From contig CALXBE010000002.1 in NCBI GenBank assembly GCA_944386495.1, positions 103,180-167,179 of the forward strand: DNA of 64,000 nt, written 5' to 3'. The number at the start of each line of letters is the position of its first letter. Positions within the stretch are counted from its first letter, which is position 1. Positions 1-64,000 of this stretch are shown in pieces. The notes below the pieces were generated by a model. The model was not told the origin of the DNA. It did not search any database and worked only from the letters and a program-made list of their open reading frames with translations. This DNA comes from an uncultured Gemmiger sp. (GTDB lineage Bacteria > Bacillota > Clostridia > Oscillospirales > Ruminococcaceae). The translations under genes were made by a program, and so were the position numbers.

Positions 1-5
1 GTTCT

Positions 6-93
6 GCGGATGTGGCGGAATTGGCAGACGCGCTAGATTCAGGTTCTAGTGGCCCTTAAAGCCGTGGGGGTTCAAGTCCCTTCATCCGCACCA
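6..93 (+). tRNA. tRNA-Leu (anticodon CAG)
   Basis: This is a class II tRNA with a long variable arm. The acceptor stem GCGGATG pairs with CATCCGC and the CCA tail is encoded at 91-93. The anticodon stem CTAGA/TCTAG closes the seven-base loop TTCAGGT, which gives anticodon CAG for leucine codon CTG. The T loop TTCAAGT lies at 71-77. The gene ends directly at a terminator hairpin, so it is the last gene of its transcript. Confidence 0.97.
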
Positions 94-140
94 ACAATAA
101 AAAAGAGCCGGTCCTATGGGACCGGCTCTTTTTTATTGTT
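93..140 (+). terminator. Rho-independent terminator of the tRNA-Leu transcript
   Basis: A perfect long hairpin has the core AGAGCCGGTCC / GGACCGGCTCT around a four-base loop. It is extended by A-rich and T-rich arms, so it can act in both directions. It starts at the last base of the tRNA. Confidence 0.93.
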
Positions 141-637
141 TGGATGTTGCGGCGAAGGGACTTGAAGCTGGTAAAGTATTTTCCGTCAAGAAAACAGTCC
201 AGTGGACTGTTTTTAGGAAAATTGTCCCGCAGAGCTGTGCTCAAGGGACGAAATCTTTTGCAAAGCAAAAGATTTCTCAAGTCCCTTCATCCTGGCCTCT
301 TTCTGTACCTGACGGCCGAGCGTTCCCAAGTTTTGAAGCTGGTAAAGTATTTTCCGTGCGTCGGGATACAGTCCACTGCCTTCAAACTGCCCGGGCTTTC
401 GCCGGGCAGTTCTCACACCGCTCCCTTATCCCTCCTTCTCCCCACAAAATCTTGCTTCGCAATCTTTTGCGGGGACCCCGTCCAGTGGACTGTTTTTAGG
501 CGGAGTGTCTTGAGGGCTGTGCCCGAAAGACGAAAGCTTTTGCGAAGCAAAAAATTTCTCAAGTCCCTTCATCCCGGCCTCTTTCTGCACCTGACGGCTG
601 AGCGTTCTTAGAACTTAAAGCGGTAAAAAATCCGCTG
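141..637. repeat. Degenerate direct-repeat field with tRNA-Leu 3'-end fragments
   Basis: No convincing gene is seen in the 616 bases between the terminator and yccF. A block of about 130 bases occurs twice (196-327 and 480-607), diverged but clearly alignable. A second unit, TTGAAGCTGGTAAAGTATTT, occurs at 162-181 and 333-352 with a weaker copy near 611-637. Each long block carries a 16-base exact copy of the tRNA T-arm/acceptor sequence (277-292 and 559-574, matching 72-87). A 13-base inverted copy is at 154-166. Short palindromes, for example AATCTTTTGC / GCAAAAGATT at 252-274 and ACAGTCCA / TGGACTGT, sit inside. Short open frames across the region follow the repeats and look non-coding. 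Confidence 0.75.
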
Positions 638-756
638 TGAGTAAAAAATATCTCCTATTTTTGGAATTTTTCTTAATTTTTGATAAAGGCCCTTCTCAGC
701 TTTCTCGTTTTATGGTAGAATCACAAAACCTGAGAGAGGAAAGGGAGGTATCAAAG

Positions 757-1134
757 ATGGGTTGTCTTGGAAATATTATCTGGTTTATCTGTGGAGGTTT
801 GTGGCAGGGGCTGGCCTGGCTTGTGGCGGGCTGCCTTTGGTCCATCACCATTATCGGAATCCCCATTGGCCGGCAGTGTTTCAAGCTGGCGGGGCTGATC
901 TTTTTTCCCTTCGGGAAGGAAATCTATTATGACCCTGCCCCGGACGGGCTTTCCTTTGTTGCAAACCTGTTCTGGATGATCCTCAGCGGAATTCCTCTGG
1001 CACTTACCGCTCTGGTAAACGGTGTGGTTCTCTGCTGCACCATCATTGGAATTCCCTTCGGGCTCCAGTGCTTCAAAATTGCCCGGCTGGCCCTCTGCCC
1101 CTTTGGGGCCAGGGTGGTGGAACCCTACTTATAA
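757..1134 (+). CDS. yccF: YccF-family (DUF307) inner membrane protein
   Basis: The 125-residue product consists of two similar halves, each a hydrophobic hairpin. Each half ends in an IIGIPxGxQCFKxA motif (near residues 29-42 and 95-108) followed by a PFG turn, which is the hallmark of the YccF/DUF307 repeat. The ATG at 757 was chosen because AAAGGGAGGT sits 8 bases upstream; a longer frame from 637 has no ribosome site. It is a single-gene unit ending at a bidirectional terminator. The family has no firm biochemical role. It is an integral membrane protein, and anything beyond that is unknown. Confidence 0.88.
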   Translation: MGCLGNIIWFICGGLWQGLAWLVAGCLWSITIIGIPIGRQCFKLAGLIFFPFGKEIYYDPAPDGLSFVANLFWMILSGIPLALTALVNGVVLCCTIIGIPFGLQCFKIARLALCPFGARVVEPYL

Positions 1135-1143
1135 ACAGAAGAA

Positions 1144-1184
1144 AAAAGCCCCTGTCCGGGCTATCCGGGCGGGGGCTCTTTTTA
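1144..1184. terminator. Bidirectional terminator between convergent yccF and pectin operon
   Basis: A GC-rich hairpin (AGCCCC...GGGGCT with an inner GTCCGG/CCGGGC part) is flanked by A-run and T-run. It separates yccF (+) from the pectinesterase gene (-). Confidence 0.85.
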
Positions 1185-1193
1185 TAATCAGAA

Positions 1194-2150
1194 TTATTTT
1201 ACCTGGAACAATTCCAGCCGCCGGGCAATATGCTCCCGGGCGGACTGAATCAGGCGTTCATCCGGTTCCAGCCCAAAGGCGGGGGAAAGACTGCCCTCCG
1301 GCCCGGTGCAGTTCCAGAGGAAGAACCGGCTGGTTTGGCGGTTTTCCGAATCGCCCCAGGGGTCGAACACCTGGGGATGGACCTCTCTGCTGAAGGTGCA
1401 GTCCAGAAACCCGGCTGCGCCGTACCGCCGCCAGGGCCGGGCCAGAAATACCTGACCGGGAGCGCAGGTCCCCTCCACCCGGCAGCGGTCAAAGAGATAG
1501 CCGAACGGCTGGGTCTGGGGAGTGGAGGGGGCGGTTATGTAGCAGTCCCCCTCCTGGTGAGCCAGGGGACGAAGGGTACAGCATTGGAACACGCTATCCG
1601 CCCCGCCGAAAATAAAATCAATGTTGCCCGCAATCAGGCAGTTCCGGTAAAGCTGCCGGGAGGGCCGCCGGGGGACATCCTTCCGGGGACCGGTGAACCC
1701 TCCGGGAATCCGCTCCCGCAAGGGGAGGGGAGCGGTAAAAAGGGTGTCCTGATTTCCCAGCAGAGCCACATTCTCCATATATACCTGGGCGGCATCCGCG
1801 TAGACCGCCAGGGCCTGCCCTGCCTGGGCCCCGTCTCCGGCTGTGTTCCGGATGGTCATATTTTGCACCCGGCACCTGCCTCCCCCTAAAAATGCGGTGG
1901 CAGTGCGGAAGGTCCCGGTTTTCCCGCCCTGAGGATGAGGATGGTAAGCCCCCGCTCCGGCGGTGAGAATCACCCCGTCCCGGCTTTCCCCGGTCAGGGT
2001 GTAGTCTTCCCATTCCAGGAATACCCGCTCCTCATAAAGGCCGTTTTCCAGGTACAGCTCCAAAGGTTCCTTGCAGTCCTTTAAGGCGGCTGCTGCCTGG
2101 GAAAGGCTGGTAAAGTCTCCCTGACCGGAAGGGGATATGACCGCTCTCAT
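1194..2150 (-). CDS. Pectin methylesterase, carbohydrate esterase family 8, cytoplasmic
   Basis: The 318-residue protein removes methyl groups from galacturonate residues. The CE8 signature motifs are visible in order: GNQDTLF (catalytic acid Asp near residue 135), GNIDFIFGG (nucleophile Asp near residue 175) and LARPWR (transition-state Arg near residue 241). There is no signal peptide or lipobox, so it should act inside the cell on imported oligogalacturonides rather than on polymeric pectin. Its ATG overlaps the stop of the upstream GH105 gene (ATGA), indicating translational coupling. It is the last gene of a three-gene operon. Confidence 0.93.
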   Translation of the reverse strand: MRAVISPSGQGDFTSLSQAAAALKDCKEPLELYLENGLYEERVFLEWEDYTLTGESRDGVILTAGAGAYHPHPQGGKTGTFRTATAFLGGGRCRVQNMTIRNTAGDGAQAGQALAVYADAAQVYMENVALLGNQDTLFTAPLPLRERIPGGFTGPRKDVPRRPSRQLYRNCLIAGNIDFIFGGADSVFQCCTLRPLAHQEGDCYITAPSTPQTQPFGYLFDRCRVEGTCAPGQVFLARPWRRYGAAGFLDCTFSREVHPQVFDPWGDSENRQTSRFFLWNCTGPEGSLSPAFGLEPDERLIQSAREHIARRLELFQVK

Positions 2151-3295
2151 TTCTGCTGCTGGATGATTTCAGTATAGGCCAGGAGCAGGGGGCCTACACC
2201 CTTGGCGTCGTTGCAGACAATGGGCTCGCTGAAATAGTATTCCAGGCTGCCGTCCCGGTGATCCTTACCCCCCAGGCCGGCTACCAGGCAGATTCCGTCC
2301 AGCTGCAGGCTGCCGTCCGGGTTTTTGCTCAGGTACTTGTCACAGTCCCCATAGAAGGCTTTCTCCCCGTAAACAGCCATCCGCTTGGGCAGCAGACCCA
2401 GCCGCACACCCTTGAGAACCGCGTATGCAAAGAGGGCGGTGCCGCTGGCTTCCAGGTAGTTTCCTTCAATGCCGGGCTTGTCAATGACCTGCCAGAACAT
2501 GCCGGTGGATTCATCCTGCCAGGGGAGCATGGCCTCTACCGCTTCTTTCAGCATGGCTTGGATCTCCCGATACTCGTTGTACATCTGCTCGTCCATCCGC
2601 TCCAGCACATCCACCATGGCTACCAGGAACCAGCCCATGGCCCGGAGCCAGAAGTTGGGGCTGCATCCGGTCACCGGGTCGGCCCAGTACATCTGACGGC
2701 TCTCGTCATAGCCGTGGTAGTACAGGCCGGTCTTGGGGTCCCGCATATACTTCCGCACATTCATGAACTGCTTGTAGCTGTCAATGCAGTTCTTCATCTT
2801 GTTGAACCGGGTCTCATACTCCATGTAGAAGGGCTGGGCCATGTAGGTGCCGTCCAGCCAAACCTGCCAGGGGTAGATGTCCTTGTGCCAGAAGTTCCCC
2901 TCCTTGGTCCGGGGGTGGGTGAGAAGCTGGCCGTAAATGGTCTCGATGGCATCCCGGTATTTCTGGTCACCGGTCAGGTCATAGAGGGTGAAAAGGTTTT
3001 TGCCCTGGTTTACATTGTCCAGGTTGTATTCCTTGGGGTCATAGGTCTCAATGACTCCGCCCTCTTTCACAAAGTAATCCATGAACTCCTTGCTGAAGTC
3101 CAGATACTTCTTGTCGCCGGTGGTCTTGTAAAGGCTGAGGCAGGCGGTAATCATGCAGCCGTCAATATAGTTCCATTTGTTGGGGCTGCCGCTCCGGACC
3201 TTTTCAATGTTCCAGAGAGGAGCGGCTGCGGTGGAGTTGGCGATGAGATAGTCTACATACTCCCCCAGCATGGTCAGAATTTCCTGGTGTGTCAT
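2147..3295 (-). CDS. Glycoside hydrolase family 105, unsaturated (rhamno)galacturonyl hydrolase
   Basis: The 382-residue alpha6/alpha6-barrel protein resembles YteR/YesR. Visible family features are WNYIDGCMI near residue 43, QVWLDGTYMAQPF near residue 145 (containing the catalytic Asp), SPNFWLRAMGWF near residue 212 and EASGTALFAYA near residue 282. GH105 enzymes release the 4,5-unsaturated uronic acid left at the end of lyase-generated pectin fragments. No export signal is present, matching its operon partners. Its ribosome site lies inside the 3' end of the GH28 gene, 3 bases away, and it overlaps the CE8 gene by 4 bases. The exact linkage preference (homogalacturonan or RG-I) cannot be read from sequence. 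Confidence 0.93.
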   Translation of the reverse strand: MTHQEILTMLGEYVDYLIANSTAAAPLWNIEKVRSGSPNKWNYIDGCMITACLSLYKTTGDKKYLDFSKEFMDYFVKEGGVIETYDPKEYNLDNVNQGKNLFTLYDLTGDQKYRDAIETIYGQLLTHPRTKEGNFWHKDIYPWQVWLDGTYMAQPFYMEYETRFNKMKNCIDSYKQFMNVRKYMRDPKTGLYYHGYDESRQMYWADPVTGCSPNFWLRAMGWFLVAMVDVLERMDEQMYNEYREIQAMLKEAVEAMLPWQDESTGMFWQVIDKPGIEGNYLEASGTALFAYAVLKGVRLGLLPKRMAVYGEKAFYGDCDKYLSKNPDGSLQLDGICLVAGLGGKDHRDGSLEYYFSEPIVCNDAKGVGPLLLAYTEIIQQQK

Positions 3296-3298
3296 AGG

Positions 3299-4855
3299 TC
3301 AATCCTCCTTAAAATCAGGTACATCGGTAAGACGGTATTTTTCACCCTCATAACCGGTGATAGATACATTTTTCAGATGAATGGAGTTTACATTCTCGGC
3401 CATAAGGGCTACCTTTTTCATGTCCTCCAGACCATCCATCATGGCGGCACAGCCAGGCTTGGCGTCCGGGTCAAAGTCGATGGATACATTCTCCAGCACT
3501 ACCTTCTCCACCGGCATTTCAGGCAGTCCCGCAAAGAAGCAGCCGGCATACTGGGCCCCGGTGCAGACCGTATCCTGCACGGTCAGGGTCCCCAGCCGGG
3601 GGGTGTAATCGTCCACCGGCAGGGGAGAATGGCACTGGACATAATCGCTGTGGCCGTCCGGGTCACAGAAATAGAACATATTGATGACAAAGGGGGTGAG
3701 CACATGGTCCATCACCACATTCCGGAAAGTGAGCCCGTCGATGATGGCGGTCTTGCCCCGGCCCCGGCGGGTCTTGATCCGCAGGCCCCGGTCGGTGTGG
3801 TTCATATAACACTGGCTGACAGTGACATTCTTTACTCCGCCGCTCATCTCACTGCCAATGACCAGGCTTCCGTGGCCCCGGTCCAGCAGGCAGTTTCGGA
3901 TAATTACATCCTCGCAGGGCTGCTTTAACCGCATGCCCAGGAACACCTTGCCGCTTTTCAGGGCGATGCAGTCGTCACCCACATGGATGTCGGCGCCGAT
4001 GATTTTTACATTCCGGCAGGATTCCGGGTCGATTCCGTCGGTGTTGGGGCTCTCGGCGTGGTTCCGGATCTTAATATCCAGAATCTCCAGGTCGTCGGTG
4101 TACATGGGGTGGCAGGTCCAGCTGTAGCTGTTCTGAATGGTCACACCCTGGAGCACCACCCGCCGGCTGGTGTTGGTGGCAAAGGTGCGGGGCCGCCAGG
4201 CGATTTTCTTCACTTTGGGATTTTCCCACCAGTCTCCGTTCTGGGCATTGGCATCCAGAACGCCTTGACCGGTGATGACCACATCCTCACAGCCAATCAC
4301 ATTGATGAGGCTGGCAAAGCTGTCCAGGGGGTTGCCCTCCCAGCCGGTAAGGTAGAATTCATCTTCCTCGTTGGCACTGGGCAGTACCCCAGGCAGGACA
4401 GGGTATTTGGTCCGGTCAGTCTCGCCCAGAATAGTGGCCCCTTTGTCCAGATAGAAGGTGGTGCCGCTTTTCAAAAACAGGCTGGTACAACGGTAGGTGC
4501 CTGCGCCCAGGTAGACGGTTCCTCCGGCGGGGCAGGAGGAAAGAGCGGCCTGGAGTTTTGAGGTGTCGTCGGTGATTCCGTCTCCCACAGCCCCAAACCG
4601 CTTTACATCCAGAAAGAAGCTTTCCCCGGCAGTGGTGAATTCCAGGCTGCCGGATATTCCGGAGCCTTTTACCTCAACCCTGTACCGGGTGGAAGGTTCC
4701 AAATCATACAGGCTGAACACATTGGTGGTCTGGCCGGTAAGAACGGGAGAACCATTGAGGAAAACATCAAAGGATTCCGGGGAATAGTAGCAGGTGGTGT
4801 TGACCAGTTCAAACACAGCACTGCGGCTCATAGAACGGATCAGGGTTACGGACAT
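3299..4855 (-). CDS. Glycoside hydrolase family 28 polygalacturonase, cytoplasmic
   Basis: The 518-residue protein has a short N-terminal beta-sandwich (fibronectin-like, about residues 1-85) followed by a right-handed beta-helix. GH28 motifs are present: NTDGIDPESC (first catalytic Asp), GDDCIALKSG (paired Asp), GHGSLVIGSEMSGG (His) and RIKT. The start at 4855 is preceded by AAGGAGG; a much longer in-frame extension into the regulatory region has no support. No signal peptide is seen. The architecture (N-terminal FN3-like domain plus GH28) is typical of exo-acting enzymes that trim imported oligogalacturonides. It is the first gene of the GH28-GH105-CE8 operon, transcribed divergently from the AraC regulator. 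Confidence 0.93.
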   Translation of the reverse strand: MSVTLIRSMSRSAVFELVNTTCYYSPESFDVFLNGSPVLTGQTTNVFSLYDLEPSTRYRVEVKGSGISGSLEFTTAGESFFLDVKRFGAVGDGITDDTSKLQAALSSCPAGGTVYLGAGTYRCTSLFLKSGTTFYLDKGATILGETDRTKYPVLPGVLPSANEEDEFYLTGWEGNPLDSFASLINVIGCEDVVITGQGVLDANAQNGDWWENPKVKKIAWRPRTFATNTSRRVVLQGVTIQNSYSWTCHPMYTDDLEILDIKIRNHAESPNTDGIDPESCRNVKIIGADIHVGDDCIALKSGKVFLGMRLKQPCEDVIIRNCLLDRGHGSLVIGSEMSGGVKNVTVSQCYMNHTDRGLRIKTRRGRGKTAIIDGLTFRNVVMDHVLTPFVINMFYFCDPDGHSDYVQCHSPLPVDDYTPRLGTLTVQDTVCTGAQYAGCFFAGLPEMPVEKVVLENVSIDFDPDAKPGCAAMMDGLEDMKKVALMAENVNSIHLKNVSITGYEGEKYRLTDVPDFKED

Positions 4856-4881
4856 AGGGGCCTCCTTGAAAAAACGAATCA

Positions 4882-4927
4882 ATTTTGCACAAAGGGTGAT
4901 GCAATACTGCAAAATATGTGCTATAAT
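4882..4927. promoter_or_regulatory. Divergent control region of pectin operon and AraC gene
   Basis: An inverted pair ATTTTGCA (4882-4889) and TGCAAAAT (4908-4915) lies between the GH28 gene and the AraC gene. The extended -10 TGCTATAAT (4919-4927) fits the araC-type gene; the -35 is poor, with TGCAAT at 16 bases spacing. The 16-mer GCAAAATATGTGCTAT (4909-4924) recurs at 9548-9563 upstream of the ABC importer, so it is a likely operator. No strong promoter is visible for the pectin operon, as expected for an activator-dependent one. Confidence 0.6.
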
Positions 4928-4969
4928 AACAAGAGAGTGAAAAAATTCAATACTGAAAGGGAGAGGAAT

Positions 4970-5830
4970 ATGCGGATAGATGCGGAATGGTCCAATCACC
5001 AGGGATTCTATATTGACCGTATGAACCGTACCGAAGGGTACAGTATGGCCAGTTTCCATATTCACGATCAGTATGAAATATACTATGAAATCGAGGGAAC
5101 CCGGAGGTATTTCATTGAGGACGGCGCATACCTGGTCAATGCAGGGGATGTGGTGCTGATCAACAAGAATCAAATCCACAAAACCAGCGCCGTCAACAAC
5201 GACAGCAACAGCCGGATCGTCTGCAATTTCGATGAACATTATCTGAAAGAACTTCGGGAAATGTTCCCTCAGGTCAATTTTACCGGCTTGTTCCAGGGGG
5301 ATGCGAGGGTTCTGAAACTGAGCGTCAAGGATCAATCCCAAGTATACCACAGTTTGAACCAGATGATTTCCAGCGCCAAGGAAGATACCCCGGAATCTCA
5401 GGCTTTTTGCAAGATGCAGCTGGCCTGCCTCCTGCTTTTCCTGGAAGCACTCCGGGCAAAGCAGAAAGCGGAGGAATCCCGGAAGGTGACCAACACCCTG
5501 GTGGACAGCATCCAGAGTTACATCTCCCTCCACTATGCGGAGCCTATTACCCTGAAAGGGCTGGCAGCACAGTTTTACATCAGCCCTTATTATCTGAGCA
5601 GGCTGTTCAAGAAAACCGTAAACCTTTCCCTGGTGGAGTATGTGAACGGCGTCCGAATCAAAGCGGCACAGAACCTGCTGGAGGCAGGGGAGGTGAAAAT
5701 TTCGGATGTGGCGGAGAAAACCGGCTTTGCCACAGCGGCGCATTTCCGGCGGGTCTTCAAAGAGGCCACCGGAATCAACCCCCAGAGTTACCGGAAAAAT
5801 GTAAAGGAACAAAAGAGACAAGAGAATTGA
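4970..5830 (+). CDS. AraC-family transcriptional regulator of pectin use
   Basis: The 286-residue protein has an N-terminal cupin-like sensor domain (about 20-130, with FHIHDQYEIYYE near the start) and a C-terminal double helix-turn-helix (about 185-280). The second repeat ends in the family signature ISDVAEKTGFATAAHFRRVF ... GINPQSYRK. The ATG at 4970 has GAAAGGGAGAGG upstream; an 18-codon extension lacks a site. It sits divergent from three pectin enzymes and next to a sugar importer, so the inferred role is activation of both in response to a pectin-derived sugar. The inducer is not known. Confidence 0.93.
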   Translation: MRIDAEWSNHQGFYIDRMNRTEGYSMASFHIHDQYEIYYEIEGTRRYFIEDGAYLVNAGDVVLINKNQIHKTSAVNNDSNSRIVCNFDEHYLKELREMFPQVNFTGLFQGDARVLKLSVKDQSQVYHSLNQMISSAKEDTPESQAFCKMQLACLLLFLEALRAKQKAEESRKVTNTLVDSIQSYISLHYAEPITLKGLAAQFYISPYYLSRLFKKTVNLSLVEYVNGVRIKAAQNLLEAGEVKISDVAEKTGFATAAHFRRVFKEATGINPQSYRKNVKEQKRQEN

Positions 5831-5904
5831 TTTTTCCCTTTTCCCATCCCGTCAGAAAAGAATCCTGGCGAAATGGGAAAAACAAAAAACACAGATAAAA
5901 AATT

Positions 5905-5946
5905 GCTGCCCCGTACCCCTGAACAGGTACGGGGCAGCTGTTTTTC
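5905..5946. terminator. Bidirectional terminator between araC-type gene and ABC permease
   Basis: The perfect stem GCTGCCCCGTACC / GGTACGGGGCAGC with a short loop is followed by TTTTT on the plus strand. An A-run precedes it for the opposite strand. Confidence 0.93.
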
Positions 5947-5971
5947 AATCAGGTGCCAATGGCGGGAAGGG

Positions 5972-6829
5972 TTAACCCTTTACGCCGCCGGCGGAAATTC
6001 CTTCCACAAACTGATCCTGAGCGCAGAAGAAGACGATGAGCTGGGGCAGAATGGAAATCAGGCTGAGAGCCAGAACCCGGTTCCAGGAGAAGCCCACATC
6101 AGCGTCCATGGACAGCTTGACAAAGAGGGACATGGGGTATTTGGTGGGAGTGGCCACATAGAGCAGGGGACCCATAAAGTCGTTGCAGGACCACATGAAC
6201 TGGAACAGTGCGCAGCTGACCAGAGCGGGCATCAGCATGGGGCAGATGATCTTGTACAGGATCTTGAAGCTGCCGCAACCGTCGATTTTGGCGGCCTCGT
6301 CCAGGTCCACGGGAATGGAACGCATGAACTGGATCAGCTGATACACGAAGTAGGTTTCAGTGGCGAAAAGGGTGTGGAACCAGATCGCCAGATAGAAGGG
6401 GCTGTCCACCCAGCCCAGGGAGTTGTAGAGCATGAACTGAGGTACATTCAGCACTACCTGGGGCAGGAAAAGGGTGGAGATCATAATGCTGAACAGAACC
6501 TTCTTGCCCACAAAGTTGAACCGGCCAAAACCATAAGCGGCAATGGCAGAGGAAATCACGGTGCAGATCACCTTGGGGATAACATAGCTGTAGGTGTTCA
6601 GCATGGCGCCAATGATATTGATGGCTCCGCCGTAGTCGTTAAGGGCATCCTTGTAACCCTGGAGGGTGGGATTGTTGATCCACAGGCTGATACCGGAGAA
6701 AATCTCATTATTCTCCTTAAAGGTGGCGCTGACCATCCAGAGCAGGGGATAAATCATAACCAGACCTACCAGCAGGAGAACAAAGTATTTGAAGAAGGTG
6801 GCAATGCGATTTTGTGCTTTCATTCCCAT
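5972..6829 (-). CDS. Carbohydrate ABC transporter permease, MalG type
   Basis: The 285-residue integral membrane protein has six predicted helices. The EAA loop near residues 180-200 (DEAAKIDGCGSFKILYKIIC followed by P) is the contact site for the ATPase, and ends in GISAGGVKG as in MalG/LacG permeases. The ATG at 6829 is preferred because AAGGTG lies at good spacing; a TTG six bases upstream would be too close. It is the last gene of the SBP-permease-permease operon. No ATPase gene is present nearby, so a shared MsmK/MsmX-type ATPase is expected. Confidence 0.93.
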   Translation of the reverse strand: MGMKAQNRIATFFKYFVLLLVGLVMIYPLLWMVSATFKENNEIFSGISLWINNPTLQGYKDALNDYGGAINIIGAMLNTYSYVIPKVICTVISSAIAAYGFGRFNFVGKKVLFSIMISTLFLPQVVLNVPQFMLYNSLGWVDSPFYLAIWFHTLFATETYFVYQLIQFMRSIPVDLDEAAKIDGCGSFKILYKIICPMLMPALVSCALFQFMWSCNDFMGPLLYVATPTKYPMSLFVKLSMDADVGFSWNRVLALSLISILPQLIVFFCAQDQFVEGISAGGVKG

Positions 6830-6841
6830 ACTCAATTCACC

Positions 6842-7759
6842 TTACCTTTCGTCAGAGTAGTAGACCCACTTCTTCTGGCTGGTGAAAGCAATAATGGTAA
6901 GCACCGCACAGATGATGAACATGACCCAAGCGATGGCAGAGGCCATACCCATCTCCTGCTGACGGAAAGCATATTGGTAAACCAGCAGAGAGACCAGAGT
7001 GGTAGACCCGCGGGGACCACCGTTGGTAATGATGTAAGGTCCGTTGAATTCCTGGAAAGCCTGGCAGATCTGAGTGACCAGGTTGTAGAAGATAACAGGG
7101 GTGATCATGGGAACAGTAATGCTGAAGAACTGCTTCCATTTTCCGGCGCCGTCAATGGTGGCGGCTTCATACACATCTGCGGGAACGCCCTTAAGGGCAG
7201 CCAGGAAAAGCACCATGGCCGAACCAAACTGCCATATACGCAAAAAGCAGATGATAAACAGGGCGTAATCCGGGTCGGACAGCCAGCTGGGACCGGTGAC
7301 CCCTACATAGCTCAGCAGGGTGTTGACCATGCCTTCATCCCGGAACAAAGCCTTCCAAAGCACGGCGATGGCTACGGAGCCGCCCAGAATGGAAGGTACA
7401 TAGTAGGCGGTACGGAAGGCATTCACGAACTTGATGTTAAAGTTCAGAATGTAAGCGATAAACAGGGCGAAGGCCAGCTTCAGGGGTACGGTGATGAGAC
7501 AATACTGAGCAGTTACAGCCAAAGCCTTGGTGATCTTGGCGGTATTGAAAATCTCAATATAGTTCATTATGCCGTATTCGCTGATACCATAGAAGAAGTT
7601 CATATCCGTAAAGCTGTAAAACAGGGACAGCCCGAAGGGATATGCCTTGAATACTAAGAAACCGATGATCCAGGGCAGGATATAGAGCAAGCCGAGATTG
7701 TTGTCCAGCCATTTGCGGGCGGGAGAGCGACCCTGTACCTGGGGAACAGAATTTTTCAC
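6842..7759 (-). CDS. Carbohydrate ABC transporter permease, MalF type
   Basis: The 305-residue membrane protein has six helices and the loop motif YEAATIDGAGKWKQFFSITV followed by P (near residue 205) that docks the ATPase. The GTG start at 7759 is chosen because GAGGAGG lies 8 bases upstream; the longer reading frame begins inside that ribosome site. It pairs with the MalG-type permease 12 bases downstream. The neighbouring substrate-binding protein and pectin enzymes suggest uptake of oligogalacturonides. Confidence 0.93.
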   Translation of the reverse strand: MKNSVPQVQGRSPARKWLDNNLGLLYILPWIIGFLVFKAYPFGLSLFYSFTDMNFFYGISEYGIMNYIEIFNTAKITKALAVTAQYCLITVPLKLAFALFIAYILNFNIKFVNAFRTAYYVPSILGGSVAIAVLWKALFRDEGMVNTLLSYVGVTGPSWLSDPDYALFIICFLRIWQFGSAMVLFLAALKGVPADVYEAATIDGAGKWKQFFSITVPMITPVIFYNLVTQICQAFQEFNGPYIITNGGPRGSTTLVSLLVYQYAFRQQEMGMASAIAWVMFIICAVLTIIAFTSQKKWVYYSDER

Positions 7760-7797
7760 TCTGTCATCCTCCTCTTTCTTTTTTCTCAAAAGGAAAA

Positions 7798-7858
7798 GCT
7801 CCGAAAAAGGCGGCCGGGGAAGCAGTGTGCCTAAAGGCCACGCGGCAAACCCGGCCGC
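7798..7858 (-). terminator. Partial terminator (attenuator) between SBP and permease genes
   Basis: The nine-base arms GCGGCCGGG (7810-7818) and CCCGGCCGC (7850-7858) form a hairpin whose minus-strand product runs into CCTTTTT. It lies inside the operon after the binding-protein gene. Such hairpins protect or limit transcript, so more binding protein than permease is made. Confidence 0.75.
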
Positions 7859-7895
7859 TTATTTCAAACTAAGTCAAATAAACTTCTTTCAAAGA

Positions 7896-9215
7896 TTACA
7901 GAGCAGCCTCAATGCCTTCAATGAGGATCTGGGCGGCTTCCTCGATGGAGTAGTCGCCGTAGCTCAGACCGGACATGACATCGTAGTAGACGCCGTCGGT
8001 GGACTTGAGGGAGGAATCTTCAAACTTGGGGTCCAGAGCGTTGGTGCAGGAGGCCAGGACCTTGCTGTTGGCCTCAGCGGTGAGAGCGTCAACAGCGTCG
8101 CCGGCAGCTTCCAGGCCGGACTTGGACAGGGGAATACCCAGCTGGCTGCCCATGATGGCGGCACCTTCGCCGTTCAGCAGGTAATCAATGAGGAGAGCAG
8201 CCTCGGCGGGATGTTCGCAGGTCTTGGTGATGGCCAGACCCAGGGAAACCTTGGTGAAGCCGCCGGTGCCCAGCTCGTCGCCCACAACAAAGGCGTCAGG
8301 ATTGTTCAGAGCACCATGGAACTTGGAAGCAGAGGAATCCCACTCGAAGATACCAGCGTAGCGGCCGTCCATCCACTTGGGGTTCTTATCCAGAGACTCG
8401 GCGCCGTCGCCCAGAATCTGCTGGATGGTGGGGGTGACATGGTTGTCTTCCAGAGTCTGGATGAACTCCAGGCCCTCGATGATTTCTTCCTCGGAATAGT
8501 TGAGAGCGCCGTCAACCACCCAATCCTTGCCGTAAATGCTTTCCAGGTAGTAGACCATGAGAATCATACGGTCGTACTCGCCCAGGGCGGTGGGGTAGTA
8601 GCTGCCGTCCTCAAACTCGGCAAACTTCTGACCGGCAGCAATCAGTTCCTCATAGCTGGTGGGAATCTCCACGCCGACCTTCTCGAAGGTCTCAGAGTTC
8701 CAGTAGAAGATACGGCCGGTCATGGCGGCGGGTACGCACTGGAGAGCGCCGGCAACGGTGCACTGAGCCAGGGCGTTCTCGTCAAACTGGGTCAGATCCA
8801 GGAACTCGGTCAGGCCGTTCAGGTCTACAAAGGTCTGGCCGTTGCCGGAGTAGCTGGTCAGCCAGTTCCAGTTGACCTGGCAGACATCGGCAGCAGTACC
8901 GGAAGCAAAGTAGGTAGACATCTTGTCTTCCCAGCCGGACCAGGCGCCGAAGTCAACGGTGACTTCCTCAACGCTGGGGGTTGCCTCTACGAAAGCGGCA
9001 ATGGCTTCCTGGTAAGCAGAGTGACGGGAGTCGCCGCCCCACCAGCTGATGCTCAGGGTAACGGGAGTCTCGGACAGCGCATAGGTTGCGGGCTCGGCGT
9101 CACCAGTGTCCTCGCTGGCAGCAGGGCCGCCGGTACCCTGGGTCATGCTTCCGCAGCCGACCAGCAGAACACAGCACATGACCAGGGCCAGCAGCAATGC
9201 AAGCAGTTTTTTCAT
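7896..9215 (-). CDS. Extracellular sugar-binding lipoprotein (family 1 SBP)
   Basis: The 439-residue protein starts with a lipoprotein signal peptide, MKKLLALLLALVMCCVLLVGC, lipobox LVGC with the anchoring Cys at residue 21. A Ser/Thr/Gly-rich tether follows. The mature part looks like a two-lobe SBP_bac_1 fold (conserved GRIFYWN, TSYEELIAAGQKF, GEGAAIMGSQLGIPLS). It is the first gene of the importer operon, with a good ribosome site and a sigma-A-like promoter 62 bases upstream. Specificity for pectin oligosaccharides is inferred from the neighbouring regulator and enzymes only. Confidence 0.92.
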   Translation of the reverse strand: MKKLLALLLALVMCCVLLVGCGSMTQGTGGPAASEDTGDAEPATYALSETPVTLSISWWGGDSRHSAYQEAIAAFVEATPSVEEVTVDFGAWSGWEDKMSTYFASGTAADVCQVNWNWLTSYSGNGQTFVDLNGLTEFLDLTQFDENALAQCTVAGALQCVPAAMTGRIFYWNSETFEKVGVEIPTSYEELIAAGQKFAEFEDGSYYPTALGEYDRMILMVYYLESIYGKDWVVDGALNYSEEEIIEGLEFIQTLEDNHVTPTIQQILGDGAESLDKNPKWMDGRYAGIFEWDSSASKFHGALNNPDAFVVGDELGTGGFTKVSLGLAITKTCEHPAEAALLIDYLLNGEGAAIMGSQLGIPLSKSGLEAAGDAVDALTAEANSKVLASCTNALDPKFEDSSLKSTDGVYYDVMSGLSYGDYSIEEAAQILIEGIEAAL

Positions 9216-9276
9216 TGTGTTTTCCTCCTATAAAATGTAAATAGAAATGGAAACATACCGAACAGTTTCCTATGAG

Positions 9277-9305
9277 TTTATAATACCAAAGCCACCTGTA
9301 AACAA
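9277..9305 (-). promoter_or_regulatory. Promoter of the sugar ABC operon
   Basis: On the minus strand TTGTTT and TATAAA are separated by 17 bases, placed 62 bases before the binding-protein start codon. The rest of the 390-base gap (9216-9606) is AT-rich and holds no gene. Confidence 0.6.
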
Positions 9306-9547
9306 AAAGTTCCAAAATAAACGATTGAGATAAAAACCGAACATTTTTTGCCATAGTTTTGAAGGGGGAATTGGGCAACCTGTCACTTTTTACCACCCAC
9401 AAAAACAAAATTTGTGCATGTTGACAAATTAAAAAAACCTCAAAACCAGGGAAAAAGGGCTGCAAAAGGGGATTAAAGGGACGATTGTTGAAAATAATGG
9501 TCAAACTCCATAAAAAACAATATTTGAGCGTTTATTTTGTTGGAAGC

Positions 9548-9568
9548 GCAAAATATGTGCTATTTTGC
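9548..9568. promoter_or_regulatory. Candidate AraC-type operator upstream of the sugar ABC operon
   Basis: A perfect inverted repeat GCAAAAT / ATTTTGC with a 7-base spacer ATGTGCT. Its first 16 bases are identical to 4909-4924 in front of the araC-type gene. It lies about 270 bases upstream of the importer promoter. Confidence 0.55.
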
Positions 9569-9598
9569 AAAGAAAAAAGGACCGGAAATCCGGTCCTT
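9566..9598 (-). terminator. Terminator of the rex-tdk transcript
   Basis: The stem AAGGACCGGA / TCCGGTCCTT with a two-base loop is followed on the minus strand by a run of T. It lies just after the tdk stop. Confidence 0.9.
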
Positions 9599-9606
9599 CA
9601 AAGGAA

Positions 9607-10200
9607 TCATCTGCGGGCTTTTCGCTTCTCCTCAAAGTAGCACTGTGGGCAGAGGCTTTGATATTCCACGCTGTTTTCCATATCGATGGCCACCTGGGCT
9701 CCCTCGAAGATGAATCTGCCTCCCACCTTCCGGGCATTGCAGGTGGCTTTCCGTCCGCAGGTGCAGATGGTTTTCATCTCCTCAATGGTGTGGGCCAGCT
9801 CCAGAAGCCGGGTGGAGCCGGGAAAGCCCCGCATGGCAAAATCGGTGCGCAGACCATAGCAGATCACCGGGATCCCCAGGTCCACCGTCACCATGAACAG
9901 CTGTTCCGCCTGTTCAGCGGTAAAGAACTGGCTTTCGTCACAAAGGACACAGGCCAGCTTGGGGCCTTTGGCAGCCTGCTCGGCTACCAGGAAAAGAATG
10001 TTGTCCTGAGGGGTGACCAGGTGGTCTACTTTTCTGGTGACCCCCAGTCGGCTGACCAGGCAATCGTCCCCTTTGGTGTCAACACTGGGTTTGAGGATCA
10101 GGACCCGGAGCCCCCGTTCCTCGTAATTGTAGGCCACCTGCATGAGGGCGGTGCTTTTGCCGCTGTTCATGGCCCCGTAACGGAAATAAAGTTTTGCCAT
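9607..10200 (-). CDS. tdk: Thymidine kinase (type II)
   Basis: The 197-residue enzyme phosphorylates thymidine in the salvage pathway. Visible are the P-loop GAMNSGKST near residue 9, the Walker B/acid DESQFF near residue 88, the lasso region with GLRTDFAMRGFPGS near residue 115, and four zinc-binding cysteines (CTCGRKATC and CPQC). Length and motif order match the family. It follows rex by 10 bases with AAAGGAG at its start, so both are co-transcribed. Confidence 0.97.
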   Translation of the reverse strand: MAKLYFRYGAMNSGKSTALMQVAYNYEERGLRVLILKPSVDTKGDDCLVSRLGVTRKVDHLVTPQDNILFLVAEQAAKGPKLACVLCDESQFFTAEQAEQLFMVTVDLGIPVICYGLRTDFAMRGFPGSTRLLELAHTIEEMKTICTCGRKATCNARKVGGRFIFEGAQVAIDMENSVEYQSLCPQCYFEEKRKARR

Positions 10201-10210
10201 TTTTTCTCCT

Positions 10211-10846
10211 TTACAGATTCCGCATGTGGTAGCCCAGGCTCATCAAGCTGTCTCCCAGGTGAACATTCTCCACCATGACCTGAGGATAATCTACGGAAAG
10301 ATCGTAATGACTGAAATTCCAGAAGCCCTTGACCCCCATCTCTACCAGAGTGGAGCTGAGCTGGGTGGCACCTTCCCGGGGAAGGCAGAGGACCGCCACC
10401 TGGGGATGATACTGGCTGCAAAAGCTGCGCAGCTCATCCACATGGCGGATGGGAATGCCGCCCAGGGTTTTTCCCACCAGTTCCGGGTTATTGTCGAAGG
10501 CGGCCAGCAGGCTGTAGCCGTTGGCATCCCGGACCAGGAACTGGCTGACCGCAGTGCCAAGCCGTCCGGCACCTACCAGGATGGTGGGCAGGGGCTGACC
10601 GTCCCCAAAAAGCAGATGGCGTATCTCGGTGACCAGGGTGTCCACCTTATATCCGATTCCCTGCTGGCCAAAACCGCCGAAGCAGTTGAAATCCTGGCGC
10701 ACCTGGCTGGCAGTAGTACCCATCATCCGGGACAGCTCGCTGGAAGATACATTTTTTTCCCCTGCCTGCTGCATATTGATGAGATACCTGTAATATTTGG
10801 GCAGACGGCGAATCACCGGCAAGGCGGGCTTGTTGGAGGAAGTCAT
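10211..10846 (-). CDS. rex: Redox-sensing transcriptional repressor Rex
   Basis: The 211-residue regulator senses the NADH/NAD+ ratio and controls fermentation genes. The N-terminal winged helix (RRLPKYYRYL, MMGTTASQVRQDFNCFGGFG) is followed by a Rossmann domain with VGAGRLGTAV near residue 92 and the C-terminal domain-swap helix with LGYHMRNL. It is the first gene of the rex-tdk pair and has a near-consensus promoter. I saw no convincing Rex operator (TTGTGA-type palindrome) at this promoter. Confidence 0.97.
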   Translation of the reverse strand: MTSSNKPALPVIRRLPKYYRYLINMQQAGEKNVSSSELSRMMGTTASQVRQDFNCFGGFGQQGIGYKVDTLVTEIRHLLFGDGQPLPTILVGAGRLGTAVSQFLVRDANGYSLLAAFDNNPELVGKTLGGIPIRHVDELRSFCSQYHPQVAVLCLPREGATQLSSTLVEMGVKGFWNFSHYDLSVDYPQVMVENVHLGDSLMSLGYHMRNL

Positions 10847-10912
10847 GGGACGACACCTGTCTTTCTTGAAATCTAATGAAAGGGAAATGGCTTTCCCGCA
10901 GTCTTCCTTTTA

Positions 10913-10940
10913 ATTATAACATCCTGCCCATATTTGTCAA
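10913..10940 (-). promoter_or_regulatory. Promoter of rex-tdk
   Basis: The minus strand carries a perfect TTGACA and a perfect TATAAT separated by 16 bases, 67 bases before the rex start codon. Confidence 0.85.
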
Positions 10941-11019
10941 ATGTTTGTCAAAGACATCTGTGGAAAGGGTGTAAAAGGATTTTGGCGGGGAATACTGAAC
11001 AAAAGAAGGAGGGAAAAAG

Positions 11020-11748
11020 ATGAATCGAACAAAAGCAGAACTTGACCTGACCGATGCTCAGGTGGAACAGGAACGACTGGAACAGGAGTTTTTGCTGGAT
11101 ACCGGCAGCCTGATTCGGACCAAGGGAAGACATTCCATCCATTGCCTGACGGTGATTGGTCAGATCGAAGGGCATACCGCTGCGCCCCAGGGCCAGAAAG
11201 CTACCAAGTATGAGCATGTCATCCCTCAAATCATTGATATCCAGGAGGACCCGGAGATACAGGGGCTGCTGGTCATCCTGAACACGGTGGGGGGAGATGT
11301 GGAAGCGGGGCTTGCCCTGGCTGAACTGATTGCCGGGGTGAACAAGCCTAGTGCCAGCCTGGTGCTGGGAGGAGGACACTCCATCGGAATCCCCCTGGCG
11401 GTGAGCGCCCACAGGAGCTTTATTGTTCCCACCGCCACCATGACTGTCCACCCGGTCCGGCACAGCGGGCTGGTGCTGGGAGTACCCCAGACCATGCGGT
11501 ACTTTGACCAGATGCAGGAACGGATCACCGGGTTTGTGGTCCGGCACAGCGGCATCTCAGCCAAGCGGTACCGGGAACTTATGCTCCATACCGGAGAACT
11601 GGTGATGGATATGGGAACCGTGCTGGGAGGAGAACAGGCAGTGAAGGAGGGACTCATAGACCGGCTGGGCAGTGTAAACGATGCCCTGGAGTATCTTCAC
11701 AAAGAAATTGCCAAGCGGCAGAAAGCTGAGGGGAAAGGGAAGGGATGA
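11020..11748 (+). CDS. tepA: ClpP-like protease family protein TepA
   Basis: The 242-residue protein has the ClpP/crotonase fold: VILNTVGGDVEAGLALAELI near residue 84, then GGGHSIGIPLAVSAHRSFIV containing the expected active Ser, and TMTVHPVRHSG containing the His. Its position immediately upstream of ftsK/spoIIIE matches the tepA (ymfB)-spoIIIE arrangement of Bacillus. Family members have been linked to protein export and spore properties, but the role is not firmly settled. An AAGGAGG site precedes the ATG. Confidence 0.88.
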   Translation: MNRTKAELDLTDAQVEQERLEQEFLLDTGSLIRTKGRHSIHCLTVIGQIEGHTAAPQGQKATKYEHVIPQIIDIQEDPEIQGLLVILNTVGGDVEAGLALAELIAGVNKPSASLVLGGGHSIGIPLAVSAHRSFIVPTATMTVHPVRHSGLVLGVPQTMRYFDQMQERITGFVVRHSGISAKRYRELMLHTGELVMDMGTVLGGEQAVKEGLIDRLGSVNDALEYLHKEIAKRQKAEGKGKG

Positions 11749-11760
11749 CCTTCCCTTTTT
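11734..11760 (+). terminator. Terminator whose loop holds the tepA stop codon
   Basis: A perfect 10-base stem AAAGGGAAGG / CCTTCCCTTT with loop GATGA. The loop contains the TGA stop of tepA (11746-11748), and the stem is followed by T residues. Confidence 0.8.
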
Positions 11761-11794
11761 AAATTACATTATAAAGACAATGGGTGGGGAAGGT

Positions 11795-11823
11795 TTTACA
11801 ACCGGAAAAGTTTGTGATATACT
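11795..11823 (+). promoter_or_regulatory. Promoter of ftsK
   Basis: TTTACA and TATACT are separated by exactly 17 bases, 83 bases before the ftsK start. Confidence 0.75.
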
Positions 11824-11905
11824 TGTTTAGTTAAAATGGTTTTATATGCCCTGTTGCCAAATGGCCGGGGCTTTTCAAGATAGAGTGCACAAGGAGTTTA
11901 GGAAG

Positions 11906-14629
11906 ATGGCGGCAAGAGCAAAGAAAAAAACTACGACCACGACGGGAAGGAGCAGGTCCTCCACCAGGAAGAAATCTACCCGGAAGAGTCAGATATCAGA
12001 GATCTGGAGCATCCCCCTGTTTGGGCTGGCACTCCTTCTTCTGGCCATGGGATTTATCCAGGGGGATTCCGGATGGGCCACCCTGCGGGGATGGATCTTT
12101 GGACTGGTGGGTCTGGGGCTTTACCCTCTGGCTATTGCCCTGGTATACATAGCGTATCTTATTGCAGGCAAGCGGCCCATTGGAAAAACCGTGGGAAAAG
12201 CGGTGCTGGGGGTGCTGTCCTGCTGCGCCATCCCCACCGTTTTTTCCCGGCTGGACCTGACCGCTAAAAACGCCTGGGAGGTCATTACCCTCCTGTTCCA
12301 GCAGGGGGGAGAAACCTGGTGGTCCGGTGGTGTGGCCGGGGCCGTGCTGGGCGGAAGTCTGGTCTCCCTTTGCGGGCGGCCGGTAGCCAACCTGATTCTG
12401 GCCCTGCTGGCAGTGATTGCCCTGATGATCATTTTCACCATTACCCCCGCTGACCTTTGGGAGTTCTGCAGCAGCTTTATAGGAGACCCCGGGGAAGGGG
12501 AGGGACGCCCTGCCCAGGAAAACTGGGAGGAGCGTCATGCCAATGCCAATGTCCGCCGGGCCCAGGCCCGGGAGGAAGCCATGGAGCGGCGGCGTCAGCT
12601 GGCTGCCCAGCGGCAGAAATCGGCGGATATGCGCCGCCGGGCCAGCTTTGATGTGGACCTGGGCCCTGACCCTGAGCCCCAGCCGGAGCATCAGGAAGGG
12701 ATGCGGCCCCAGGATATGCCCATCCATGATGCCATTGCCATTTATGATGTGGATGCCCCTCTGCCCGACGGAACCCAGGAGATGGAGCCGGTTCAAATCG
12801 GACCCGGCGGCACTTTCGGAATGAATCCTCTCAGCCACTCCCAGGAATTTGAAGTGGAGGTTGGCAAGGAGCAGCCCGAGGAGACCGCTACCATGGCGGA
12901 GCTCATGGAGATGAGAACCCCCACCATGGCCGAGATGATGGCGGCCCGTTCTCCGGTGGCACAGCCTGCACCTGCGGCCCCGGCCTCTGCACCCGCACCG
13001 GCTCCTGAACAGCCGGTCCAGAAGGCTGACCCGGAAATTGCCAGCCTGGTGCAGAAGGCAGTGGACACCGCTGCCATGAACAGCGCCGACACTGCCAGCC
13101 AGACCCAGCAGAAGGTAAACTCTTACCGGTATCCGCCCCTGGACCTGTTTGAGGAGAACAAGGAGGTGGACGACAGCCGGGCTGCCCAGGAAATGAACCA
13201 CAACGCAGAGGTTCTGGTCAGCACCCTGGACAGCTTCGGGGTCAAGACCCGGATTCTGGATATCTGCCGCGGCCCCTCTGTGACCCGGTATGAGCTTCAG
13301 CCTCAGGCCGGTGTAAAAATCAGCCGAATCACCAGCCTGGCCGATGACATTGCCCTTAACCTGGCCGCTTCCGGAGTCCGTATTGAGGCACCTATCCCCG
13401 GCAAGCCTGCCGTGGGCATTGAAGTCCCCAACCGGGTCAAGACCCCTGTGGGAATCCGGGGACTTCTGGAAAGCCAGAACTTTACCAAGTCCACCAGCCC
13501 TCTGACCATGGCCCTGGGCCGGGATATTGCGGGCAGCGCTCAGGTGGCAGACCTTTGCAGAATGCCCCACCTGCTGATTGCGGGCTCTACCGGCAGCGGT
13601 AAGTCTGTCTGTGTCAACAGCATTCTCATCAGCTTCCTTTACAAGTCCAGCCCTGAGGATGTGAAGCTGATCCTCATTGACCCCAAGGTGGTTGAGCTGG
13701 CTGAGTATAACGGGATTCCCCACCTCCTTATGCCTGTGGTCACCGAGCCCAAGAAGGCTGCCGGTGCCCTGGGCGCTGCCGTAGCCGAGATGGAGCGGCG
13801 GTATAAGGAGTTTGCAGAGAACAATGTCCGGGAAATCAAGAGCTACAACCGGAAAGCGGCAGCCACTCCCGGCATGGAGAAGATGCCCTACATTGCCATT
13901 GTCATTGACGAGCTGGCAGACCTGATGATGGTGTCCGGCAAAGAGGTGGAAGATTACATCTGCCGGATTGCTCAGAAGGCCCGTGCTGCCGGCATGCACC
14001 TGATTGTGGCCACCCAGCGCCCCAGCGTGGATGTAGTCACCGGTCTGATCAAGGCCAACATCCCCAGCCGTATCGCCTTTGCCGTGTCCAGCCAGGTGGA
14101 CAGCCGTACCATCCTGGACGGCGCCGGTGCAGAAAAGCTGCTGGGCATGGGCGATATGCTCTTTATGCCCATCGGCGCCAACAAACCGGTCCGGGTACAG
14201 GGCGCTTTTGTGAAGGACGAGGAAATTGAGGCCTGCCTGAACTTTATCAAGGAGAGCGGCCAGGCTCAGTATGATGAAGCCCTTATCAGCGAGGTGGAGC
14301 GAATCGCCGCCCAGAGCTCTAACGGGAAGAACGGCGGCTCCGGCTCGGATGATGACCAGGAGGGCGGGACCTCCCACGACCCCATGTTTGAGTCCGCCGT
14401 GGAAGCTGTCATTGATGCCGGTATGGCCAGCACCAGCCTGCTCCAGCGCCGGTGCAAGCTGGGCTACGCCCGGGCTGCCCGAATCATGGACGAGATGGAG
14501 CAGGAAGGGGTGATTGGTCCCTTTGAGGGAGCCAAGCCCCGGAAGGTGCTGTTGACCAAGCAGCAGTGGGCAGAGCGGAAGCTCTCTGCCGACAACCAGG
14601 CCCCCGACCCCAGCGAAATTCCCTTTTGA
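11906..14629 (+). CDS. ftsK: DNA translocase FtsK/SpoIIIE
   Basis: The 907-residue motor pumps DNA across the division or sporulation septum. Order of parts: basic N-terminus, four membrane helices (about 30-195), a charged and Pro/Ala-rich linker (about 200-400), alpha domain, RecA-like beta domain with Walker [10 protein letters not shown] near residue 560 and Walker [11 protein letters not shown] near 668, and a C-terminal winged-helix gamma domain (about 825-890, [18 protein letters not shown]) for KOPS/SRS recognition. Start at 11906 has AAGGAG 9 bases upstream; an upstream ATG at 11846 lacks a site. Whether it is the vegetative or sporulation paralogue cannot be told, but tepA next door fits SpoIIIE. 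Confidence 0.95.
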
Positions 14630-14651
14630 TAGAACGAGGTAAAAGAAAAGA

Positions 14652-15518
14652 ATGTATATCCGCCAACTGTTTGCCCAGAAGCCCTGTGTTTTTTCCATTG
14701 AATGTTTTCCCCCCAAGGTGGCGGATAACTATCCCAAAATGCAGCAGACCCTGCGGGAGATGAAAGAACTGGCTCCCGACTACATCAGCGTGACCTACGG
14801 GGCAGGAGGCACTGCCCCGGGAGGCATTTCCACCTGTCAGATCGCTTCCTTTATCAAGAACGAGCTGGGCATCGAGCCTCTGGCTCACCTGACCTGTATG
14901 GGGGCAGACCCCCAGAAGGTGGACCAGGTGCTGGACCAGCTGTTCGGGGCTGGTATCCGGAATGTGCTGGCCCTGCGGGGAGATAAGAATCCCAACCTCC
15001 CCCTGAGCCGGGAATTCCCCCACGCCAGTGACCTGTCCGCCTACATCCGGGGAAAATACGGCAGCTTCGGCCTTTCCGGAGCCTGCTACCCGGAGGGGCA
15101 CACCGAGAGCGCCTCTCTGGCCCAGGATGTGGCCATGCTGAAAGTAAAGCAGGAGGCCGGGGTGAGCCATCTGGTCAGCCAGCTGTTTTTTGACAACGCC
15201 AAGTATTACCGGTTCCTGAACATGGCCCGGAAAGCAGGGGTGGACCTGCCTATCAGCGCAGGGGTCATGCCCATCGTCCGGCAGAGCCAGATCCAGCGGA
15301 CGGTAGCCCTGTCCAGCGCCAGCCTGCCCAGCGCCTTTACCAAAATGATTTCCCGGTATCAGGACGATGAGGCCAGCCTTTACCAGGCGGGAATCGAGTA
15401 TGCGGTGAACCAGCTCCGGGACCTGATCGAAGGCGGGGCGGACGGAGTACATCTCTATGCCATGAACAACCCGGATGTGGCCCGCCAGGTAAAGCAGGGA
15501 ATCGAGGATCTGCTGTGA
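14652..15518 (+). CDS. metF: 5,10-methylenetetrahydrofolate reductase
   Basis: The 288-residue FAD/TIM-barrel enzyme makes 5-methyl-THF for methionine synthase. Motifs include SIECFPPK near the start (catalytic Glu), SVTYGAGGT near residue 48, LALRGD near residue 105, SQLFFDN near residue 178 and ISAGVMPI near 205. It is the first of three genes for methyl transfer and overlaps the next gene by 4 bases. Confidence 0.95.
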   Translation: MYIRQLFAQKPCVFSIECFPPKVADNYPKMQQTLREMKELAPDYISVTYGAGGTAPGGISTCQIASFIKNELGIEPLAHLTCMGADPQKVDQVLDQLFGAGIRNVLALRGDKNPNLPLSREFPHASDLSAYIRGKYGSFGLSGACYPEGHTESASLAQDVAMLKVKQEAGVSHLVSQLFFDNAKYYRFLNMARKAGVDLPISAGVMPIVRQSQIQRTVALSSASLPSAFTKMISRYQDDEASLYQAGIEYAVNQLRDLIEGGADGVHLYAMNNPDVARQVKQGIEDLL

Positions 15519-16201
15519 ACAGGACAATTTCCACCCAAAATCTCCTCCTGCCGGAAAAGCCGGACCTGACCCAGGCCGCCCGGTACATGGGGGTGCATAA
15601 GATGGATACCGCCACCCGGGCTCTCCTGGAAGGATGGGCGCCCTCCCTCTGGGAGGCGGCCCGCCCCAGAGGGGCCTGGGTTTGTCTGCCTTTGGAGGAG
15701 CTGAGCCACTGGACCCTGGGAAAGGATTTGGAGCGGCATTTCCAAAACTGCACCCATGCCATGCTGGCAGCCCTTACCCTGGGGGTGGAGGTGGACCGGC
15801 TGATTCGCCGCCTTTCCGCCACCGAACTTGCGGGGGCGTTGGCGGTGGATGCCCTGGCCAGCGCCCTGGTAGAGCAGGTGGCCAATGCCTGGGAGAAAGA
15901 CCGCCGCCGGGAACTGGAAGGGGAAGGGCTGTACCTGACCGGACGGTTTGGACCCGGGTATGGGGACAGTTCCCTCGCCCTGCAGGGAGACCTTTGCCGG
16001 GTGCTGGATACCTCCCGGAAGATGGGACTTTCCCTGACCCCCACCCTTCTTCTTGCACCTACCAAAAGCACCACCGCTTTATTGGGAATCAGCAATATCC
16101 CGGTGCGGGGGACACTGGCAGGGTGCGGAAATTGTAAACTGAAAGAAATCTGTGAGTATAGAAAGAGAGGGACTACCTGTGGAGTGGAAGGAATGGAGTG
16201 A
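15515..16201 (+). CDS. Stand-alone methionine synthase reactivation-domain protein
   Basis: The 228-residue protein corresponds to the AdoMet-binding activation domain that is normally the C-terminus of MetH. Family marks include the central RFGPGYGD and the tail SISNIPVRGTLAGCGNC-type sequence (here LLGISNIPVRGTLAGCGNC, four Cys at the C-terminus). The GTG start overlaps the metF stop (GTGA), and its 3' end overlaps the start of metH. It should bind AdoMet and remethylate oxidised cob(II)alamin on MetH in trans. The extra cysteine cluster at the C-terminus (CGNCKLKEIC) could bind metal, which is inference. Confidence 0.85.
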   Translation: MNRTISTQNLLLPEKPDLTQAARYMGVHKMDTATRALLEGWAPSLWEAARPRGAWVCLPLEELSHWTLGKDLERHFQNCTHAMLAALTLGVEVDRLIRRLSATELAGALAVDALASALVEQVANAWEKDRRRELEGEGLYLTGRFGPGYGDSSLALQGDLCRVLDTSRKMGLSLTPTLLLAPTKSTTALLGISNIPVRGTLAGCGNCKLKEICEYRKRGTTCGVEGME

Positions 16202-18551
16202 CCGCCGCCGATATATCATTCTGGACGGAGGAATGGGTACCATGCTCCAGGCCAGGGGATTGCCTTTGGGGGCTCGTCCCGAACTGCTGGCCCTGGAAAA
16301 CCCCGGGATGCTGGAGGAAATACACAGTGAATATGCCCTTGCCGGGGCGGATTTGATTCTGGCCAATACCTTTGGGGCCAGTCCCCGGAAACTGGCATCC
16401 ACCGGACATACAGTGGAGGAAATCGTCCCCGCTGCCATCCGGGCCGCCCGGCAGGGAACAGTCGGGACTGGGGCATTGGTGGCCCTGGATATAGGCCCTC
16501 TGGGAGAATTGCTGGAACCGGCGGGAAGCCTGACCTTTGAGGAAGCCTACGAAAATTTCCGACAGGTGGTCCTTGCTGGCCGGGAGGCGGATGCCATTCT
16601 CATCGAGACTATGACCGACCTGTATGAGCTGAAAGCCGCTCTGCTGGCAGCCAAGGAGAACAGTTCCCTGCCGGTGCTGGTGAGCATGAGCTTTGAGGAA
16701 AACGGCCGGACCTTTACCGGCTGCACCGTGGAGAGCTTCGGAATCACCGCTGCTGCCCTGGGTGCGGACGGAGTGGGAATCAATTGTTCCCTGGGCCCTG
16801 TTCAGATCCTTCCCTTTGCCCGGCGGCTCTGCCAAGTCCTGCCGGGAGATATGCCGGTCTTTATCAAGGCCAACGCCGGCCTGCCCCGGGCAGACGGCAG
16901 CGGCTACTATGTGACCCCTGCCCAGTTCCGGGACCAGATGCTGGAATACCGGGATCTGGGCATCAGCGGAGTGGGCGGATGCTGCGGAACCACACCGGAG
17001 TTTATCCGGCTTCTGAAAGAGAGCTTCGGAACCCTGACTCCTGCCCGGAGGGAATCGGATACCCGCAGCTGGCTCTGCACCCCCACCAAAGCAGTGGAGG
17101 TGTCCGGAGTGACGGTGGTAGGGGAGCGAATCAACCCTACCGGAAAAAAGCGGTTCCAGCAGGCGCTCCGCCAGGGAGATATGGATTATATTATCCTCCA
17201 GGCGGTGGAACAGGCCCAGGCCGGGGCCCAGGTGCTGGATGTGAATGTGGGCCTGCCCGACATTGACGAGCCGGCCATGATGGAACAGGTGGTCAAGGCC
17301 CTTCAGGAAGTGACTGACCTGCCCCTGCAGCTGGACAGCACCAATCCCCAGGCCCTGGAACGGGGACTGCGGGTCTATAACGGACGGCCCATTGTGAACA
17401 GCATCAACGGGGAGGGCAAGGTAATGGAAGCCATCCTGCCTCTCTGCAAAAAATACGGAGCGGCAGTGGTAGGCCTGACCCTGGATGAAGGAGGAATCCC
17501 TCCCACTGCCCAGGGACGGTTTGAAATTGCCCAGAGGATGGTGGAACGGTGTGGAGAGTACGGAATCCCGCCCCGGGACATCTACATTGACTGCCTTACC
17601 CTGACGGTCAGCGCTCAGCAGTCCCAGGCTATGGAGACCCTCAATGCTCTGGAACGGTGCAAAAAGGAACTGGGGGTCCGGACGGTGCTGGGCGTGTCCA
17701 ACATCAGCTTTGGCCTGCCTGACCGGGTCACCCTGAACACTGCCTTTTTGACCATGGCCATGGACCGTGGGCTGGACCTGCCCATCATCAACCCCAACCT
17801 TCCCCAGATGATGGGGGCAGTACGGGCCTTCCGGGTACTCACCGGACAGGACCCGGAAAGCGGAGCCTACATTGCCGCCTACGGGGGAGAGAGCCCGGTA
17901 GCTGCTCCGGCAGCAGTTTCCGGGAACATCCCCCTGGGAGAAGCCGTGGAGCGGGGCTTGAAAAAGGAAGCCGCCCAGGCGGCCCGGCAGGCTCTGGAAC
18001 AGCAGGACCCCATGGATTTGGTAAATCAGGTCCTGATCCCCGCCCTGGACCGGGTGGGAGACGGCTTTGAGAAGGGAACCATCTTCCTGCCCCAGCTGCT
18101 CCAGGCGGCGGGCGCTGCCCAGGCAGCCTTCCAGGTAGTGCGGGATGCCCTGGCTGTCCAGGGAGGCGGACAGGGAGACAAAGGAAAAATCGTCCTGGCC
18201 ACCGTAAAAGGGGACATCCACGATATAGGAAAGAACATCGTCAAGGTCATTCTTGAAAATTACGGATTCACGGTGTATGATTTGGGAAAGGATGTGGACC
18301 CCCGCCGGGTGGTGGAGGAGGTGCAGCGCACCGGTGCACCCTTGGTAGGGCTGTCGGCCCTCATGACCACCACCGTAAAGAGTATGGAAGAGACCATCCA
18401 GGCTCTCCACCAGGCCGGATGTCCCTGTAAAGTAATGGTAGGGGGCGCTGTAATGACCCCGGAATATGCCGCTCGGATCGGGGCGGACTTCTACGCAAAG
18501 GATGCGAAAATGAGTGCGGACATCGCAAGAAACCTTTTGGAAAAGGCATAG
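16179..18551 (+). CDS. metH: B12-dependent methionine synthase lacking the reactivation domain
   Basis: The 790-residue enzyme transfers the methyl group of 5-methyl-THF to homocysteine. Domains in order: homocysteine methyltransferase (about 8-290; zinc Cys in INCSLG near 200 and GGCCGTTPE near 265), pterin-binding TIM barrel (about 305-555; VGERINPTGKK), four-helix cap (about 585-665) and B12-binding Rossmann domain (about 670-790; GDIHDIGKN with the axial His). E. coli MetH has about 1,227 residues; the missing C-terminal domain is encoded by the preceding gene. Start GTG 16179 has GAGAGGGA upstream; GTG 16152 is an alternative. Confidence 0.94.
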   Translation: MEWKEWSDRRRYIILDGGMGTMLQARGLPLGARPELLALENPGMLEEIHSEYALAGADLILANTFGASPRKLASTGHTVEEIVPAAIRAARQGTVGTGALVALDIGPLGELLEPAGSLTFEEAYENFRQVVLAGREADAILIETMTDLYELKAALLAAKENSSLPVLVSMSFEENGRTFTGCTVESFGITAAALGADGVGINCSLGPVQILPFARRLCQVLPGDMPVFIKANAGLPRADGSGYYVTPAQFRDQMLEYRDLGISGVGGCCGTTPEFIRLLKESFGTLTPARRESDTRSWLCTPTKAVEVSGVTVVGERINPTGKKRFQQALRQGDMDYIILQAVEQAQAGAQVLDVNVGLPDIDEPAMMEQVVKALQEVTDLPLQLDSTNPQALERGLRVYNGRPIVNSINGEGKVMEAILPLCKKYGAAVVGLTLDEGGIPPTAQGRFEIAQRMVERCGEYGIPPRDIYIDCLTLTVSAQQSQAMETLNALERCKKELGVRTVLGVSNISFGLPDRVTLNTAFLTMAMDRGLDLPIINPNLPQMMGAVRAFRVLTGQDPESGAYIAAYGGESPVAAPAAVSGNIPLGEAVERGLKKEAAQAARQALEQQDPMDLVNQVLIPALDRVGDGFEKGTIFLPQLLQAAGAAQAAFQVVRDALAVQGGGQGDKGKIVLATVKGDIHDIGKNIVKVILENYGFTVYDLGKDVDPRRVVEEVQRTGAPLVGLSALMTTTVKSMEETIQALHQAGCPCKVMVGGAVMTPEYAARIGADFYAKDAKMSADIARNLLEKA

Positions 18552-19500
18552 GGGAGACCTGTTCATGGGGGCTGTAAGCCTGGCCATGGGGTTTGCTCTT
18601 TTGGGAATGATTCAGGAAAGGACCGCCGCAAAGCAGACCATTCTTCCGGCCCAGGAACAACAGGCGGAAAGCCAGCTTGAGGAGCCGGAAACAACTCCTC
18701 AGCCTACCCCCGAGCCGGTACGGCGGGTGCTGACCGGAGCGGACCGGCAGAGTCTGAATGATTTTCTGGAAAGTCAGACCGGGTCCTGGTCCGTCTGGCT
18801 CAAGGACCTGGAAACAGGAACGACCTATACCTACAATGAAACCTATCCCTATTATCCCGCCAGTCTTTTGAAAGCTCCCTTCGTCTACTGGCTCTGTCTG
18901 CGGGCAGATGCGGGAGAAATTGATTTGGAGGGAACCTGGTTCGCCAACGAGTGGAAGGGAAAACTGGCCGGAACGCCCTGGGAAGAATACGACCAGAAGA
19001 ATGAAATCCCGGCCATGGCGGTGATTTATCTGGCGGTTTCCCGCAGTGACAACACGGCGGTTGACCGGCTGGACCAGGCCTGGCCCACCGAAAATGAAGC
19101 GTTTTCCCGGTTCCTGGCCCAGATGGGCTTTACTTATCCGGACACCTGTGTGATTCTGGAGGGAATCCAGGGAATGATGACGGTCCAGGATGCAGGCAAA
19201 ATCATGGAGACCCTCTGGTATTATTTCGGTACCAATGCTCCCCATGCGGCCTCTTTGCAGCAGGCTTTTCTGGATGCAGACCATGAGATGCTTTATATTC
19301 CCGAAGGTGTGGAGGCTGCCAAGAAATACGGCAGCTGGGATTATGCCTTCCACGATATGGCCATTGTATACGGGGAACACCCGTACATTCTCTGTGTCAT
19401 GACCGACCAGGGAAGCAGTACGGAGGATTATCCTCCCCAGGTCACTCAGGGAATGCAGACCCTGGGCCAGATGGTCTGGGATATGCTGGAAGAGCCCTGA
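18514..19500 (+). CDS. Membrane-anchored class A beta-lactamase-like serine hydrolase
   Basis: The 328-residue protein has a basic N-terminus (WKRHRGD), one membrane helix (about 18-34), a Glu/Gln/Pro-rich linker and an extracellular beta-lactamase2 domain (PF13354 type). The SxxK catalytic pair is in PASLLKAPF, the SDN motif is in SRSDNTA, and a KYGS tetrad replaces KTG. The Glu166 box of true class A beta-lactamases is not evident, so antibiotic hydrolysis is doubtful and a cell wall role is likelier. Start GTG 18514 overlaps metH by 38 bases and preserves positive-inside residues; ATG 18565 with GGGGAG upstream is an alternative. Confidence 0.82.
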   Translation: MRTSQETFWKRHRGDLFMGAVSLAMGFALLGMIQERTAAKQTILPAQEQQAESQLEEPETTPQPTPEPVRRVLTGADRQSLNDFLESQTGSWSVWLKDLETGTTYTYNETYPYYPASLLKAPFVYWLCLRADAGEIDLEGTWFANEWKGKLAGTPWEEYDQKNEIPAMAVIYLAVSRSDNTAVDRLDQAWPTENEAFSRFLAQMGFTYPDTCVILEGIQGMMTVQDAGKIMETLWYYFGTNAPHAASLQQAFLDADHEMLYIPEGVEAAKKYGSWDYAFHDMAIVYGEHPYILCVMTDQGSSTEDYPPQVTQGMQTLGQMVWDMLEEP

Positions 19501-19540
19501 ACAAAAAGAAAGCCCGGCAGTAAGCCGGGTCAGATAAGAA

Positions 19541-19582
19541 AAGACCGGGTCAAGCTGGAAATGCTTGGCCCGGTCTTGTTTT
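19541..19582. terminator. Terminator between the serine hydrolase gene and udk
   Basis: The stem AGACCGGGTCAAGC / GCTTGGCCCGGTCT has one mismatch and is followed by TGTTTT. A smaller hairpin GCCCGGC / GCCGGGT precedes it at 19512-19530. It serves convergent genes on both strands. Confidence 0.88.
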
Positions 19583-20216
19583 AGGATTGGGTCTGGTCAG
19601 CGGCGGGAAGATGAGCTTCCACCCAATGAATCAGCATGCCGAGGGCTTTCTGATTCTTGCCCCCCTCAGGAACGATCAGGTCAGCCCGGCGCTTGCTGGG
19701 CTCCACAAACTGTTCATGCATGGGCTTGACGGTGGTCAGGTACTGGGTGATGACACTTTCCAGGGTGCGGCCCCGCTTGTTTACATCCCGCTTGATCCGG
19801 CGAAGGATACGCACATCGGCATCGGTGTCCACAAACACCTTCAGATCCATCAGGTCACACAGGTCTTTGTCCGCAAAAATCAGGATGCCTTCCACAATGA
19901 TGATGGGGGCAGGAAACACCCGGGTGACCTTGTCCACCCGGTTATGGATGGTGTAGTCATAGACCGGAACATTCACCGGTTTGCCCGCCTTCAACTGCTT
20001 CAGATGCCGGATGAGAAGGTCGGTGTCGAAGCTGTCCGGATGGTCGTAGTTCAGTTTGCACCGCTCCTCATAGGGCATTTCGTCGTGCCGCTTGTAGTAG
20101 CAGTCATGGTTGATCATGGCAACCTTCCCGGAGCCAAGGTGCTGATACAGTTTCCGGGCCAGAGTGGTTTTTCCGCTGCCGGTTCCCCCGGCAATCCCGA
20201 TCACAATGGGTTCCAT
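19581..20216 (-). CDS. udk: Uridine kinase
   Basis: The 211-residue enzyme phosphorylates uridine and cytidine. The P-loop GGTGSGKTT is near residue 10, with NHDCYYKR near 36, the DHPDSFDTDLL region near 58 and the VEGILIF strand near 108. Typical RRIKRD and TLESVI lid residues follow. It lies 23 bases after comEB, so the two pyrimidine salvage genes are probably co-transcribed. Confidence 0.96.
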   Translation of the reverse strand: MEPIVIGIAGGTGSGKTTLARKLYQHLGSGKVAMINHDCYYKRHDEMPYEERCKLNYDHPDSFDTDLLIRHLKQLKAGKPVNVPVYDYTIHNRVDKVTRVFPAPIIIVEGILIFADKDLCDLMDLKVFVDTDADVRILRRIKRDVNKRGRTLESVITQYLTTVKPMHEQFVEPSKRRADLIVPEGGKNQKALGMLIHWVEAHLPAADQTQS

Positions 20217-20239
20217 TCTTTTTGACCTCCCGTTGGCTT

Positions 20240-20719
20240 TTAAAGGGTAAAGCTGACCTGCCGCCCGGTGGGCTGGTAGGGACGGAAGCTGACTCCCGCA
20301 GTTTTCAGCAGGTACCGGCTGGCCACGCAGCTGGTGCTTTCATGGTATTTATCTTCCCGGTAGATGATCTCCTTGATGCCGCTCTGGATAATGGCTTTGG
20401 CACACTCGTTGCAGGGGAAAAGAGTCACATACACCTTTGCACCCTTCAGATTGCCGTGGGCATTGTTGAGGATGGCGTTCAGCTCGGCATGGCAGACATA
20501 CATATACTTGGTGTCCAGGGCATCGCCCTCCCGTTCCCAGGGCATGGAATCGTCGGAACAGCCAATGGGCATTCCGTTATAGCCCAGGGAGAGAATCTTG
20601 TTTTCCTGGCTTACAATGCAGGCGCCTACCTGGCTGTTGGGGTCCTTGCTCCGCATGGCACTGAGAATAGCAATTCCCATAAAGTATTCATCCCAGCTGA
20701 TATAGTCCTGTCGTTTCAC
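20240..20719 (-). CDS. comEB: dCMP deaminase (ComEB family)
   Basis: The 159-residue zinc deaminase converts dCMP to dUMP for dTMP synthesis. The zinc ligands and proton shuttle are visible in CHAELNAIL near residue 75 and [11 protein letters not shown] near residue 100. The N-terminus [25 protein letters not shown] is typical. Start has GAAGGAGG upstream. It precedes udk. Confidence 0.95.
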
Positions 20720-20787
20720 GGCGGACCTCCTTCACCATTTTTATTCCCCGGTTTCCTGCCAGGAAAGCCGGTTTTTCCGTTGGGCTT

Positions 20788-20816
20788 ATTGTATCACAAA
20801 AAAACGCCGGATACAA
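20788..20816 (-). promoter_or_regulatory. Promoter of comEB-udk
   Basis: Minus-strand TTGTAT and TACAAT with 17 bases between them. It overlaps the terminator of the preceding spoIIID gene. Confidence 0.6.
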
Positions 20817-20834
20817 TGGAAAACCCTTATCCGG
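20797..20834 (-). terminator. Terminator overlapping the spoIIID stop codon
   Basis: The arms CCGGATA (20807-20813) and TATCCGG (20828-20834) form a stem. The spoIIID stop codon TAA lies in the upstream arm, and seven T residues follow on the minus strand. Confidence 0.7.
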
Positions 20835-21084
20835 ACCGGCGCTCCAGATATTTTCTGCGAGTGGCCTCTCCGCCCCGGAGATGGCGCTGGGCTTTGTTGA
20901 GAGCCAGCACCTGCTGGGCCTTCCGGTACAGGGTAGGGTCCAGGGCCCGCAGCCGGGTCTGAACATCCTTGTGAACGGTGGACTTGCTTACCCCATACCG
21001 GGCGGCAGCCGCCCGGACGGTGGCGCCGTTTTCCGCAATGTACCGCCCCAATACCAACACTCTCTCCTGCCGACTGCCTACCAT
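20827..21084 (-). CDS. spoIIID: Sporulation transcriptional regulator SpoIIID
   Basis: The 85-residue DNA-binding protein works in the mother cell during sporulation. The helix-turn-helix AAARYGVSKSTVHKDVQTRL (residues about 27-46) and the C-terminal basic signature QRHLRGGEATRRKY match SpoIIID closely. Upstream, CGCATACCC on the minus strand resembles a sigma-E -10 box, but the -35 is not clear. Its presence is the best evidence that the organism forms spores. Confidence 0.95.
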   Translation of the reverse strand: MVGSRQERVLVLGRYIAENGATVRAAAARYGVSKSTVHKDVQTRLRALDPTLYRKAQQVLALNKAQRHLRGGEATRRKYLERRSG

Positions 21085-21147
21085 ACCCCGGCCCCCTTTT
21101 CCTTTTGGTAATGGGTATGCGCCGGGACAGAAAAAGTTTACAGATTT

Positions 21148-21876
21148 TTACCAGGCCCCGTAAAAGTCCCTCAGTTGACGGGCGGCACGCTGGTCTGCTG
21201 ACTGATGTTTTACACTGCAGGCTTCCAGCATGAACAGGCGGAAGGGTTCCAGCTTCCGGGTGACGGCCCGTATGGTCTGGTCAAAGGCATCAAAGTCCCT
21301 GAAATCCTCCGGTTTCAGGCTGGCCAGGAAATACCATCCCTTCCGGTTGAGGAGGGGAGCCGCCGGGTGCTGGGCATATTCCTTGTATCCCCGGGGAAGC
21401 CGCTTTAGGGTCTCTCCCATGAGGGGCAGGTCAATTTGAGCCAGAATCCGGGAAAGCTCCTCCCAGTGGGCCAGAATGTAGTCCCGCACCTGCCCCGAAG
21501 CAGCACCCTGGGTATACCAGACCCCGGTGCCGTAGCAGCTGCCGCCGGGGGCCAGCTCCAGATAATATCCGATGGGCTGCCAGCTCCGCCGGTCAGGGCA
21601 GATGAAGGCCCGGAGGGAAGGGTCATAGGGAGGCTTGTTCCGGTTTACCCGGGCATCCCGGGCCACCCGGTACATCCAGTCCTTGGGCTGCATGGAGAGG
21701 ATGCTTTCTGCCAGCTGAGGGGCGTTCTCTCCAATAGAAAAACGAATCAGGTCCAAAAGGTTGAGATAATCTTTTATCACCTGCTCATACTCCTTATGAT
21801 GTTCATGGAACCAGGTGCGGTCATTGTGGGCTTCCAGTTGGGAAAGATAACAGAAGATAGGTTCAAATCCGGCCAT
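21148..21876 (-). CDS. DUF2461 family protein
   Basis: The 242-residue soluble protein begins with FCYLSQLEAHNDRTWFHEHHKEYE, the pattern typical of the DUF2461/TIGR02453 family. Other family features are YRVARDARVNRNKPPYDP near residue 68 and GYYLELAPGGSCYGTGVW near residue 102. The biochemical function of this family is not known. It is a single-gene unit with its own promoter and ribosome site AAAGGAG. No clear membrane segment is seen. Confidence 0.85.
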   Translation of the reverse strand: MAGFEPIFCYLSQLEAHNDRTWFHEHHKEYEQVIKDYLNLLDLIRFSIGENAPQLAESILSMQPKDWMYRVARDARVNRNKPPYDPSLRAFICPDRRSWQPIGYYLELAPGGSCYGTGVWYTQGAASGQVRDYILAHWEELSRILAQIDLPLMGETLKRLPRGYKEYAQHPAAPLLNRKGWYFLASLKPEDFRDFDAFDQTIRAVTRKLEPFRLFMLEACSVKHQSADQRAARQLRDFYGAW

Positions 21877-21907
21877 GTTCAGGCACTCCTTTGATGTAAG
21901 TAAAAAT

Positions 21908-21982
21908 ATTATATCAGCTTGGTAAATTCAAATCAAACCCGGACAGTCTTCCCTTGCAGAAAGAAAAAGGGAAGGGTATACT
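21908..21982. promoter_or_regulatory. Divergent promoter pair for the DUF2461 gene and the PglD-like gene
   Basis: On the minus strand TTGATT-17-TATAAT (21908-21936) serves the DUF2461 gene. On the plus strand TTGCAG-17-TATACT (21954-21982) serves the acyltransferase gene. Confidence 0.75.
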
Positions 21983-22015
21983 TACTATTATGAGGAAAAG
22001 CAAGGAGGGAAATCC

Positions 22016-22534
22016 ATGGGAAAACTGCTGATTCTGGGAGCCGGCGGATTCGGCCGCCAGGTATTTGAACTGGCAAGAGAAGCGGGTGAATTTGAAGCCA
22101 TTGCCTTTCTGGACGATAACAGCCAGGACCCCCGTGTGGTGGGGCGGCTGGGGGATTACCTTGCCCTTAAAGGGGCGTATACCCATGCCCTGGCAGCCAT
22201 TGGAAACAATCCCCTTCGGCTGGAATGGGGTGAAAAACTGAAAGAGGCCGGGTATATTCTTCCCACACTCTGCCATCCTGAGGCATATATCAGCCTCTCG
22301 GCTCAAATCGGGGAGGGGAGTGTGGTCCTGCCTCTGGCCTGTCTCATGGCAAGTGTAAAGGTGGGGCGGTGCTGCATTGTAAATACCGGGTCGGTGGCAG
22401 ACCATGACAGCCGGTTGGAAGACGGCTGTCACCTGGGAGTTAAAGCCATTGTGAAAGCGGGGGCAACCCTGCCCTCCCTCACCAAACTGGATGCGGGAGA
22501 AATACTCCGCTCTCCCTGGGAATATCAGAAATAA
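22016..22534 (+). CDS. PglD/NeuD-like sugar acyltransferase, short form
   Basis: The 172-residue protein has the PglD N-terminal nucleotide-sugar binding fold, LLILGAGGFGRQVFELA, and FLDDN near residue 40. Hexapeptide-type left-handed beta-helix turns follow (ISLSAQIGEGSVVLPLACLMASVKVGRCC, then NTGSVADHDSRLEDGCHLGVKAIVKAGATL). It is about 40 residues shorter than typical PglD/NeuD, and the HDS motif resembles the catalytic His-containing turn. It stands alone between a promoter and a strong terminator, so its sugar substrate is unclear. Confidence 0.8.
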   Translation: MGKLLILGAGGFGRQVFELAREAGEFEAIAFLDDNSQDPRVVGRLGDYLALKGAYTHALAAIGNNPLRLEWGEKLKEAGYILPTLCHPEAYISLSAQIGEGSVVLPLACLMASVKVGRCCIVNTGSVADHDSRLEDGCHLGVKAIVKAGATLPSLTKLDAGEILRSPWEYQK

Positions 22535-22556
22535 AACCAAGTTCCATAGAAACAGC

Positions 22557-22594
22557 ACCGCCCGGCAGATCCGCACAATCTGCCGGGCGGTTTC
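22557..22594 (+). terminator. Terminator of the PglD-like gene
   Basis: A perfect 14-base stem ACCGCCCGGCAGAT / ATCTGCCGGGCGGT with a 7-base loop, followed by TTTCTT. Confidence 0.92.
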
Positions 22595-22601
22595 TTATCT
22601 T

Positions 22602-22677
22602 GGGGCAATGCCCACCATCCTTATTTCGTGGAGCAGGTGAGACTTCCAAAAACACCTGGGATGGTGCGGCATTGCCC
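22602..22677. repeat. Nested inverted repeat downstream of leuB
   Basis: The outer arms GGGCAATGCC-ACCATCC-like (22602-22620) and GGATGGTGCGGCATTGCCC (22659-22677) pair over about 18 bases with one unpaired base. An inner pair CAGGTG / CACCTG (22634-22639, 22653-22658) adds a second stem. There is no T-run, so it is not a standard terminator. It lies between convergent genes and could be a small RNA structure or a miniature mobile repeat. Confidence 0.6.
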
Positions 22678-22712
22678 GTGCCCTCTTTCCGGGGCGGGGA
22701 AAATGTCAGAAA

Positions 22713-23783
22713 TTACAGATGGGCCAGGATGGCATCCCCCATGGCCTTACAGCCTACCAGGGTGCAGCCCTCGCTCATTATATCGGCGGTACGCAGACCC
22801 TGGTCCAGAACCGCGTTGATGGCGGCCTCCACTTCGTCAGCCTCCTGAGCCATGTCGAAGCTGTACCGGAGCATCATGGCGGCAGAGAGAATGCAGGCAA
22901 TGGGATTTACCTTGTCCTGTCCGGCAATGTCGGGGGCGGAGCCATGGATGGGCTCGTACAGGCCGCAGCTGGTGGCGCCCAGGCTGCTGCTGGGGACCAT
23001 TCCAATGCTGCCGGTGATCTGGCTGGCTTCGTCAGAAAGGATATCACCGAACATATTTTCGGTGACGGTTACATCAAACTGGGAGGGGTCCTTGCAAATC
23101 TGCATGGCGCAGTTGTCCACAAACATCTCGGAGTACTCTACTTCCGGGTATTCCTCCTGGAGACGGTGCATCACCTTCCGCCAGAGACGGCTGGTATCCA
23201 GCACATTGGCCTTGTCCACGCAGGTTAGTTTTTTCCGCCGCTTCATGGCGGTTTCAAAGCCGATACGGCCGATTCGCTCAATTTCGCTCTCGCTGTAGGG
23301 CATGGTATCCAGGGCAACCAGCTGACCGTCCACTTCCTTGGTGGTATGCTCCCCGAAGTAGACACCGCCAATCAGTTCCCGGACCACAATAAAGTCGATG
23401 CCCCGGTCTACGATCTCCTGTTTCAGGGGAGAGGCGGCGGCCAGCTGAGGCCAGATTTTGGCGGGACGGTTGTTGGCGTAGAGCCCCATCCCGCTGCGGA
23501 GACGGAGCAATCCCTTTTCGGGACGCTGCTCCCCGGGCAGGCCCTCCCACTTGGGACCGCCGATGGCACCCAGCAGCACACTGTCGCTGGCCAGGCACTT
23601 GTCCAGCTCGTGCTGGGGGAGGGGATCGCCATACTTGTCAATGGCTTCGCCGCCCATGGCTACGGGGGTGTAGGTAAAGGTGTGGCCGTGTTTCTGGGCT
23701 ACCTTGTCCAGCACCCGGATGGCCTGTTCCACGATTTCAGGGCTGGAACAATCGCCCCAGATGACCGCAATGTTCTTGTTCAT
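22713..23783 (-). CDS. leuB: 3-isopropylmalate dehydrogenase
   Basis: The 356-residue NAD-dependent enzyme performs the third step of leucine synthesis. Family motifs are intact: LLRLRSGMGLYANNRP, VVRELIGGVYFGEH, DKANVLDTSRLWR, VDNCAMQICKDPSQFDVTVT and YEPIHGSAPDIAGQ. The N-terminal glycine-rich motif, usually PGDGIGPE, reads WGDCSSPE here. Start ATG 23783 has GAGAGGTG upstream. It is the last gene of the leuACDB operon, 12 bases after leuD. Confidence 0.95.
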   Translation of the reverse strand: MNKNIAVIWGDCSSPEIVEQAIRVLDKVAQKHGHTFTYTPVAMGGEAIDKYGDPLPQHELDKCLASDSVLLGAIGGPKWEGLPGEQRPEKGLLRLRSGMGLYANNRPAKIWPQLAAASPLKQEIVDRGIDFIVVRELIGGVYFGEHTTKEVDGQLVALDTMPYSESEIERIGRIGFETAMKRRKKLTCVDKANVLDTSRLWRKVMHRLQEEYPEVEYSEMFVDNCAMQICKDPSQFDVTVTENMFGDILSDEASQITGSIGMVPSSSLGATSCGLYEPIHGSAPDIAGQDKVNPIACILSAAMMLRYSFDMAQEADEVEAAINAVLDQGLRTADIMSEGCTLVGCKAMGDAILAHL

Positions 23784-23795
23784 GGGAAACACCTC

Positions 23796-24281
23796 TCACT
23801 TGTTCTTAATGCTGTTCATCAATCCGCCCTTGGAGATGATCTCCTGAATGAAGGGAGGGAAGGGCTCGGCCTGGAAGGTGGCCCCGGTGGTGATGTCCTG
23901 AATCACGCCGGTATCAAAGTCGATGGACACCTCATCCCCGGCAGCGATGGCGTTGCTGGCTTCCTCGCATTCCAGAATGGGAAGGCCGATGTTGATGGCG
24001 TTCCGGTAGAAGATGCGGGCAAAGCTCTTGGCAATGACACAGCTGACCCCGGCGGTCTTGATAGCAAGGGGAGCGTGTTCCCGGGAGGAGCCGCAGCCGA
24101 AGTTCCAGCCGGCCACCATAATATCTCCCTCTTTCACCCGTTTGGTGAAGTCGGCATCAATGTCTTCCATGCAGTGGGCGGCCAGTTCCTTGGCATCGGG
24201 GGTATTCAGATACCGGGCGGGAATGATCACATCGGTATCCACATTATCGGGATAGGTATGCACATAACCTTTAGCATTCAT
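23796..24281 (-). CDS. leuD: 3-isopropylmalate dehydratase small subunit
   Basis: The 161-residue subunit partners LeuC to isomerise isopropylmalate. Visible motifs are [14 protein letters not shown] near residue 10, [12 protein letters not shown] near residue 50 and [16 protein letters not shown] near residue 70. The start at 24281 has TAAGGAGGAA upstream; a longer reading frame overlaps leuC and has no ribosome site. It follows leuC by 13 bases. It is of the short archaeal/clostridial type (about 160 residues). Confidence 0.96.
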
Positions 24282-24294
24282 GGCAGGTTCCTCC

Positions 24295-25554
24295 TTACAG
24301 TGTTGCGGGGTCGGTAATGTAACCGGTGAGGGCGCTGGCGGCGGCAACGGCAGGGCTGGCCAGGTAAACTTCGCTGGTCACATGGCCCATCCGGCCTACA
24401 AAGTTCCGGTTGGTGGTGGAGATGCACCGCTCGTTCTCGGCCAGGATTCCCATGTACCCGCCCAGGCAGGGGCCGCAGGTGGGGGTGGAGACCACGCAGC
24501 CTGCATCAATGAAAGCGGTGGTCCAGCCCCGGAGGATGCATTCCTTGTAAATGTTCATGGTGGCGGGAATGATGATGACCCGAACCCCGGGGGCGATGGT
24601 CTTGCCCTTCAGGATATTGTAAGCGGCCTCCATGTCCTCCAGCCGTCCGTTGGTGCAGCTGCCGATGACCACCTGGTCAATCTTGATGTCCCCGCTCTCC
24701 TTGGCCAGATGGGTGTTCTCGGGCAGGTGAGGATAGCTGACGGTGCTTTCCAAAGCGGACAGGTCAATGGTAATGGTCTGCTCGTAAACGGCGTCCGGGT
24801 CGGCCTCGTATACCTTCCATTCCCGGCGGCTGCGGCCGGTGAGATAGGCGGTGGTCACATCGTCTACCGGGAAGATGCCGTTCTTGGCGCCGGCCTCGAT
24901 GGCCATGTTGCAGATGCAGAGCCGGTCATCCATGGAAAGGGTGGCCACGCCGTCCCCCACAAACTCCAGGCTCTTGTAGAGGGCACCGTCCACCCCAATC
25001 ATTCCGATCAGGTGGAGGATAACATCCTTGCCCGAGACAGTGGGTTTCAGCTTTCCGGTGAGTACCACCTTGATGGCGGCGGGAACCTTGAACCAGGCCA
25101 TGCCGGTAGCCATGCCGGCGGCCATGTCGGTGCTGCCTACGCCGGTGGAGAAGGCGCCCACGGCACCGTAGGTGCAGGTGTGGCTGTCGGCACCGATGAC
25201 ACAGTCACCGGCGGTGACAATGCCCTGCTCCGGGAGAAGAGCGTGCTCGATTCCCATTTTGCCTACATCAAAGAAGTTGAGAATATCGTACTTGTTGGCA
25301 AATTCCCGGCAGGTCTTGCTCTGCTGGGCGCTTTTGATGTCCTTGTTGGGAACAAAGTGGTCCAGCACAATGTTGATTCGGGTGTTGTCATAGACACTGT
25401 CAAACCCGGCCTTCTCAAATTCCTTGATGGCTACGGGGGTGGTAATGTCGTTGCCCAGGACCAGGTCCAGGTGAGCGTTGATGAGCTGACCGGCCTTTAC
25501 CTGGTCCAGCCCGGCGTGTGCGGCCAAAATCTTTTGGGTCATGGTCATTCCCAT
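24295..25554 (-). CDS. leuC: 3-isopropylmalate dehydratase large subunit
   Basis: The 419-residue aconitase-family protein binds a [4Fe-4S] cluster through Cys in [11 protein letters not shown] (near residue 135), [12 protein letters not shown] (near 297) and [12 protein letters not shown] (near 360). Length matches the two-subunit HACN type of Clostridia and archaea. AAAGGAGA precedes the ATG. It lies between leuA and leuD. Confidence 0.97.
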
Positions 25555-25581
25555 AGTAATATCTCCTTTCCCTGGACAGGG

Positions 25582-27240
25582 TCACTTTTTGTTGTTGATG
25601 GCGGATACCAGGGCTTTGATGCCGGCGGTGATAATATCAGTATCGCTGCCGGCGCCCCAGGTGACGGTTCCGTTGCTCCATTTCAGGCCCACATAACTCA
25701 TAGCGCGGCTGGAAGAACCGGAATCCAGGCTGTGTTCGCTGTACTCAATGAGGGTGAAATCGTATCCGGTGTGGGCCTTGATGGCATTGCTGACAGCGTC
25801 CAGACGGCCGTTGCCTGCTGCGCTCCATTCCTCTCCAGGACCGCCGTTCTGGCTGAAGGTGGCCACGGCGTAAATACCATTCTTCTGGATGAAGTGGGCT
25901 TCCAGCACATTGAGGGGAGAGGTCTTGTTGAGGTAGTTTTCCTCGAATACCTCCCGTACTTCGCTGGTGGAAAGATCCTTGTGCTTGTGGTCGGATACGC
26001 TCTTGACAGCGTAGCCCAGATGCTCCCGCATTTTGGGAGGAAGGTTGTAGCCGTAGGTCTTTTCCAGCAGGTATCCGATGCCGCCCTTGCCGCTCTGGCT
26101 GTTGATCCGGATCACATCGGCCTCGTAGGCACGGCTTACATCCTCCGGATCGATGGGGAGGTAGGGAACGGTCCACTCGTGGAGCTCCTTTTCTTCCCGC
26201 CAGTTCATTCCCTTGGCAATGGCATCCTGATGGCTGCCGCTGAATGCTGCAAAGACCAGGCTCCCGGCGTAGGGCTGCCGCTCGTACACATGCATTCTGG
26301 TGCAGCGCTCGTACACTTCACAGATGTGGGGCATGTTCCCGAAATTCAGATGGGGGTCCACACCGTGGCTGTACATATTCATGGCCATGGTGATGGCATC
26401 CACATTTCCGGTCCGCTCTCCGTTTCCGAAGAGGCAGCATTCCACCCGCTGGGCTCCGGCCAGCACAGCCAGTTCAGCGCAGGCAACGCCGGTGCCCCGG
26501 TCATTGTGGGGATGGGTGGAGAGGATAACGCTGTCCCGGTATTTCAGATGGTCACTGCACCATTCGATCTGATTGGCGTAAACATGGGGCATGCTCATCT
26601 CCACCGTTACCGGCAGGTTGATGATCATGGGCCGGTCGGGGGTGGGCTGCATCACATCCAGAACAGCGTTGCAGACTTCCACGGCGTATTCCGGCTCGGT
26701 GCCGGTAAAGCTCTCGGGGCTGTATTCAAAGAGGAAGTTCCCTTCGTACTCCTGGCTCAGCTGCTTGACCAGCTTGGCGCCCTCCACGGCAATTTTCTTG
26801 ATTTCTTCCCTGTCTTTCTTGAACACCTGCTGGCGCTGGGCAACGCTGGTGGAGTTGTAGAAGTGAATCACAGCCCGGGGAGCGCCCTTGACGGCCTCGA
26901 AGGTTTTCCGGATAATATGGTCCCGGCACTGGGTCAGGACCTGTACCGTAACATCCTGAGGAATCATATTTTTGTCGATCAGGGTGCGGAGGAACTCGTA
27001 CTCGGTTTCGCTGGCGGCAGGGAAGCCCACCTCGATCTCCTTGAAGCCAATGTCCAGAAGGAGCTGGTAGAACTCCAGCTTTTCCTCCAGGCTCATGGGA
27101 ACGATGAGGCTCTGGTTGCCGTCCCGCAGGTCCACGCTGCACCATGCAGGGGCGGTCTCAATATGATCTTTCTTGACCCAGCGATACTGGTTTTCAGGAG
27201 CCGGATAATATCCCGGCTTGTACTTGGTAACATCCATCAT
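25582..27240 (-). CDS. leuA: 2-isopropylmalate synthase (long form, LeuA2 type)
   Basis: The 552-residue enzyme condenses acetyl-CoA with 2-oxoisovalerate. The catalytic barrel shows LRDGNQSLI near residue 47, GFKEIEVGFPAAS near 75, HPHNDRGTG (metal ligands) near 240 and FGNGERTGN near 268. The C-terminal regulatory domain (about 420-550) ends in GAGSDTDIITAGIKALVSAINN, the allosteric leucine-binding type. Two adjacent ATGs exist; GGAGG lies 10 bases before the first. It is the first gene of the operon, preceded by a T-box leader. Confidence 0.96.
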   Translation of the reverse strand: MMDVTKYKPGYYPAPENQYRWVKKDHIETAPAWCSVDLRDGNQSLIVPMSLEEKLEFYQLLLDIGFKEIEVGFPAASETEYEFLRTLIDKNMIPQDVTVQVLTQCRDHIIRKTFEAVKGAPRAVIHFYNSTSVAQRQQVFKKDREEIKKIAVEGAKLVKQLSQEYEGNFLFEYSPESFTGTEPEYAVEVCNAVLDVMQPTPDRPMIINLPVTVEMSMPHVYANQIEWCSDHLKYRDSVILSTHPHNDRGTGVACAELAVLAGAQRVECCLFGNGERTGNVDAITMAMNMYSHGVDPHLNFGNMPHICEVYERCTRMHVYERQPYAGSLVFAAFSGSHQDAIAKGMNWREEKELHEWTVPYLPIDPEDVSRAYEADVIRINSQSGKGGIGYLLEKTYGYNLPPKMREHLGYAVKSVSDHKHKDLSTSEVREVFEENYLNKTSPLNVLEAHFIQKNGIYAVATFSQNGGPGEEWSAAGNGRLDAVSNAIKAHTGYDFTLIEYSEHSLDSGSSSRAMSYVGLKWSNGTVTWGAGSDTDIITAGIKALVSAINNKK

Positions 27241-27255
27241 TGCCTTGTTTCCTCC

Positions 27256-27558
27256 AAAAAAATAACCTCGTCTCTCATAGGGCATACACCCTAAGAGAGA
27301 CGAGGACAAATACTACATTGTACCCGTGGTACCACTCTCATTGCTGTTACGAAAACAGCCACTCTCCCGGTCGGCAGAAGTTCTGCGAACCGATACCCAT
27401 GTAACGGTGGGAACCGAACAGACCTACCCTTGGTTCAGCCTGCCTGCTCAGGGGCCAGTGACCCGAAACTACAGCCACTGCCTCGCACCTGCCGGCAGCT
27501 CTCTGAAGCACTGTAAGGAACGGTTTCTCCCCGTCAACGCATTTGGTTTATCAACTTG
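27256..27558 (-). promoter_or_regulatory. T-box leader of the leuACDB operon
   Basis: The transcript (minus strand) has the stem I distal motifs AGAGAGCTGCC and GCAGGTGCGAGGCAG, and the conserved antiterminator stretch GAGTGGTACCACGGGT (27322-27339 region). The terminator CCTCGTCTCTC / GAGAGACGAGG (27266-27276 with 27295-27305) runs into TTATTTTTTT just before the leuA ribosome site. Uncharged tRNA should favour the antiterminator. A leucine specifier is expected from the operon; a CTG triplet on the 3' side of stem I is a candidate, but I could not fix the register by eye. Confidence 0.93.
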
Positions 27559-27564
27559 TATAGT

Positions 27565-27593
27565 ACATTACCACAATAAAGTGGGTTTGTCAA
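27565..27593 (-). promoter_or_regulatory. Promoter of the T-box-leuACDB transcript
   Basis: A perfect TTGACA is followed after 17 bases by TAATGT on the minus strand. Confidence 0.75.
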
Positions 27594-27614
27594 GCAGAAA
27601 AATAAAAGAAGGAC

Positions 27615-27977
27615 TTATTCTTTGAACAGCCGCTTTTCCAGTTCCCGCACCCGCTTTTCCAGCAGGGCGTTGGCCTGGGTAAGGGTTTTGTTCTTGGTGG
27701 CCAGCTGGCTGACCGCCACGCTGAGGCTGAGAAGCACCAGCAGCACAAACCCGAATAAAAGCAGGAAAATCACATTGCTGGGCATGACCATGTCCAGCAG
27801 ATCCCGTATCACATAGACACAGTAGGGCCAGATGGCAAAAATCAGCAAAGCCAGGGAGAGGCCCAGCCAGGCCAGGCTGTATTTTACCGTCAGCAGGCTC
27901 TTTTTCAGAAAAACATAGATGACGGCCAGAAGCACCAGGGTGCCCAGAACCAGGAATAACTGAAGCCGGAAGGTCAT
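27615..27977 (-). CDS. DUF2304 membrane protein
   Basis: The 120-residue protein has three hydrophobic segments (about 5-24, 32-55 and 68-90) followed by a charged coiled-coil tail (LTQANALLEKRVRELEKRLF). This layout and the pairing with a family 2 glycosyltransferase are typical of DUF2304 proteins. Its start overlaps the glycosyltransferase stop by 4 bases. Its role is not established; a partner or membrane anchor for lipid-linked sugar synthesis is an inference. Confidence 0.83.
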   Translation of the reverse strand: MTFRLQLFLVLGTLVLLAVIYVFLKKSLLTVKYSLAWLGLSLALLIFAIWPYCVYVIRDLLDMVMPSNVIFLLLFGFVLLVLLSLSVAVSQLATKNKTLTQANALLEKRVRELEKRLFKE

Positions 27978-28690
27978 TGGGCGGTCCTCCTTTTATTGCG
28001 GTGCAAAGCCAGCCGGCTGATAATCAGGCTGAGAGAAACCTTGACCATGAAATAAATGCTTTTGAAAGCGGAAATGCTGGAAACGCCTCCCTGACGCTCC
28101 TGCATAATGACCGGAACTTCTCCCACCCGATACCCGGTAAGGGAAGCGGAGAGAATGGCCTCCGGTTCGGGATAATCGGTAGCGTAATGGCGGTTGAAGA
28201 ACTCCATCATCTTCCGGTTGCAGGCCCGGAAGCCGCTGGTCACATCCAGCACCCGGACCCCGGACAAAAAGTAAATGAGGAAACTCAGAAACCGGATTCC
28301 CACCCGGCGCATAAAGCTGGTCTGGAAGCCTTCCTTCTTCAAAAAACGGCTGCCGATGCAGAGATCCAGCTTTCCTTCCATAACGGGGCGGACCACATCC
28401 ATGAGATACTTGGGGTCGTGCTGACCGTCGCCATCCATCTGGATGGCAATGTCATACCCGTTGGCAATGGCGTAACGGTATCCGCACTGGACGCCGCCCC
28501 CGATTCCCAGGTTTACGGGAAGGTCCAGGTAATTCATTCCCTCCCGGCGGAGAATCTCTCCGCTGGAATCGGTGGAACAGTCGTTGATGACCAGGTAATC
28601 CACACCGGGACAGGTTTCCTCCAGGCGGCCGACCGCCCGGACAATATTTGCTTCTTCGTTGTAGCAGGGAATGAGAACCAGTATTCTCAC
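27974..28690 (-). CDS. Family 2 glycosyltransferase, polyprenyl-phosphate sugar synthase type
   Basis: The 238-residue GT-A protein resembles dolichol/undecaprenyl-phosphate mannosyltransferases. It has LIPCYNEEANI at residue 5, VINDCSTDSS near 33, and the metal-binding QMDGDGQHDP near 90. GSRFLKK and DVTSGFRACNR follow. Only weak C-terminal hydrophobic stretches are present. It overlaps the DUF2304 gene, and together they probably charge a lipid carrier with a sugar for surface glycan assembly. Confidence 0.9.
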   Translation of the reverse strand: MRILVLIPCYNEEANIVRAVGRLEETCPGVDYLVINDCSTDSSGEILRREGMNYLDLPVNLGIGGGVQCGYRYAIANGYDIAIQMDGDGQHDPKYLMDVVRPVMEGKLDLCIGSRFLKKEGFQTSFMRRVGIRFLSFLIYFLSGVRVLDVTSGFRACNRKMMEFFNRHYATDYPEPEAILSASLTGYRVGEVPVIMQERQGGVSSISAFKSIYFMVKVSLSLIISRLALHRNKRRTAQ

Positions 28691-28704
28691 AAGGCGCTAC
28701 CTCC

Positions 28705-29913
28705 TTAGATGAACTTCTCCAGCTGTTTCAGCAGGGTTGCCCGGTCATAGTGGGCTTTATAATATTCCCGGGCCTTCTGACCCATAGTTTCCCGCTCCGG
28801 GGAAGAGGTTTCGGCCAGCGCTTTCATGTTGGCGGCCAGCGCCTTAACATCCGCAGCAGGGCTGACCAGTCCGGCACCGCTTTCCTTGACCGCAGCATAG
28901 CCTTCACCGTTCATGCTGGCCAAGATGGGCTTTCCCATGGCCATATAGCTGGCTACTTTGGCGGGAACGGTGAGCCCCAGGTCGGGACTGTCTCCCAGGG
29001 AGACCACCAGGCCCTGAGCGGCCCCGGCAATGGCAGGAATTTGGGTGGGGGGAACGCTGCCATAGAAGGAAATAAAACTTCCCGCATTCAATTCCTTTAC
29101 CAGTGCTTCCAGGGAAGAGCGGCTCATGCCGTCGCCTACCAAAAGAAGATGGAGGGAAGGACAGTCTTTGTGGGCCAGCGCAGCGGCACGGATGACCGTG
29201 TCCAGGCTCTGGGCAGGACTGAAATTCCCGGTAAAGACCAGAAGGAATTTTCCTTCATACTGGCGGACTAAATCCGGGTCTAAAGCAGGCCGGGCATAGA
29301 AATCCTCGCAATACTGGGGGATAACAGCTATTTTCTCCGCGGATTTTCCGGTGCGCTGGGTAAGGCGTGCCCCCAGGCTGGAGCTCATGGCAATCAGCTT
29401 GTCCGCCCGGCGGTAAAACCAGTCGCTGACCCGGTGGGCAATGGCCCGGAGCAGGGGATTCTTTACCGGAAGAACGCTGTACAGGTTTTCCGGCCACAGG
29501 TCCAGCACATAGGTGGTGACCGGGACTTTTTTCAGTTTTCCGTACACCAGGGCGGGCAGGGCCATCATCACCGGGCTGGTGTTGTAGCAGAGAACGGCAT
29601 CATACTGCCCTTTCAGCCGGGAAAGGCTGAACAGGGCTGACACCGGCCAATAGCAGTAGTTGAGGAAAATCCGAAGGCCGGTATTTCCTTTCCGGCGAAT
29701 CTCTCCCGACCGGAACACCCGGGCCCCCGCATATTCCTGCCGCCGGGGACCAGTGTACCCGTACCCGTCAAACCATTCCCCCTTGGGATAGTTGGGCAAT
29801 CCGCAAAGGACATCTACCTGACAGCCGTCCTCCACAAGGCCCTCCACCAAATCATTGACCCGGAAGTTTTCCGGCCAGAAATGCTGGGTGACCACCAGGA
29901 TATGCTTGGCCAT
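28705..29913 (-). CDS. Family 4 glycosyltransferase (WbuB-like)
   Basis: The 402-residue GT-B protein resembles WbuB and other FucNAc transferases of surface glycan clusters. Visible features are the N-terminal HFWPENFRVNDLVEGL, the linker VTTYVLDLWPENL (near residue 135), FTGNFSPAQ (near 230) and the donor-site stretch ASMNGEGYAAVKESGAGLVSP near 340. In the characterised WbuB system the enzyme adds L-FucNAc, which agrees with CapEFG homologues in the same operon. The exact acceptor is unknown. Confidence 0.88.
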   Translation of the reverse strand: MAKHILVVTQHFWPENFRVNDLVEGLVEDGCQVDVLCGLPNYPKGEWFDGYGYTGPRRQEYAGARVFRSGEIRRKGNTGLRIFLNYCYWPVSALFSLSRLKGQYDAVLCYNTSPVMMALPALVYGKLKKVPVTTYVLDLWPENLYSVLPVKNPLLRAIAHRVSDWFYRRADKLIAMSSSLGARLTQRTGKSAEKIAVIPQYCEDFYARPALDPDLVRQYEGKFLLVFTGNFSPAQSLDTVIRAAALAHKDCPSLHLLLVGDGMSRSSLEALVKELNAGSFISFYGSVPPTQIPAIAGAAQGLVVSLGDSPDLGLTVPAKVASYMAMGKPILASMNGEGYAAVKESGAGLVSPAADVKALAANMKALAETSSPERETMGQKAREYYKAHYDRATLLKQLEKFI

Positions 29914-29954
29914 GGTATTCCTCCTTTGGGGTGTGAATGGTAAAAGAAATTAAA

Positions 29955-31094
29955 TCAGTATTTCCGCCAGACCATCTTGTTGACCACACCTACATAGCTC
30001 TGGATGATCTTGACCACCTTGGTGGACACATCCTCGGTGTAGGCGGGGACGGGAATTCCCAAATCCCCGTTGGCGTTCATGGCCACGGCAGTCTCCACGG
30101 CCTGCTCCACCCCGCCTGCAGTAATGCCGGCCAGGATAAAGCAGCCCTTATCCAGGGCCTCAGGGCGCTCGGTGGAGGTGCGGATGCAGACAGCAGGGAA
30201 GGGATGGCCCACGCTGGTGAAGAAGCTGCTCTCCTCCGGCAGGGTGCCGCTGTCGCTGATGACGCAGAAAGCGTTCATCTGCAGGTTGTTATAATCGTGG
30301 AAGCCCAGGGGCTGGTGAAGAATCACCCGCTCATCCAGCTGGAAATTCATGGCTTCCAGCCGCTTCCGGCTCCGGGGATGGCAGGAATAAAGGATGGGCA
30401 TGTCATACTGCCGGGCCAGATGGTTGATGGAGGTAAACAGGTCCAGGAAATTCTTCTCGGTATCAATGTTTTCCTCCCGGTGGGCGGAGAGAAGCATGTA
30501 CTTCTGAGGCTCCAGGCCCAGCTGCTCCAGAATCTTGCTGGAACGAATCTGCTCCAGGTTGGCGTGGAGAACTTCTGCCATGGGGCTGCCGGTCACATAG
30601 GTCCGTTCCTTGGCAGTGCCCTCAGCGTTGAGGTAACGGCGGGCATGCTCGGAGTAGCAGAGGTTCACATCTGCAATATGGTCCACAATGCGGCGGTTGG
30701 TCTCCTCAGGAAGGCATTCGTCAAAGCAGCGGTTGCCTGCTTCCATATGGAAGATGGGAATGTGGAGCCGTTTGGCAGCAATGGCGGACAGGCAGCTGTT
30801 GGTGTCTCCCAGAATCAGGAGGGCATCGGGCTTCTCTTCCACCATAAGGGCATAACTCTTGGCAATGATGTTGCCGATGGTCTCGCCCAGGTCCTTGCCC
30901 ACGGCGTTCAGGTAAAAATCAGGTTCCCGCAGGCCCAGGTCCTCGAAGAAGATCTGGTTCAGGGTATAGTCGTAGTTTTGGCCGGTGTGGACCAGGATCT
31001 GGTCAAAGTACCGGTCACATTTTTTAATGACGGCAGAGAGCCGGATGATCTCCGGGCGGGTGCCGATGATGGTCATAAGTTTGATTTTGTTCAT
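29955..31094 (-). CDS. capG: UDP-N-acetylglucosamine 2-epimerase family enzyme, CapG/FnlC/WecB type
   Basis: The 379-residue enzyme begins MTIIGTRPEIIRLSAVIKK and has GDTNSCLSA near residue 92, HMEAGNRCFDECLPEETNRRIVDHIAD near 115, SAHREENID near 207 and SDSGTLPEES near 283. The NRCFDECLPEE wording is typical of the CapG/FnlC branch that finishes UDP-L-FucNAc synthesis, rather than of housekeeping WecB. Start ATG 31094 has GAGGTGG upstream; a GTG three codons earlier lies within that site. It sits in the capE-capF operon, as expected for the pathway. Confidence 0.9.
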   Translation of the reverse strand: MNKIKLMTIIGTRPEIIRLSAVIKKCDRYFDQILVHTGQNYDYTLNQIFFEDLGLREPDFYLNAVGKDLGETIGNIIAKSYALMVEEKPDALLILGDTNSCLSAIAAKRLHIPIFHMEAGNRCFDECLPEETNRRIVDHIADVNLCYSEHARRYLNAEGTAKERTYVTGSPMAEVLHANLEQIRSSKILEQLGLEPQKYMLLSAHREENIDTEKNFLDLFTSINHLARQYDMPILYSCHPRSRKRLEAMNFQLDERVILHQPLGFHDYNNLQMNAFCVISDSGTLPEESSFFTSVGHPFPAVCIRTSTERPEALDKGCFILAGITAGGVEQAVETAVAMNANGDLGIPVPAYTEDVSTKVVKIIQSYVGVVNKMVWRKY

Positions 31095-31096
31095 GA

Positions 31097-32191
31097 TTAC
31101 CACCTCAAAAGAGAATCATCCGGAGCGTGTACCAGGTTGGGGAAGAGCCGATGGAGATGATACCGGGCCCAGTAGCACCGCTGCTTGAACCGCCGCTCAT
31201 GACGGAAGGTTTTCAATGCCCGGCTCTGGAGGAAGTGATTGTAGCAGCGCAGATGGGCCTCATGCTCCTCGGGGGAGAAGTGGAGAGTGCGCCGGTAGGC
31301 TTCCTCGGGGTTCTGGGAGAAAATGTGGACCAGGAAATCCTCGAATTCCTGATTCCGGTGGACAAAATAATCCGGTTCCAGGAAGAGGGGCTGAGAGACC
31401 TTCTCGTACCAGGCCTTGGGGTCCTGATCCAGGCGGATGATCTCAGCCAGAAGATCGTCCAGATTGTCGTAATCATGGACATTGATGATGGCTTTGGGGT
31501 TGAGGACCTGGGTGGCCTGAGGGTTGCCGTAGAAGATGGGAATGGAATGGGCCATCCAGGCGTGGGTCACCTTTTCCGAAATAAAGCCGTTGAGAACAAC
31601 ACTCTCGGACACCACCGAGAACTTGCACCGGCGGATGAAATTCATCTTCTGGACCCCGTCCTCCGAGTAGGGAACGGTAAAGCCGTCCGGCATATTGTTC
31701 ATGAAAGGACCGGCGCTCTCCACCCGGCGGTAGGAGGACAGCTTGTCAAAGAGCTGGCGGCGGATGTCGGTGACGGAATCATGGGTAAAGATAAAGTCAC
31801 AGAAAAGATCCTTTTCCCCCAGAAGTTCCTCCATGGGTCTGCGGTCCTGGGCCCCCGGAGAAAGGAAAAAGTTCCGGGTGCAGGGGTCCAGCAGGAAGTA
31901 GGGAGCATAGAAATGCCGGTCGTTGTACTGGAGCGGGTCGAAGGTGATGGTATAGTCGAAGCAGTTGAAATCCGGGGAGAAATTTTCTCCGGTAATGAAC
32001 ACCCGGGGGCAGGAATAGTTCACATACTGGAACGGGGGATCAAAGTGATTGCAGATCACAAAGTCCGGGTCCTTGTCCACCAGCTGCAGGTCAAAATACT
32101 TGCGAAGAATCCGGGTGACCAGATACTGCTCCGGGTCAAAACTGGGGTAGAATCCCAGGTATTTTACCCGAACGGTTTTTTTGGTTTCCAT
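31097..32191 (-). CDS. Family 10 glycosyltransferase (fucosyltransferase-like)
   Basis: The 364-residue protein shows the GT10 C-terminal donor motif as ESVVLNGFISEKVTHAWM followed by AHSIPIFYG (near residues 195-221). The preceding RVFITGENFSPDFNCFDYTI and FDP match the other conserved block. GT10 members transfer L-fucose from GDP-fucose in alpha-1,3/4 linkage. No GDP-fucose genes are nearby, while a UDP-FucNAc pathway is encoded in the same operon, so the real donor is uncertain. The ATG has AAGGAGGG upstream. The basic C-terminal tail (KTFRHERRFKQR) could touch the membrane. Confidence 0.86.
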   Translation of the reverse strand: METKKTVRVKYLGFYPSFDPEQYLVTRILRKYFDLQLVDKDPDFVICNHFDPPFQYVNYSCPRVFITGENFSPDFNCFDYTITFDPLQYNDRHFYAPYFLLDPCTRNFFLSPGAQDRRPMEELLGEKDLFCDFIFTHDSVTDIRRQLFDKLSSYRRVESAGPFMNNMPDGFTVPYSEDGVQKMNFIRRCKFSVVSESVVLNGFISEKVTHAWMAHSIPIFYGNPQATQVLNPKAIINVHDYDNLDDLLAEIIRLDQDPKAWYEKVSQPLFLEPDYFVHRNQEFEDFLVHIFSQNPEEAYRRTLHFSPEEHEAHLRCYNHFLQSRALKTFRHERRFKQRCYWARYHLHRLFPNLVHAPDDSLLRW

Positions 32192-32218
32192 GGAAACCCT
32201 CCTTTAAGGGAATCTGTG

Positions 32219-33352
32219 TTATACCGGGAGAAAGAAAGTGTCCGGGTGGTCCGGATCAAAGGGCTCATTGGCCCACATAAAGACCACAGCATCCTCGGTT
32301 CCCAGGTTCTGAATGTTGTGGGTGTAGCCGCAGGGAATGTCGATGACTTCCAGCTTTTCGCCATCGGTGACATATTCAATCACCTTGTCATCCTCGGGCA
32401 GGCGGAACCGGGTGGCACACCGGCCCTTTACCACCAGGAACTTCTCGTTTTTGGTGTGGTGCCAGTGGTTCCCCTTGGTGATTCCGGGGCGGATGATGTT
32501 GACACTGAACTGGCCCCGCTCCGGGGTGCGGAGAATCTCGGTAAAGCTGCCCCGGTCGTCACAGTGCATATCCAGAGGATAGGCAAAGTCCTCCTGGGGC
32601 AGATAGCTCAAGAAGGTGGAGTACAGCTTTTTCTCCAGGCTGCCGGGGGTCATGTCAGGGCAGGCCAGGGTCTTCCGGCCCTGAGCAAAGCCCTGGATGG
32701 TCTGAGCCAGATGGCCCAGGGTAGTGGTGTGAACGGGGTGAATCCGGCAGATGGGCCGGTCACTGCCCTCGGTGACTACCTTGCCCTCAAAGGCATCCAG
32801 AATACACTGGACCACATCGTCAATATAAACCAGGGGAAGGGAATATTCCGGGTCCCGCACCTGAATGGGCAGACCCCGGGCAATGTTATGGCAGAAGGTG
32901 GCTACCACACTGTTGTAGTTGGGACGGCACCATTTGCCGAACACCCCTTCCATCCGGAACACATAGACGGGGGAGCCCATCTTTTCCCCGTGGGCAAAGA
33001 TGGCATCTTCCGCTGCCCGCTTGCTCTTGCCGTAGTCGTTGTCCAGCTCAGCCTGAATGCTGCTGGTGACCAGGACGGGGGCCTTGTTGCCGGCCTCTTC
33101 CAGAAGGGAAAGGAGGGTCTCGGTAAGGCCGGTATTTCCGGTATAGAAATCCTTGGGGTCGGTGGGACGGTTGATCCCTGCCAAATGGACCACAAAGGCA
33201 GCCCGGCGGCAGTAATCAGCCAGGGTCTCCAGAGTATCATCCTTCTCAAACAGGAGAAGGTCGGTATAGCCGGCAGTCCGGAGGGTAAGGGTCAGGTTCC
33301 GGCCCACAAACCCGCCGGCACCGGTAATCAGGATAGGAGAATCAAGCTTCAA
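32219..33352 (-). CDS. capF: Bifunctional epimerase-reductase CapF/FnlB type
   Basis: The 377-residue protein has an N-terminal SDR domain (ILITGAGGFVGRNL; Ser/Tyr/Lys region SSIQAELDNDYGKSKRAAED) and a C-terminal cupin domain (about 260-375; HWHHTKNEKFLVVKG, PCGYTHNIQNLG) with metal-binding His. This two-domain form is characteristic of CapF, which acts after CapE in UDP-L-FucNAc synthesis. The TTG start at 33352 overlaps the capE 3' end by 11 bases, so expression is probably coupled. No better start is visible. Confidence 0.93.
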   Translation of the reverse strand: MKLDSPILITGAGGFVGRNLTLTLRTAGYTDLLLFEKDDTLETLADYCRRAAFVVHLAGINRPTDPKDFYTGNTGLTETLLSLLEEAGNKAPVLVTSSIQAELDNDYGKSKRAAEDAIFAHGEKMGSPVYVFRMEGVFGKWCRPNYNSVVATFCHNIARGLPIQVRDPEYSLPLVYIDDVVQCILDAFEGKVVTEGSDRPICRIHPVHTTTLGHLAQTIQGFAQGRKTLACPDMTPGSLEKKLYSTFLSYLPQEDFAYPLDMHCDDRGSFTEILRTPERGQFSVNIIRPGITKGNHWHHTKNEKFLVVKGRCATRFRLPEDDKVIEYVTDGEKLEVIDIPCGYTHNIQNLGTEDAVVFMWANEPFDPDHPDTFFLPV

Positions 33353-34388
33353 AGTTCTTCAAAGCCTCCTGTACATAGTCGGTGGTGAGAATCTTGGCCT
33401 TGGTGCCTTCCACATCCAGCCGGGTGGTGTTGTGGCTGGTGTAGGCCTCATCGGGAATCTTCTCCTGGCCCTGGATGAAGAACTTGTCATAGTTCAGGTC
33501 ACGGCTGTCGGGATGGACCCGGTAATAGCCGCCCATATCCTCGCTCCGGACACGCTCCTCCACGGTGAGGAGGGTCTCGTACAGCTTTTCACCATGGCGG
33601 GTGCCGATGATCCTGGTGCCGGTATCCCCAAACAGCTCCTGCACGGCCTTGGCCAGGTCTCCGATGGTGGAGGCATCTGCCTTCTGGACAAACAGGTCGC
33701 CGGGGTTGGCATGCTCAAAGGCGAACATGACCAGGTCCACGGCCTCGTCCAGGTTCATGAGGAACCGGGTCATATCCGGGTTGGTGATGGTGATGGGGTT
33801 GCCGGCCTTGATCTGGTCAATGAACAGGGGAATGACACTGCCCCGGCTGCACATGACATTGCCGTACCGGGTGCAGCAGATGGTGGTGCCGCCCCGTTCA
33901 GCAGCCACACGGGCGTTGGCACCAATGACCTTTTCCATCATGGCCTTGGAAATGCCCATGGCGTTGATGGGATAAGCAGCTTTATCGGTGGAGAGGCAGA
34001 CTACCTTGGAAACACCGCTCTCAATGGCGGCATGGAGCAGATTGTCGGTGCCTTCAATGTTGGTGCGGACTGCTTCCATGGGGAAGAACTCGCAGCTGGG
34101 GACCTGTTTCAGGGCAGCTGCATGGAAGATAAAGTCGGTGCCGGGGATGGCATCCTGGATGCTCCGGTAGTTCCGCACATCCCCAATATAGAATTTTACC
34201 TTGCCGGCATGTTCAGGATACCGGGCCTGCAGGTCGTGGCGCATATCGTCCTGCTTCTTTTCATCCCGGCTGAAAATCCGAATCTCCCCAATGTCGGTGG
34301 TGAGGAAATGCTTCAGAACAGTATTGCCAAAGCTGCCGGTACCTCCGGTAATCATAAGAGTTTTATCTTTAAAAATAGTAGAGGCCAT
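33342..34388 (-). CDS. capE: UDP-GlcNAc 4,6-dehydratase/5-epimerase, CapE/FnlA type
   Basis: The 348-residue extended SDR begins with LMITGGTGSFGNTVLKHFL, has HAAALKQVPSCEFFPMEAVRTN near residue 92, the catalytic STDKAAYPINAMGISKAMMEK near 132, and TRYGNVMCSRGSVIPLF near 170. The active-site MGISKAMME (Met in place of the usual Tyr of YxxxK) is the mark of the CapE/FlaA1-like group. It is the first gene of the operon. Start ATG 34388 has AAAGGAG upstream; longer frames run into the adjacent terminator. Confidence 0.94.
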   Translation of the reverse strand: MASTIFKDKTLMITGGTGSFGNTVLKHFLTTDIGEIRIFSRDEKKQDDMRHDLQARYPEHAGKVKFYIGDVRNYRSIQDAIPGTDFIFHAAALKQVPSCEFFPMEAVRTNIEGTDNLLHAAIESGVSKVVCLSTDKAAYPINAMGISKAMMEKVIGANARVAAERGGTTICCTRYGNVMCSRGSVIPLFIDQIKAGNPITITNPDMTRFLMNLDEAVDLVMFAFEHANPGDLFVQKADASTIGDLAKAVQELFGDTGTRIIGTRHGEKLYETLLTVEERVRSEDMGGYYRVHPDSRDLNYDKFFIQGQEKIPDEAYTSHNTTRLDVEGTKAKILTTDYVQEALKNFEA

Positions 34389-34437
34389 AACAGTACGCTC
34401 CTTTAATTGAACTTTTCCACAGGACACATTTACAGAT

Positions 34438-34472
34438 GATATTAGAATATCACAAAAACCCGAAATATGCAA
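34438..34472 (-). promoter_or_regulatory. Promoter and palindrome of the cap glycan operon
   Basis: Minus-strand TTGCAT-17-TATTCT (34444-34472) lies 56 bases before capE. The -10 is covered by the palindrome GATATT-AG-AATATC (34438-34451), which could be an operator. Confidence 0.6.
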
Positions 34473-34496
34473 CGGCAAGGGGGTTCCTGATAAAAG

Positions 34497-34541
34497 AAAA
34501 AGCCCGTTCCACCGCCTGAAACCAGGAGGTGAAGCGGGGAG
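34497..34541 (-). terminator. Terminator of the YhfC-type gene
   Basis: An imperfect long hairpin (arms about CCCGTTCCACCGCCTG and CAGGAGGTGAAGCGGG) is followed on the minus strand by CTTTTTCTTTT. It separates this gene from the cap operon promoter. Confidence 0.8.
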
Positions 34542-34549
34542 AAAAATTG

Positions 34550-35353
34550 TCACTGAGCGGGCCAGAGAAGCCGAAGCTGCCGCAGAAGATACAGGCAGGC
34601 AAGGGCAAGGATTCCCATAAAGCCGTAGAGGACCCAATAGGAAAGGGGAAGGGAGAGGAAAAGGGTGACCATGACCATGGAATCCAAAAGGGTATGAATG
34701 GCAAGACAGCCCAGAGAACCAAGAAGGGTATGGCGGGTCTTTACACCCCAGCATACCAGCACCGACATGCCGGTATGGATGACCATGGTGAGAAGCCGTT
34801 CCAGCCCCGAGAGAAGGAAAAGTCCGGCGCCGGTGGCCAGAAGGGTGTCCCGGATGGCGGTGAGCTGGGCAGGGTCAGTGCCGGCGGCCTGGGCCTGGGC
34901 GATGAGGGCGTCAAAGCTGCCGGTCTGAATCAGGACCATAAAAATCAGGTTGTTGATATAAGTGACTCCCACCAGAAGGATGGCCTCAATTCCCCCATGG
35001 CCCAAACCTGCTGCCACGGCCCGGCGGTAGGTCAGGTTCTTTTTCATGGCCCAGGCAGCGGCAAGGCGGCCTGCCAGTTCAAAAAGTCCGGCAGTGAAAG
35101 CCAGACCCAAGCCGTAGAGAAAAACATGCTGCTGGGAGAAAGAGACAAAGCCCGCATTCCCGGATAAGACCCCCAGGAGGGGAAGCCGGATAAGAATCTG
35201 AGTTACAAAAAATCCGGCGGCCCCCAGAAGCCAGGCGGTGAAGAAGCCCTGTCCCCGGTATTTAATTCCGAAAATCAGAAGGATGAGAAGAGGTCCTATC
35301 AGGCTGATGAAAAGGGTGAGCAGGCAGGCAGCAAAGCTGGCAGCGGAAATCAT
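34550..35353 (-). CDS. YhfC-family (PF10086) intramembrane metalloprotease-like protein
   Basis: The 267-residue protein has about seven to eight membrane helices. Conserved polar positions within helices include FELAGRL near residue 91, GLGHGGIEA near 117 (HxxxE-like), IHTGMSVLV near 192 and AIHTLLDS near 219. These are arranged as in YhfC proteins of the CAAX/PrsW-like protease group. Enzyme activity has not been shown for most members. It is a single-gene unit with its own promoter. Confidence 0.75.
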   Translation of the reverse strand: MISAASFAACLLTLFISLIGPLLILLIFGIKYRGQGFFTAWLLGAAGFFVTQILIRLPLLGVLSGNAGFVSFSQQHVFLYGLGLAFTAGLFELAGRLAAAWAMKKNLTYRRAVAAGLGHGGIEAILLVGVTYINNLIFMVLIQTGSFDALIAQAQAAGTDPAQLTAIRDTLLATGAGLFLLSGLERLLTMVIHTGMSVLVCWGVKTRHTLLGSLGCLAIHTLLDSMVMVTLFLSLPLSYWVLYGFMGILALACLYLLRQLRLLWPAQ

Positions 35354-35389
35354 AAGGAAGGCTCCTTTTCTGAATTACTTGATGGTCTC

Positions 35390-35418
35390 AATATAGTACA
35401 AATCCGGGTAATATGCAA
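35390..35418 (-). promoter_or_regulatory. Promoter of the YhfC-type gene
   Basis: Minus-strand TTGCAT and TATATT are separated by 17 bases, 37 bases upstream of the start codon. Confidence 0.7.
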
Positions 35419-35434
35419 CAACCACCCGGACAGA

Positions 35435-35472
35435 GAAAGCCCCCGCCTCTGCCGGAGCAGGGGAGGGGGCCG
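35435..35472 (-). terminator. Terminator of the opp operon
   Basis: A GC-rich stem with arms GCCCCCGCCTCTGC and GCAGGGGAGGGGGC (one mismatch) lies 14 bases after the oppF stop. The T-run after it is short (CTTTC). Confidence 0.65.
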
Positions 35473-35485
35473 AGAGTGGTTTTGG

Positions 35486-36415
35486 TTACTTTGCCAGCCA
35501 GCGGGCCACATCCTCGTCGGTGCCCCAAACCTGGTGGGTCCCTTCCAGCTGGTGGAGGGAACCGGCGTTGTAGTCCAGGCCGGAGGTGGCATAGTCATAG
35601 CTCTCTGCCACACGGCTCTTTTCCACTACCGGGTTGGGACTGGGAATGGCGCTGAGAAGGCTGCGGGTGTAGGGGTGCACCGGATGAGCGAAAATCTCCT
35701 CGGTGGTGCCGGTCTCCAGCAGGTGCCCCAGATGGAGAACACCGATCCGGTCGCTGATGTACTTGACCATGGACAGGTCATGGGCAATGAAGAGATAGGC
35801 GGTGCCGGTCTCTTCCTGAATGTCCTTCATCAAGTTGACCACCTGTGCCTGGATGGATACATCCAGAGCAGAGATACACTCATCCGCAATGATCAGCTTG
35901 GGGTTCATGATCAGAGCCCGGGCAATGCCTACACGCTGGCGCTGACCGCCGGAGAACTGGTGGGGATAGCGGTCGGCATGTTCGGGGGCCAGGCCTACCT
36001 TGGCCAGAATCCGGTCGATTTTATCCTGCCGCTCTTTCCGGTTGGCGTAGAGATGGTGGATGTCCAGGCCTTCGCCAATGATTTCGCCCACCTTCTTCCG
36101 GGGGTTGAGACAGGCCATGGGGTCCTGGAAAATCATCTGCATCTGGGTCCGCAGGGCAGCGGTGGCTTTTTTGTCCAGCTTGCCACTGATGTCGGTGCCG
36201 TCAAAAATAATCTGGCCTTCGGTAGGGTTGTAAAGCCGGATGATGGACCGTCCGATGGTGGACTTGCCGCTGCCGGACTCACCTACCAGGCCGTAGGTCT
36301 CCCCGGGGTAGATATCAAAGGTGACGCCATCCACTGCGCGGACGGTGTAATTGTTGCTCACCTTGAAATACTGTTTCAGATTCTTTACCTGCAAAAGAGG
36401 CGTTTTCTCAGACAT
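35486..36415 (-). CDS. oppF: Peptide ABC transporter ATPase OppF type
   Basis: The 309-residue ATPase has Walker A GESGSGKS near residue 44, Q-loop MIFQDPMACLNPR near 94, signature FSGGQRQRVGIARAL near 154 and Walker B LIIADE near 174 followed by CISALD. The C-terminal oligopeptide/dipeptide extension (HPVHPYTRSLLSAIP) is typical. AAGGAGG precedes the start, and only one base separates it from the oppD stop. It acts with OppD at the inner face of the OppBC channel. Confidence 0.95.
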   Translation of the reverse strand: MSEKTPLLQVKNLKQYFKVSNNYTVRAVDGVTFDIYPGETYGLVGESGSGKSTIGRSIIRLYNPTEGQIIFDGTDISGKLDKKATAALRTQMQMIFQDPMACLNPRKKVGEIIGEGLDIHHLYANRKERQDKIDRILAKVGLAPEHADRYPHQFSGGQRQRVGIARALIMNPKLIIADECISALDVSIQAQVVNLMKDIQEETGTAYLFIAHDLSMVKYISDRIGVLHLGHLLETGTTEEIFAHPVHPYTRSLLSAIPSPNPVVEKSRVAESYDYATSGLDYNAGSLHQLEGTHQVWGTDEDVARWLAK

Positions 36416-36416
36416 A

Positions 36417-37487
36417 TTACTTTGCCTCCTTCTTCATTCTCTGGATGCGGGCTTTCAGCTCGGCAGGCATTTCCACCTTGGGGGCCCGGGGGTCCAGCAG
36501 CCAGGTGGCTGCATAGTGGGTATCGGTAATCTTGAACATGGGGGGCTCGGCCCGGTCGTCAATCTTCAATGCGTAAATGTTCCGGGGTGCAAAGGCATCG
36601 CCGGTAACGGGATGAAGCAGGTTGGGGGGAGAGCCGGGAATGGTGTAGAGCCGGTGATCGTTGGTGTCCAGGTCAGGCATGGCGCTGAGCAGGCCCCAGG
36701 TGTAGGGATGGGCAGGCTCGTAGTAGATCTCGTTGATGGTGCCGGTCTCCACAATGCGGCCTGCATACATTACATTCACAAAGTCTGCAACCTTTGCCAC
36801 CACACCCAGGTCATGGGTGATGTAGATGACCGAGATCCGCCGCTCTTTCTGAATCCGCTGAATCAGCTCCAGAATCTTGGCCTGGATGGTTACATCCAGG
36901 GCGGTGGTAGGCTCGTCGCAGATGAGAAGCTCGGGGTCACAGGCCAGAGCAATGGCAATGACCACACGCTGGCGCATACCGCCGGACAGCTGGTGAGGAT
37001 AGTTCCCCATCCGGGCCTCTGCATCGGTAATGCCAACTTCCTTGAGAAGGCTTACGGCCTTTTTGTAGGCTTCCTCTTTGGGGGTTTTGTAGTGCCAGAT
37101 CATCCCTTCCATGATCTGCTTGCCGATGGTCATGGTGGGGTCCAGGCTGGTCATGGGGTCCTGGAAAATCATGGCGATCCGCTTGCCGTTGATGTGGCGG
37201 CGGATATCCTTTTTCTTCATCTTCAGGATATCCACGGTTTCGGGTGTGCCGTCGTCATGATGATAAGTGTACTCGATGGTACCGCTGTCTACCTTGCCGT
37301 TTTTGGCCAGGATGCCCATGGCGGCTTTGACGGTAACAGACTTGCCGCTGCCGGACTCACCTACGATGGCCAGGGTCTCGCCCCGGTAAAGGTCCAGGTT
37401 AACGCCCCGGATGGCATGAACAGGTCCTGCGGTGGTGGTGAAGGTGATGCTCAGGTCCCGAACAGTAAGTACTTTTTCTCGTTCCAT
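36417..37487 (-). CDS. oppD: Peptide ABC transporter ATPase OppD type
   Basis: The 356-residue ATPase has Walker [10 protein letters not shown]-loop [13 protein letters not shown], signature [15 protein letters not shown] and Walker [13 protein letters not shown]. The OppD C-terminal peptide [17 protein letters not shown] is present; the Cys cluster that sometimes binds iron-sulphur is not seen. ATG 37487 has GAGGTG upstream, whereas a GTG three codons earlier lies in that site. It is the fourth gene of the opp operon. Confidence 0.95.
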
Positions 37488-37497
37488 GGTGCACACC

Positions 37498-38577
37498 TCA
37501 CATATCTTTCATCTTGGGGTCAAAGGCTTCCCGCAGACCGTCAGCCAGCATATTGAAGCTGAGCATCAGGATGGCCAGCACAACAATGGGAGGAACGATC
37601 TGGTAGGGATGGGTGGTGAAGCTGTTGAAGGCTTCATTGATCAGGCTGCCCAGAGAGCACTGGGGAACCGGAATGCCCAGACCTACAAAGGAGAGGAAAG
37701 CCTCGGTAAAAATAGCGGTGGGAATGCTGAACATAAGCTGGGTGATGATCTGACCGATGATGTTGGGAAGCACTTCCTTGAAGATAATATGGAAGCTGCC
37801 GGCACCCAGGGTGCGGCTGGCCAGAACAAATTCCTGCTCTTTCAGTTTCAGCATTTCGGCCCGGGCAATACGGCTCATACTGATCCATTCGGTAATGACC
37901 AGGGTGAGAACAATGGTGCTGAAGCCCGGTTTCAACACCATCAGCAGCAGAGTACAGATGACCAGACGGGGAATACCGTTGTTGATTTCCGCAAACCGCT
38001 GCATAATGCTGTCTACCCAGCCGCCGAAGTAGCCGGAAATCAAACCGTAGCTCATGCCCACTGTCATGTTGATGATGGCAGAGACAAGGGCAATGCCCAG
38101 ACTGACCCGGGCACCCTGCCAGACGCGGGTCCAGATGTCACGGCCCAGGGTATCGGAACCGAACCAGTAATATACATCGTCCAGCCCCTTTTCCTCATAG
38201 CCGTTGACAATACGGAAGCCGGTGGAGGTGGAGAGTTTTTCGTCGCCGTTGAAGATGCCCAAGTCCTCCAGCACCGGGATACGGGGAGCAAAGTTTTTCT
38301 GGCTCAGCTCCTGGGCGCTGTAGGTGTAGTCGGTCATGCTGGGACCAAAGGCGGCCAGCAGGGAGATGATGACGATCAGAACCAGGGCTACCAAAGCGCC
38401 CTTGTTGCTGATAAAACGCTTGTACACATCCTTCCAGTAACTCTGAGAGGCAAAGTTGGAGTCAATGTTGACCCCGGCCTGATCATTTTTCAGCTGAAAA
38501 TCATCCGGCTGGAAGGTATATTCCGAGGCGGAGACCGGTGCGGCCACCGCAACTTTTTTCTTTTTCAGGAAAGCCAT
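37498..38577 (-). CDS. oppC: Peptide ABC transporter permease OppC type
   Basis: The 359-residue membrane protein has a long cytoplasmic N-terminus (basic FLKKKKVAV), one separate N-terminal helix, an extracellular loop of about 110 residues and five core helices. The EAA loop (EFVLASRTLGAGSFHIIFKEVLPN) lies near residue 245. Its start codon shares one base with the oppB stop. The large extracellular loop is common in clostridial OppC. Confidence 0.94.
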   Translation of the reverse strand: MAFLKKKKVAVAAPVSASEYTFQPDDFQLKNDQAGVNIDSNFASQSYWKDVYKRFISNKGALVALVLIVIISLLAAFGPSMTDYTYSAQELSQKNFAPRIPVLEDLGIFNGDEKLSTSTGFRIVNGYEEKGLDDVYYWFGSDTLGRDIWTRVWQGARVSLGIALVSAIINMTVGMSYGLISGYFGGWVDSIMQRFAEINNGIPRLVICTLLLMVLKPGFSTIVLTLVITEWISMSRIARAEMLKLKEQEFVLASRTLGAGSFHIIFKEVLPNIIGQIITQLMFSIPTAIFTEAFLSFVGLGIPVPQCSLGSLINEAFNSFTTHPYQIVPPIVVLAILMLSFNMLADGLREAFDPKMKDM

Positions 38578-39515
38578 TATTTGCTGCCCTCCTTTGCCAC
38601 GCGGATTCGGGGATCAATAATACCGTAAAGAATGTCTACCACCAGCATGATCCCGATGTACATGGCAGAATAAATGAAGCTCAGGGCAATGACCACATTG
38701 TAGTCGTTGGACTGGATGGCGGTGACCAGCAGGCTGCCCACGCCGGGAATGGAGAAAATCTTCTCTACCACCAGGCTGCCGGTCATCAGGTCTACAATGA
38801 GGGGAGCCAGAACGGTGATGATGGGGATCAGGGCGTTCCGCAGGGCATGGCGGAGAATCAGGGGAGCTCCGGAAATGCCCTTGCTTTCAGCCAGGAGCAT
38901 AAAGTCGCTGTCCAGAACCTCCAGCATCTCGGTGCGGGTAAACCGGGCAATGCTGGCCATGGTGAACATGGACAAGGCAATGCTGGGCAGAACACTGGAC
39001 ATAAATGGCTCTTTGGCCGTGTACAGGAAGGGGAAAAGACTGAGCCTGAAACCCAGACTGTAACTCAGCGCAAGCGCAAACACATAGCTGGGAACCGAAA
39101 CACCGATAACGGAAAGAAGAGTACACAGGTTATCAATGATGGTGTTATGGTTCAGGGCGGCTATCACTCCCAGAATCAGGCCTATAATGGCGCCCAGGGC
39201 TACCGCTTGTCCGCCGATGGCAATGGATACGGGCAGGCGGGACTGGATGAGCTGGCTGATGGGAGTGTTTTTGCTGATGGTATAGCTGACACCGAAGTCA
39301 CCCTTGACGAGGTTGGTCACATACTTGCCATACTGGACAAGAATGGGCTGATCCAGTCCATACTTCTCGAACAGAACGGCCCGCTGGTCATCGGTCAACT
39401 TTTCATCGTTGAAGGGAGAACCGGGCATGGCCTTAAGAAGGATGAACAAAACCAGGGTGATGGCCAACAGGGTGAGTACGGAAATCAAAACGCGTTTCAA
39501 AATATACTTTTTCAC
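38577..39515 (-). CDS. oppB: Peptide ABC transporter permease OppB type
   Basis: The 312-residue membrane protein begins MKKYILKRVLISVLTLLAITLVLFILL and has six helices. The EAA loop DSDFMLLAESKGISGAPLIL lies near residue 208, and the DILYGIIDPRIRVAKEG C-terminus is typical. The start is a GTG with AAGGAG upstream. A strong hairpin stands between oppA and this gene, so it is probably expressed at a lower level than the binding protein. Confidence 0.94.
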   Translation of the reverse strand: MKKYILKRVLISVLTLLAITLVLFILLKAMPGSPFNDEKLTDDQRAVLFEKYGLDQPILVQYGKYVTNLVKGDFGVSYTISKNTPISQLIQSRLPVSIAIGGQAVALGAIIGLILGVIAALNHNTIIDNLCTLLSVIGVSVPSYVFALALSYSLGFRLSLFPFLYTAKEPFMSSVLPSIALSMFTMASIARFTRTEMLEVLDSDFMLLAESKGISGAPLILRHALRNALIPIITVLAPLIVDLMTGSLVVEKIFSIPGVGSLLVTAIQSNDYNVVIALSFIYSAMYIGIMLVVDILYGIIDPRIRVAKEGSK

Positions 39516-39647
39516 GGTTTGAATTTCTCCTTACATAACTTAATTTAAAACCGGACAAACAGGGGATAGGCGGATCGGCCACCCCGTCGCCGGCTGGGTG
39601 GCGGGTCAAAGGGCCGGAGGAAAGCCCCCCTTGTTGAGGGCGGACAC

Positions 39648-39690
39648 ATTAAAAAAGCGCAGCGGCTTTTATGGAAGAAGCCGCTGCGCT
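39648..39690 (-). terminator. Hairpin terminator/attenuator between oppA and oppB
   Basis: A perfect 13-base stem AGCGCAGCGGCTT / AAGCCGCTGCGCT (39656-39668 with 39678-39690) is followed on the minus strand by TTTTTTAATG. The remainder of the 205-base oppA-oppB gap has further GC-rich imperfect hairpins near 39572-39640. Confidence 0.85.
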
Positions 39691-39720
39691 GCAGGGATCT
39701 AAAGTCGGTGCCCAGGCAAA

Positions 39721-41400
39721 TCAGCCTTTTACAGCATTCTTGTATACACGGTTCAGAGCAACGGGGTGGAACTCAATGCCGGTTACATTGGCCTTGATCA
39801 TGTTGGCATCTGCCTTGGTGTATACGGGAACGATCACAGCCTCGTCCATGACGATCTTCTCTGCCTCATACAGAGCAGCCCAACGAGCCTCGGGATCGTT
39901 CACATAAGCGCCGGAGGTGCAATCGGTGATGATAGCATCATACTCTTCATTGCTCCACAGGCCGTAGTTGTTGCTGTTGCCGGTAACCCACATGCCCAGG
40001 TAGGTCATGGGATCGGCGTAGTCGGGCCCCCAACGGGTGAGGCAAACCTCGTAGTTGCCGTTCTGGATGTCCTCAACACGCTGCTTCTTGGGCTCTACCA
40101 CGATCTCCATGGTCACGCCCTGCAGGGTGGATTCGATCTGCTCCTTGATAACGGTGGCTACATTCTGAGCTTCGGTGGTGTCCTCAACCAGCAGCTGGAA
40201 GGTGAAGGTGTCCTGACCCAGCTCGCTCTTGGCAGTCTCGAAGTACTCCTTGGCGGCCTCGGCATCGTCAGCGCAAACATCGCTGAACATGGTCTGGTCT
40301 TCGGAGAAGTCGGAACCGTCGGGACCGGTGGCAAACTGCGGGGGAACAGCAGTGTAGGTGGCTACGGAGCCATCCTTCACAACATCCTCAACAATGGACA
40401 CACGGTCAAGAGCGTTGGTCAGAGCAAGACGCAGGTTCTGGTTGGCCAGAGCGGGAACATCATTCATGTTCAGGGTCAGGTACCACATGTAGCCTGCACC
40501 ATGAACGCTCAGCTCGGGATCGCCGGTGACCTGGTCTACCTGGTCGCCGCTCAGCTTAACGATGTCCAGATCGCCGTTCTGGTAGCTCATGTAAGCCTGC
40601 TGGCTGTCCTTCAGGACCTGATAGTTCAGGCCGTCCAGGGAAACGCTGTCAGCGTTATAGTAGTCAGGGTTCTTTACCAGAGAGAAGCTCAGAGCAGCAG
40701 GCTCATAGCTCTCCAGGATGAAAGCGCCGTTGCTCAGCACAGTGTCAGCACTGGTGCCGTAGGTGCCTTCGCCCAGGCTCTCATAGAAGGCCTGGTTCAT
40801 GGGGTAGAAGGTGGGGAAGTACATCAGGCTCAGGAAGTAGCTGACGGGAACCTCCAGGGTGACCTCCAGGGTCTTGTCGTCGATGGCCTTTACGCCCAGC
40901 TCGGACAGATCCATCTCACCAGCCTGGATAGCGGCGGCATTCTTGATCTGGCCAATGTCGCTGAGCATGTAAGCATACTCGGAAGCAGTGGCGGGATCGC
41001 AGGCGCGCTGCCAGGCGTAAACGAAGTCGGCGGCGGTAACAGGCTCGCCGTTGCTCCAGTTGGCATCCTCACGCAGGTGGAAGGTGTAAACGGTACCGTC
41101 TTCGCTGATGTCCCAGCTTTCGGCAATGGCGGGAACGGCTGCGCCGTCAGCGTCCATCTGGGTCAGGCCATCGGTAAAGTTGGCGATGACCTCAAAGCTG
41201 GTGCCGTCGGTGGCCAGCTGGGGATCAAGGCTCTGCACCTCGACCTCAACCATGACATTAAGGACATTGCCGGTAGCGGTGCCGGTGGCAGCAGTATCGC
41301 CGGTGGTGTCAGCAGTGGCGTCATTGGAAGAACCGCAGGCGACCATGCTGAGAACCATGACGACAGCCAGCAGCAGGGCTGCAAACTTTTTCATGTTCAT
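39721..41400 (-). CDS. oppA: Oligopeptide-binding lipoprotein OppA type
   Basis: The 559-residue family 5 solute-binding protein has a lipoprotein signal (MKKFAALLLAVVMVLSMVACGSS, lipobox SMVAC, Cys near residue 22) and a Thr/Asp-rich tether. Conserved family blocks are GLTQMDADGAAVPAIAESWDISEDGTVYTFHLRED, VTAADFVYAWQRACDP and RWGPDYADPMTYLGMW. It presents peptides to the OppBC channel. It is transcribed from a near-consensus promoter, and the downstream hairpin should keep it in excess. Confidence 0.95.
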   Translation of the reverse strand: MNMKKFAALLLAVVMVLSMVACGSSNDATADTTGDTAATGTATGNVLNVMVEVEVQSLDPQLATDGTSFEVIANFTDGLTQMDADGAAVPAIAESWDISEDGTVYTFHLREDANWSNGEPVTAADFVYAWQRACDPATASEYAYMLSDIGQIKNAAAIQAGEMDLSELGVKAIDDKTLEVTLEVPVSYFLSLMYFPTFYPMNQAFYESLGEGTYGTSADTVLSNGAFILESYEPAALSFSLVKNPDYYNADSVSLDGLNYQVLKDSQQAYMSYQNGDLDIVKLSGDQVDQVTGDPELSVHGAGYMWYLTLNMNDVPALANQNLRLALTNALDRVSIVEDVVKDGSVATYTAVPPQFATGPDGSDFSEDQTMFSDVCADDAEAAKEYFETAKSELGQDTFTFQLLVEDTTEAQNVATVIKEQIESTLQGVTMEIVVEPKKQRVEDIQNGNYEVCLTRWGPDYADPMTYLGMWVTGNSNNYGLWSNEEYDAIITDCTSGAYVNDPEARWAALYEAEKIVMDEAVIVPVYTKADANMIKANVTGIEFHPVALNRVYKNAVKG

Positions 41401-41510
41401 GTGTCTCTTTCCTCTCTAATATAGTTTGCTTGTCCACTTATAGCGGACAAAAAAGCGAAAATGCCCCGACAGAGACCCACCCGGTCTTGTAGGGCACCCT
41501 TGCATAGAGT

Positions 41511-41539
41511 ATTGTAACTTTACTGTGGTAAAATGTCAA
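41511..41539 (-). promoter_or_regulatory. Promoter of the opp operon
   Basis: Minus-strand TTGACA and TACAAT separated by 17 bases, about 110 bases before oppA. The 320-base gap 41401-41720 otherwise holds only AT-rich sequence and a terminator, with no gene. Confidence 0.85.
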
Positions 41540-41679
41540 CCAATGTGGCACATTTTTCACAAAAAACGATTGACTTTCTGTAAAATGCACACAAATATCT
41601 ACAGGCGATTCCGGTATTTGTGAACAAATTACGAAAATTAGAGTACATCTGTACTTTATGCAAAGACAGATTTGTGCAT

Positions 41680-41716
41680 AAAAATTCCCTCCCGCAGAAG
41701 CGGAAGGGAAAATTTT
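41680..41716. terminator. Terminator downstream of the B12 ECF gene
   Basis: Arms TTCCCTCCCGC and GCGGAAGGGAA (one mismatch) around the loop AGAA, with T-runs on both strands. Confidence 0.82.
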
Positions 41717-41720
41717 TCTG

Positions 41721-42233
41721 TCACAGTCCCATTTGCTTGACCGCAATATGAAGACAGCGTCTCAATGGCAGATACAAAAACAGGGTGAGAATAAAGTTTC
41801 CTGCCATGTGGTAGAGATCAAACTGAAGCCCTGCCAGCCACCAGGTCAGCACTGCACTGCCGTCCCAGATGAAAAAGTAGACCAGGGAACAAAGTCCTCC
41901 GAAGGCCAGACCGTACAGTCCGCAGATCACTGCCCAGAACAGGGGATGATCGATTTTGCGGAAGAGGAGTACCACCAGCATAAGGATATACCATACATAC
42001 AGGTACATGGCCCACCAGATCCCAAAGCCGTACAGAATCCCCTGGAGCAGCACAAAGCAGCCGATGGCCAGGGGAGTCTGACGGGGAAGTTCCAGGGTGA
42101 ACAGAAGGATGAAAAGACTGACCGGTTCGATGTTGGGCAGCCCGCTCATAAACTGCTTGCCCAGCAGCATCATGGCGGCCATCAGGGCCGAAAGAACCAG
42201 ACTGCGGGTGGCAGCCAGGGTACGGGAGGTCAC
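41721..42233 (-). CDS. ECF transporter S component, probably for cobalamin or a precursor
   Basis: The 170-residue protein is almost entirely membrane, with about six helices, and begins with the AxxxALMAAMMLLGKQF pattern of S components. It binds a vitamin and docks onto a shared EcfA-EcfA'-EcfT engine not encoded in the window. Its GTG start overlaps the stop of the DUF4430 lipoprotein gene, and both lie behind a cobalamin riboswitch. Substrate assignment rests on that riboswitch, not on residues I can recognise. Confidence 0.82.
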   Translation of the reverse strand: MTSRTLAATRSLVLSALMAAMMLLGKQFMSGLPNIEPVSLFILLFTLELPRQTPLAIGCFVLLQGILYGFGIWWAMYLYVWYILMLVVLLFRKIDHPLFWAVICGLYGLAFGGLCSLVYFFIWDGSAVLTWWLAGLQFDLYHMAGNFILTLFLYLPLRRCLHIAVKQMGL

Positions 42234-42718
42234 TGGCCCTGGGTGTAGACGAAGCCGTAAGCATCACCCTGAGCGAGGGTGATTTCGGAAATGCCCACAG
42301 AGGTCATCTCCCCCTGGCCGTCTACCAGGCACCACCAGGCCTGACCGTCATCCCAGTTGGCTTCAATGCCGTTTACAACGGTGACAAAACCGGCATCATG
42401 CTCTTCCTGGCTGATGAGACCGGCATCCAGCAGAGCATCTGCCAGGGTGGCGCCTTCCTGAGCGGTCAGCTCAAAGGGGGTAACATTGCCCTCAGCATCG
42501 GTGACACTGAAGGTCACGGTGATGGTCTTCTCATCCTGAGCCTCCTCTTCGGGAGCGGCAGTGGCCTCGGCAGCATCAGGGGTCTCGGTGGCTTCGGGAG
42601 CAGCGGTCACCTCAGGTGCAGCGGTAGCCTCGACGGCTTCCTGGGTGTTGCTGCCGCAGCCGGTGAGCAGGGCCAGGGCCAGCATGAGAGCCAGCATAAG
42701 GGAAGTAAGCTTTTTCAT
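42230..42718 (-). CDS. DUF4430 (transcobalamin-C-like) lipoprotein
   Basis: The 162-residue protein has a lipoprotein signal (MKKLTSLMLALMLALALLTGC, lipobox LLTGC, Cys at residue 21) and an Ala/Glu/Thr/Pro-rich spacer of about 50 residues. A C-terminal domain of about 85 residues follows with the DUF4430 pattern TLADALLDAGL ... GFVTVVNGIEANWDDGQAWWCLVDGQ. PF14478 resembles the beta domain of intrinsic factor and transcobalamin. With a cobalamin riboswitch upstream and an ECF S component downstream, a surface cobalamin-capture role is likely. ATG 42718 has GGAG upstream; the open frame in front runs into the leader RNA. Confidence 0.86.
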   Translation of the reverse strand: MKKLTSLMLALMLALALLTGCGSNTQEAVEATAAPEVTAAPEATETPDAAEATAAPEEEAQDEKTITVTFSVTDAEGNVTPFELTAQEGATLADALLDAGLISQEEHDAGFVTVVNGIEANWDDGQAWWCLVDGQGEMTSVGISEITLAQGDAYGFVYTQGQ

Positions 42719-42755
42719 AATGTTTTTCTCCTTTTCAAACGGGTTTATTTTTCGC

Positions 42756-42794
42756 AACAAAAAACACCCCTCCGCAAGAACACGGATAGGGTGT
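42756..42794 (-). terminator. Expression-platform terminator of the cobalamin riboswitch
   Basis: Arms ACACCC and GGGTGT (42764-42769, 42789-42794) enclose a further stem-loop. The minus-strand product ends in TTTTTTGTTG, 38 bases before the lipoprotein start. Confidence 0.8.
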
Positions 42795-42799
42795 GGCAA

Positions 42800-42995
42800 T
42801 CACAAACACTCTGCCCCCTGAAACGGAAACAGAAAAGCCGTACCTTCTCCATCGCTCGTGGAGCCGTACTGCCAACCGCCCCGGCAATCTGACTGAGGAC
42901 ATGGCGTCCGTTACAGTGGCGGGACCGTGCGGGATTCTCACCCGGCTTCCCCGGCGCCGCAAAATGCGGCATGGCGGCGGCGTTGCTGCAAAAGG
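42800..42995 (-). promoter_or_regulatory. Cobalamin riboswitch
   Basis: The minus-strand RNA carries the conserved core GGGTGAGAATCCCGCACGG followed by the B12 box CCCGCCACTGTAA (42911-42924 region). The usual GGGAAGCC opening and a peripheral GC stem precede it. It controls the DUF4430 lipoprotein and ECF S component, probably by premature termination when adenosyl- or other cobalamin is bound. Confidence 0.95.
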
Positions 42996-43015
42996 GTCGT
43001 TTTTGCTGCCTGGTC

Positions 43016-43044
43016 AGTATAGCAGATTTCACCTGTGGTTGCAA
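43016..43044 (-). promoter_or_regulatory. Promoter of the cobalamin riboswitch transcript
   Basis: Minus-strand TTGCAA and TATACT separated by 17 bases, placed just ahead of the riboswitch. Confidence 0.82.
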
Positions 43045-43046
43045 GT

Positions 43047-43077
43047 AAAAAAGAGCCGGACCCGATAGGTCCGGCTC
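43047..43077 (-). terminator. Terminator of the second ECF S component gene
   Basis: A perfect stem GAGCCGGACC / GGTCCGGCTC with a 5-base loop, followed by six T on the minus strand. It overlaps the edge of the riboswitch promoter. Confidence 0.92.
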
Positions 43078-43085
43078 AGAAATAT

Positions 43086-43700
43086 TTATTTCTTTCCCAG
43101 GTACCGCAGCACCGGCACAGTGACCACTGTGGCGATGGCGCAGCAGGTGATGGCCTCGAACAGGCCCTGGGCACCTACCATGGCAATGACCAGGGTAAGG
43201 GGATTGGAAGCGCCCTTTGCAGCGGCTGTCTCCTGGATGTACTGGGTGTTATAGAAAAGAAGCATCATAAAGCCCATGTAGAACAGGGTGTTGAGCAGGG
43301 GAGCGGATACACCGCCGATGGCACAGCAGAGTTTGGTCTTGCCGGGAAGGGCTTTCTTTACCGCCTGGTAGATAAGGGCACAGCAGAGACCGCAGAGCAG
43401 CCGGCCAATGACAGCCTGAACAAAATACCCCACCGGGCTGGCGGTCATAAGGGCGACTCCCATCACGCTTTTTCCCTGGAGGGCGTTCATAAAGCTGGTA
43501 AGACCGAAAGCGGTGCCCAGAACTGCCCCGGCTGCCGGGCCAAGGGTCATGGCGCCAATGGCCACCGGAATGGTGATGAGACTCATGTTCAGCGGCCCGA
43601 TGGGCAGGTAGCCCAAGGGGGTGTAAGCCATCACCAGCACAATGGCCAGTAAAAGTGCCAGCTGGGTAAGGGTGCGTACTTTTGTAGTGGAACGATTCAT
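43086..43700 (-). CDS. ECF transporter S component (PF12822 type), substrate unknown
   Basis: The 204-residue membrane protein has six helices. It starts with LTQLALLLAIVLVMAYTPLGYLPIGPLNMSLITIPVAIGAMTLGPAAGAVLGTAFGLTSF, the classic opening of PF12822 S components. Some relatives move pantothenate or other vitamins. Here no riboswitch is seen in the short leader, so the ligand cannot be assigned. ATG 43700 has CAGGAGG upstream; the longer frame has no site. The cysteine pairs in the last helices (CGLCC, TCC) are unusual but of unknown meaning. Confidence 0.85.
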   Translation of the reverse strand: MNRSTTKVRTLTQLALLLAIVLVMAYTPLGYLPIGPLNMSLITIPVAIGAMTLGPAAGAVLGTAFGLTSFMNALQGKSVMGVALMTASPVGYFVQAVIGRLLCGLCCALIYQAVKKALPGKTKLCCAIGGVSAPLLNTLFYMGFMMLLFYNTQYIQETAAAKGASNPLTLVIAMVGAQGLFEAITCCAIATVVTVPVLRYLGKK

Positions 43701-43779
43701 AATAAGCCTCCTGCTGCCGTCCCCGCCATCCATTTGCAGGGTACAGCGCAAAAATATTTGCGGGCTTTACCGCAAGAGC

Positions 43780-43839
43780 AGTATACTCCAACAAATGGCA
43801 AAAAGCAAGTTGACTTTTCCCTTTTCCTCTGCCAATATA
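43780..43839. promoter_or_regulatory. Divergent promoters of the PF12822 gene and the rRNA methyltransferase gene
   Basis: On the minus strand TTGCTT-17-TATACT (43780-43808). On the plus strand TTGACT at 43810-43815 with an AT-rich -10 region (AATATA, 18 bases further). The two -35 boxes are adjacent. Confidence 0.65.
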
Positions 43840-43866
43840 ACTAATGTACAATAGGAGGAGTAAAAC

Positions 43867-44694
43867 ATGGGTGAAATCATAGAGGTGACAAGCCTGGAAA
43901 TGCCGGGGCTGGAAGTATACGCCAAGCTGACCCAGGCCCAGCTGAGAAATAAAAAAGAGCCGGAGCTGGGAATCTTCATTGGGGAAAGCCCCAAGGTGAT
44001 CCGCAGGGCTCTGGCGGCAGGCTGCCGTCCGGTCAGTCTGCTGATGGAAAAGCAGAAGCTGGAAGGGCAAGGCAGGGAAATGATGGAGCTTTGTCCCGAA
44101 GTCCCGGTATATGTGGGGGAGCGGGAAATTCTGGCCAGCCTTACCGGGTATGAACTGACCCGGGGAATCCTCTGCGCCATATACCGCCTTCAGCCCCGGG
44201 ACCCTCGGGAAATCTGTGCCGGTGCCCGGCGCTTGGCAGTGCTGGAGGGTATTGTGGATACAACCAACATGGGAGCCATTTTCCGGTGCGCTGCTGCCCT
44301 GGGAATGGATGGGGTGCTCCTCAGTCCCGGCTGCTGTGATCCTCTGGCCCGCCGGGCAATCCGGGTGAGCATGGGGACCGTGTTCCAGGTGCCCTGGGCG
44401 GTGCTGGGAGAGTCCCGGGCAGACTGGCCGGAAAAGGGAATGGAACTGCTGCGGGAGCATGGCTTCAAAACAGCGGCCATGGCCCTGAAAAAGGATTCCA
44501 TCCCTCTGGGGGACCCTCGCCTGGCCAGTGAGGAAAAGCTGGCCGTGGTGCTGGGAACGGAAGGGGACGGCCTGGCAGGGGGAACCATTGCCGCCTGCGA
44601 TTACACCGTTATCATCCCCATGAGCCATGGGGTGGACAGCCTGAATGTGGCGGCAGCCTCTGCCGTAGCGTTTTGGGAACTGGGAAAACACTGA
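43867..44694 (+). CDS. TrmH/SpoU-family RNA 2'-O-methyltransferase
   Basis: The 275-residue SPOUT methyltransferase has an N-terminal substrate-binding domain (about 1-110) and a knotted C-terminal domain. The three SpoU motifs are clear: DTTNMGAIFRCAAALGMDGV near residue 127, VVLGTEGDGLAGGTIAACD near 222 and IPMSHGVDSLNVAAASAVA near 243. The exact rRNA or tRNA target cannot be read. It is a single-gene unit with AGGAGG upstream and a strong terminator downstream. Confidence 0.93.
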   Translation: MGEIIEVTSLEMPGLEVYAKLTQAQLRNKKEPELGIFIGESPKVIRRALAAGCRPVSLLMEKQKLEGQGREMMELCPEVPVYVGEREILASLTGYELTRGILCAIYRLQPRDPREICAGARRLAVLEGIVDTTNMGAIFRCAAALGMDGVLLSPGCCDPLARRAIRVSMGTVFQVPWAVLGESRADWPEKGMELLREHGFKTAAMALKKDSIPLGDPRLASEEKLAVVLGTEGDGLAGGTIAACDYTVIIPMSHGVDSLNVAAASAVAFWELGKH

Positions 44695-44700
44695 GAGAAC

Positions 44701-44732
44701 AAAAGACCCGCCGAAAACTCGGCGGGCCTTTT
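44701..44732. terminator. Bidirectional terminator between the methyltransferase gene and thiT
   Basis: A perfect stem CCCGCCGA / TCGGCGGG with loop AAAC, flanked by AAAAG and CCTTTT. Confidence 0.92.
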
Positions 44733-44764
44733 GCGTTGTATGGAAGAAGAAAATGTATCTGAAA

Positions 44765-45322
44765 TTATGCCTGGAACAGCTTGGGAGCGGTCTTGTACAG
44801 AATCACCATGACCACGCAGACCAGAATGGCGCTGGGCAGCATGTAGGCTCCGTTGTAAAGCAGGCTGTAGTAGGCGGGGTGCATTCCTTCGGGAGCCCAG
44901 GAACCGTAGAGCAGGTAGCCGGACAGGAAGCTGCAGCAGAACCGGAGGGCGCAGGCCACAATGCTGCCGGTGATCAGACCGGCCAGCTTATTGGAAAAGG
45001 TATTTGCAAAGAGGCCGGACAGTCCCAGAACGGTGAAGGCCAGAACATAGTCCAGCAGAATGCAGCCAATCTGGCTGAGCAGGGTGGTGCAGTAGAGCAC
45101 ATTGCTGAAGCCAAGGATCATCTGAAGAACGCCGTGTACAAAGCCGGTGAAGCAGCCCCACTTTACGCCGTGGCGGTAGCCCATGAGGACAATGGGGAAC
45201 ATCTCCAGAGTTACGCTGCCGCCCATGGGCATATCCATGAACTTGATGTAGCTGAGAATGGTGGTGAGGGCAATGATAAGAGCGCCCTCGACCAGAATAC
45301 GGGTTTTGCTGGTGGTTTTCAT
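44765..45322 (-). CDS. thiT: Thiamine ECF transporter S component ThiT
   Basis: The 185-residue protein has six helices and ThiT-specific residues: MPMGGSVTLEMFPIVLMGYRHGVKWG near residue 30 and the aromatic-rich GSWAPEGMHPAYYSLLYNGAYMLPS near residue 140, which form the thiamine site in known structures. A TPP riboswitch and terminator lie upstream. ATG 45322 has AAGGAG upstream; an earlier ATG at 45358 has none and sits next to the terminator. It needs a shared ECF engine from elsewhere. Confidence 0.94.
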   Translation of the reverse strand: MKTTSKTRILVEGALIIALTTILSYIKFMDMPMGGSVTLEMFPIVLMGYRHGVKWGCFTGFVHGVLQMILGFSNVLYCTTLLSQIGCILLDYVLAFTVLGLSGLFANTFSNKLAGLITGSIVACALRFCCSFLSGYLLYGSWAPEGMHPAYYSLLYNGAYMLPSAILVCVVMVILYKTAPKLFQA

Positions 45323-45362
45323 GTTTTTGGTTTCTCCTTGTTTTTTGGAATTTGACATAAAA

Positions 45363-45396
45363 ACAAAAAGAAACGCCCGCATAAAACATGCGGGCG
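45363..45396 (-). terminator. Expression-platform terminator of the TPP riboswitch
   Basis: A perfect nine-base stem CGCCCGCAT / ATGCGGGCG with loop AAAAC, followed on the minus strand by TTTCTTTTTGTTTTT. Confidence 0.9.
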
Positions 45397-45419
45397 CAAG
45401 AATGGCAATACTATCGTCA

Positions 45420-45517
45420 AACTTCCTACGCCGGCATTACCCGGATCAGGTTCAAGGCGACCTGGAACTGCAATTCGTTCCAATCTCAGCCGAGGAAGCC
45501 CTCAGCGCCCCTGTTTT
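45420..45517 (-). promoter_or_regulatory. TPP (THI-box) riboswitch
   Basis: The minus-strand RNA begins ACAGGGGCGCTGAGGG, contains GGCTGAGATTGG, and ends with CCTTGAACCTGATCCGGGTA followed by ATGCCGGCGTAGGAAG. These are the conserved pyrimidine- and pyrophosphate-sensor helices. With the terminator immediately downstream it should switch off thiT when TPP is plentiful. Confidence 0.97.
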
Positions 45518-45530
45518 TATGTCTGTGGGT

Positions 45531-45559
45531 ATGATAGCGCAGGAAGAAAAAATTGTCAA
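45531..45559 (-). promoter_or_regulatory. Promoter of the TPP riboswitch-thiT transcript
   Basis: Minus-strand TTGACA and TATCAT separated by 17 bases. Confidence 0.88.
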
Positions 45560-45578
45560 GAAAAAATCCTGAACCTTT

Positions 45579-46211
45579 TTACAGGTTCTTCTGGCAGATA
45601 TCTGCCAGGCAGCATTTATCGCAGTAGGGTTTGGTCCGGGCGGTGCAGACCTCCCGTCCGTGATAAACCAGTCGGTGGCAGAAATCACTGCCTTCCTCCG
45701 GGGGAACGATTTTCCAGAGCGCCATCTCCACCCGTTTCGGGTCCTTGATGCCGTCCACCAGTCCAATTCGGTTGCACAGGCGGATGCAGTGGGTGTCGGT
45801 GACGATGGCAGGCTTGCCGAACACATCCCCCATAATCAGGTTGGCGCTTTTCCGCCCTACTCCGGGCAGGGCCAGCAGGGCGTCAAAGTCCTCGGGGACC
45901 CTGCCGCCGTACTGATTGGCGATAATTTCCATGCAGGCAACAATGTCCCGGGCCTTGCTCCGGCCCAGGCCGCAGGGACGGACCACTTCCTCCACGGCAT
46001 CCTCCCCGGCGGCGGCCAGAGCAGCGGGGGTGGGATATTTGGCAAACAGGTCCTTCACCACCACATTCACCCGGGCATCGGTGCACTGGGCAGCCAGGCG
46101 CACCTCCACCAGCAGCTGCCAGGCGTGGTCATAGTCCAGGGTGCAGTCGGCCAGAGGATATTCTTCTTTCAGCCGCCGGATACATTCCAGGGCCAGTTCT
46201 GATTTGGTCAT
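45579..46211 (-). CDS. nth: Endonuclease III
   Basis: The 210-residue base excision repair glycosylase/AP lyase removes oxidised pyrimidines. The helix-hairpin-helix LPGVGRKSANLIMGDVFGKP and the catalytic VTDTHCIRLCNRIG (Asp and, before it, the Lys region) are present. Four C-terminal cysteines form a [4Fe-4S] site in CTARTKPYCDKCCLADIC, with seven rather than the usual six residues between the first two. Start 46211 follows a weak AGGCAGG site; an upstream frame extension overlaps the promoter. Confidence 0.95.
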   Translation of the reverse strand: MTKSELALECIRRLKEEYPLADCTLDYDHAWQLLVEVRLAAQCTDARVNVVVKDLFAKYPTPAALAAAGEDAVEEVVRPCGLGRSKARDIVACMEIIANQYGGRVPEDFDALLALPGVGRKSANLIMGDVFGKPAIVTDTHCIRLCNRIGLVDGIKDPKRVEMALWKIVPPEEGSDFCHRLVYHGREVCTARTKPYCDKCCLADICQKNL

Positions 46212-46245
46212 GGGAAAAACCTGCCTTCTCATAGTACTTGGAACC

Positions 46246-46312
46246 ATTATACGGGGTTTTACCTGCTTTTGCAAGGTAAAGGGTTGAAAGGCCGGGAAAT
46301 AACCGGTATAAT
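46246..46312. promoter_or_regulatory. Divergent promoters of nth and glyA
   Basis: Minus strand: TTGCAA-17-TATAAT (46246-46274) for nth. Plus strand: TTGAAA-17-TATAAT (46284-46312) for glyA-rarA. An inverted repeat TTTACCT / AGGTAAA (46258-46264, 46274-46280) lies between them and overlaps the nth -35. Confidence 0.85.
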
Positions 46313-46362
46313 GAAGGTGTTTTTATTTTAAATTTTCCGGGTAAAGATGGGAGGAAAAGGTT

Positions 46363-47616
46363 ATGTACGGAGAAATGATGGATACCATCGGTCTGGTGAC
46401 CAAGGCTGACCCCGAAGTGGGCGCCGCCATGGACCGGGAGCTGGCCCGCCAGCGCCGGAACATTGAGCTGATCGCCAGCGAGAACATTGTCAGCCCCGCT
46501 GTTATGGCAGCCATGGGCAGTGTACTCACCAACAAGTACGCAGAGGGGTACCCCCGTCATCGGTACTACGGCGGCTGTGTTCATGTGGATGAAGTGGAGG
46601 ACCTGGCCATTGAGCGGGCCTGCAAGCTGTTCGGAGCCAAGTATGCCAATGTACAGCCTCACAGCGGCGCCCAGGCCAATCTGGCCGTATACTTCGCTCT
46701 CCTCAATGTGGGGGACACTGTTATGGGCATGGACCTGTCCCAGGGCGGTCACCTGACCCACGGAAGCCCCGCCAACATGAGCGGCAAGAACTACAACTTT
46801 GTCTCCTACGGAGTAAACGAGGAAGGGTATCTGGACTATGACGCCCTGGCCAAGCAGGTGGCCAAGGTCCGGCCCAAGCTGCTGGTGGCAGGGGCTTCCG
46901 CCTATCCTCGTGCCCTGGATTTTGAAAAGCTGGCGGAAATTGCCCACGGCTACGGCGCCATGCTCATGGTGGATATGGCCCACATTGCAGGCCTGGTAGC
47001 AGGCGGCGCCCATCAGAACCCGGTGCCCTACGCCGATGTTGTGACCACCACCACCCACAAGACCCTCCGGGGACCCCGGGGCGGTCTCATTCTGACCAAC
47101 AACGAGTACCTTATCAAGAGAATCAACAGCGCTATCTTCCCCGGCACCCAGGGCGGTCCTCTGGAACATGTGATCGCTGCCAAGGCTGTCTGCTTCGGTG
47201 AGGCCCTCCAGCCTCCCTTCAAGGACTACGCCCACAAAATCGTGGAGAACGCTCAGGCACTGGCCAAGGGGCTCCAGGACCGGGGAATCAAGCTGGTATC
47301 CGGCGGCACTGACAACCACCTTATGCTCATTGACCTGACCGATCTGGACATTACCGGCAAGGAGCTGGAGCACCGGCTGGACGAGGTGAACATCACCGCC
47401 AACAAGAACACCGTTCCCGGTGAAAAGCGGAGTCCCTTTGTGACCAGCGGCGTTCGGGTGGGCACTCCCGCCGTTACCACCCGCGGTTTCGGCAAGGAGG
47501 AGATGGAGGTCATCGCCCAGTGCATTGCCGATTGCATTTTTGATTTTGAAAACAAGAAGGATGAAATCATCCGCCGGGTGGAGGAGCTGAACAGCCGCTT
47601 CCCCCTGTATCAGTAA
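46363..47616 (+). CDS. glyA: Serine hydroxymethyltransferase
   Basis: The 417-residue PLP enzyme converts serine and THF to glycine and methylene-THF, feeding MetF. Motifs: [17 protein letters not shown] near residue 31, [14 protein letters not shown] near 57, [14 protein letters not shown] near 205 and the PLP Lys in [14 protein letters not shown] near 232. Start has GGGAGGAAAAGG upstream. It is followed by rarA after 13 bases, so the two are co-transcribed. Confidence 0.97.
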
Positions 47617-47629
47617 GAAAGAGGAAACT

Positions 47630-48883
47630 ATGGCAGAGCCACTGGCCCAGAAACTGCGGCCCAGCAGTCTGGAAGATGTATGCGGACAGCAGCATCTTCT
47701 GGGAAAAAATCAGGTATTCTACCGCACCATAGCCAGCGGTAAAATCCCCAATATGGTATTTTACGGACCCAGCGGCTGCGGAAAAACCACAGTGGCCCGA
47801 ATCATTGCGGACAGCAGCGGCATGGCCCTTCACAAGCTCAACGGTACCAGCTGTGGCACCGGGGACATCAAGGCTGTGCTGGGAGAAATCGGGACCCTGG
47901 GAGCGGCAGGAGGCATTCTGCTTTATCTGGACGAGATCCAGTATCTCAACAAAAAGCAGCAGCAAAGCCTTCTGGAATGCATTGAGGAGGGAACCGTCAC
48001 CCTCATTGCCTCCACCACCGAGAATCCCTATTTTTACATCTACAATGCCCTGCTCAGCCGATGCACCGTCTTTGAATTCAAGGCCCTTCAGCCCGGAGAC
48101 ATTGCCCAGGGAATCGACCGAGCCCTGGAAAAGCTGGGCGGAAAATATACCATTGACCCTGAGGCCCGGGAGTATCTCAGCCGGGCCAGCGGGGGAGACA
48201 TGCGCAAAGCCCTGGGCTGTCTGGAATTTCTGGTCAGCGCCAGCGGAGAGTCGGGAAACCTGACCCTGGACATGGTCCAGCAGGTGAGCCGCCGCACCGC
48301 CATGCGGTATGACAGGGAAGGGGATGACCACTACGACATCCTCTCCGCTTTTCAGAAATCCATGCGGGGAAGCGACCCGGACGGGGCGCTCCATTACCTG
48401 GCGCGGCTTCTGGAAGCAGGGGACATGGTTTCCGCCTGCCGCCGCCTTATGGTCTGCGCCTGCGAGGATGTGGGGCTGGCTTATCCCCAAATCATTCCTA
48501 TTGTAAAAGATGCGGTAGATGCGGCCAATATGCTGGGGCTTCCGGAAGCCCGAATCCCTCTGGCCGACGCAGTTGTTCTGGTGGCTACCAGTCCCAAGAG
48601 CAACAGCGCTTACAAGGCCTACGATGCCGCCGCTGCCGACCTGAGGGCAGGAAAGAGCGGCCCCATCCCCCGCCATCTGCAGAACAAGCATTACGACGGG
48701 GAGGATGCTGCTGTCAAGGGGCAGTTCTACCAGTATGCCCATGATTTCCCCGGGCATTGGGTGGACCAGCAGTATCTGCCCGACCCACTGAAAAATACCC
48801 GGTATTATTCCTTTGGGGACAACAAAACAGAACAGGCCGCCCGGGCCTACTGGGAACGAATCAAAAACCGTCCCCTAAAATAA
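47630..48883 (+). CDS. rarA: Replication-associated recombination protein RarA (MgsA)
   Basis: The 417-residue AAA+ clamp-loader-like ATPase acts at stalled replication forks. It has LAQKLRPSSLEDVCGQQHLLG at the N-terminus, Walker A GPSGCGKTT near residue 46, Walker B LYLDEIQYLNKKQQ near 103, sensor 1 LIASTTENPYF near 126 and the C-terminal tetramerisation domain (SRLLMVCACEDVGLAYP-like, PRHLQNKHYDGE). It ends at a strong bidirectional terminator and is the last host gene before the prophage. Confidence 0.95.
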   Translation: MAEPLAQKLRPSSLEDVCGQQHLLGKNQVFYRTIASGKIPNMVFYGPSGCGKTTVARIIADSSGMALHKLNGTSCGTGDIKAVLGEIGTLGAAGGILLYLDEIQYLNKKQQQSLLECIEEGTVTLIASTTENPYFYIYNALLSRCTVFEFKALQPGDIAQGIDRALEKLGGKYTIDPEAREYLSRASGGDMRKALGCLEFLVSASGESGNLTLDMVQQVSRRTAMRYDREGDDHYDILSAFQKSMRGSDPDGALHYLARLLEAGDMVSACRRLMVCACEDVGLAYPQIIPIVKDAVDAANMLGLPEARIPLADAVVLVATSPKSNSAYKAYDAAAADLRAGKSGPIPRHLQNKHYDGEDAAVKGQFYQYAHDFPGHWVDQQYLPDPLKNTRYYSFGDNKTEQAARAYWERIKNRPLK

Positions 48884-48886
48884 AGA

Positions 48887-48926
48887 GCAAAAAATCCCTC
48901 TGCAAAAAGCAGAGGGATTTTTTTAT
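48887..48926. terminator. Bidirectional terminator at the host-prophage border
   Basis: A perfect stem AATCCCTCTGC / GCAGAGGGATT with loop AAAAA, flanked by A-run and T-run. It closes rarA (+) and the small minus-strand gene next to it. Confidence 0.93.
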
Positions 48927-48937
48927 GCTGTTTTCCA

Positions 48938-49117
48938 TTACTGATTCTGGGGAATATGGGTTTCAAAGTTTTCTTCCTCGAGAGGGAAAAGATCCTGACT
49001 GAGAATTTCCTGGTCCATCCCAAACACCACCTCAGGGGTGGAGGCGGGAGTGTGAGGCTCGGGGACCTCCACCTGCTGGGTAGAGGAGTCAGGCAGATAA
49101 CGCTGTTTTTCTCCCAT
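48938..49117 (-). CDS. Small acidic protein of 59 residues, unknown function
   Basis: The open frame begins ATGGGAGAAAAACAGC with GGAAGGAGGG 9 bases upstream and ends TAA just before the terminator. The product is hydrophilic and acidic, rich in Glu, Pro and Gln, with a central TPEVVFGMDQEIL stretch and no membrane segment. It resembles no family I know. It lies between the host rarA and the phage repressor on the repressor strand, so it may be a host gene or the leftmost phage gene. The good ribosome site and terminator support it being real. Confidence 0.6.
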   Translation of the reverse strand: MGEKQRYLPDSSTQQVEVPEPHTPASTPEVVFGMDQEILSQDLFPLEEENFETHIPQNQ

Positions 49118-49178
49118 AGGGCAAACCCTCCTTCCTATACTTTCAGGATGCCCCGGGAACAGGATTTTATGCAGGGTC

Positions 49179-49811
49179 TCAGAACCGTTTCCGGACCTCC
49201 ATCACCCGGCCAATTACCCGGATGGGAATTTGGCGGGGGTCGTATACCTGAATCTGATGGATGGGATTGTTGCTCTGGGGCATAAGGGTCACCGTATCTC
49301 CGCTGGAATAAAACCGCTTGACGGTGGCATCGTCCCCGTTTACCAGAACCACGGCGATCTCTCCCTGGTCCACCGCAGACTGCTGGCGGACCACCACCAG
49401 GTCTCCATCCCCGATGCCGGCGGCGTTCATGCTGTCTCCGGACACCCGGAGGGAAAAATAGTTTTCCCCGTCCCGGTAATCGCAGGCAGTGTACCCTTCA
49501 ATATTTTCAGCGGCCAGAATGGGAAGTCCCGCCGACACCCGGCCCAGAATGGGCATTACCCCCGAAGGCTGGTAGGGGGATAGCTGGGGAGCGGGAAGAA
49601 GTTCCTCTCCGCAGAGCTGAACCGGGGTAAGGTCCAGGGCGGAGGCGATGGCACAGAGGGCTAAGGGCTTGGGAGAGGAAAACTGCCCTTTCTCATACCG
49701 CATGATGGTGGAGGGATTCAGCTGTACCCGGGCGGCGACTTCTTTTTGACTGAGCTTCAGCTCTTTGCGGCGGGCAGCGATTCGGCTGCCAATCTCCTGT
49801 GGGGTGAACAT
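49179..49811 (-). CDS. CI/LexA-like phage repressor (HTH_XRE plus S24 peptidase)
   Basis: The 210-residue repressor has an N-terminal XRE helix-turn-helix (about 8-62, LSQKEVAARVQLNPSTIMRYEKG). A C-terminal S24 domain follows with the self-cleavage site in GRVSAGLP (Ala-Gly, near residue 92), nucleophile Ser in SGDSMNAAGIGDGD (near 125) and general base Lys in VKRFY (near 165). RecA-stimulated cleavage after DNA damage is expected to induce the element. It is transcribed leftward from a promoter overlapped by operator O1 and probably regulates itself. Confidence 0.94.
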   Translation of the reverse strand: MFTPQEIGSRIAARRKELKLSQKEVAARVQLNPSTIMRYEKGQFSSPKPLALCAIASALDLTPVQLCGEELLPAPQLSPYQPSGVMPILGRVSAGLPILAAENIEGYTACDYRDGENYFSLRVSGDSMNAAGIGDGDLVVVRQQSAVDQGEIAVVLVNGDDATVKRFYSSGDTVTLMPQSNNPIHQIQVYDPRQIPIRVIGRVMEVRKRF

Positions 49812-49841
49812 AAGCGTACCTCCTGACGGCTTTCTAAGAGA

Positions 49842-49870
49842 AGTATACTACAGAAAATTGCTTTACGCAA
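49842..49870 (-). promoter_or_regulatory. Repressor promoter (PRM-like)
   Basis: Minus-strand TTGCGT and TATACT separated by 17 bases. The -35 lies inside operator O1. Confidence 0.8.
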
Positions 49871-49946
49871 TAAAATTTATTACAAAATTGCGTAAAGCAG
49901 TTGACATTCAAAAAAAGCGTGTTAGAATAAAATTGCGCTACGCAAC
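49857..49946. promoter_or_regulatory. Three-operator repressor binding array O1-O2-O3
   Basis: Three 15-base palindromic sites: ATTGCTTTACGCAAT (49857-49871), ATTGCGTAAAGCAGT (49887-49901) and ATTGCGCTACGCAAC (49932-49946). The consensus is close to ATTGCGTTACGCAAT. Centres are 30 and 45 bases apart, near three and slightly over four helical turns. O1 covers the repressor -35, O2 touches the rightward -35 and O3 covers the rightward start point. Confidence 0.88.
49901..49928 (+). promoter_or_regulatory. Rightward phage promoter (PR-like)
   Basis: TTGACA and TAGAAT separated by 16 bases and flanked by operators O2 and O3. The predicted transcript begins near 49935 with a small hairpin ACAACC / GGTTGT (49945-49959). 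No gene is seen in the leader from 49947 to 50092. Confidence 0.85.
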
Positions 49947-50092
49947 AACCAAAGGTTGTGAAAACGGATTTTCAGTTTCTGAAAAAGAAAGGCTTGGAAG
50001 GGTGAAGTCGGGGCGCAGAAATACAAAAAGGGGGAGGTTCCTCCTGCAATAGAATCATATAAAAGAAAGAGGGCGATAGAACGGACTTATGG

Positions 50093-50236
50093 ATGAATTC
50101 TCCCCGGCCCGGGCTGGGGTACAGCTGCCGGGGAGAGGAATGGCAGTACGGGGAATATCCCCCTGCCTATGCGGGATTTATTCCCGGAGAAGAGGAAACG
50201 GAAGAGGACGAGAGTGAGGTGAGGAACAGATGGTAA
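50093..50236 (+). CDS. Small phage early protein of 47 residues
   Basis: The frame begins ATGAATTCTCCCC and ends at TAA overlapping the start of the next gene (ATGGTAA). The product has an aromatic middle part (EEWQYGEYPPAYAGFIPG) and a strongly acidic tail (EEETEEDESE). The overlap suggests translational coupling, but the ribosome site is weak, so its reality is moderate. It is the first possible gene after the rightward promoter. I recognise no family. Confidence 0.45.
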   Translation: MNSPRPGLGYSCRGEEWQYGEYPPAYAGFIPGEEETEEDESEVRNRW

Positions 50237-50427
50237 AATGCGAACCGGAGACTTTGTGCTGGGGATGCGCCAAGGCCCTGGGAGGGTGCAGCTGGTCCTC
50301 GGGGGAATTCCGGCCGGTGGAGGGGTGGATGGCCCTGCCTACCTGTCAGCTGGACATTACCCCCCAGGGGCTGGTTATGACAGAGTCCTATTTTATATAT
50401 GGATGCCCGGAGTACATTCCGGGCTGA
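50230..50427 (+). CDS. Small cysteine-rich phage protein
   Basis: The 65-residue protein has cysteines in KCEPETLCWGCAK, GGCSW, LPTCQLD and YGCPEY. A CxxC-like CWGC lies near residue 10, which suggests metal binding, probably zinc. GAGGTGAGG lies 7 bases before the ATG, and the gene lies 16 bases before the sigma-like activator gene. Comparable short Cys-rich proteins occur ahead of late activators in clostridial phages. Function unknown. Confidence 0.7.
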   Translation: MVKCEPETLCWGCAKALGGCSWSSGEFRPVEGWMALPTCQLDITPQGLVMTESYFIYGCPEYIPG

Positions 50428-50443
50428 AAGGGGGAGTGAAGTT

Positions 50444-50926
50444 ATGACAGTGACTGAAAAGCAGGCGTGGCTCTGGCGATACCAGAAAGCCCGGCCCAGA
50501 ATGGACCAGATTCAGGGCAAGCTGGCTCAGAAAGGAGTGGCCTGGGAGGAAATGAAGCGGATGGAGCAGCAGCCCTGTCACCCCACCCAGCGCCGTCAGC
50601 TGGAACAGGTGAAGGTCAGAACAGGCCGTGAAATGGAGACCTTAAAGCGAGAACTGGCAAGCCTGGAGGAGGACCGGAGAGAAATCGCCCTGGCCATTGA
50701 AAGGGTGGCGGAAGAACGGTTCCGCCGGCTGCTGGAATACCACTACCTGGAAGGGTGGACCTGGCAGCAGGTGGCCTGCCGGATGGAATACAGCCCCCGA
50801 TATATTTACAAGCTGCATAAACAGGCATTGGAGGCCATAGAATGTAAGGGACGGAAAAGAACCTATCATCTTAAAGCGGAGAAATGCCGGATTCACTGTT
50901 TCCCCCAGAGGGAGGCCAGAGCATGA
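50444..50926 (+). CDS. Sigma-70 region 4-like phage late-gene activator
   Basis: The 160-residue protein has a basic, helical coiled-coil N-terminal half (about 1-95) and a C-terminal helix-turn-helix, LLEYHYLEGWTWQQVACRM followed by EYSPRYIYKLHKQALEAIE (about 104-142). This matches phage DUF1492/ArpU/Xpf-like positive factors that turn on packaging and structural genes. Position directly ahead of the terminase is the same as xpf in PBSX. AAAGGGGGAG precedes the ATG. Its stop overlaps the terminase start (ATGA). Confidence 0.82.
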   Translation: MTVTEKQAWLWRYQKARPRMDQIQGKLAQKGVAWEEMKRMEQQPCHPTQRRQLEQVKVRTGREMETLKRELASLEEDRREIALAIERVAEERFRRLLEYHYLEGWTWQQVACRMEYSPRYIYKLHKQALEAIECKGRKRTYHLKAEKCRIHCFPQREARA

Positions 50927-51270
50927 ACAAAAAGCCGAAACCTATCCCTCCCCAGGCGGATATGCTGGTGGAGCAGGCACTTTTGGAGCGAGCTCTGGGA
51001 TACCGTTACACCGAGGAGACCCGGGAACGAGTGAAGGACCCGGCCACCGGACAGTATGCCATGGTGGTGACCAAGCGGGTCCGGAAACAGATGGCTCCCA
51101 ATACCTCCGCACTTTTCTTCTGGCTGAAAAACCGGCTGCCCCAGCAGTGGGGAAGCCTGATCCAGACAGGACCGCCCCCCGAGCAGGACGGACTTCTGGC
51201 CGCCCTGGACGGCTTTGCCAAGAACGGCTTTGAGGGAGGGGATGATGCCGGAGACTGGGAGGTGGAGTGA
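50923..51270 (+). CDS. Phage terminase small subunit
   Basis: The 115-residue protein contains QALLERALGYRYTEETRERVKDPATGQYAMVVTKRVRKQMAPNTSALFFWLKNR-type sequence, a pattern found in small terminases that pair with PBSX-type large subunits. It binds phage DNA and positions the packaging motor. Start 50923 has GAGGGAGG upstream and overlaps the activator stop; its own stop overlaps the large subunit start. Shorter than XtmA of PBSX, lacking an obvious N-terminal helix-turn-helix. Confidence 0.8.
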   Translation: MNKKPKPIPPQADMLVEQALLERALGYRYTEETRERVKDPATGQYAMVVTKRVRKQMAPNTSALFFWLKNRLPQQWGSLIQTGPPPEQDGLLAALDGFAKNGFEGGDDAGDWEVE

Positions 51271-52517
51271 TGGCAGCCTTTCAGTGGGGACCTCTCAGCA
51301 GGCGGCAGAAGCAGGTGCTTTCCTGGTGGAGGCCGGGCAGTCCGGTGGCCGACTATGACGGTATCATTGCAGACGGGGCCATCCGAAGCGGAAAAACCGT
51401 CTGCATGAGTCTCAGCTTTGTGCTCTGGGCCATGGAAGGCTTTGAAGGGCAGAGTTTTGCCATCTGCGGAAAGACCCTGGGAAGCCTGCGGCGGAATGTG
51501 ATCGCACCTCTGACCAGTATGCTCCAGGGGCGGAATCTGTCGGTGACAGACCATCGTACCGACAACCGGCTGGATATTTCCGGGATGGGAAGGACCAACC
51601 GGTTTTACCTCTTTGGAGGAAAGGACGAGCGGAGCCAGGACTTTATCCAGGGCATCACCCTGGCAGGGGTCTTTTTTGACGAGGTGGCCCTCATGCCCCA
51701 GAGCTTTGTAAGCCAGGCCACTGCCCGGTGCAGCGTGGAGGGAAGCAAGCTCTGGTTCAACTGCAACCCGGACGGCCCCTACCACTGGTTTTACCGGAGC
51801 TGGGTGACCCAGTGCCGCCGCCTGCACCTGGTTTACCTTCACTTTACCATGGAGGATAATCTCTCCCTCAGCGAGGAGGTGAAGGCCCGGTACCGCCGCC
51901 AGTACACAGGGGTATTTTATCGCCGGTACATATTGGGGCAGTGGGCCGCCGCAGAGGGACTGGTCTACCACCACTTTGACCGGGAAAAGAATGTGGTGGC
52001 CCGACTGCCGGACTGCTGTGCCCAGCCCAAGCTGGGAGGGGGACAATACTACATCAGCATTGACTACGGCACCCGGAACCCTTTCAGCGCCGGGCTTTGG
52101 TGTCTCTACGAGGGGACGGCTACCCGGATTCGGGAGTACTACTACGACGGACGAAAAAAGGACCCCCGCACCGACGAGGAACATTACAAGGCTCTGGAAG
52201 AGCTGGCGGGGGAGTACCCGGTGGATAAGCTGGTCATTGACCCCAGCGCCGCCAGCATGATCGAGACCATCCGCCGTCACGGCCGGTTCCGGGTCCGGGC
52301 GGCCCGGAACCAGGTGGCAGAGGGAATCGCCGATGTGACCCGGCTGTTGAGCCAGGGAAAAATCAAAATCCATGAAAGTTGCACCGACTGCCTTCGGGAG
52401 TTTGCCAGCTACCGGTGGGATGATAAAGCCGCCGAGGACCGGGTCATCAAGGAAAACGATCATGCCATGGACGATATGCGGTATTTTGTGAGAACCATTA
52501 TGAGAAAGGGTGGATAA
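51270..52517 (+). CDS. Phage terminase large subunit, PBSX (XtmB) family
   Basis: The 415-residue packaging ATPase-nuclease has the Walker A variant GAIRSGKT near residue 36, Walker B GVFFDEVALM near 135, coupling motif WFNCNPDG near 165 and the RNase H-like nuclease acids in SIDYGTRNPFS (near 260), VIDPSAAS (near 323) and HAMDDMRY (near 400). The start overlaps the previous stop by one base (TGATG); GTG 51267 is an alternative. PBSX-family large terminases usually use headful packaging. Confidence 0.94.
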   Translation: MAAFQWGPLSRRQKQVLSWWRPGSPVADYDGIIADGAIRSGKTVCMSLSFVLWAMEGFEGQSFAICGKTLGSLRRNVIAPLTSMLQGRNLSVTDHRTDNRLDISGMGRTNRFYLFGGKDERSQDFIQGITLAGVFFDEVALMPQSFVSQATARCSVEGSKLWFNCNPDGPYHWFYRSWVTQCRRLHLVYLHFTMEDNLSLSEEVKARYRRQYTGVFYRRYILGQWAAAEGLVYHHFDREKNVVARLPDCCAQPKLGGGQYYISIDYGTRNPFSAGLWCLYEGTATRIREYYYDGRKKDPRTDEEHYKALEELAGEYPVDKLVIDPSAASMIETIRRHGRFRVRAARNQVAEGIADVTRLLSQGKIKIHESCTDCLREFASYRWDDKAAEDRVIKENDHAMDDMRYFVRTIMRKGG

Positions 52518-52520
52518 GGT

Positions 52521-52549
52521 TTGAGCTTTGGGAGTTTTTATGCTACACT
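52521..52549 (+). promoter_or_regulatory. Promoter of the phage DNA methyltransferase gene
   Basis: TTGAGC and TACACT separated by 17 bases, 35 bases before the methyltransferase start and 4 bases after the terminase stop. Confidence 0.65.
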
Positions 52550-52583
52550 GTTGGAGACACCAAAAAGAAGGAGTGGCTTATTC

Positions 52584-53513
52584 ATGCCCAAAGCAAAAGC
52601 CCCCAACAACCGTACCATTGATACCTCCCTGGAGCAGGGGGGAGACTATCTCTCCCGGTGCAGACAGGTTTCTCTCCCGGTTCAGGACATCTCCCAGATG
52701 GAGAACAGCATCATCTGGGGAGATACCTTCAACACCCTGCCTTTGCTCCCGCCTGAGTCGGTGGACCTGATGATCGTGGACCCGCCCTATAATCTGACCA
52801 AGCAGTATGACAGCGGCACCTTCAACCGGCGGAAAGAGGAAGAATACCAAAAATACACCCGCAGCTGGATGGAGCTGGCTGTGCCCCTCCTCAAGACGGG
52901 GGGGACCATCTATGTTTGCTGTGACTGGAAAAGCAGCCTGGTTATTGCCCCGGTGCTCCGGGAGTTCTTTACCCTCCGGAACCGGATTACCTGGCAGAGG
53001 GAAAAAGGCCGGGGGGCCCAGGCCAACTGGAAAAACGGGATGGAGGATATCTGGTTTGCCACCAAGGGAGACGGGTATACCTTCTGTCTGGACCAGGTGA
53101 AGCTCCGCCGAAAGGTGATGGCACCCTACCGTGCAGGGGGAAAGCCCAAGGACTGGGTGGAGGATGAGGAAGGAAATTACCGGGACACCTGCCCCAGCAA
53201 TTTCTGGGACGACATTACGGTGCCTTTCTGGTCCATGCCGGAGAACACCCCACATCCCACCCAGAAGCCGGAAAAGCTGATGGCCAAACTGATTCTGGCC
53301 AGCTCCCGGCCCGGGGAACTGGTCTTTGACCCCTTCCTGGGCAGCGGAACCACCGCCGTTACCGCCAAAAAGCTGGGGCGGAAATACCTGGGCATTGAGG
53401 CCAGCGGTCAATATTGCGTCTGGGCTCAGCAACGGCTGGAAATGGCCGAGACCCAAAAGGAGATTCAGGGTTACCGGAACGGAATCTTCTGGCAGAGAAA
53501 TTCCGGCAAATAA
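52584..53513 (+). CDS. Beta-class DNA methyltransferase (adenine N6 or cytosine N4)
   Basis: The 309-residue protein has motif IV DPPYNL near residue 66 before motif I DPFLGSGTT near 249, with a target recognition region between, which is the beta-class order. DPPY favours adenine N6. HPTQKPEKLMAKLI (motif X) is also present. ATG 52584 has GAAGGAG upstream. It lies between the terminase and portal genes with its own promoter and a strong terminator, and no restriction enzyme is next to it. It may protect phage DNA or mark it for packaging; this is inference. Confidence 0.92.
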   Translation: MPKAKAPNNRTIDTSLEQGGDYLSRCRQVSLPVQDISQMENSIIWGDTFNTLPLLPPESVDLMIVDPPYNLTKQYDSGTFNRRKEEEYQKYTRSWMELAVPLLKTGGTIYVCCDWKSSLVIAPVLREFFTLRNRITWQREKGRGAQANWKNGMEDIWFATKGDGYTFCLDQVKLRRKVMAPYRAGGKPKDWVEDEEGNYRDTCPSNFWDDITVPFWSMPENTPHPTQKPEKLMAKLILASSRPGELVFDPFLGSGTTAVTAKKLGRKYLGIEASGQYCVWAQQRLEMAETQKEIQGYRNGIFWQRNSGK

Positions 53514-53525
53514 TAAAACTAGGGG

Positions 53526-53568
53526 ACTGCCCCGCCTTTTCCAAGTGAGAAGGCGGGGCAGTTTTTTT
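53526..53568 (+). terminator. Terminator of the methyltransferase unit
   Basis: A perfect 13-base stem ACTGCCCCGCCTT / AAGGCGGGGCAGT followed by seven T. It would separate terminase-methyltransferase transcription from the portal operon. Confidence 0.93.
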
Positions 53569-53603
53569 GCGTCCAAAAGGGGACAGATAAGAAAAAAGTG
53601 ATT

Positions 53604-53632
53604 TTAGAAGTGTAAAAATAAAACGATATAAC
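53604..53632 (+). promoter_or_regulatory. Candidate late promoter ahead of the portal gene
   Basis: TTAGAA and TATAAC separated by 17 bases in an AT-rich stretch just after the terminator. A phage activator could use other elements here. Confidence 0.45.
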
Positions 53633-53721
53633 ATTTGAAAAAAAGAAAAAAGCAGGACAGGTGGGAAAAGGGGCAGCAGAGGGTAGAATGGAGACATCAA
53701 AAAGAAAGGAGCCTGCAAGTT

Positions 53722-55113
53722 TTGGAAGAACAACAGATCAGGGCGGCGGCCAGACCGCCCGGCCCCGCAGAGGGATTTGAGCAAGCCATGGGAGTACGGG
53801 ATATGACCAGCACCGCCATGGCCAGGGCCATCCGGAAATGGTACCGGCTCTATTTCGGGGACCCCTATCCCGGCACTGACCCCAGTCAGCGGCTGGCCTG
53901 TGCCATTGTGGCCAAGCTGGAACGGGTGATTTTCGGGGAATACCGGGCCCAGCTTTCCCAGAGCGCCCAGCCCTTTTACACCCATACTTTGGCAGGGCTG
54001 GAAAGCATCCGCCGTCAGGCAATGCAGCAGCTGCTGGTGGGCGGAGAAGTCCTGCTCAAGCCGGTGCCGGGGGTGGAAGGACTTGACTGGGTGGTGCTGC
54101 CCCGGTGCAACTACATCCCTCTGGGGCGGGACTGCCAGGGAAAAATCCTGGATCTGGGCACGGTGGAACAGCGGGAGGAAGGCGGGTACATTTACCGTCT
54201 GCTGGAACGCAGGACCCTCACCGGTCAAGGGATGATGAAGGTGGAAAACCGACTTTTCCGTTCCCGGGAACGGGGAAGTTACGGGGTACAGGTGGCTCTG
54301 GACACCCTGGACTGTTACCGGGGGTTGGAGCCTCAGTACACCTGCCCTGCTCCCCTCAAGGGGTTGGGAATGGTGCAGCTGAAAAGCCCCCTTCTCAACT
54401 GTGTGGATTTCAGCTGTGAGGGAGTGTCGGTATACGCCCCGGCGGTGGACCTGATTCGGGCGGTGGACCGGAACGAGGCCCAGATGAACAACGAGTTTGA
54501 GAACGGCGCCAGCAGAATCCTGGTCAGCGCCGACCTGCTCACCGTTCGCCGGGACAGCGCCGGGCGTGCAGTCAAGCGGCTGCAGGACACCGTATTCACC
54601 GCCCTGGACGAAGCTCCCGAGGAGGTACCCATCACCGTGTTCAGTCCCCAGCTTCGCCATGAGAGCTATCTTGCCCGTAAGCGGGACGCTTTACGGAGCA
54701 TTGAAAGCCTGATTGGCCTGGCCCGGGGAACTCTCAGTGATGTGGAGCAGACCCAGCGCACCGCCACCGAAATCGCCGACAGCCGGGCAGAGTACGCCCT
54801 GACCGCCCAGGATTACCAGGAAGTCTGGCAGAAAGCCTTGGAGGAAGGGCTCAAGCTGGCCGGATGGCTGGGAAAAGCCTACGGATACACCAGCCAGGAG
54901 TACCGGGAAGGGGAACTGGCGGTGGACTGGGGAAATGGGCTGCTCTACGACCAGGAAAAGGATTGGCAGCAGCTGATCCAGATGGCCGGCAGCGGGGTAC
55001 TCAAGCCCGAGCTGCTGCTGGCCTGGAAGTACGGTCTGCCCCACCAGACCCCCCAACAGCTGGCGGAGATCCGTCAGCGCTTTATGCCTGAACAAAAGGA
55101 GGAGAAAAAATGA
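53722..55113 (+). CDS. Phage portal protein (SPP1 gp6-like)
   Basis: The 463-residue protein shows portal-family features: WYRLYFGDPYPGTD near residue 40, LVGGEVLLKPV near 110, VDLIRAVDRNEAQMNNEFENGASRILVSADLL near 240 and SLIGLARGTLSDVEQTQRTATEI near 330. It forms the dodecamer at the head vertex and passage for DNA. The TTG at 53722 is favoured because AAAGGAG lies about 10 bases upstream; a frame from 53635 gives a lysine-rich extension with no ribosome site. The next gene overlaps by 4 bases. Confidence 0.9.
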   Translation: MEEQQIRAAARPPGPAEGFEQAMGVRDMTSTAMARAIRKWYRLYFGDPYPGTDPSQRLACAIVAKLERVIFGEYRAQLSQSAQPFYTHTLAGLESIRRQAMQQLLVGGEVLLKPVPGVEGLDWVVLPRCNYIPLGRDCQGKILDLGTVEQREEGGYIYRLLERRTLTGQGMMKVENRLFRSRERGSYGVQVALDTLDCYRGLEPQYTCPAPLKGLGMVQLKSPLLNCVDFSCEGVSVYAPAVDLIRAVDRNEAQMNNEFENGASRILVSADLLTVRRDSAGRAVKRLQDTVFTALDEAPEEVPITVFSPQLRHESYLARKRDALRSIESLIGLARGTLSDVEQTQRTATEIADSRAEYALTAQDYQEVWQKALEEGLKLAGWLGKAYGYTSQEYREGELAVDWGNGLLYDQEKDWQQLIQMAGSGVLKPELLLAWKYGLPHQTPQQLAEIRQRFMPEQKEEKK

Positions 55114-55496
55114 CTATGGAAGAAATTCTGGCCGGGCTGGGTATGCCCGTGCCCCAGGAAAAGAAGGAGGCCCTGGCCCAGGCTGTGGCACAGAGTTACA
55201 TGACCCTGGAGGAACACCAGCAGCAGCTTCAGGCCCAGCAGTTCAGCGCTCTGGTGGAAGCCCGGATGGCCGCCGCAGGGGTGCGCAGCCCCAAAGCGGT
55301 GCGGGCTCTGCTGGATATGGAGGCTCTGGCCAAGGAACCTACCGCCGGTGCAGTGGATGCCGCCCTGGCAGCCCTGAAGGTCAGCGATGGTTACCTTTTT
55401 GCAGGGTTCCCGGTTTTTGCGGCAGGCGCCGGAAGCGTGAACCCCGGCACTGCCCCTGATCCCATGGCTGCCATCTACGCCGCAGCCGGTGTCTGA
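55110..55496 (+). CDS. Probable scaffold or head assembly protein
   Basis: The 128-residue protein has a helical Gln/Ala/Glu-rich first half (LAQAVAQSYMTLEEHQQQLQAQQFSAL) and a Gly/Ala/Pro-rich C-terminus. It resembles short forms of phage GP20-like scaffold proteins. Position between portal and major capsid agrees. Its ATG overlaps the portal stop (ATGA). No protease motif is visible, so capsid maturation may not need cleavage. Confidence 0.65.
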   Translation: MTMEEILAGLGMPVPQEKKEALAQAVAQSYMTLEEHQQQLQAQQFSALVEARMAAAGVRSPKAVRALLDMEALAKEPTAGAVDAALAALKVSDGYLFAGFPVFAAGAGSVNPGTAPDPMAAIYAAAGV

Positions 55497-55531
55497 TCCA
55501 CCCAACAGAACAAGAGAAAAGGAGAAATAAA

Positions 55532-56386
55532 ATGGCTAATTCTATTCAGCTTGCACAGCAGTTTGTCCCTGTACTGGACAAGGTATACAAGGCCGCCTGT
55601 CTCACCGCCGTTCTGGACGGCAATTCCGAGCTGGCCAAGCAGGGGGCTACCGCCCATGAGCTGGTCATCCCCACCCTGGAAATGGATGGTCTGGGAGATT
55701 ACAGCCGGAACAGCGGCTACGCAGCCGGGGATGTGACCCTGACCTATCAGACCGTGGAATGCAACTTTGACCGGGGCCGGATGTTCACCGTGGACGCCAT
55801 GGATGATGCGGAATCTGCCGGTATTGCCTTCGGCCAGCTCAGCGGTGAGTTCATCCGGACCAAGGTGGCTCCCGAACTGGATGCCTTCCGGTTTGCCAGC
55901 TACGCTTCCGCCGAGGGAGTATCCACCGCTTCCGGGGCTCTGGCCTCCGGCGCTGATGTGGTGGCTGCCCTCCGCACCGCCGTTACCAAAATGGACGAGG
56001 ACGAGGTAAATCCCGAAAGCCGGTACCTCTTCATCACTCCCACCCTCAAGGGAATGATCGAGGACATGGAGACCACCCAGAGCCGTCAGGTCATGGATGG
56101 CTTTGCCGGGGTGATCTGTGTTCCCCAGAGCCGGTTCTACACCGCCATCGACCAGGCGGCAGACGGTGCAGGCGGCTATTCCAAAGCAGCTGAGGGCAAA
56201 AACATCAACTTTATGATTCTGGAAAAGAGCGCAGTCATCCAGTATCCCAAGCACATTGCCCCCAAAATCGTGGCTCCTGAGGAGAATCCCGACGCCGATG
56301 CCTGGAAGTTTGGCTATCGCCAGGTGGGCATTGCCCAGGTAAGCCCCGCCAAGTCTGCGGGCGTATACATCCACACCGCTGAGTAA
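55532..56386 (+). CDS. Major capsid protein
   Basis: The 284-residue protein (IQLAQQFVPVLDKVYKAACLTAVLD at the start, VPQSRFYTAIDQAADG near residue 200, WKFGYRQVGIAQVSPAKSAGVYIH at the end) matches clostridial HK97-fold capsid proteins in length, position and composition. AAAGGAG precedes the ATG. It is short, with no N-terminal delta domain, in line with a separate scaffold gene. The fold is inferred from context rather than a motif. Confidence 0.85.
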   Translation: MANSIQLAQQFVPVLDKVYKAACLTAVLDGNSELAKQGATAHELVIPTLEMDGLGDYSRNSGYAAGDVTLTYQTVECNFDRGRMFTVDAMDDAESAGIAFGQLSGEFIRTKVAPELDAFRFASYASAEGVSTASGALASGADVVAALRTAVTKMDEDEVNPESRYLFITPTLKGMIEDMETTQSRQVMDGFAGVICVPQSRFYTAIDQAADGAGGYSKAAEGKNINFMILEKSAVIQYPKHIAPKIVAPEENPDADAWKFGYRQVGIAQVSPAKSAGVYIHTAE

Positions 56387-56409
56387 AGAGAGGGGGAGAG
56401 GGCGTGCCC

Positions 56410-56787
56410 ATGATTCCTGATTTTGATTTTTACCAGGAGACCTACCGGGGAAGAAAAATTCCCCAGGAGGAATTCAGCGCCTGGGCTGCCCGGGCTGTGG
56501 GGGTCATTGACCGGTACGAACGGATCTACACGGTGGCTCCCGCAGCCGCCCTTCTCCAGCGGTATTCCCGGGACCAGCTCTATGCCATGGCTTATTGCAG
56601 CGTGGCGGATGTGCTGTATTTTTACGACAAGGCGGCCCAGGCCGGGGAAAGCCAGTCGGCCACTGTGGGTTCCGTAAGCTATTCCACCACCCGGGGGCAG
56701 ATTCCCCCTTCGGTGGCGGTGACCCAGGCCGCAGCCCAGTATGCCGCCGCCGGCCGGTATCTGGACATTTACAGGGGGGCTTGCTGA
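56410..56787 (+). CDS. Head-tail connector (adaptor) protein
   Basis: The 125-residue helical protein (FYQETYRGRKIPQEEFSAWAARAVGVIDRY, then RYSRDQLYAMAYCSVADVLYFYD) occupies the adaptor position straight after the capsid, as gp6-like connectors do. ATG 56410 is preferred over GTG 56404 because GAGAGG is at a better distance. Its stop overlaps the next start (TGATG). Confidence 0.72.
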   Translation: MIPDFDFYQETYRGRKIPQEEFSAWAARAVGVIDRYERIYTVAPAAALLQRYSRDQLYAMAYCSVADVLYFYDKAAQAGESQSATVGSVSYSTTRGQIPPSVAVTQAAAQYAAAGRYLDIYRGAC

Positions 56788-57227
56788 TGTGGGAAAATTC
56801 TGTGCTGGCAGCACTTTTTGACCAGACGGTGACTGTATACCATCCCCGGTTTCAGCCGGAGTTTGGCTGTACCCGGCAGGTCCTCAAGGGAGTGTCCTAT
56901 CAGTGGAGCAGAACCTCCACCCTGGACTCTCTGGGCAAAAGCCGGACCGGCAGAGCCCTCATGGGGGAAAGCCTGGGCGGCGCGGGTGAACTGCGGGTGG
57001 TCTGCAAGAACCTTGCCTGGAAAGAACCTCCCGCCCAGCCGGGAGAAGGAGAGTTCACCCTGGAGATAGGGGACAAGGTCATCCCGGGGGAGGGTCCTGA
57101 AATCAAGACCCGGGAGGAGTGGGGAAAGCTGGTGCCCTCCCTGACCCCGGGACTGATGGTCCTGCGCCAGATCACCCCCTACCAGGTGGGAAAGAAGGTA
57201 CTCCTGGTGGAAGGAAAGGGTGAGTGA
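56787..57227 (+). CDS. Head closure/minor capsid protein
   Basis: The 146-residue protein is rich in beta structure. It begins WENSVLAALFDQTVTVYHPRF and ends with PGLMVLRQITPYQVGKKVLLVEGKG. It lies between the adaptor and the tail completion protein, so a head closure role is inferred from order. It is one-base coupled to the adaptor gene. No catalytic motif is seen. Confidence 0.65.
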   Translation: MWENSVLAALFDQTVTVYHPRFQPEFGCTRQVLKGVSYQWSRTSTLDSLGKSRTGRALMGESLGGAGELRVVCKNLAWKEPPAQPGEGEFTLEIGDKVIPGEGPEIKTREEWGKLVPSLTPGLMVLRQITPYQVGKKVLLVEGKGE

Positions 57228-57229
57228 GT

Positions 57230-57664
57230 ATGAAGCAGGTGACCCAAGCCCTGATGGAGTGGCTCCGGCAGGCACCCGGTCTGGAAAAGCTGGACAATGA
57301 ACTGATCTGTGATGCTCCCGGAAGTCTGGCCCTGACCCTGAACAGCGTGAAAAAGCTGGAACAGGTCAGGGATATTCTGGGAGAAATACACTTCAAGGCG
57401 GAACTGGAATATTCCCTGAGACTGGTCCTGCCCATGGAACGGGAATGCCCTGCCGGTGTGCAGGAAAACCGGGCGGCTCTGGATGAGACCACCGCCTGGG
57501 TCTGCGCCCGGGGCGGGGCGGAGCTCCCCGATTCCCTGGGCCGGGAGGCCCGGGTGGTCATGGGGTACCCCCGCCTGGAAGAACAGCGGGAGGGTGTGGG
57601 AATTTACAGTGCCTCCGTCCTCCTGACCACCACCTTTGAATTGGAGGAAGATGAATGGAACTGA
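57230..57664 (+). CDS. Tail terminator/minor capsid-like protein
   Basis: The 144-residue protein (LMEWLRQAPGLEKLDNELICDAPGSLALTLNSVKKLEQ, later GVGIYSASVLLTTTFELEEDEWN) has the size and position of tail terminator proteins. The acidic C-terminus overlaps the tail tube start. ATG 57230 follows AAGGAAAGGG; GTG 57224 is also possible. Role is inferred from gene order. Confidence 0.62.
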   Translation: MKQVTQALMEWLRQAPGLEKLDNELICDAPGSLALTLNSVKKLEQVRDILGEIHFKAELEYSLRLVLPMERECPAGVQENRAALDETTAWVCARGGAELPDSLGREARVVMGYPRLEEQREGVGIYSASVLLTTTFELEEDEWN

Positions 57665-58155
57665 ATCTGAAAGAAAACCAAAAGGCCCAGCGCCGGCTGC
57701 TGGCTACCTATGTAAATGTGGGGGAAAGTGATGCTCCCCAGTGGGAAGTGATCGGCGCAGGCGTGGAAGAAAGCACCATCGAATACAACAACGAGGTGAA
57801 TTCCGTCACCGATATTCTGGGAATCACCGAGACCGATATCTCCAAAAACGCTCCCAAGCAGAGCCTGGAGCCCTTTACCATCCGGGGCGGCAGTATGGTT
57901 CACCAGAAGCTGCTGGATATTCTCCGGCGAAATGCCCTCAGCGAACTGAGCCTCTTTGAGGTAATGGTGGTGGAAGGGTACATGGGGGAGGAAGGCAGTC
58001 TGGCCGCAGAGGTACACTCCGGATGCACCATCGAGGTGGAAAGCAAGGGCGGCAGCGGTTCGGTGGATATGCCCATCTCCATCTATTTCAGCAACAACAA
58101 AACCCTGGGTACGGTGGACGGGCTTACCAAGTCTCCCACCTTCACCCCGGCCTAA
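57655..58155 (+). CDS. Major tail tube protein
   Basis: The 166-residue protein has beta-rich tube-like sequence: YNNEVNSVTDILGITETDISKNAPKQSLEPFTIRGGS, which resembles tail tube proteins of clostridial siphoviruses. It lies right before the two chaperone genes and the tape measure, as expected. No sheath gene follows, so the tail is non-contractile. GGAGG lies 7 bases before the start. Confidence 0.84.
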   Translation: MELNLKENQKAQRRLLATYVNVGESDAPQWEVIGAGVEESTIEYNNEVNSVTDILGITETDISKNAPKQSLEPFTIRGGSMVHQKLLDILRRNALSELSLFEVMVVEGYMGEEGSLAAEVHSGCTIEVESKGGSGSVDMPISIYFSNNKTLGTVDGLTKSPTFTPA

Positions 58156-58164
58156 GGAGGCAGC

Positions 58165-58566
58165 ATGAGCGTGAGAGAATTACAGCTGGACACCGGCCTG
58201 GAGGAGATCCAGTTCCGGGATGAGCTGGGCCGTCTTCTGGCAACCGTGTGGTTCAATCCCACCGATATGGGAATCGCTTCCCGGGCCAGGGCGGAGATGG
58301 AAGCTTTGGAGAAGCGTTGGAAGGACAAGAAAGGGGAGGAGCCTGACCTGGCTGTTTTGGAGCAGGAGGTCCGGACTCTCTTTGACAAAATCTTTGCCTG
58401 TCCCTTCTCCGAGACCGTGTTTGAAAACATTTCCCCTCTGGCTCTCATGGAGGATGGCCGCTGTTTTTATGAGAGCCTTCTGGATGCCATGCTGCCGGTG
58501 ATGGAACAGTGCATCCGGGAGAAAGCCCAAAAGAGCCATGAGCACCTGCAGAAATATCTCTCCTGA
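58165..58566 (+). CDS. Tail assembly chaperone (gpG-like)
   Basis: The 133-residue acidic, helical protein (LQLDTGLEEIQFRDELGRLLATVWFNPTDMGIASRARAEMEAL) fits the first tail chaperone between tube and tape measure. AAGGAGG precedes the ATG. Its 3' end overlaps the next gene by 29 bases in a +1 register. A -1 slippery sequence like that of lambda G-GT is not seen. Confidence 0.75.
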   Translation: MSVRELQLDTGLEEIQFRDELGRLLATVWFNPTDMGIASRARAEMEALEKRWKDKKGEEPDLAVLEQEVRTLFDKIFACPFSETVFENISPLALMEDGRCFYESLLDAMLPVMEQCIREKAQKSHEHLQKYLS

Positions 58567-59116
58567 CCAAAAGCTGGAGTGGGGCCTGCCCAGGGCGGTG
58601 AAGGTGGGGGAGGAAGAACTGGAAGCCAACACCGACTACCGGGTCATCCTGACCATCTTTGCCGCCCTTCAGGACCCCCAGCTGACGGAGCGGGAAAAAA
58701 GCTGGGTGGTTCTGAAACGGTTCTACAAAAATCCGGAGAAAATCCGGGATCCGGAAAAGGCTCTTGCTGCCTTTGCAAGTTTTGCAGACTGCGGAGCCGG
58801 GGGCCGTCCTGGTCCCCGGCTCATGGACTGGGAGCAGGATTACCCTATCCTGGCACCGGCCATTGACCGGGTGCTGGGGTATTCCAGCCGCAGCTGTCCT
58901 TATCTGCACTGGTGGGAGTATCTGGGAGCCTTCCGGGAGGTGGGGGACGGACTGTTTGCCCAGGTGGTGGCTATCCGCCGACAAAGGGCTAAAGGGAAAA
59001 AACTTTCCCCTCAGCAGGAGGCTTTTGCCCGTGCCAATGACAATCTTATCCGGCTCAGGCCCAGGCTCAGCCGGGAGGAAGAGGTGTGGATGAGGGAACT
59101 TATGGATTCTGATTAA
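58538..59116 (+). CDS. Gp15-like phage protein (second tail chaperone)
   Basis: The 192-residue protein belongs to the Gp15 type. It has LPRAVKVGEEELEANTDYRVILTIFAALQDPQLTEREK near the start and LMDWEQDYPILAPAIDRVLGYSSRSCPYLHWWEYLGAFREVGDG near residue 100. It lies immediately before the tape measure. The start ATG 58538 is inside the previous gene and has a poor ribosome site, so coupling or a frameshift is possible. Confidence 0.8.
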   Translation: MSTCRNISPDQKLEWGLPRAVKVGEEELEANTDYRVILTIFAALQDPQLTEREKSWVVLKRFYKNPEKIRDPEKALAAFASFADCGAGGRPGPRLMDWEQDYPILAPAIDRVLGYSSRSCPYLHWWEYLGAFREVGDGLFAQVVAIRRQRAKGKKLSPQQEAFARANDNLIRLRPRLSREEEVWMRELMDSD

Positions 59117-59130
59117 GAAAGGAGAAGGAT

Positions 59131-60396
59131 ATGGCCATTGAAGTACGGATCGACCCGCCTGCCCTGATCACCCAGGCCGACGAGGCGGCCAAGGCGGTGG
59201 ACAGGCTTACCGCCAGTCAGAAAAAGCAGGCCAAGGCAGCCCAGTCTGCGGCCAAAGCCAACGCCCGGAGCCTGGCCTCCTTCGATACCATTGAGAGGCT
59301 CAAGACCCAGAGCGCTTCCTCCGGAGGGGGAAGCAGCAAAGCAAACAAGGAAACGGAGGAAACCATTGAGAAGACCCAGGGCTGGGTGGATTGGCTGGAG
59401 CGGCTTTTGGAAAAGCTGCGAACCATGGCTGCCCAGGTGATTGCTTTCTTTGCTGGCTTGGGCCAGCAGCTTTTTGCCGGTCTGCAAAATGCCTGGGCAG
59501 AATATGGCGCTCCCATTATGGAACAGCTTACTCAGGCGTTTTCCGGCTTGGGAGTGCTGCTCCAGACCCTCCATGACACCATTCTGGTCCCCATTGGGGA
59601 GGCCATTATCCAGGGCCTTACCACCTTCTGGCAGGAACATCTCCTTCCTCTATGGGAGAACCTGACCCTCTTTTTCGGGCAACTTACCCTGACCGTGCTG
59701 GAAGTTTGGAACAGTCTGCTGCTGCCCCTGCTCCAATGGATGGCGGAGACCTTCGGACCTATTATCGGCCAGGTAGGAACTTTTTTGGTGGATACCTTTT
59801 TTGGCGCCCTCTCTGCCCTGACGGACTTTGCAAATCTGGGACTGATTGTTCTGCGCAAGTTCCTGGAACAGGTGCAGATCATTGCCAAAACCCTGGGCAG
59901 TGTCTGGCAGGGGGTAGGCGAGACCCTGAAAGCGGTTTTCCAACAGGTATGGGAATTTATTGTGGGAGCCATCAATGGAATCATCGGAGCGGTAAATGCC
60001 CTGATCCAAGGGGTGACCGCGGCACTGAACCAGATGATTCGGGCCATCAACAGCCTGCATATTGAAATTCCGGATTGGTCCCCCATTTATGGAGGCGAAC
60101 GCTTGGGCTTCAATCTGAGCGAGCTGCCCACCCCCCAGATCCCGTATCTGGCTACCGGCGCAGTGATTCCCGCAAACAGTCCCTTCCTGGCGGTACTGGG
60201 CGACCAAAAACAGGGAGTCAACATTGAAGCTCCCCTTGAAACTATGGTGGAAGCCTTCCGGGCTGCCCAGACGGGACAGAATGTGACCGTTCGGTTTGCA
60301 GGAAATCTGGCTCAGCTGGGGCGGGTGCTTTATCCGGTGCTGGAAAAAGAAGGCAAGCGGTTGGGCACCAGTCTGGCCAAAGGAGGGGCTGTATGA
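59131..60396 (+). CDS. Tape measure protein, short form
   Basis: The 421-residue protein has an N-terminal helical part with Ala/Lys/Gln (about 10-85) and a long amphipathic and hydrophobic region of repeated tryptophan-containing helices (about 85-300). A C-terminal Gly/Pro domain follows (LATGAVIPANSPFLAVLGDQKQGVNIEAPLETMVEAFR) that is common to clostridial tape measures. AAAGGAGAAGG precedes the ATG. At roughly 0.15 nm per residue the tail would be about 60 nm, much shorter than usual siphoviruses. Confidence 0.88.
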   Translation: MAIEVRIDPPALITQADEAAKAVDRLTASQKKQAKAAQSAAKANARSLASFDTIERLKTQSASSGGGSSKANKETEETIEKTQGWVDWLERLLEKLRTMAAQVIAFFAGLGQQLFAGLQNAWAEYGAPIMEQLTQAFSGLGVLLQTLHDTILVPIGEAIIQGLTTFWQEHLLPLWENLTLFFGQLTLTVLEVWNSLLLPLLQWMAETFGPIIGQVGTFLVDTFFGALSALTDFANLGLIVLRKFLEQVQIIAKTLGSVWQGVGETLKAVFQQVWEFIVGAINGIIGAVNALIQGVTAALNQMIRAINSLHIEIPDWSPIYGGERLGFNLSELPTPQIPYLATGAVIPANSPFLAVLGDQKQGVNIEAPLETMVEAFRAAQTGQNVTVRFAGNLAQLGRVLYPVLEKEGKRLGTSLAKGGAV

Positions 60397-60791
60397 AACA
60401 GAATGTAATGATTCTGGACGGCGTGGCCTATGACCTTCAAATCGTCAGTCTCAAGAGGAGCTTTCAGGTGTTGGACACTGACTATTCGGGGCGAGTCATT
60501 GAAGCAGGACAGATGTACCGGGATGTGGTGGGCACTTTTTACAACTATGAGCTGAAGGTGAAGCCCTCCAACCGGGCACCACAGGACTATGACGCCTTTT
60601 ACCAGGCTATCAGCAGTCCCCAGGAAAGCCATATTATCACCCTGCCTTACGGGAGAGAGGGGGCTATTACCCAGAAAATGTATGTGACCGCCGGAAAGGA
60701 TAACCTGGTAAAACAGGAAAACGGAAAGAATTTCTGGGATGGTCTGACCATCAGCTATGTGGCTACCCGGGCAGCCCGGGTGCCGGAATAA
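60393..60791 (+). CDS. Distal tail-type protein
   Basis: The 132-residue protein (ILDGVAYDLQIVSLKRSFQVLDTDYSGRVIEAGQMYRDVVGTFYNYELKV) is beta-rich and located where the distal tail protein is expected, between tape measure and hub. It overlaps the tape measure stop by 4 bases. It is smaller than full-length Dit, so it may be the N-terminal ring domain only. Function inferred from order. Confidence 0.68.
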   Translation: MKQNVMILDGVAYDLQIVSLKRSFQVLDTDYSGRVIEAGQMYRDVVGTFYNYELKVKPSNRAPQDYDAFYQAISSPQESHIITLPYGREGAITQKMYVTAGKDNLVKQENGKNFWDGLTISYVATRAARVPE

Positions 60792-60801
60792 GGGGGAGCG
60801 T

Positions 60802-62451
60802 ATGCCTGAAATTTTATACCGGGATATTCCCCCCGGCGCCAACGAGGGGGCTCAGGCCCAGGGAGAGGCTCAGCCTTATTGGGACAATGCCCTGGACCGG
60901 AAAGAAAAAAGGTCAGGTTATGCGACCCTGGAACCGGGACACTGGAAGCTGGACGGAAGTTACCGGGTTTTATCAGAAAATCCGGAAGGAGAAGGATTTT
61001 GCAGCCGTGTTTGCAGCGATGAAAAGGGAGAGTTTCAGCATCCCGTAGAATTGACGATGATTCTGGACAAAACCTATACGGCGACCAGTCTTGCCCTTGA
61101 ATTTGACAGCAGCGGCCAGGAGTGGTGTACCCGGATGAAGGTGCAATGGTTCCGGAATACACGGCTTCTGACGGAAACTACCGTTTTCCCCGGTCACTGG
61201 AACTGGACCATAGAACAAAATGTAACTGCCTTTGATAAAGTGAAGCTGTTTTTTTATTCCACCAGCAGACCCTTCCGTTTTTTACGGCTGGACCGGCTGA
61301 CTGTTGGCCGGGAGAGAACCTTTGATTCCACCCAGCTGAAAAATCTGGAAACCCATACCCAGGTGGATATCAGCGGTCTGACACTGCCGGGAGGGACCGC
61401 CCGGTTTGAGCTGATTCTGGAGGATGGAAAGCAGCTGATTTTCCAGAAAAACCAACCCCTTCGCATATTCCAGAAGGGGAGCCCGGTGGGGTTTTATTAC
61501 CTGGACCAGGCGGAGAAAACCGGCCCCGGGCAGTACCAGGTGGAATGTGTGGACGGCATCAGCATTCTGGCAGCCAGTCAAACCCTGGGAGGGTTTTACA
61601 GTGAATCTCCCTTTGGGGAAATCGTAGAGGAAATCATCAAGGAGGAGCTGCCTTACCGGATAGCACCGGAACTGAAAGAAGTGGCTCTCTCGGGATGGAT
61701 CGCCGCAGGAACAAAGCGGGATGCCCTGCTTCAGGCAGCCTTTGGAGCCTGTGCACTGGTGACGGTGGATGCGGAGGGAACCATCTGGCTGAAACCTCTC
61801 CCCAAAGCGGCGGACAAAGTCCAGAAAAAGCAGACCATCTTTCAGGGAGGAAGTGTTACCACAAAGAATCCTTATACTCAGGTGGCCCTTACAGCCTGCG
61901 AATATCTGGCGGGCGAAACAGTGGAAGTTTACAGCGGGGACACCCAGCCGGGTGAGCATTTGATCATGCCGGAGGAACCTTGCCTGGAATATGAAATCGC
62001 CGGAGGAAAAATTCTGAGCAGCGGCGCAAACCATCTGATTTTTCAGACTGAAACGCCCGGCAAGGTGGTGATCACCGGCATTAAGCTGGACTGCAAACAG
62101 ACCAGATACCAGACCAGTCTGCCCGATGTGGAGGAAAGCCTGGGGGTCAATCTGCTGGAAGCAGAAGGAACCATGGTATCTCCTGACCGGGCTATGGAAG
62201 TTTTGCAGCGGCTGGTGGAGTATGCAGAACAAACCCAGACGGTGCAGCAGACGGTCCTGCCGGAAAATCTGGCCCCGGGGGATTGTGTGACTACCGAGAA
62301 AGCCTTTGACGGACAGCTGGTGGGATATGTCCTTTCCATGACCACCCATTTTACAGGAAAAGCAGTGGCAGAGCTGGAAATTCTGGGCCGGGATGTGGAG
62401 CTGGAAGCAGACGCGGTTCCCTGCGGCACCATATTTGCGGGGGAGGGATAA
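60802..62451 (+). CDS. Tail tip/hub (Tal-like) structural protein
   Basis: The 549-residue protein likely forms the tail tip. An N-terminal jelly-roll-like part (about 40-185, EWCTRMKVQWFRNTRLLTETTVFPGHWNWT) is followed by a baseplate-hub-like region (about 190-540; VDISGLTLPGGTARFELILEDGK, LKNLETHTQ, YYLDQAEKTGPGQYQVECVDGISILA). GGGGGAG precedes ATG 60802; the longer frame overlaps the previous gene. No enzymatic motif was recognised. Confidence 0.7.
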   Translation: MPEILYRDIPPGANEGAQAQGEAQPYWDNALDRKEKRSGYATLEPGHWKLDGSYRVLSENPEGEGFCSRVCSDEKGEFQHPVELTMILDKTYTATSLALEFDSSGQEWCTRMKVQWFRNTRLLTETTVFPGHWNWTIEQNVTAFDKVKLFFYSTSRPFRFLRLDRLTVGRERTFDSTQLKNLETHTQVDISGLTLPGGTARFELILEDGKQLIFQKNQPLRIFQKGSPVGFYYLDQAEKTGPGQYQVECVDGISILAASQTLGGFYSESPFGEIVEEIIKEELPYRIAPELKEVALSGWIAAGTKRDALLQAAFGACALVTVDAEGTIWLKPLPKAADKVQKKQTIFQGGSVTTKNPYTQVALTACEYLAGETVEVYSGDTQPGEHLIMPEEPCLEYEIAGGKILSSGANHLIFQTETPGKVVITGIKLDCKQTRYQTSLPDVEESLGVNLLEAEGTMVSPDRAMEVLQRLVEYAEQTQTVQQTVLPENLAPGDCVTTEKAFDGQLVGYVLSMTTHFTGKAVAELEILGRDVELEADAVPCGTIFAGEG

Positions 62452-62453
62452 AG

Positions 62454-62864
62454 ATGGAGTTTGTGACCGACAGAAGCGAGAAAGACCTTTTGGAAGGAAC
62501 CTCCAAGGGCTGTTACCAGGCTCAGGACCTCAACCGGGTGGAAACCAATACCAGAGAACTGGCGGAAAAAATCCGGAAGATGGGAGGCACCTGTCCGGAC
62601 ATTGTGTCCAAACTGGACTGGAAGCTGGAGGAACTTTTTTCTCCTGAAACCTGGCCGGTTCAGGAGCAGATGGAACGGTATCTGCAAAATGTGAGAACAG
62701 TGTCGGCCGCCTACGGGCTGGACCCGGTACTGCCTGAGTCCATGGACAGGCTTACTTTGGAAGGGGCCAACAACATTGAAAAAGCGCTCAAATCTCTGGA
62801 GCTTTATATAGAAAATACAGAACAAGCGTTTCTTCCCTGCGGAGAAGCGCAGGCGGGAGGATAA
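62454..62864 (+). CDS. Phage tail region protein, unknown function
   Basis: The 136-residue protein begins MEFVTDRSEKDLLEGTSKGCYQAQDLNRVETNTRELAEKI and has a helical second half. The pattern DLNRVETN followed by ELA is common in clostridial phage tail-fibre accessory proteins. It lies 2 bases after the hub gene and 3 before the next. Probably part of the tip or fibre; no more can be said. Confidence 0.65.
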   Translation: MEFVTDRSEKDLLEGTSKGCYQAQDLNRVETNTRELAEKIRKMGGTCPDIVSKLDWKLEELFSPETWPVQEQMERYLQNVRTVSAAYGLDPVLPESMDRLTLEGANNIEKALKSLELYIENTEQAFLPCGEAQAGG

Positions 62865-62867
62865 AAC

Positions 62868-63368
62868 ATGACTGACCGAAAACCAACCTATCCTCACAGG
62901 GTACAGATCACCAAGGAGGATGGAAGCCAGGAAATCGTGACCTGGGAATATGCGGACAACCCTCTTGTGGAGGGAACCCCTTTGTCCAAAGCCAACCTGC
63001 TGGACGATACCACCGGGGCGCTGATTCTCCCTGAGGTGGAAGACCCTACTGTAAACCAGGCCCTGGCCGCACTGGGAAAAAAGGCAAATGCGCTGGGATC
63101 TGTTACGGTCAGCCTGCCGGCTTCCGGCTGGCAGGGAGGCCAGAGCCCTTACACCCAGCAGGTTCCGGTGGAAGGAATCACGGCGGAGTGGATTCCCGGA
63201 ACTCCCATAGCCGTGCCCGGTGAGCTGGATAATCAGGGCCTGATTGCCCTGCGGGAAGCCTGTGGACATATTGGAAAAATCGAAAGCGGAGAAGGAACAT
63301 TGACTTTCACCTGCCCTGAGGAAAAGCCGCAGGCGGATATGACCCTGAAAATTCCGGGGGTGATGTAA
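62868..63368 (+). CDS. Phage tail fibre/tip protein, short
   Basis: The 166-residue protein contains PHRVQITKEDGSQEIVTWEYADNPLVEGTPLSKANLLDD, a stretch found at the N-terminus of clostridial tail fibre proteins. GTPLSKANLLDD links to the shaft. Its C-terminal domain (about 75-165) is beta-rich and may bind the cell surface. Short for a fibre, so it could be an adapter onto which the next variable protein is placed. Confidence 0.65.
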   Translation: MTDRKPTYPHRVQITKEDGSQEIVTWEYADNPLVEGTPLSKANLLDDTTGALILPEVEDPTVNQALAALGKKANALGSVTVSLPASGWQGGQSPYTQQVPVEGITAEWIPGTPIAVPGELDNQGLIALREACGHIGKIESGEGTLTFTCPEEKPQADMTLKIPGVM

Positions 63369-63370
63369 CT

Positions 63371-63736
63371 ATGGCAGCTACAGTAATTCCATCCGGTGGG
63401 TCATCCAAGCCGATGAGCATGAAAGCGCAAAATACGCAGGGGGTTTCCTGGAACAGTGCAAAGCAAAAAACGGCACAAACATCCTGGACAGCCAATAAGA
63501 ATTGCACCGTTGTAGCAGTTATGGCAATTGAGGGAACCACCAGCTATTTTTCAGAGATCAGAAGAAAATTTACCATAAACAATGTGGAATTTTCGGGGAA
63601 CTATATTGTCAAAGTATCAAAAGAGTATGTCGCTTATGCGGAGGTAAAGAAAGGCGATGTTGTTTCCGTGCTGTATGAAGCAAATTGCGGATCGTCCGCC
63701 GGAACCATAAGAGTGGAAATTCATTCAAACAGTTAA
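63371..63736 (+). CDS. Putative variable tail-tip protein, AT-richer than neighbours
   Basis: The 121-residue protein has a Ser/Thr/Gln/Asn-rich, predicted beta-sandwich sequence (TVVAVMAIEGTTSYFSEIRRKFTINNVEFSGNYIVKVSKEY). Base composition and codon use (many AAA, ATT, GAA and ATA codons) differ from the GC-rich genes on both sides, which suggests recent exchange. A receptor-binding role is a guess from its position. No family recognised. Confidence 0.65.
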   Translation: MAATVIPSGGSSKPMSMKAQNTQGVSWNSAKQKTAQTSWTANKNCTVVAVMAIEGTTSYFSEIRRKFTINNVEFSGNYIVKVSKEYVAYAEVKKGDVVSVLYEANCGSSAGTIRVEIHSNS

Positions 63737-63748
63737 GGGAGGCTTTAT

Positions 63749-64000
63749 GAGACAAGCAAACGGAACCGTTGTTCTTCTCTGGCCGCTGGCAACGCACATC
63801 CTTACCCAGGGAATGTACTCATCCTCCGGAGTATGGCACGGCGCCATTGACATGCGCTGCACCTGGGACGGCACCACCAGACAGCCGGTCTATGCGTCAG
63901 AGGACGGGACGGTAAACTGGGTCCAGACCTGGGACGGAAAGTCCACCGCAGGCAATCAGTCCTACGGCAATGCGGTGAAAATCCGCCATGCAGACTACAG
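63749..64000 (+). CDS. M23-family (LytM-like) peptidase, cut by window end
   Basis: The first 84 codons are visible. The sequence has the M23 zinc-binding pattern in GVWHGAIDM (HxxxD), then VYASEDGTVNWVQTW and YGNAVKIRHADY, where the C-terminal HxH would follow outside the window. AAGGGAGG precedes the ATG. It probably cuts peptidoglycan peptides, as endolysin or tail-associated enzyme. No signal peptide is seen. Because the 3' end is missing, its binding domains are unknown. Confidence 0.82.

Follow-up and report, generated by a model that had tools for sequence, protein, structure and literature searches.

PBSX packs 13 kb of host DNA and kills relatives, and gene transfer agents (GTAs) hold random host DNA, too little for their whole gene cluster, which they transfer to recipients. 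The GTA of Rhodobacter capsulatus (RcGTA) is encoded by a head-tail cluster of ~15 kb and has a short siphovirus-like tail; few GTAs are known beyond Alphaproteobacteria. The order typical of PBSX runs from a repressor over a sigma-like activator, the terminase and the structural genes to lysis, and lacks an integrase. PBSX measures ~33 kb and has the same repressor-to-lysis order as the related loci described for the B. pumilus group, which are conserved between species apart from a variable tail-fibre region; the B. pumilus locus (28.7 kb) includes tail sheath and baseplate J (PMC8347963). GTAs are described as tending toward several encoding loci (PMC11841831). A gut study of 2026 describes host-DNA packaging in Oscillospiraceae (Onthomonas), with a strong candidate operon in a Faecalibacterium MAG only, and presents a podovirus-like GTA (FpGTA), split into operons of 10.5 and 5.5 kb, with TerL, portal, scaffold, capsid and a small terminase (TerS) without an obvious DNA-binding domain; the word integrase is absent from its main text (PMC12946183). 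The statement of an earlier note on our locus that such elements are poorly described in gut Clostridia is therefore outdated.

We analysed a stretch of 64,000 nucleotides from an uncultured Gemmiger sp. (the window), which contains most of a phage-derived cluster of ~16 kb with packaging, head, tail and lysis genes, assigned by Pfam and PHROG profile matches (Table 1). Its genes follow the PBSX order: an S24 repressor and small proteins precede the sigma-like activator, after which come terminase and methyltransferase, the head genes, a short siphovirus-type tail and, last, endolysin and holin. The gene order and coordinates given in the earlier note were borne out, with the repressor on the reverse strand and head and tail genes reaching to the window end. 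By description, the locus differs from FpGTA in being a single locus with a tape measure, a likely tail tube and its own repressor, and is neither podovirus-like nor divided into two operons; from RcGTA it differs in uniting repressor, activator and lysis genes in one locus and in the DNA methyltransferase gene that accompanies its packaging genes. The Ruminococcus phage RG-TP1 (PQ571303) shares its PHROGs for portal (533), capsid (422, 58% identity), adaptor (541) and TerS (309), but is a 36-kb inducible temperate phage with an integrase-like gene, primase/helicase, Sak4 and a TerS with a helix-turn-helix (HTH).

Table 1. Features of the locus and its left neighbour (window positions)
Feature	Position	Strand	Remarks
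rarA, left host neighbour, outside the element	47630..48883	+	417 aa; adjoins the locus in G000, G001, G002
59-aa protein downstream of repressor	48938..49117	-	G002 100% identity; G001 87% over 52 aa; no Pfam or PHROG match
S24/LexA-type repressor with HTH	49179..49811	-	Pfam Peptidase_S24 2.4e-26, HTH_3 8.9e-11
Operator-like sites	49857..49945	.	49858 TTGCTTTACGCAA; 49888 near reverse copy; 49933 TTGCGCTACGCAA
Promoter amid operator-like sites	49901..49928		TTGACA-16-TAGAAT
47-aa small protein	50093..50236	+	G002 96%; G001 56% over 36 aa
65-aa cysteine-rich small protein	50230..50427	+	G002 98%, G001 78%; no family match
Sigma-70 region-4-like late activator	50447..50926	+	phrog_36 3e-13; Sigma70_r4_2 5.6e-5, slightly below Pfam cut-off
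Small terminase (TerS), 115 aa, without N-terminal HTH domain	50923..51270	+	phrog_309, model positions 194-250 of 319 only
Large terminase (TerL)	51267..52517	+	phrog_2 1e-54; PDB 5oe8 full-length match 4.4e-148
N6/N4 DNA methyltransferase	52521..53513	+	Pfam 3.1e-43; in all three species
Portal protein	53635..55113	+	phrog_533 9.9e-55 from residue 54 of frame
Scaffold protein	55110..55496	+	Phage_scaffold 1.2e-12
Major capsid protein	55532..56386	+	phrog_422 1.5e-67
Head-tail adaptor	56404..56787	+	phrog_541 1.2e-11
Two neck/tail-completion genes, by position	56787..57227, 57224..57664	+	no family match; same-order homologues in some relatives
Tail tube protein (likely)	57655..58155	+	phrog_3099 1.3e-23, function unnamed
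Tail assembly pair	58165..58566, 58538..59116 (Gp15-like)	+	phrog_11299, Phage_Gp15 4.8e-12
Tape measure protein, 421 aa	59131..60396	+	phrog_1535 2.8e-27
Distal tail protein by position; tail-associated protein	60393..60791; 60802..62451	+	phrog_1194 5.3e-18, phrog_13879 2.5e-44, functions unnamed
Three tail-tip genes	62454..62864, 62868..63368, 63371..63736	+	raised dS
M23 endolysin, cut by contig end	63747..63998	+	M23 5.6e-23 on G002 copy

The window ends with its contig (C2 of the source genome G000, 167179 bases), where the element is broken off inside the M23 lysin gene. The rest was found at one end of another G000 contig, C9, where the 3' part of the lysin gene and the holin (profile match of 1.5e-31 for the G002 copy) are followed by the host genes h221-MATE-aminotransferase-tsaD-rimI-polA; in a sister species (G002, CALXGR010000026.1) the entire locus is found on a single 27.7-kb contig. 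While rarA adjoins the left end in all three species of the genus examined (G000, G002 and G001), the right host flank is common to two of them (G000 and G002). In G001 the lysin gene is followed by an unrelated two-gene holin set and, ~130 bp further on, by tRNA-Lys, and h221 was not found, which speaks against a fully fixed site. tRNA genes are common phage attachment sites; however, no repeat ties this one to the left end. The genus is known from these three incomplete MAGs (77-84% complete), in which trans-acting loci could be missed.

The gene content, the common left site, the selection on the genes, the missing TerS domain, the operator-like sites and the intact motifs of repressor and TerL lead us to consider it likely that the locus is a domesticated, repressor-controlled phage remnant, inherited within the genus, which would make tailed particles that pack host DNA. 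We lowered our confidence slightly because the right end of G001 differs.

Early phage functions had been claimed to be absent, and this holds: between rarA and terS no likeness to an integrase, excisionase or replication protein was seen among the ORF products scanned. Over the whole interval up to the host operon on the right, the incomplete genomes G002 and G000 likewise gave neither an integrase nor a replication gene, and no Phage_integrase or Recombinase match was obtained on the element's contigs in the three genomes. Searching the flanks for common words, we found no att-like repeat at the locus ends: the longest direct words measured 8 bp (G002), 10 bp (G000) and 8 bp (G001), lengths equalled in 90 of 100 shuffles for G002, 14 of 100 for G000 and 165 of 200 for G001. 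Thus integrase, replication genes and att repeats, the marks of an ordinary temperate prophage, were not found here. The main refuting outcome named in the earlier note, such features at the right end, did not occur: in G002 and G000 lysis genes and then host genes follow there. We also looked for an empty site downstream of rarA in 20 sister-genus stretches, the shortest named being 4.3 kb, and found none. The genes of the element and of the G002 right flank were absent beside rarA save two weak paralogue matches (27-28% identity); as these genera have a different gene order on that side of rarA, an empty site cannot be defined there.

In all three species TerS lacks the N-terminal HTH domain, as judged by family models and by inspection of an alignment with 31 homologues, and the HTH was in frame in all eight named phages checked. 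The RcGTA TerS is likewise described as lacking an N-terminal HTH (PMC6854486), and the GTA-like reading of the earlier note gains strength from the clipped TerS. The motifs of TerL could be aligned throughout (dN 0 versus G002). Because TerS has no site-recognising domain, TerL would be expected to fill the heads with host DNA indiscriminately, without choosing the element. HTH loss as an infallible mark was rejected, since viral contigs also have clipped TerS-like domains: of the 80 viral loci whose TerL is related, only three had an upstream ORF bearing the TerS domain and two of these (L254 and L263) lacked the HTH, one of them plainly an ordinary phage. L254 has other early phage genes, and another small ORF adjoins its TerL. 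Among the matches listed, none of the 10 HTH-less TerS had a Phage_integrase or Recombinase match within 20 kb on its contig (4 of the 10 contigs being shorter than 11 kb), the nearest ones listed lying at 23 kb (G299) and 101 kb (G351). Of the 22 TerS whose N-terminus is long, at least seven had an integrase-type match within 30 kb (G076, G071, G162, G356, G229, G203 and G012), a control in which G012 was checked against a single family and the genome of L018 against neither; the separation of both groups by integrase distance is only suggestive.

The repressor retains the Ala-Gly site and the Ser/Lys pair, which align with LexA chains and which we take to be the functional residues of LexA-type proteins. 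The exact operator-like words are absent elsewhere on the forward strand of the window; sites 1 and 2 and the promoter are nearly identical in G002 and G001, the third site being kept in G002 and shifted in G001; we regard them as putative repressor binding sites. The only SOS-box-like site of the window (CGAAC-N4-GTTCG, one mismatch) lies far off at 23048; induction would be expected via cleavage of the repressor and not via LexA. The S24 repressor would keep the single rightward promoter shut until DNA damage leads to its cleavage; the small-protein and activator genes would then be read, and the activator would switch on the late operon. The filled heads would receive short non-contractile tails, and endolysin and holin would presumably burst the cell.

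Divergence between G000 and G002 is host-like, with dS values of 0.09-0.33 for the head genes and 0.10-0.34 for eight flanking host genes (Mann-Whitney p 0.57). Together with the left end this agrees with the vertical inheritance that the earlier note wanted to read from the rarA neighbourhood, except for the G001 right end. The capsids of the genus form a clade with 100/100 support and no virus inside (74-row tree), and the closest viral capsid found was 65% identical (closest viral TerL 58%, among the 80 retained). As in a GTA, vertical inheritance goes along with purifying selection, here across three species only and with a different right flank in G001. A prophage in decay, stripped of its early half and with structural genes that persist only by chance, is highly improbable, even though an RG-TP1-like siphophage, with the same head families and with integrase, replication and recombination genes, seems to be the ancestor of the locus: dN/dS is 0-0.15 between G000 and G002 (19 window genes, 175 codons of the lysin, and the holin) and 0.06-0.36 between G000 and G001, all three species retain a lysin and a holin, the G001 holin being of another kind, and the aligned genes of G002 and G001 show no stop or frame break (G001 genes cut by contig ends were assessed in parts), as the sole G002 stop precedes the likely start of the portal. 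A functional prophage or satellite, with integrase and replication supplied elsewhere in the genome or by a helper phage, seems very unlikely as well. Two tyrosine integrase (C10) and two Recombinase matches (C7 and C22) elsewhere in the incomplete G000 genome, the tRNA gene in G001, and the exchange of tail tips and holin, which requires contact with other phages, would speak for it; but the left neighbour is the same and divergence host-like in three species, the ends have no repeat, and a clipped TerS would not favour the element's own DNA.

A PBSX-like killer particle, which would pack host DNA without delivering it, kill related strains with its tail and be kept for warfare, is in our estimate unlikely. 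The likeness to PBSX claimed before stands only for the regulatory layout, which corresponds to that reported for PBSX-like loci (from a repressor and small genes over a sigma-like Xpf homologue to structural and lysis genes; PMC8347963). The tail-tip genes have a raised dS versus G002 (0.35-0.70, compared with 0.09-0.34 for head and host genes; p 8.7e-6). The last of them differs wholly between species, no counterpart having been found in either G002 or G001. PBSX-like loci are similarly variable in their fibre region; variable tips would, however, equally fit a DNA-delivering particle. The likeness fails in the tail: by description the locus is much shorter than PBSX, with a short siphovirus-type tail, and because sheath and baseplate J families were unmatched among the 20 window proteins and the right end of G002 scanned, a contractile puncturing device is presumably lacking and the locus is not PBSX proper. 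For the domesticated particle we consider delivery of DNA the rather probable outcome and mere killing of relatives the less probable one, which sequence cannot separate. Counted against a domesticated particle were the G001 right end, the clipped TerS in viral contigs, the incomplete MAGs and the turnover of tail tips. Fast evolution or exchange of tail-tip genes resembles active phages.

Loci with an equally clipped TerS occur in two further genera, g122 and g32. In g122 the locus follows recX in 4 of the 5 species where its TerS was found and measures ~8.5 kb where whole, with no tape measure seen; in g32 (G351) it follows hemW, measures ~15.6 kb, and its TerL is unmatched by the TerL of the rarA locus. 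This suggests repeated domestication, and we tentatively raise the possibility that the rarA locus is a new single-locus, repressor-controlled siphovirus-type GTA of gut Clostridia, and that domestication took place independently at least three times in one bacterial family, each time with the TerS DNA-binding domain lost and no integrase adjoining. If true, such loci could explain GTA-like packaging in gut Oscillospiraceae/Ruminococcaceae for which no operon was found. The clipped TerS may serve as a search key, having led within one family to loci in three genera that have no integrase close by. We regard the locus as a good candidate for a new GTA or killer particle; being compact and with its own repressor it should be easily induced and knocked out, which makes chromosomal DNA exchange by domesticated particles in gut Clostridia directly testable. 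Capsid homologues were rejected as evidence of a wider element family because their contexts differ and several genomes have two copies: they occur at E 1e-3 or better in 54 of 197 family genomes, most of them probably belonging to ordinary prophages, and outside the genus no capsid match listed lies near a listed rarA (the nearest at 43 kb in G141, 39% identity).

With regard to the structural proteins, the true start of the portal is probably farther down, e.g. at ATG 53788, as the G002 stop lies at residue 19 of the long frame, upstream of the phrog_533 match. An AlphaFold model of the tail tube (pLDDT 70.3) gave mostly tail-tube/Hcp chains as best matches, all of them weak (best E 0.015); the predicted structure of the tail-associated protein was discarded (mean pLDDT 46.7). 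The lack of a delta domain in the capsid, taken previously as a sign of reduction, carries little weight, as a separate scaffold gene accompanies the capsid here and in RG-TP1. The tape measure is indeed short, as had been pointed out, but not unusual among relatives, with lengths of 419 aa in G020, 536 aa in G351 and, derived from its coordinates, 618 aa in RG-TP1.

The family searches (table below) reproduced the gene order that the earlier note had read beside the host gene rarA, from repressor over sigma-like activator and PBSX-type terminase to structural genes. Integrase, excisionase, recombination and replication genes were sought in the element without a find; the Phage_integrase and Recombinase matches of all three genomes of the genus (the window's own, G000; a sister species, G002; a third species, G001) fall on other contigs. 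G000 is a 1.89-Mb draft genome, 81% complete, in 26 contigs, and the window (G000:C2:103180-167179) ends with its contig. In G002 the entire locus lies on a single contig (27,665 bases). In the alignment with the window, identity is 93.5% across 3.4 kb on the glyA-rarA side and 92.9% across 14.5 kb within the element, which measures 15.9 kb from repressor to holin. There, the tail genes are followed by an M23 endolysin of 290 aa, a holin (Phage_holin_4_1, 1.5e-31), a 220-aa gene without family (h221), and then genes for a MATE transporter and an aminotransferase, tsaD, rimI and polA (host names by NCBIfam). The G000 right end, 95% identical to G002, is found at the extreme end of contig C9, starting inside the lysin gene and leaving a gap of ~31 lysin codons between C2 and C9. 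The right end, for which the earlier note had left integrase, att repeats and lysis genes to be checked, consists in G000 and G002 of lysin and holin followed by host genes. The longest direct repeats between the flanks do not exceed chance: the 8 bp of G002 were matched by 90 of 100 shuffles, the 10 bp of G000 by 14 of 100 and the 8 bp of G001 by 165 of 200.

Features of the element and its left border (window coordinates)
Feature	Position	Strand	Match or remark
59-aa protein	48938-49117	-	downstream of repressor
Element	49179-64000		
S24 repressor with helix-turn-helix (HTH)			first element gene; family search
Putative site TTGCTTTACGCAA	49858	+	between repressor and first small gene
Near reverse copy of TTGCTTTACGCAA	49888		same interval
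Putative site TTGCGCTACGCAA	49933	+	same interval
Sigma-70 region-4-like activator			phrog_36
Small terminase (TerS)			phrog_309, C-terminal part only
Large terminase (TerL)			family search
N6/N4 methyltransferase	52521-53513		family search
Portal; scaffold; capsid; head-tail adaptor			family searches (capsid phrog_422)
Gp15-like assembly protein; tape measure (421 aa); tail proteins			family searches
Tail-tip region	60393-63998		L030 in G002
Last tail-tip gene	63371-63736		
M23 peptidase	right end of window		family search

The capsid is present in all three genomes of the genus, and since G001 contig C216 also joins rarA to repressor, activator, TerS and TerL, the element adjoins rarA in each species. 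The remaining genes as far as the lysin lie on G001 contigs C206 and C211, which, judging from genes split across the contig ends, are probably consecutive with C216. The comparison of rarA neighbourhoods supports vertical inheritance on the left side; the right host flank is common to G000 and G002 only. In G001, where neither the G002-type holin nor h221 was found, the lysin is followed (C211, L033 1-900) by a gene for a 103-aa product (phrog_4105), a holin of 95 aa that is unrelated to the one in G002 (phrog_1129) and, ~130 bp further, a tRNA-Lys, the last feature on the contig. Either a rearrangement or a different right boundary accounts for this, and the case for a fully fixed site is weaker for it. 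In a capsid tree of 74 rows the three species form a 100/100 clade (stem 0.46), with G001 outside G000 and G002, in agreement with the rarA identities (94% and 97%); no viral contig or prophage of this tree falls inside the clade. The closest viral capsid found is 65% identical, the closest of a named phage 58%, and the closest viral TerL, among the 80 kept, 58%. The GC content is indeed host-like (56.8%, versus 56.1% in window 1-48883).

Gene-by-gene dN and dS (Nei-Gojobori) between G000 and G002 gave dS of 0.09-0.33 and dN/dS of 0-0.085 for the 12 genes from terS to gp15, and dS of 0.10-0.34 for eight flanking host genes (Mann-Whitney p 0.57); repressor, activator and holin, with dS of 0.40, 0.27 and 0.15, were left out of both groups. 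There are no amino-acid changes in TerL (416 codons), TerS or the head-tail adaptor. For the pair G000 and G001, dN/dS is 0.06-0.36 across the element, against 0.05 in rarA. The frame check found a single stop, which lies in G002 at residue 19 of the listed portal frame; as the family match starts at residue 54 and an ATG stands at residue 52, the listed start is probably wrong. The aligned genes of G002 and G001 showed no further stops. All three species have the methyltransferase between TerL and portal, and this domesticated packaging locus keeps it under purifying selection. The head genes diverge in step with the host, whereas dS is raised in the tail-tip region: the six alignable genes from tape measure to lysin have dS of 0.35-0.70, above head and host genes (p 8.7e-6), and a counterpart of the last tail-tip gene was sought in G002 and G001 in vain. 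This points to a hotspot of recombination or diversification that serves target recognition.

TerS of ordinary relatives carries an N-terminal HTH of ~60 residues ahead of the conserved domain; in all three species just ~11-24 residues precede it, none HTH-like. Among 32 homologues (30 of 38 matching places plus two more), 10 are clipped in this way: three of the own genus, five of genus g122 and two of genus g32, both of the same family. By eye, 20 of the other 22 have the HTH; in the remaining two, G229 and G360, the N-terminus is 71 residues long and an HTH is not evident. The HTH is in frame in all eight named phages checked, picked by hand out of 309 matching records. However, HTH-less TerS-like domains are also present in other viral contigs. 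In one of the eight named phages, Flavonifractor phage Chenonceau (L317; ON453904 19771-20118), the TerS start is annotated too far downstream, the HTH being encoded upstream in frame. TerL aligns along its length to the solved phage terminase 5oe8, including the motifs.

The putative repressor sites flank a promoter (TTGACA-16-TAGAAT), and their words are unique on the + strand of the window. Across the three species the promoter and the first two sites are almost unchanged; the third site is kept in G002 and shifted in G001. In an alignment of the repressor to LexA, the Ala-Gly site, the serine and the lysine are all conserved. The 59-aa protein, without family match, shares 100% identity with its G002 copy and 87% (over 52 aa) with that of G001; it has a ribosome-site-like stretch just upstream (by eye) and is possibly part of the switch.

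Taken together, there is good support for an inherited particle locus that lacks an integrase and is apparently functional, and packaging of host DNA by its particles is strongly suggested. We consider a domesticated, host-DNA-packing particle locus the probable overall reading, its likelihood slightly lowered by the G001 right end. The particles may deliver this DNA, as a gene transfer agent (GTA) would, or may only kill, as PBSX does. By title and abstract, the open-licence PMC matches listed contain no siphovirus-type GTA in this group of bacteria. The closest published case is the podovirus-like, two-operon FpGTA of Faecalibacterium; the same study also reports GTA-like packaging in Onthomonas (Oscillospiraceae), but of the four MAGs that it searched only one, from Faecalibacterium, yielded a strong candidate operon (PMC12946183).

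Similar loci in the two other genera look like separate domestications. G351 (g32; L227/L228) has a complete element of ~15.6 kb, bordered by hemW on one side and on the other by a DEAD-box helicase, beyond which lie hrcA and dnaK; its capsid is 62% identical to ours, its TerS (105 aa) lacks the HTH, its TerL does not match ours, and no integrase was found nearby. G310 (g32) has the left part at a different host site. The integrase-less g122 set (~8.5 kb, whole in G340, L220/L221) comprises an HTH-less TerS (~94-113 aa), TerL, portal, a capsid of a different PHROG family and, by eye, holin and lysozyme; no tape measure was seen, the set would be podovirus-like, and its packaging and lysis cluster resembles FpGTA as described. 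It directly follows mnmG-rsmG-recX in G340, G198 (L224) and G252 (L219), the latter two contigs being cut early. In G299 (L222/L223), 2.6 kb of other genes precede it after recX and a 17-kb insert follows TerL; G123 has it at another place with a shorter insert. Finally, a further reduced element, one equipped with a diversity-generating system, may lie on a 20-kb contig of G020 (L083/L084): a repressor stands directly 5' of a TerS with HTH, the tape measure has 419 aa, and a gene at the left resembles, by eye, a reverse transcriptase.
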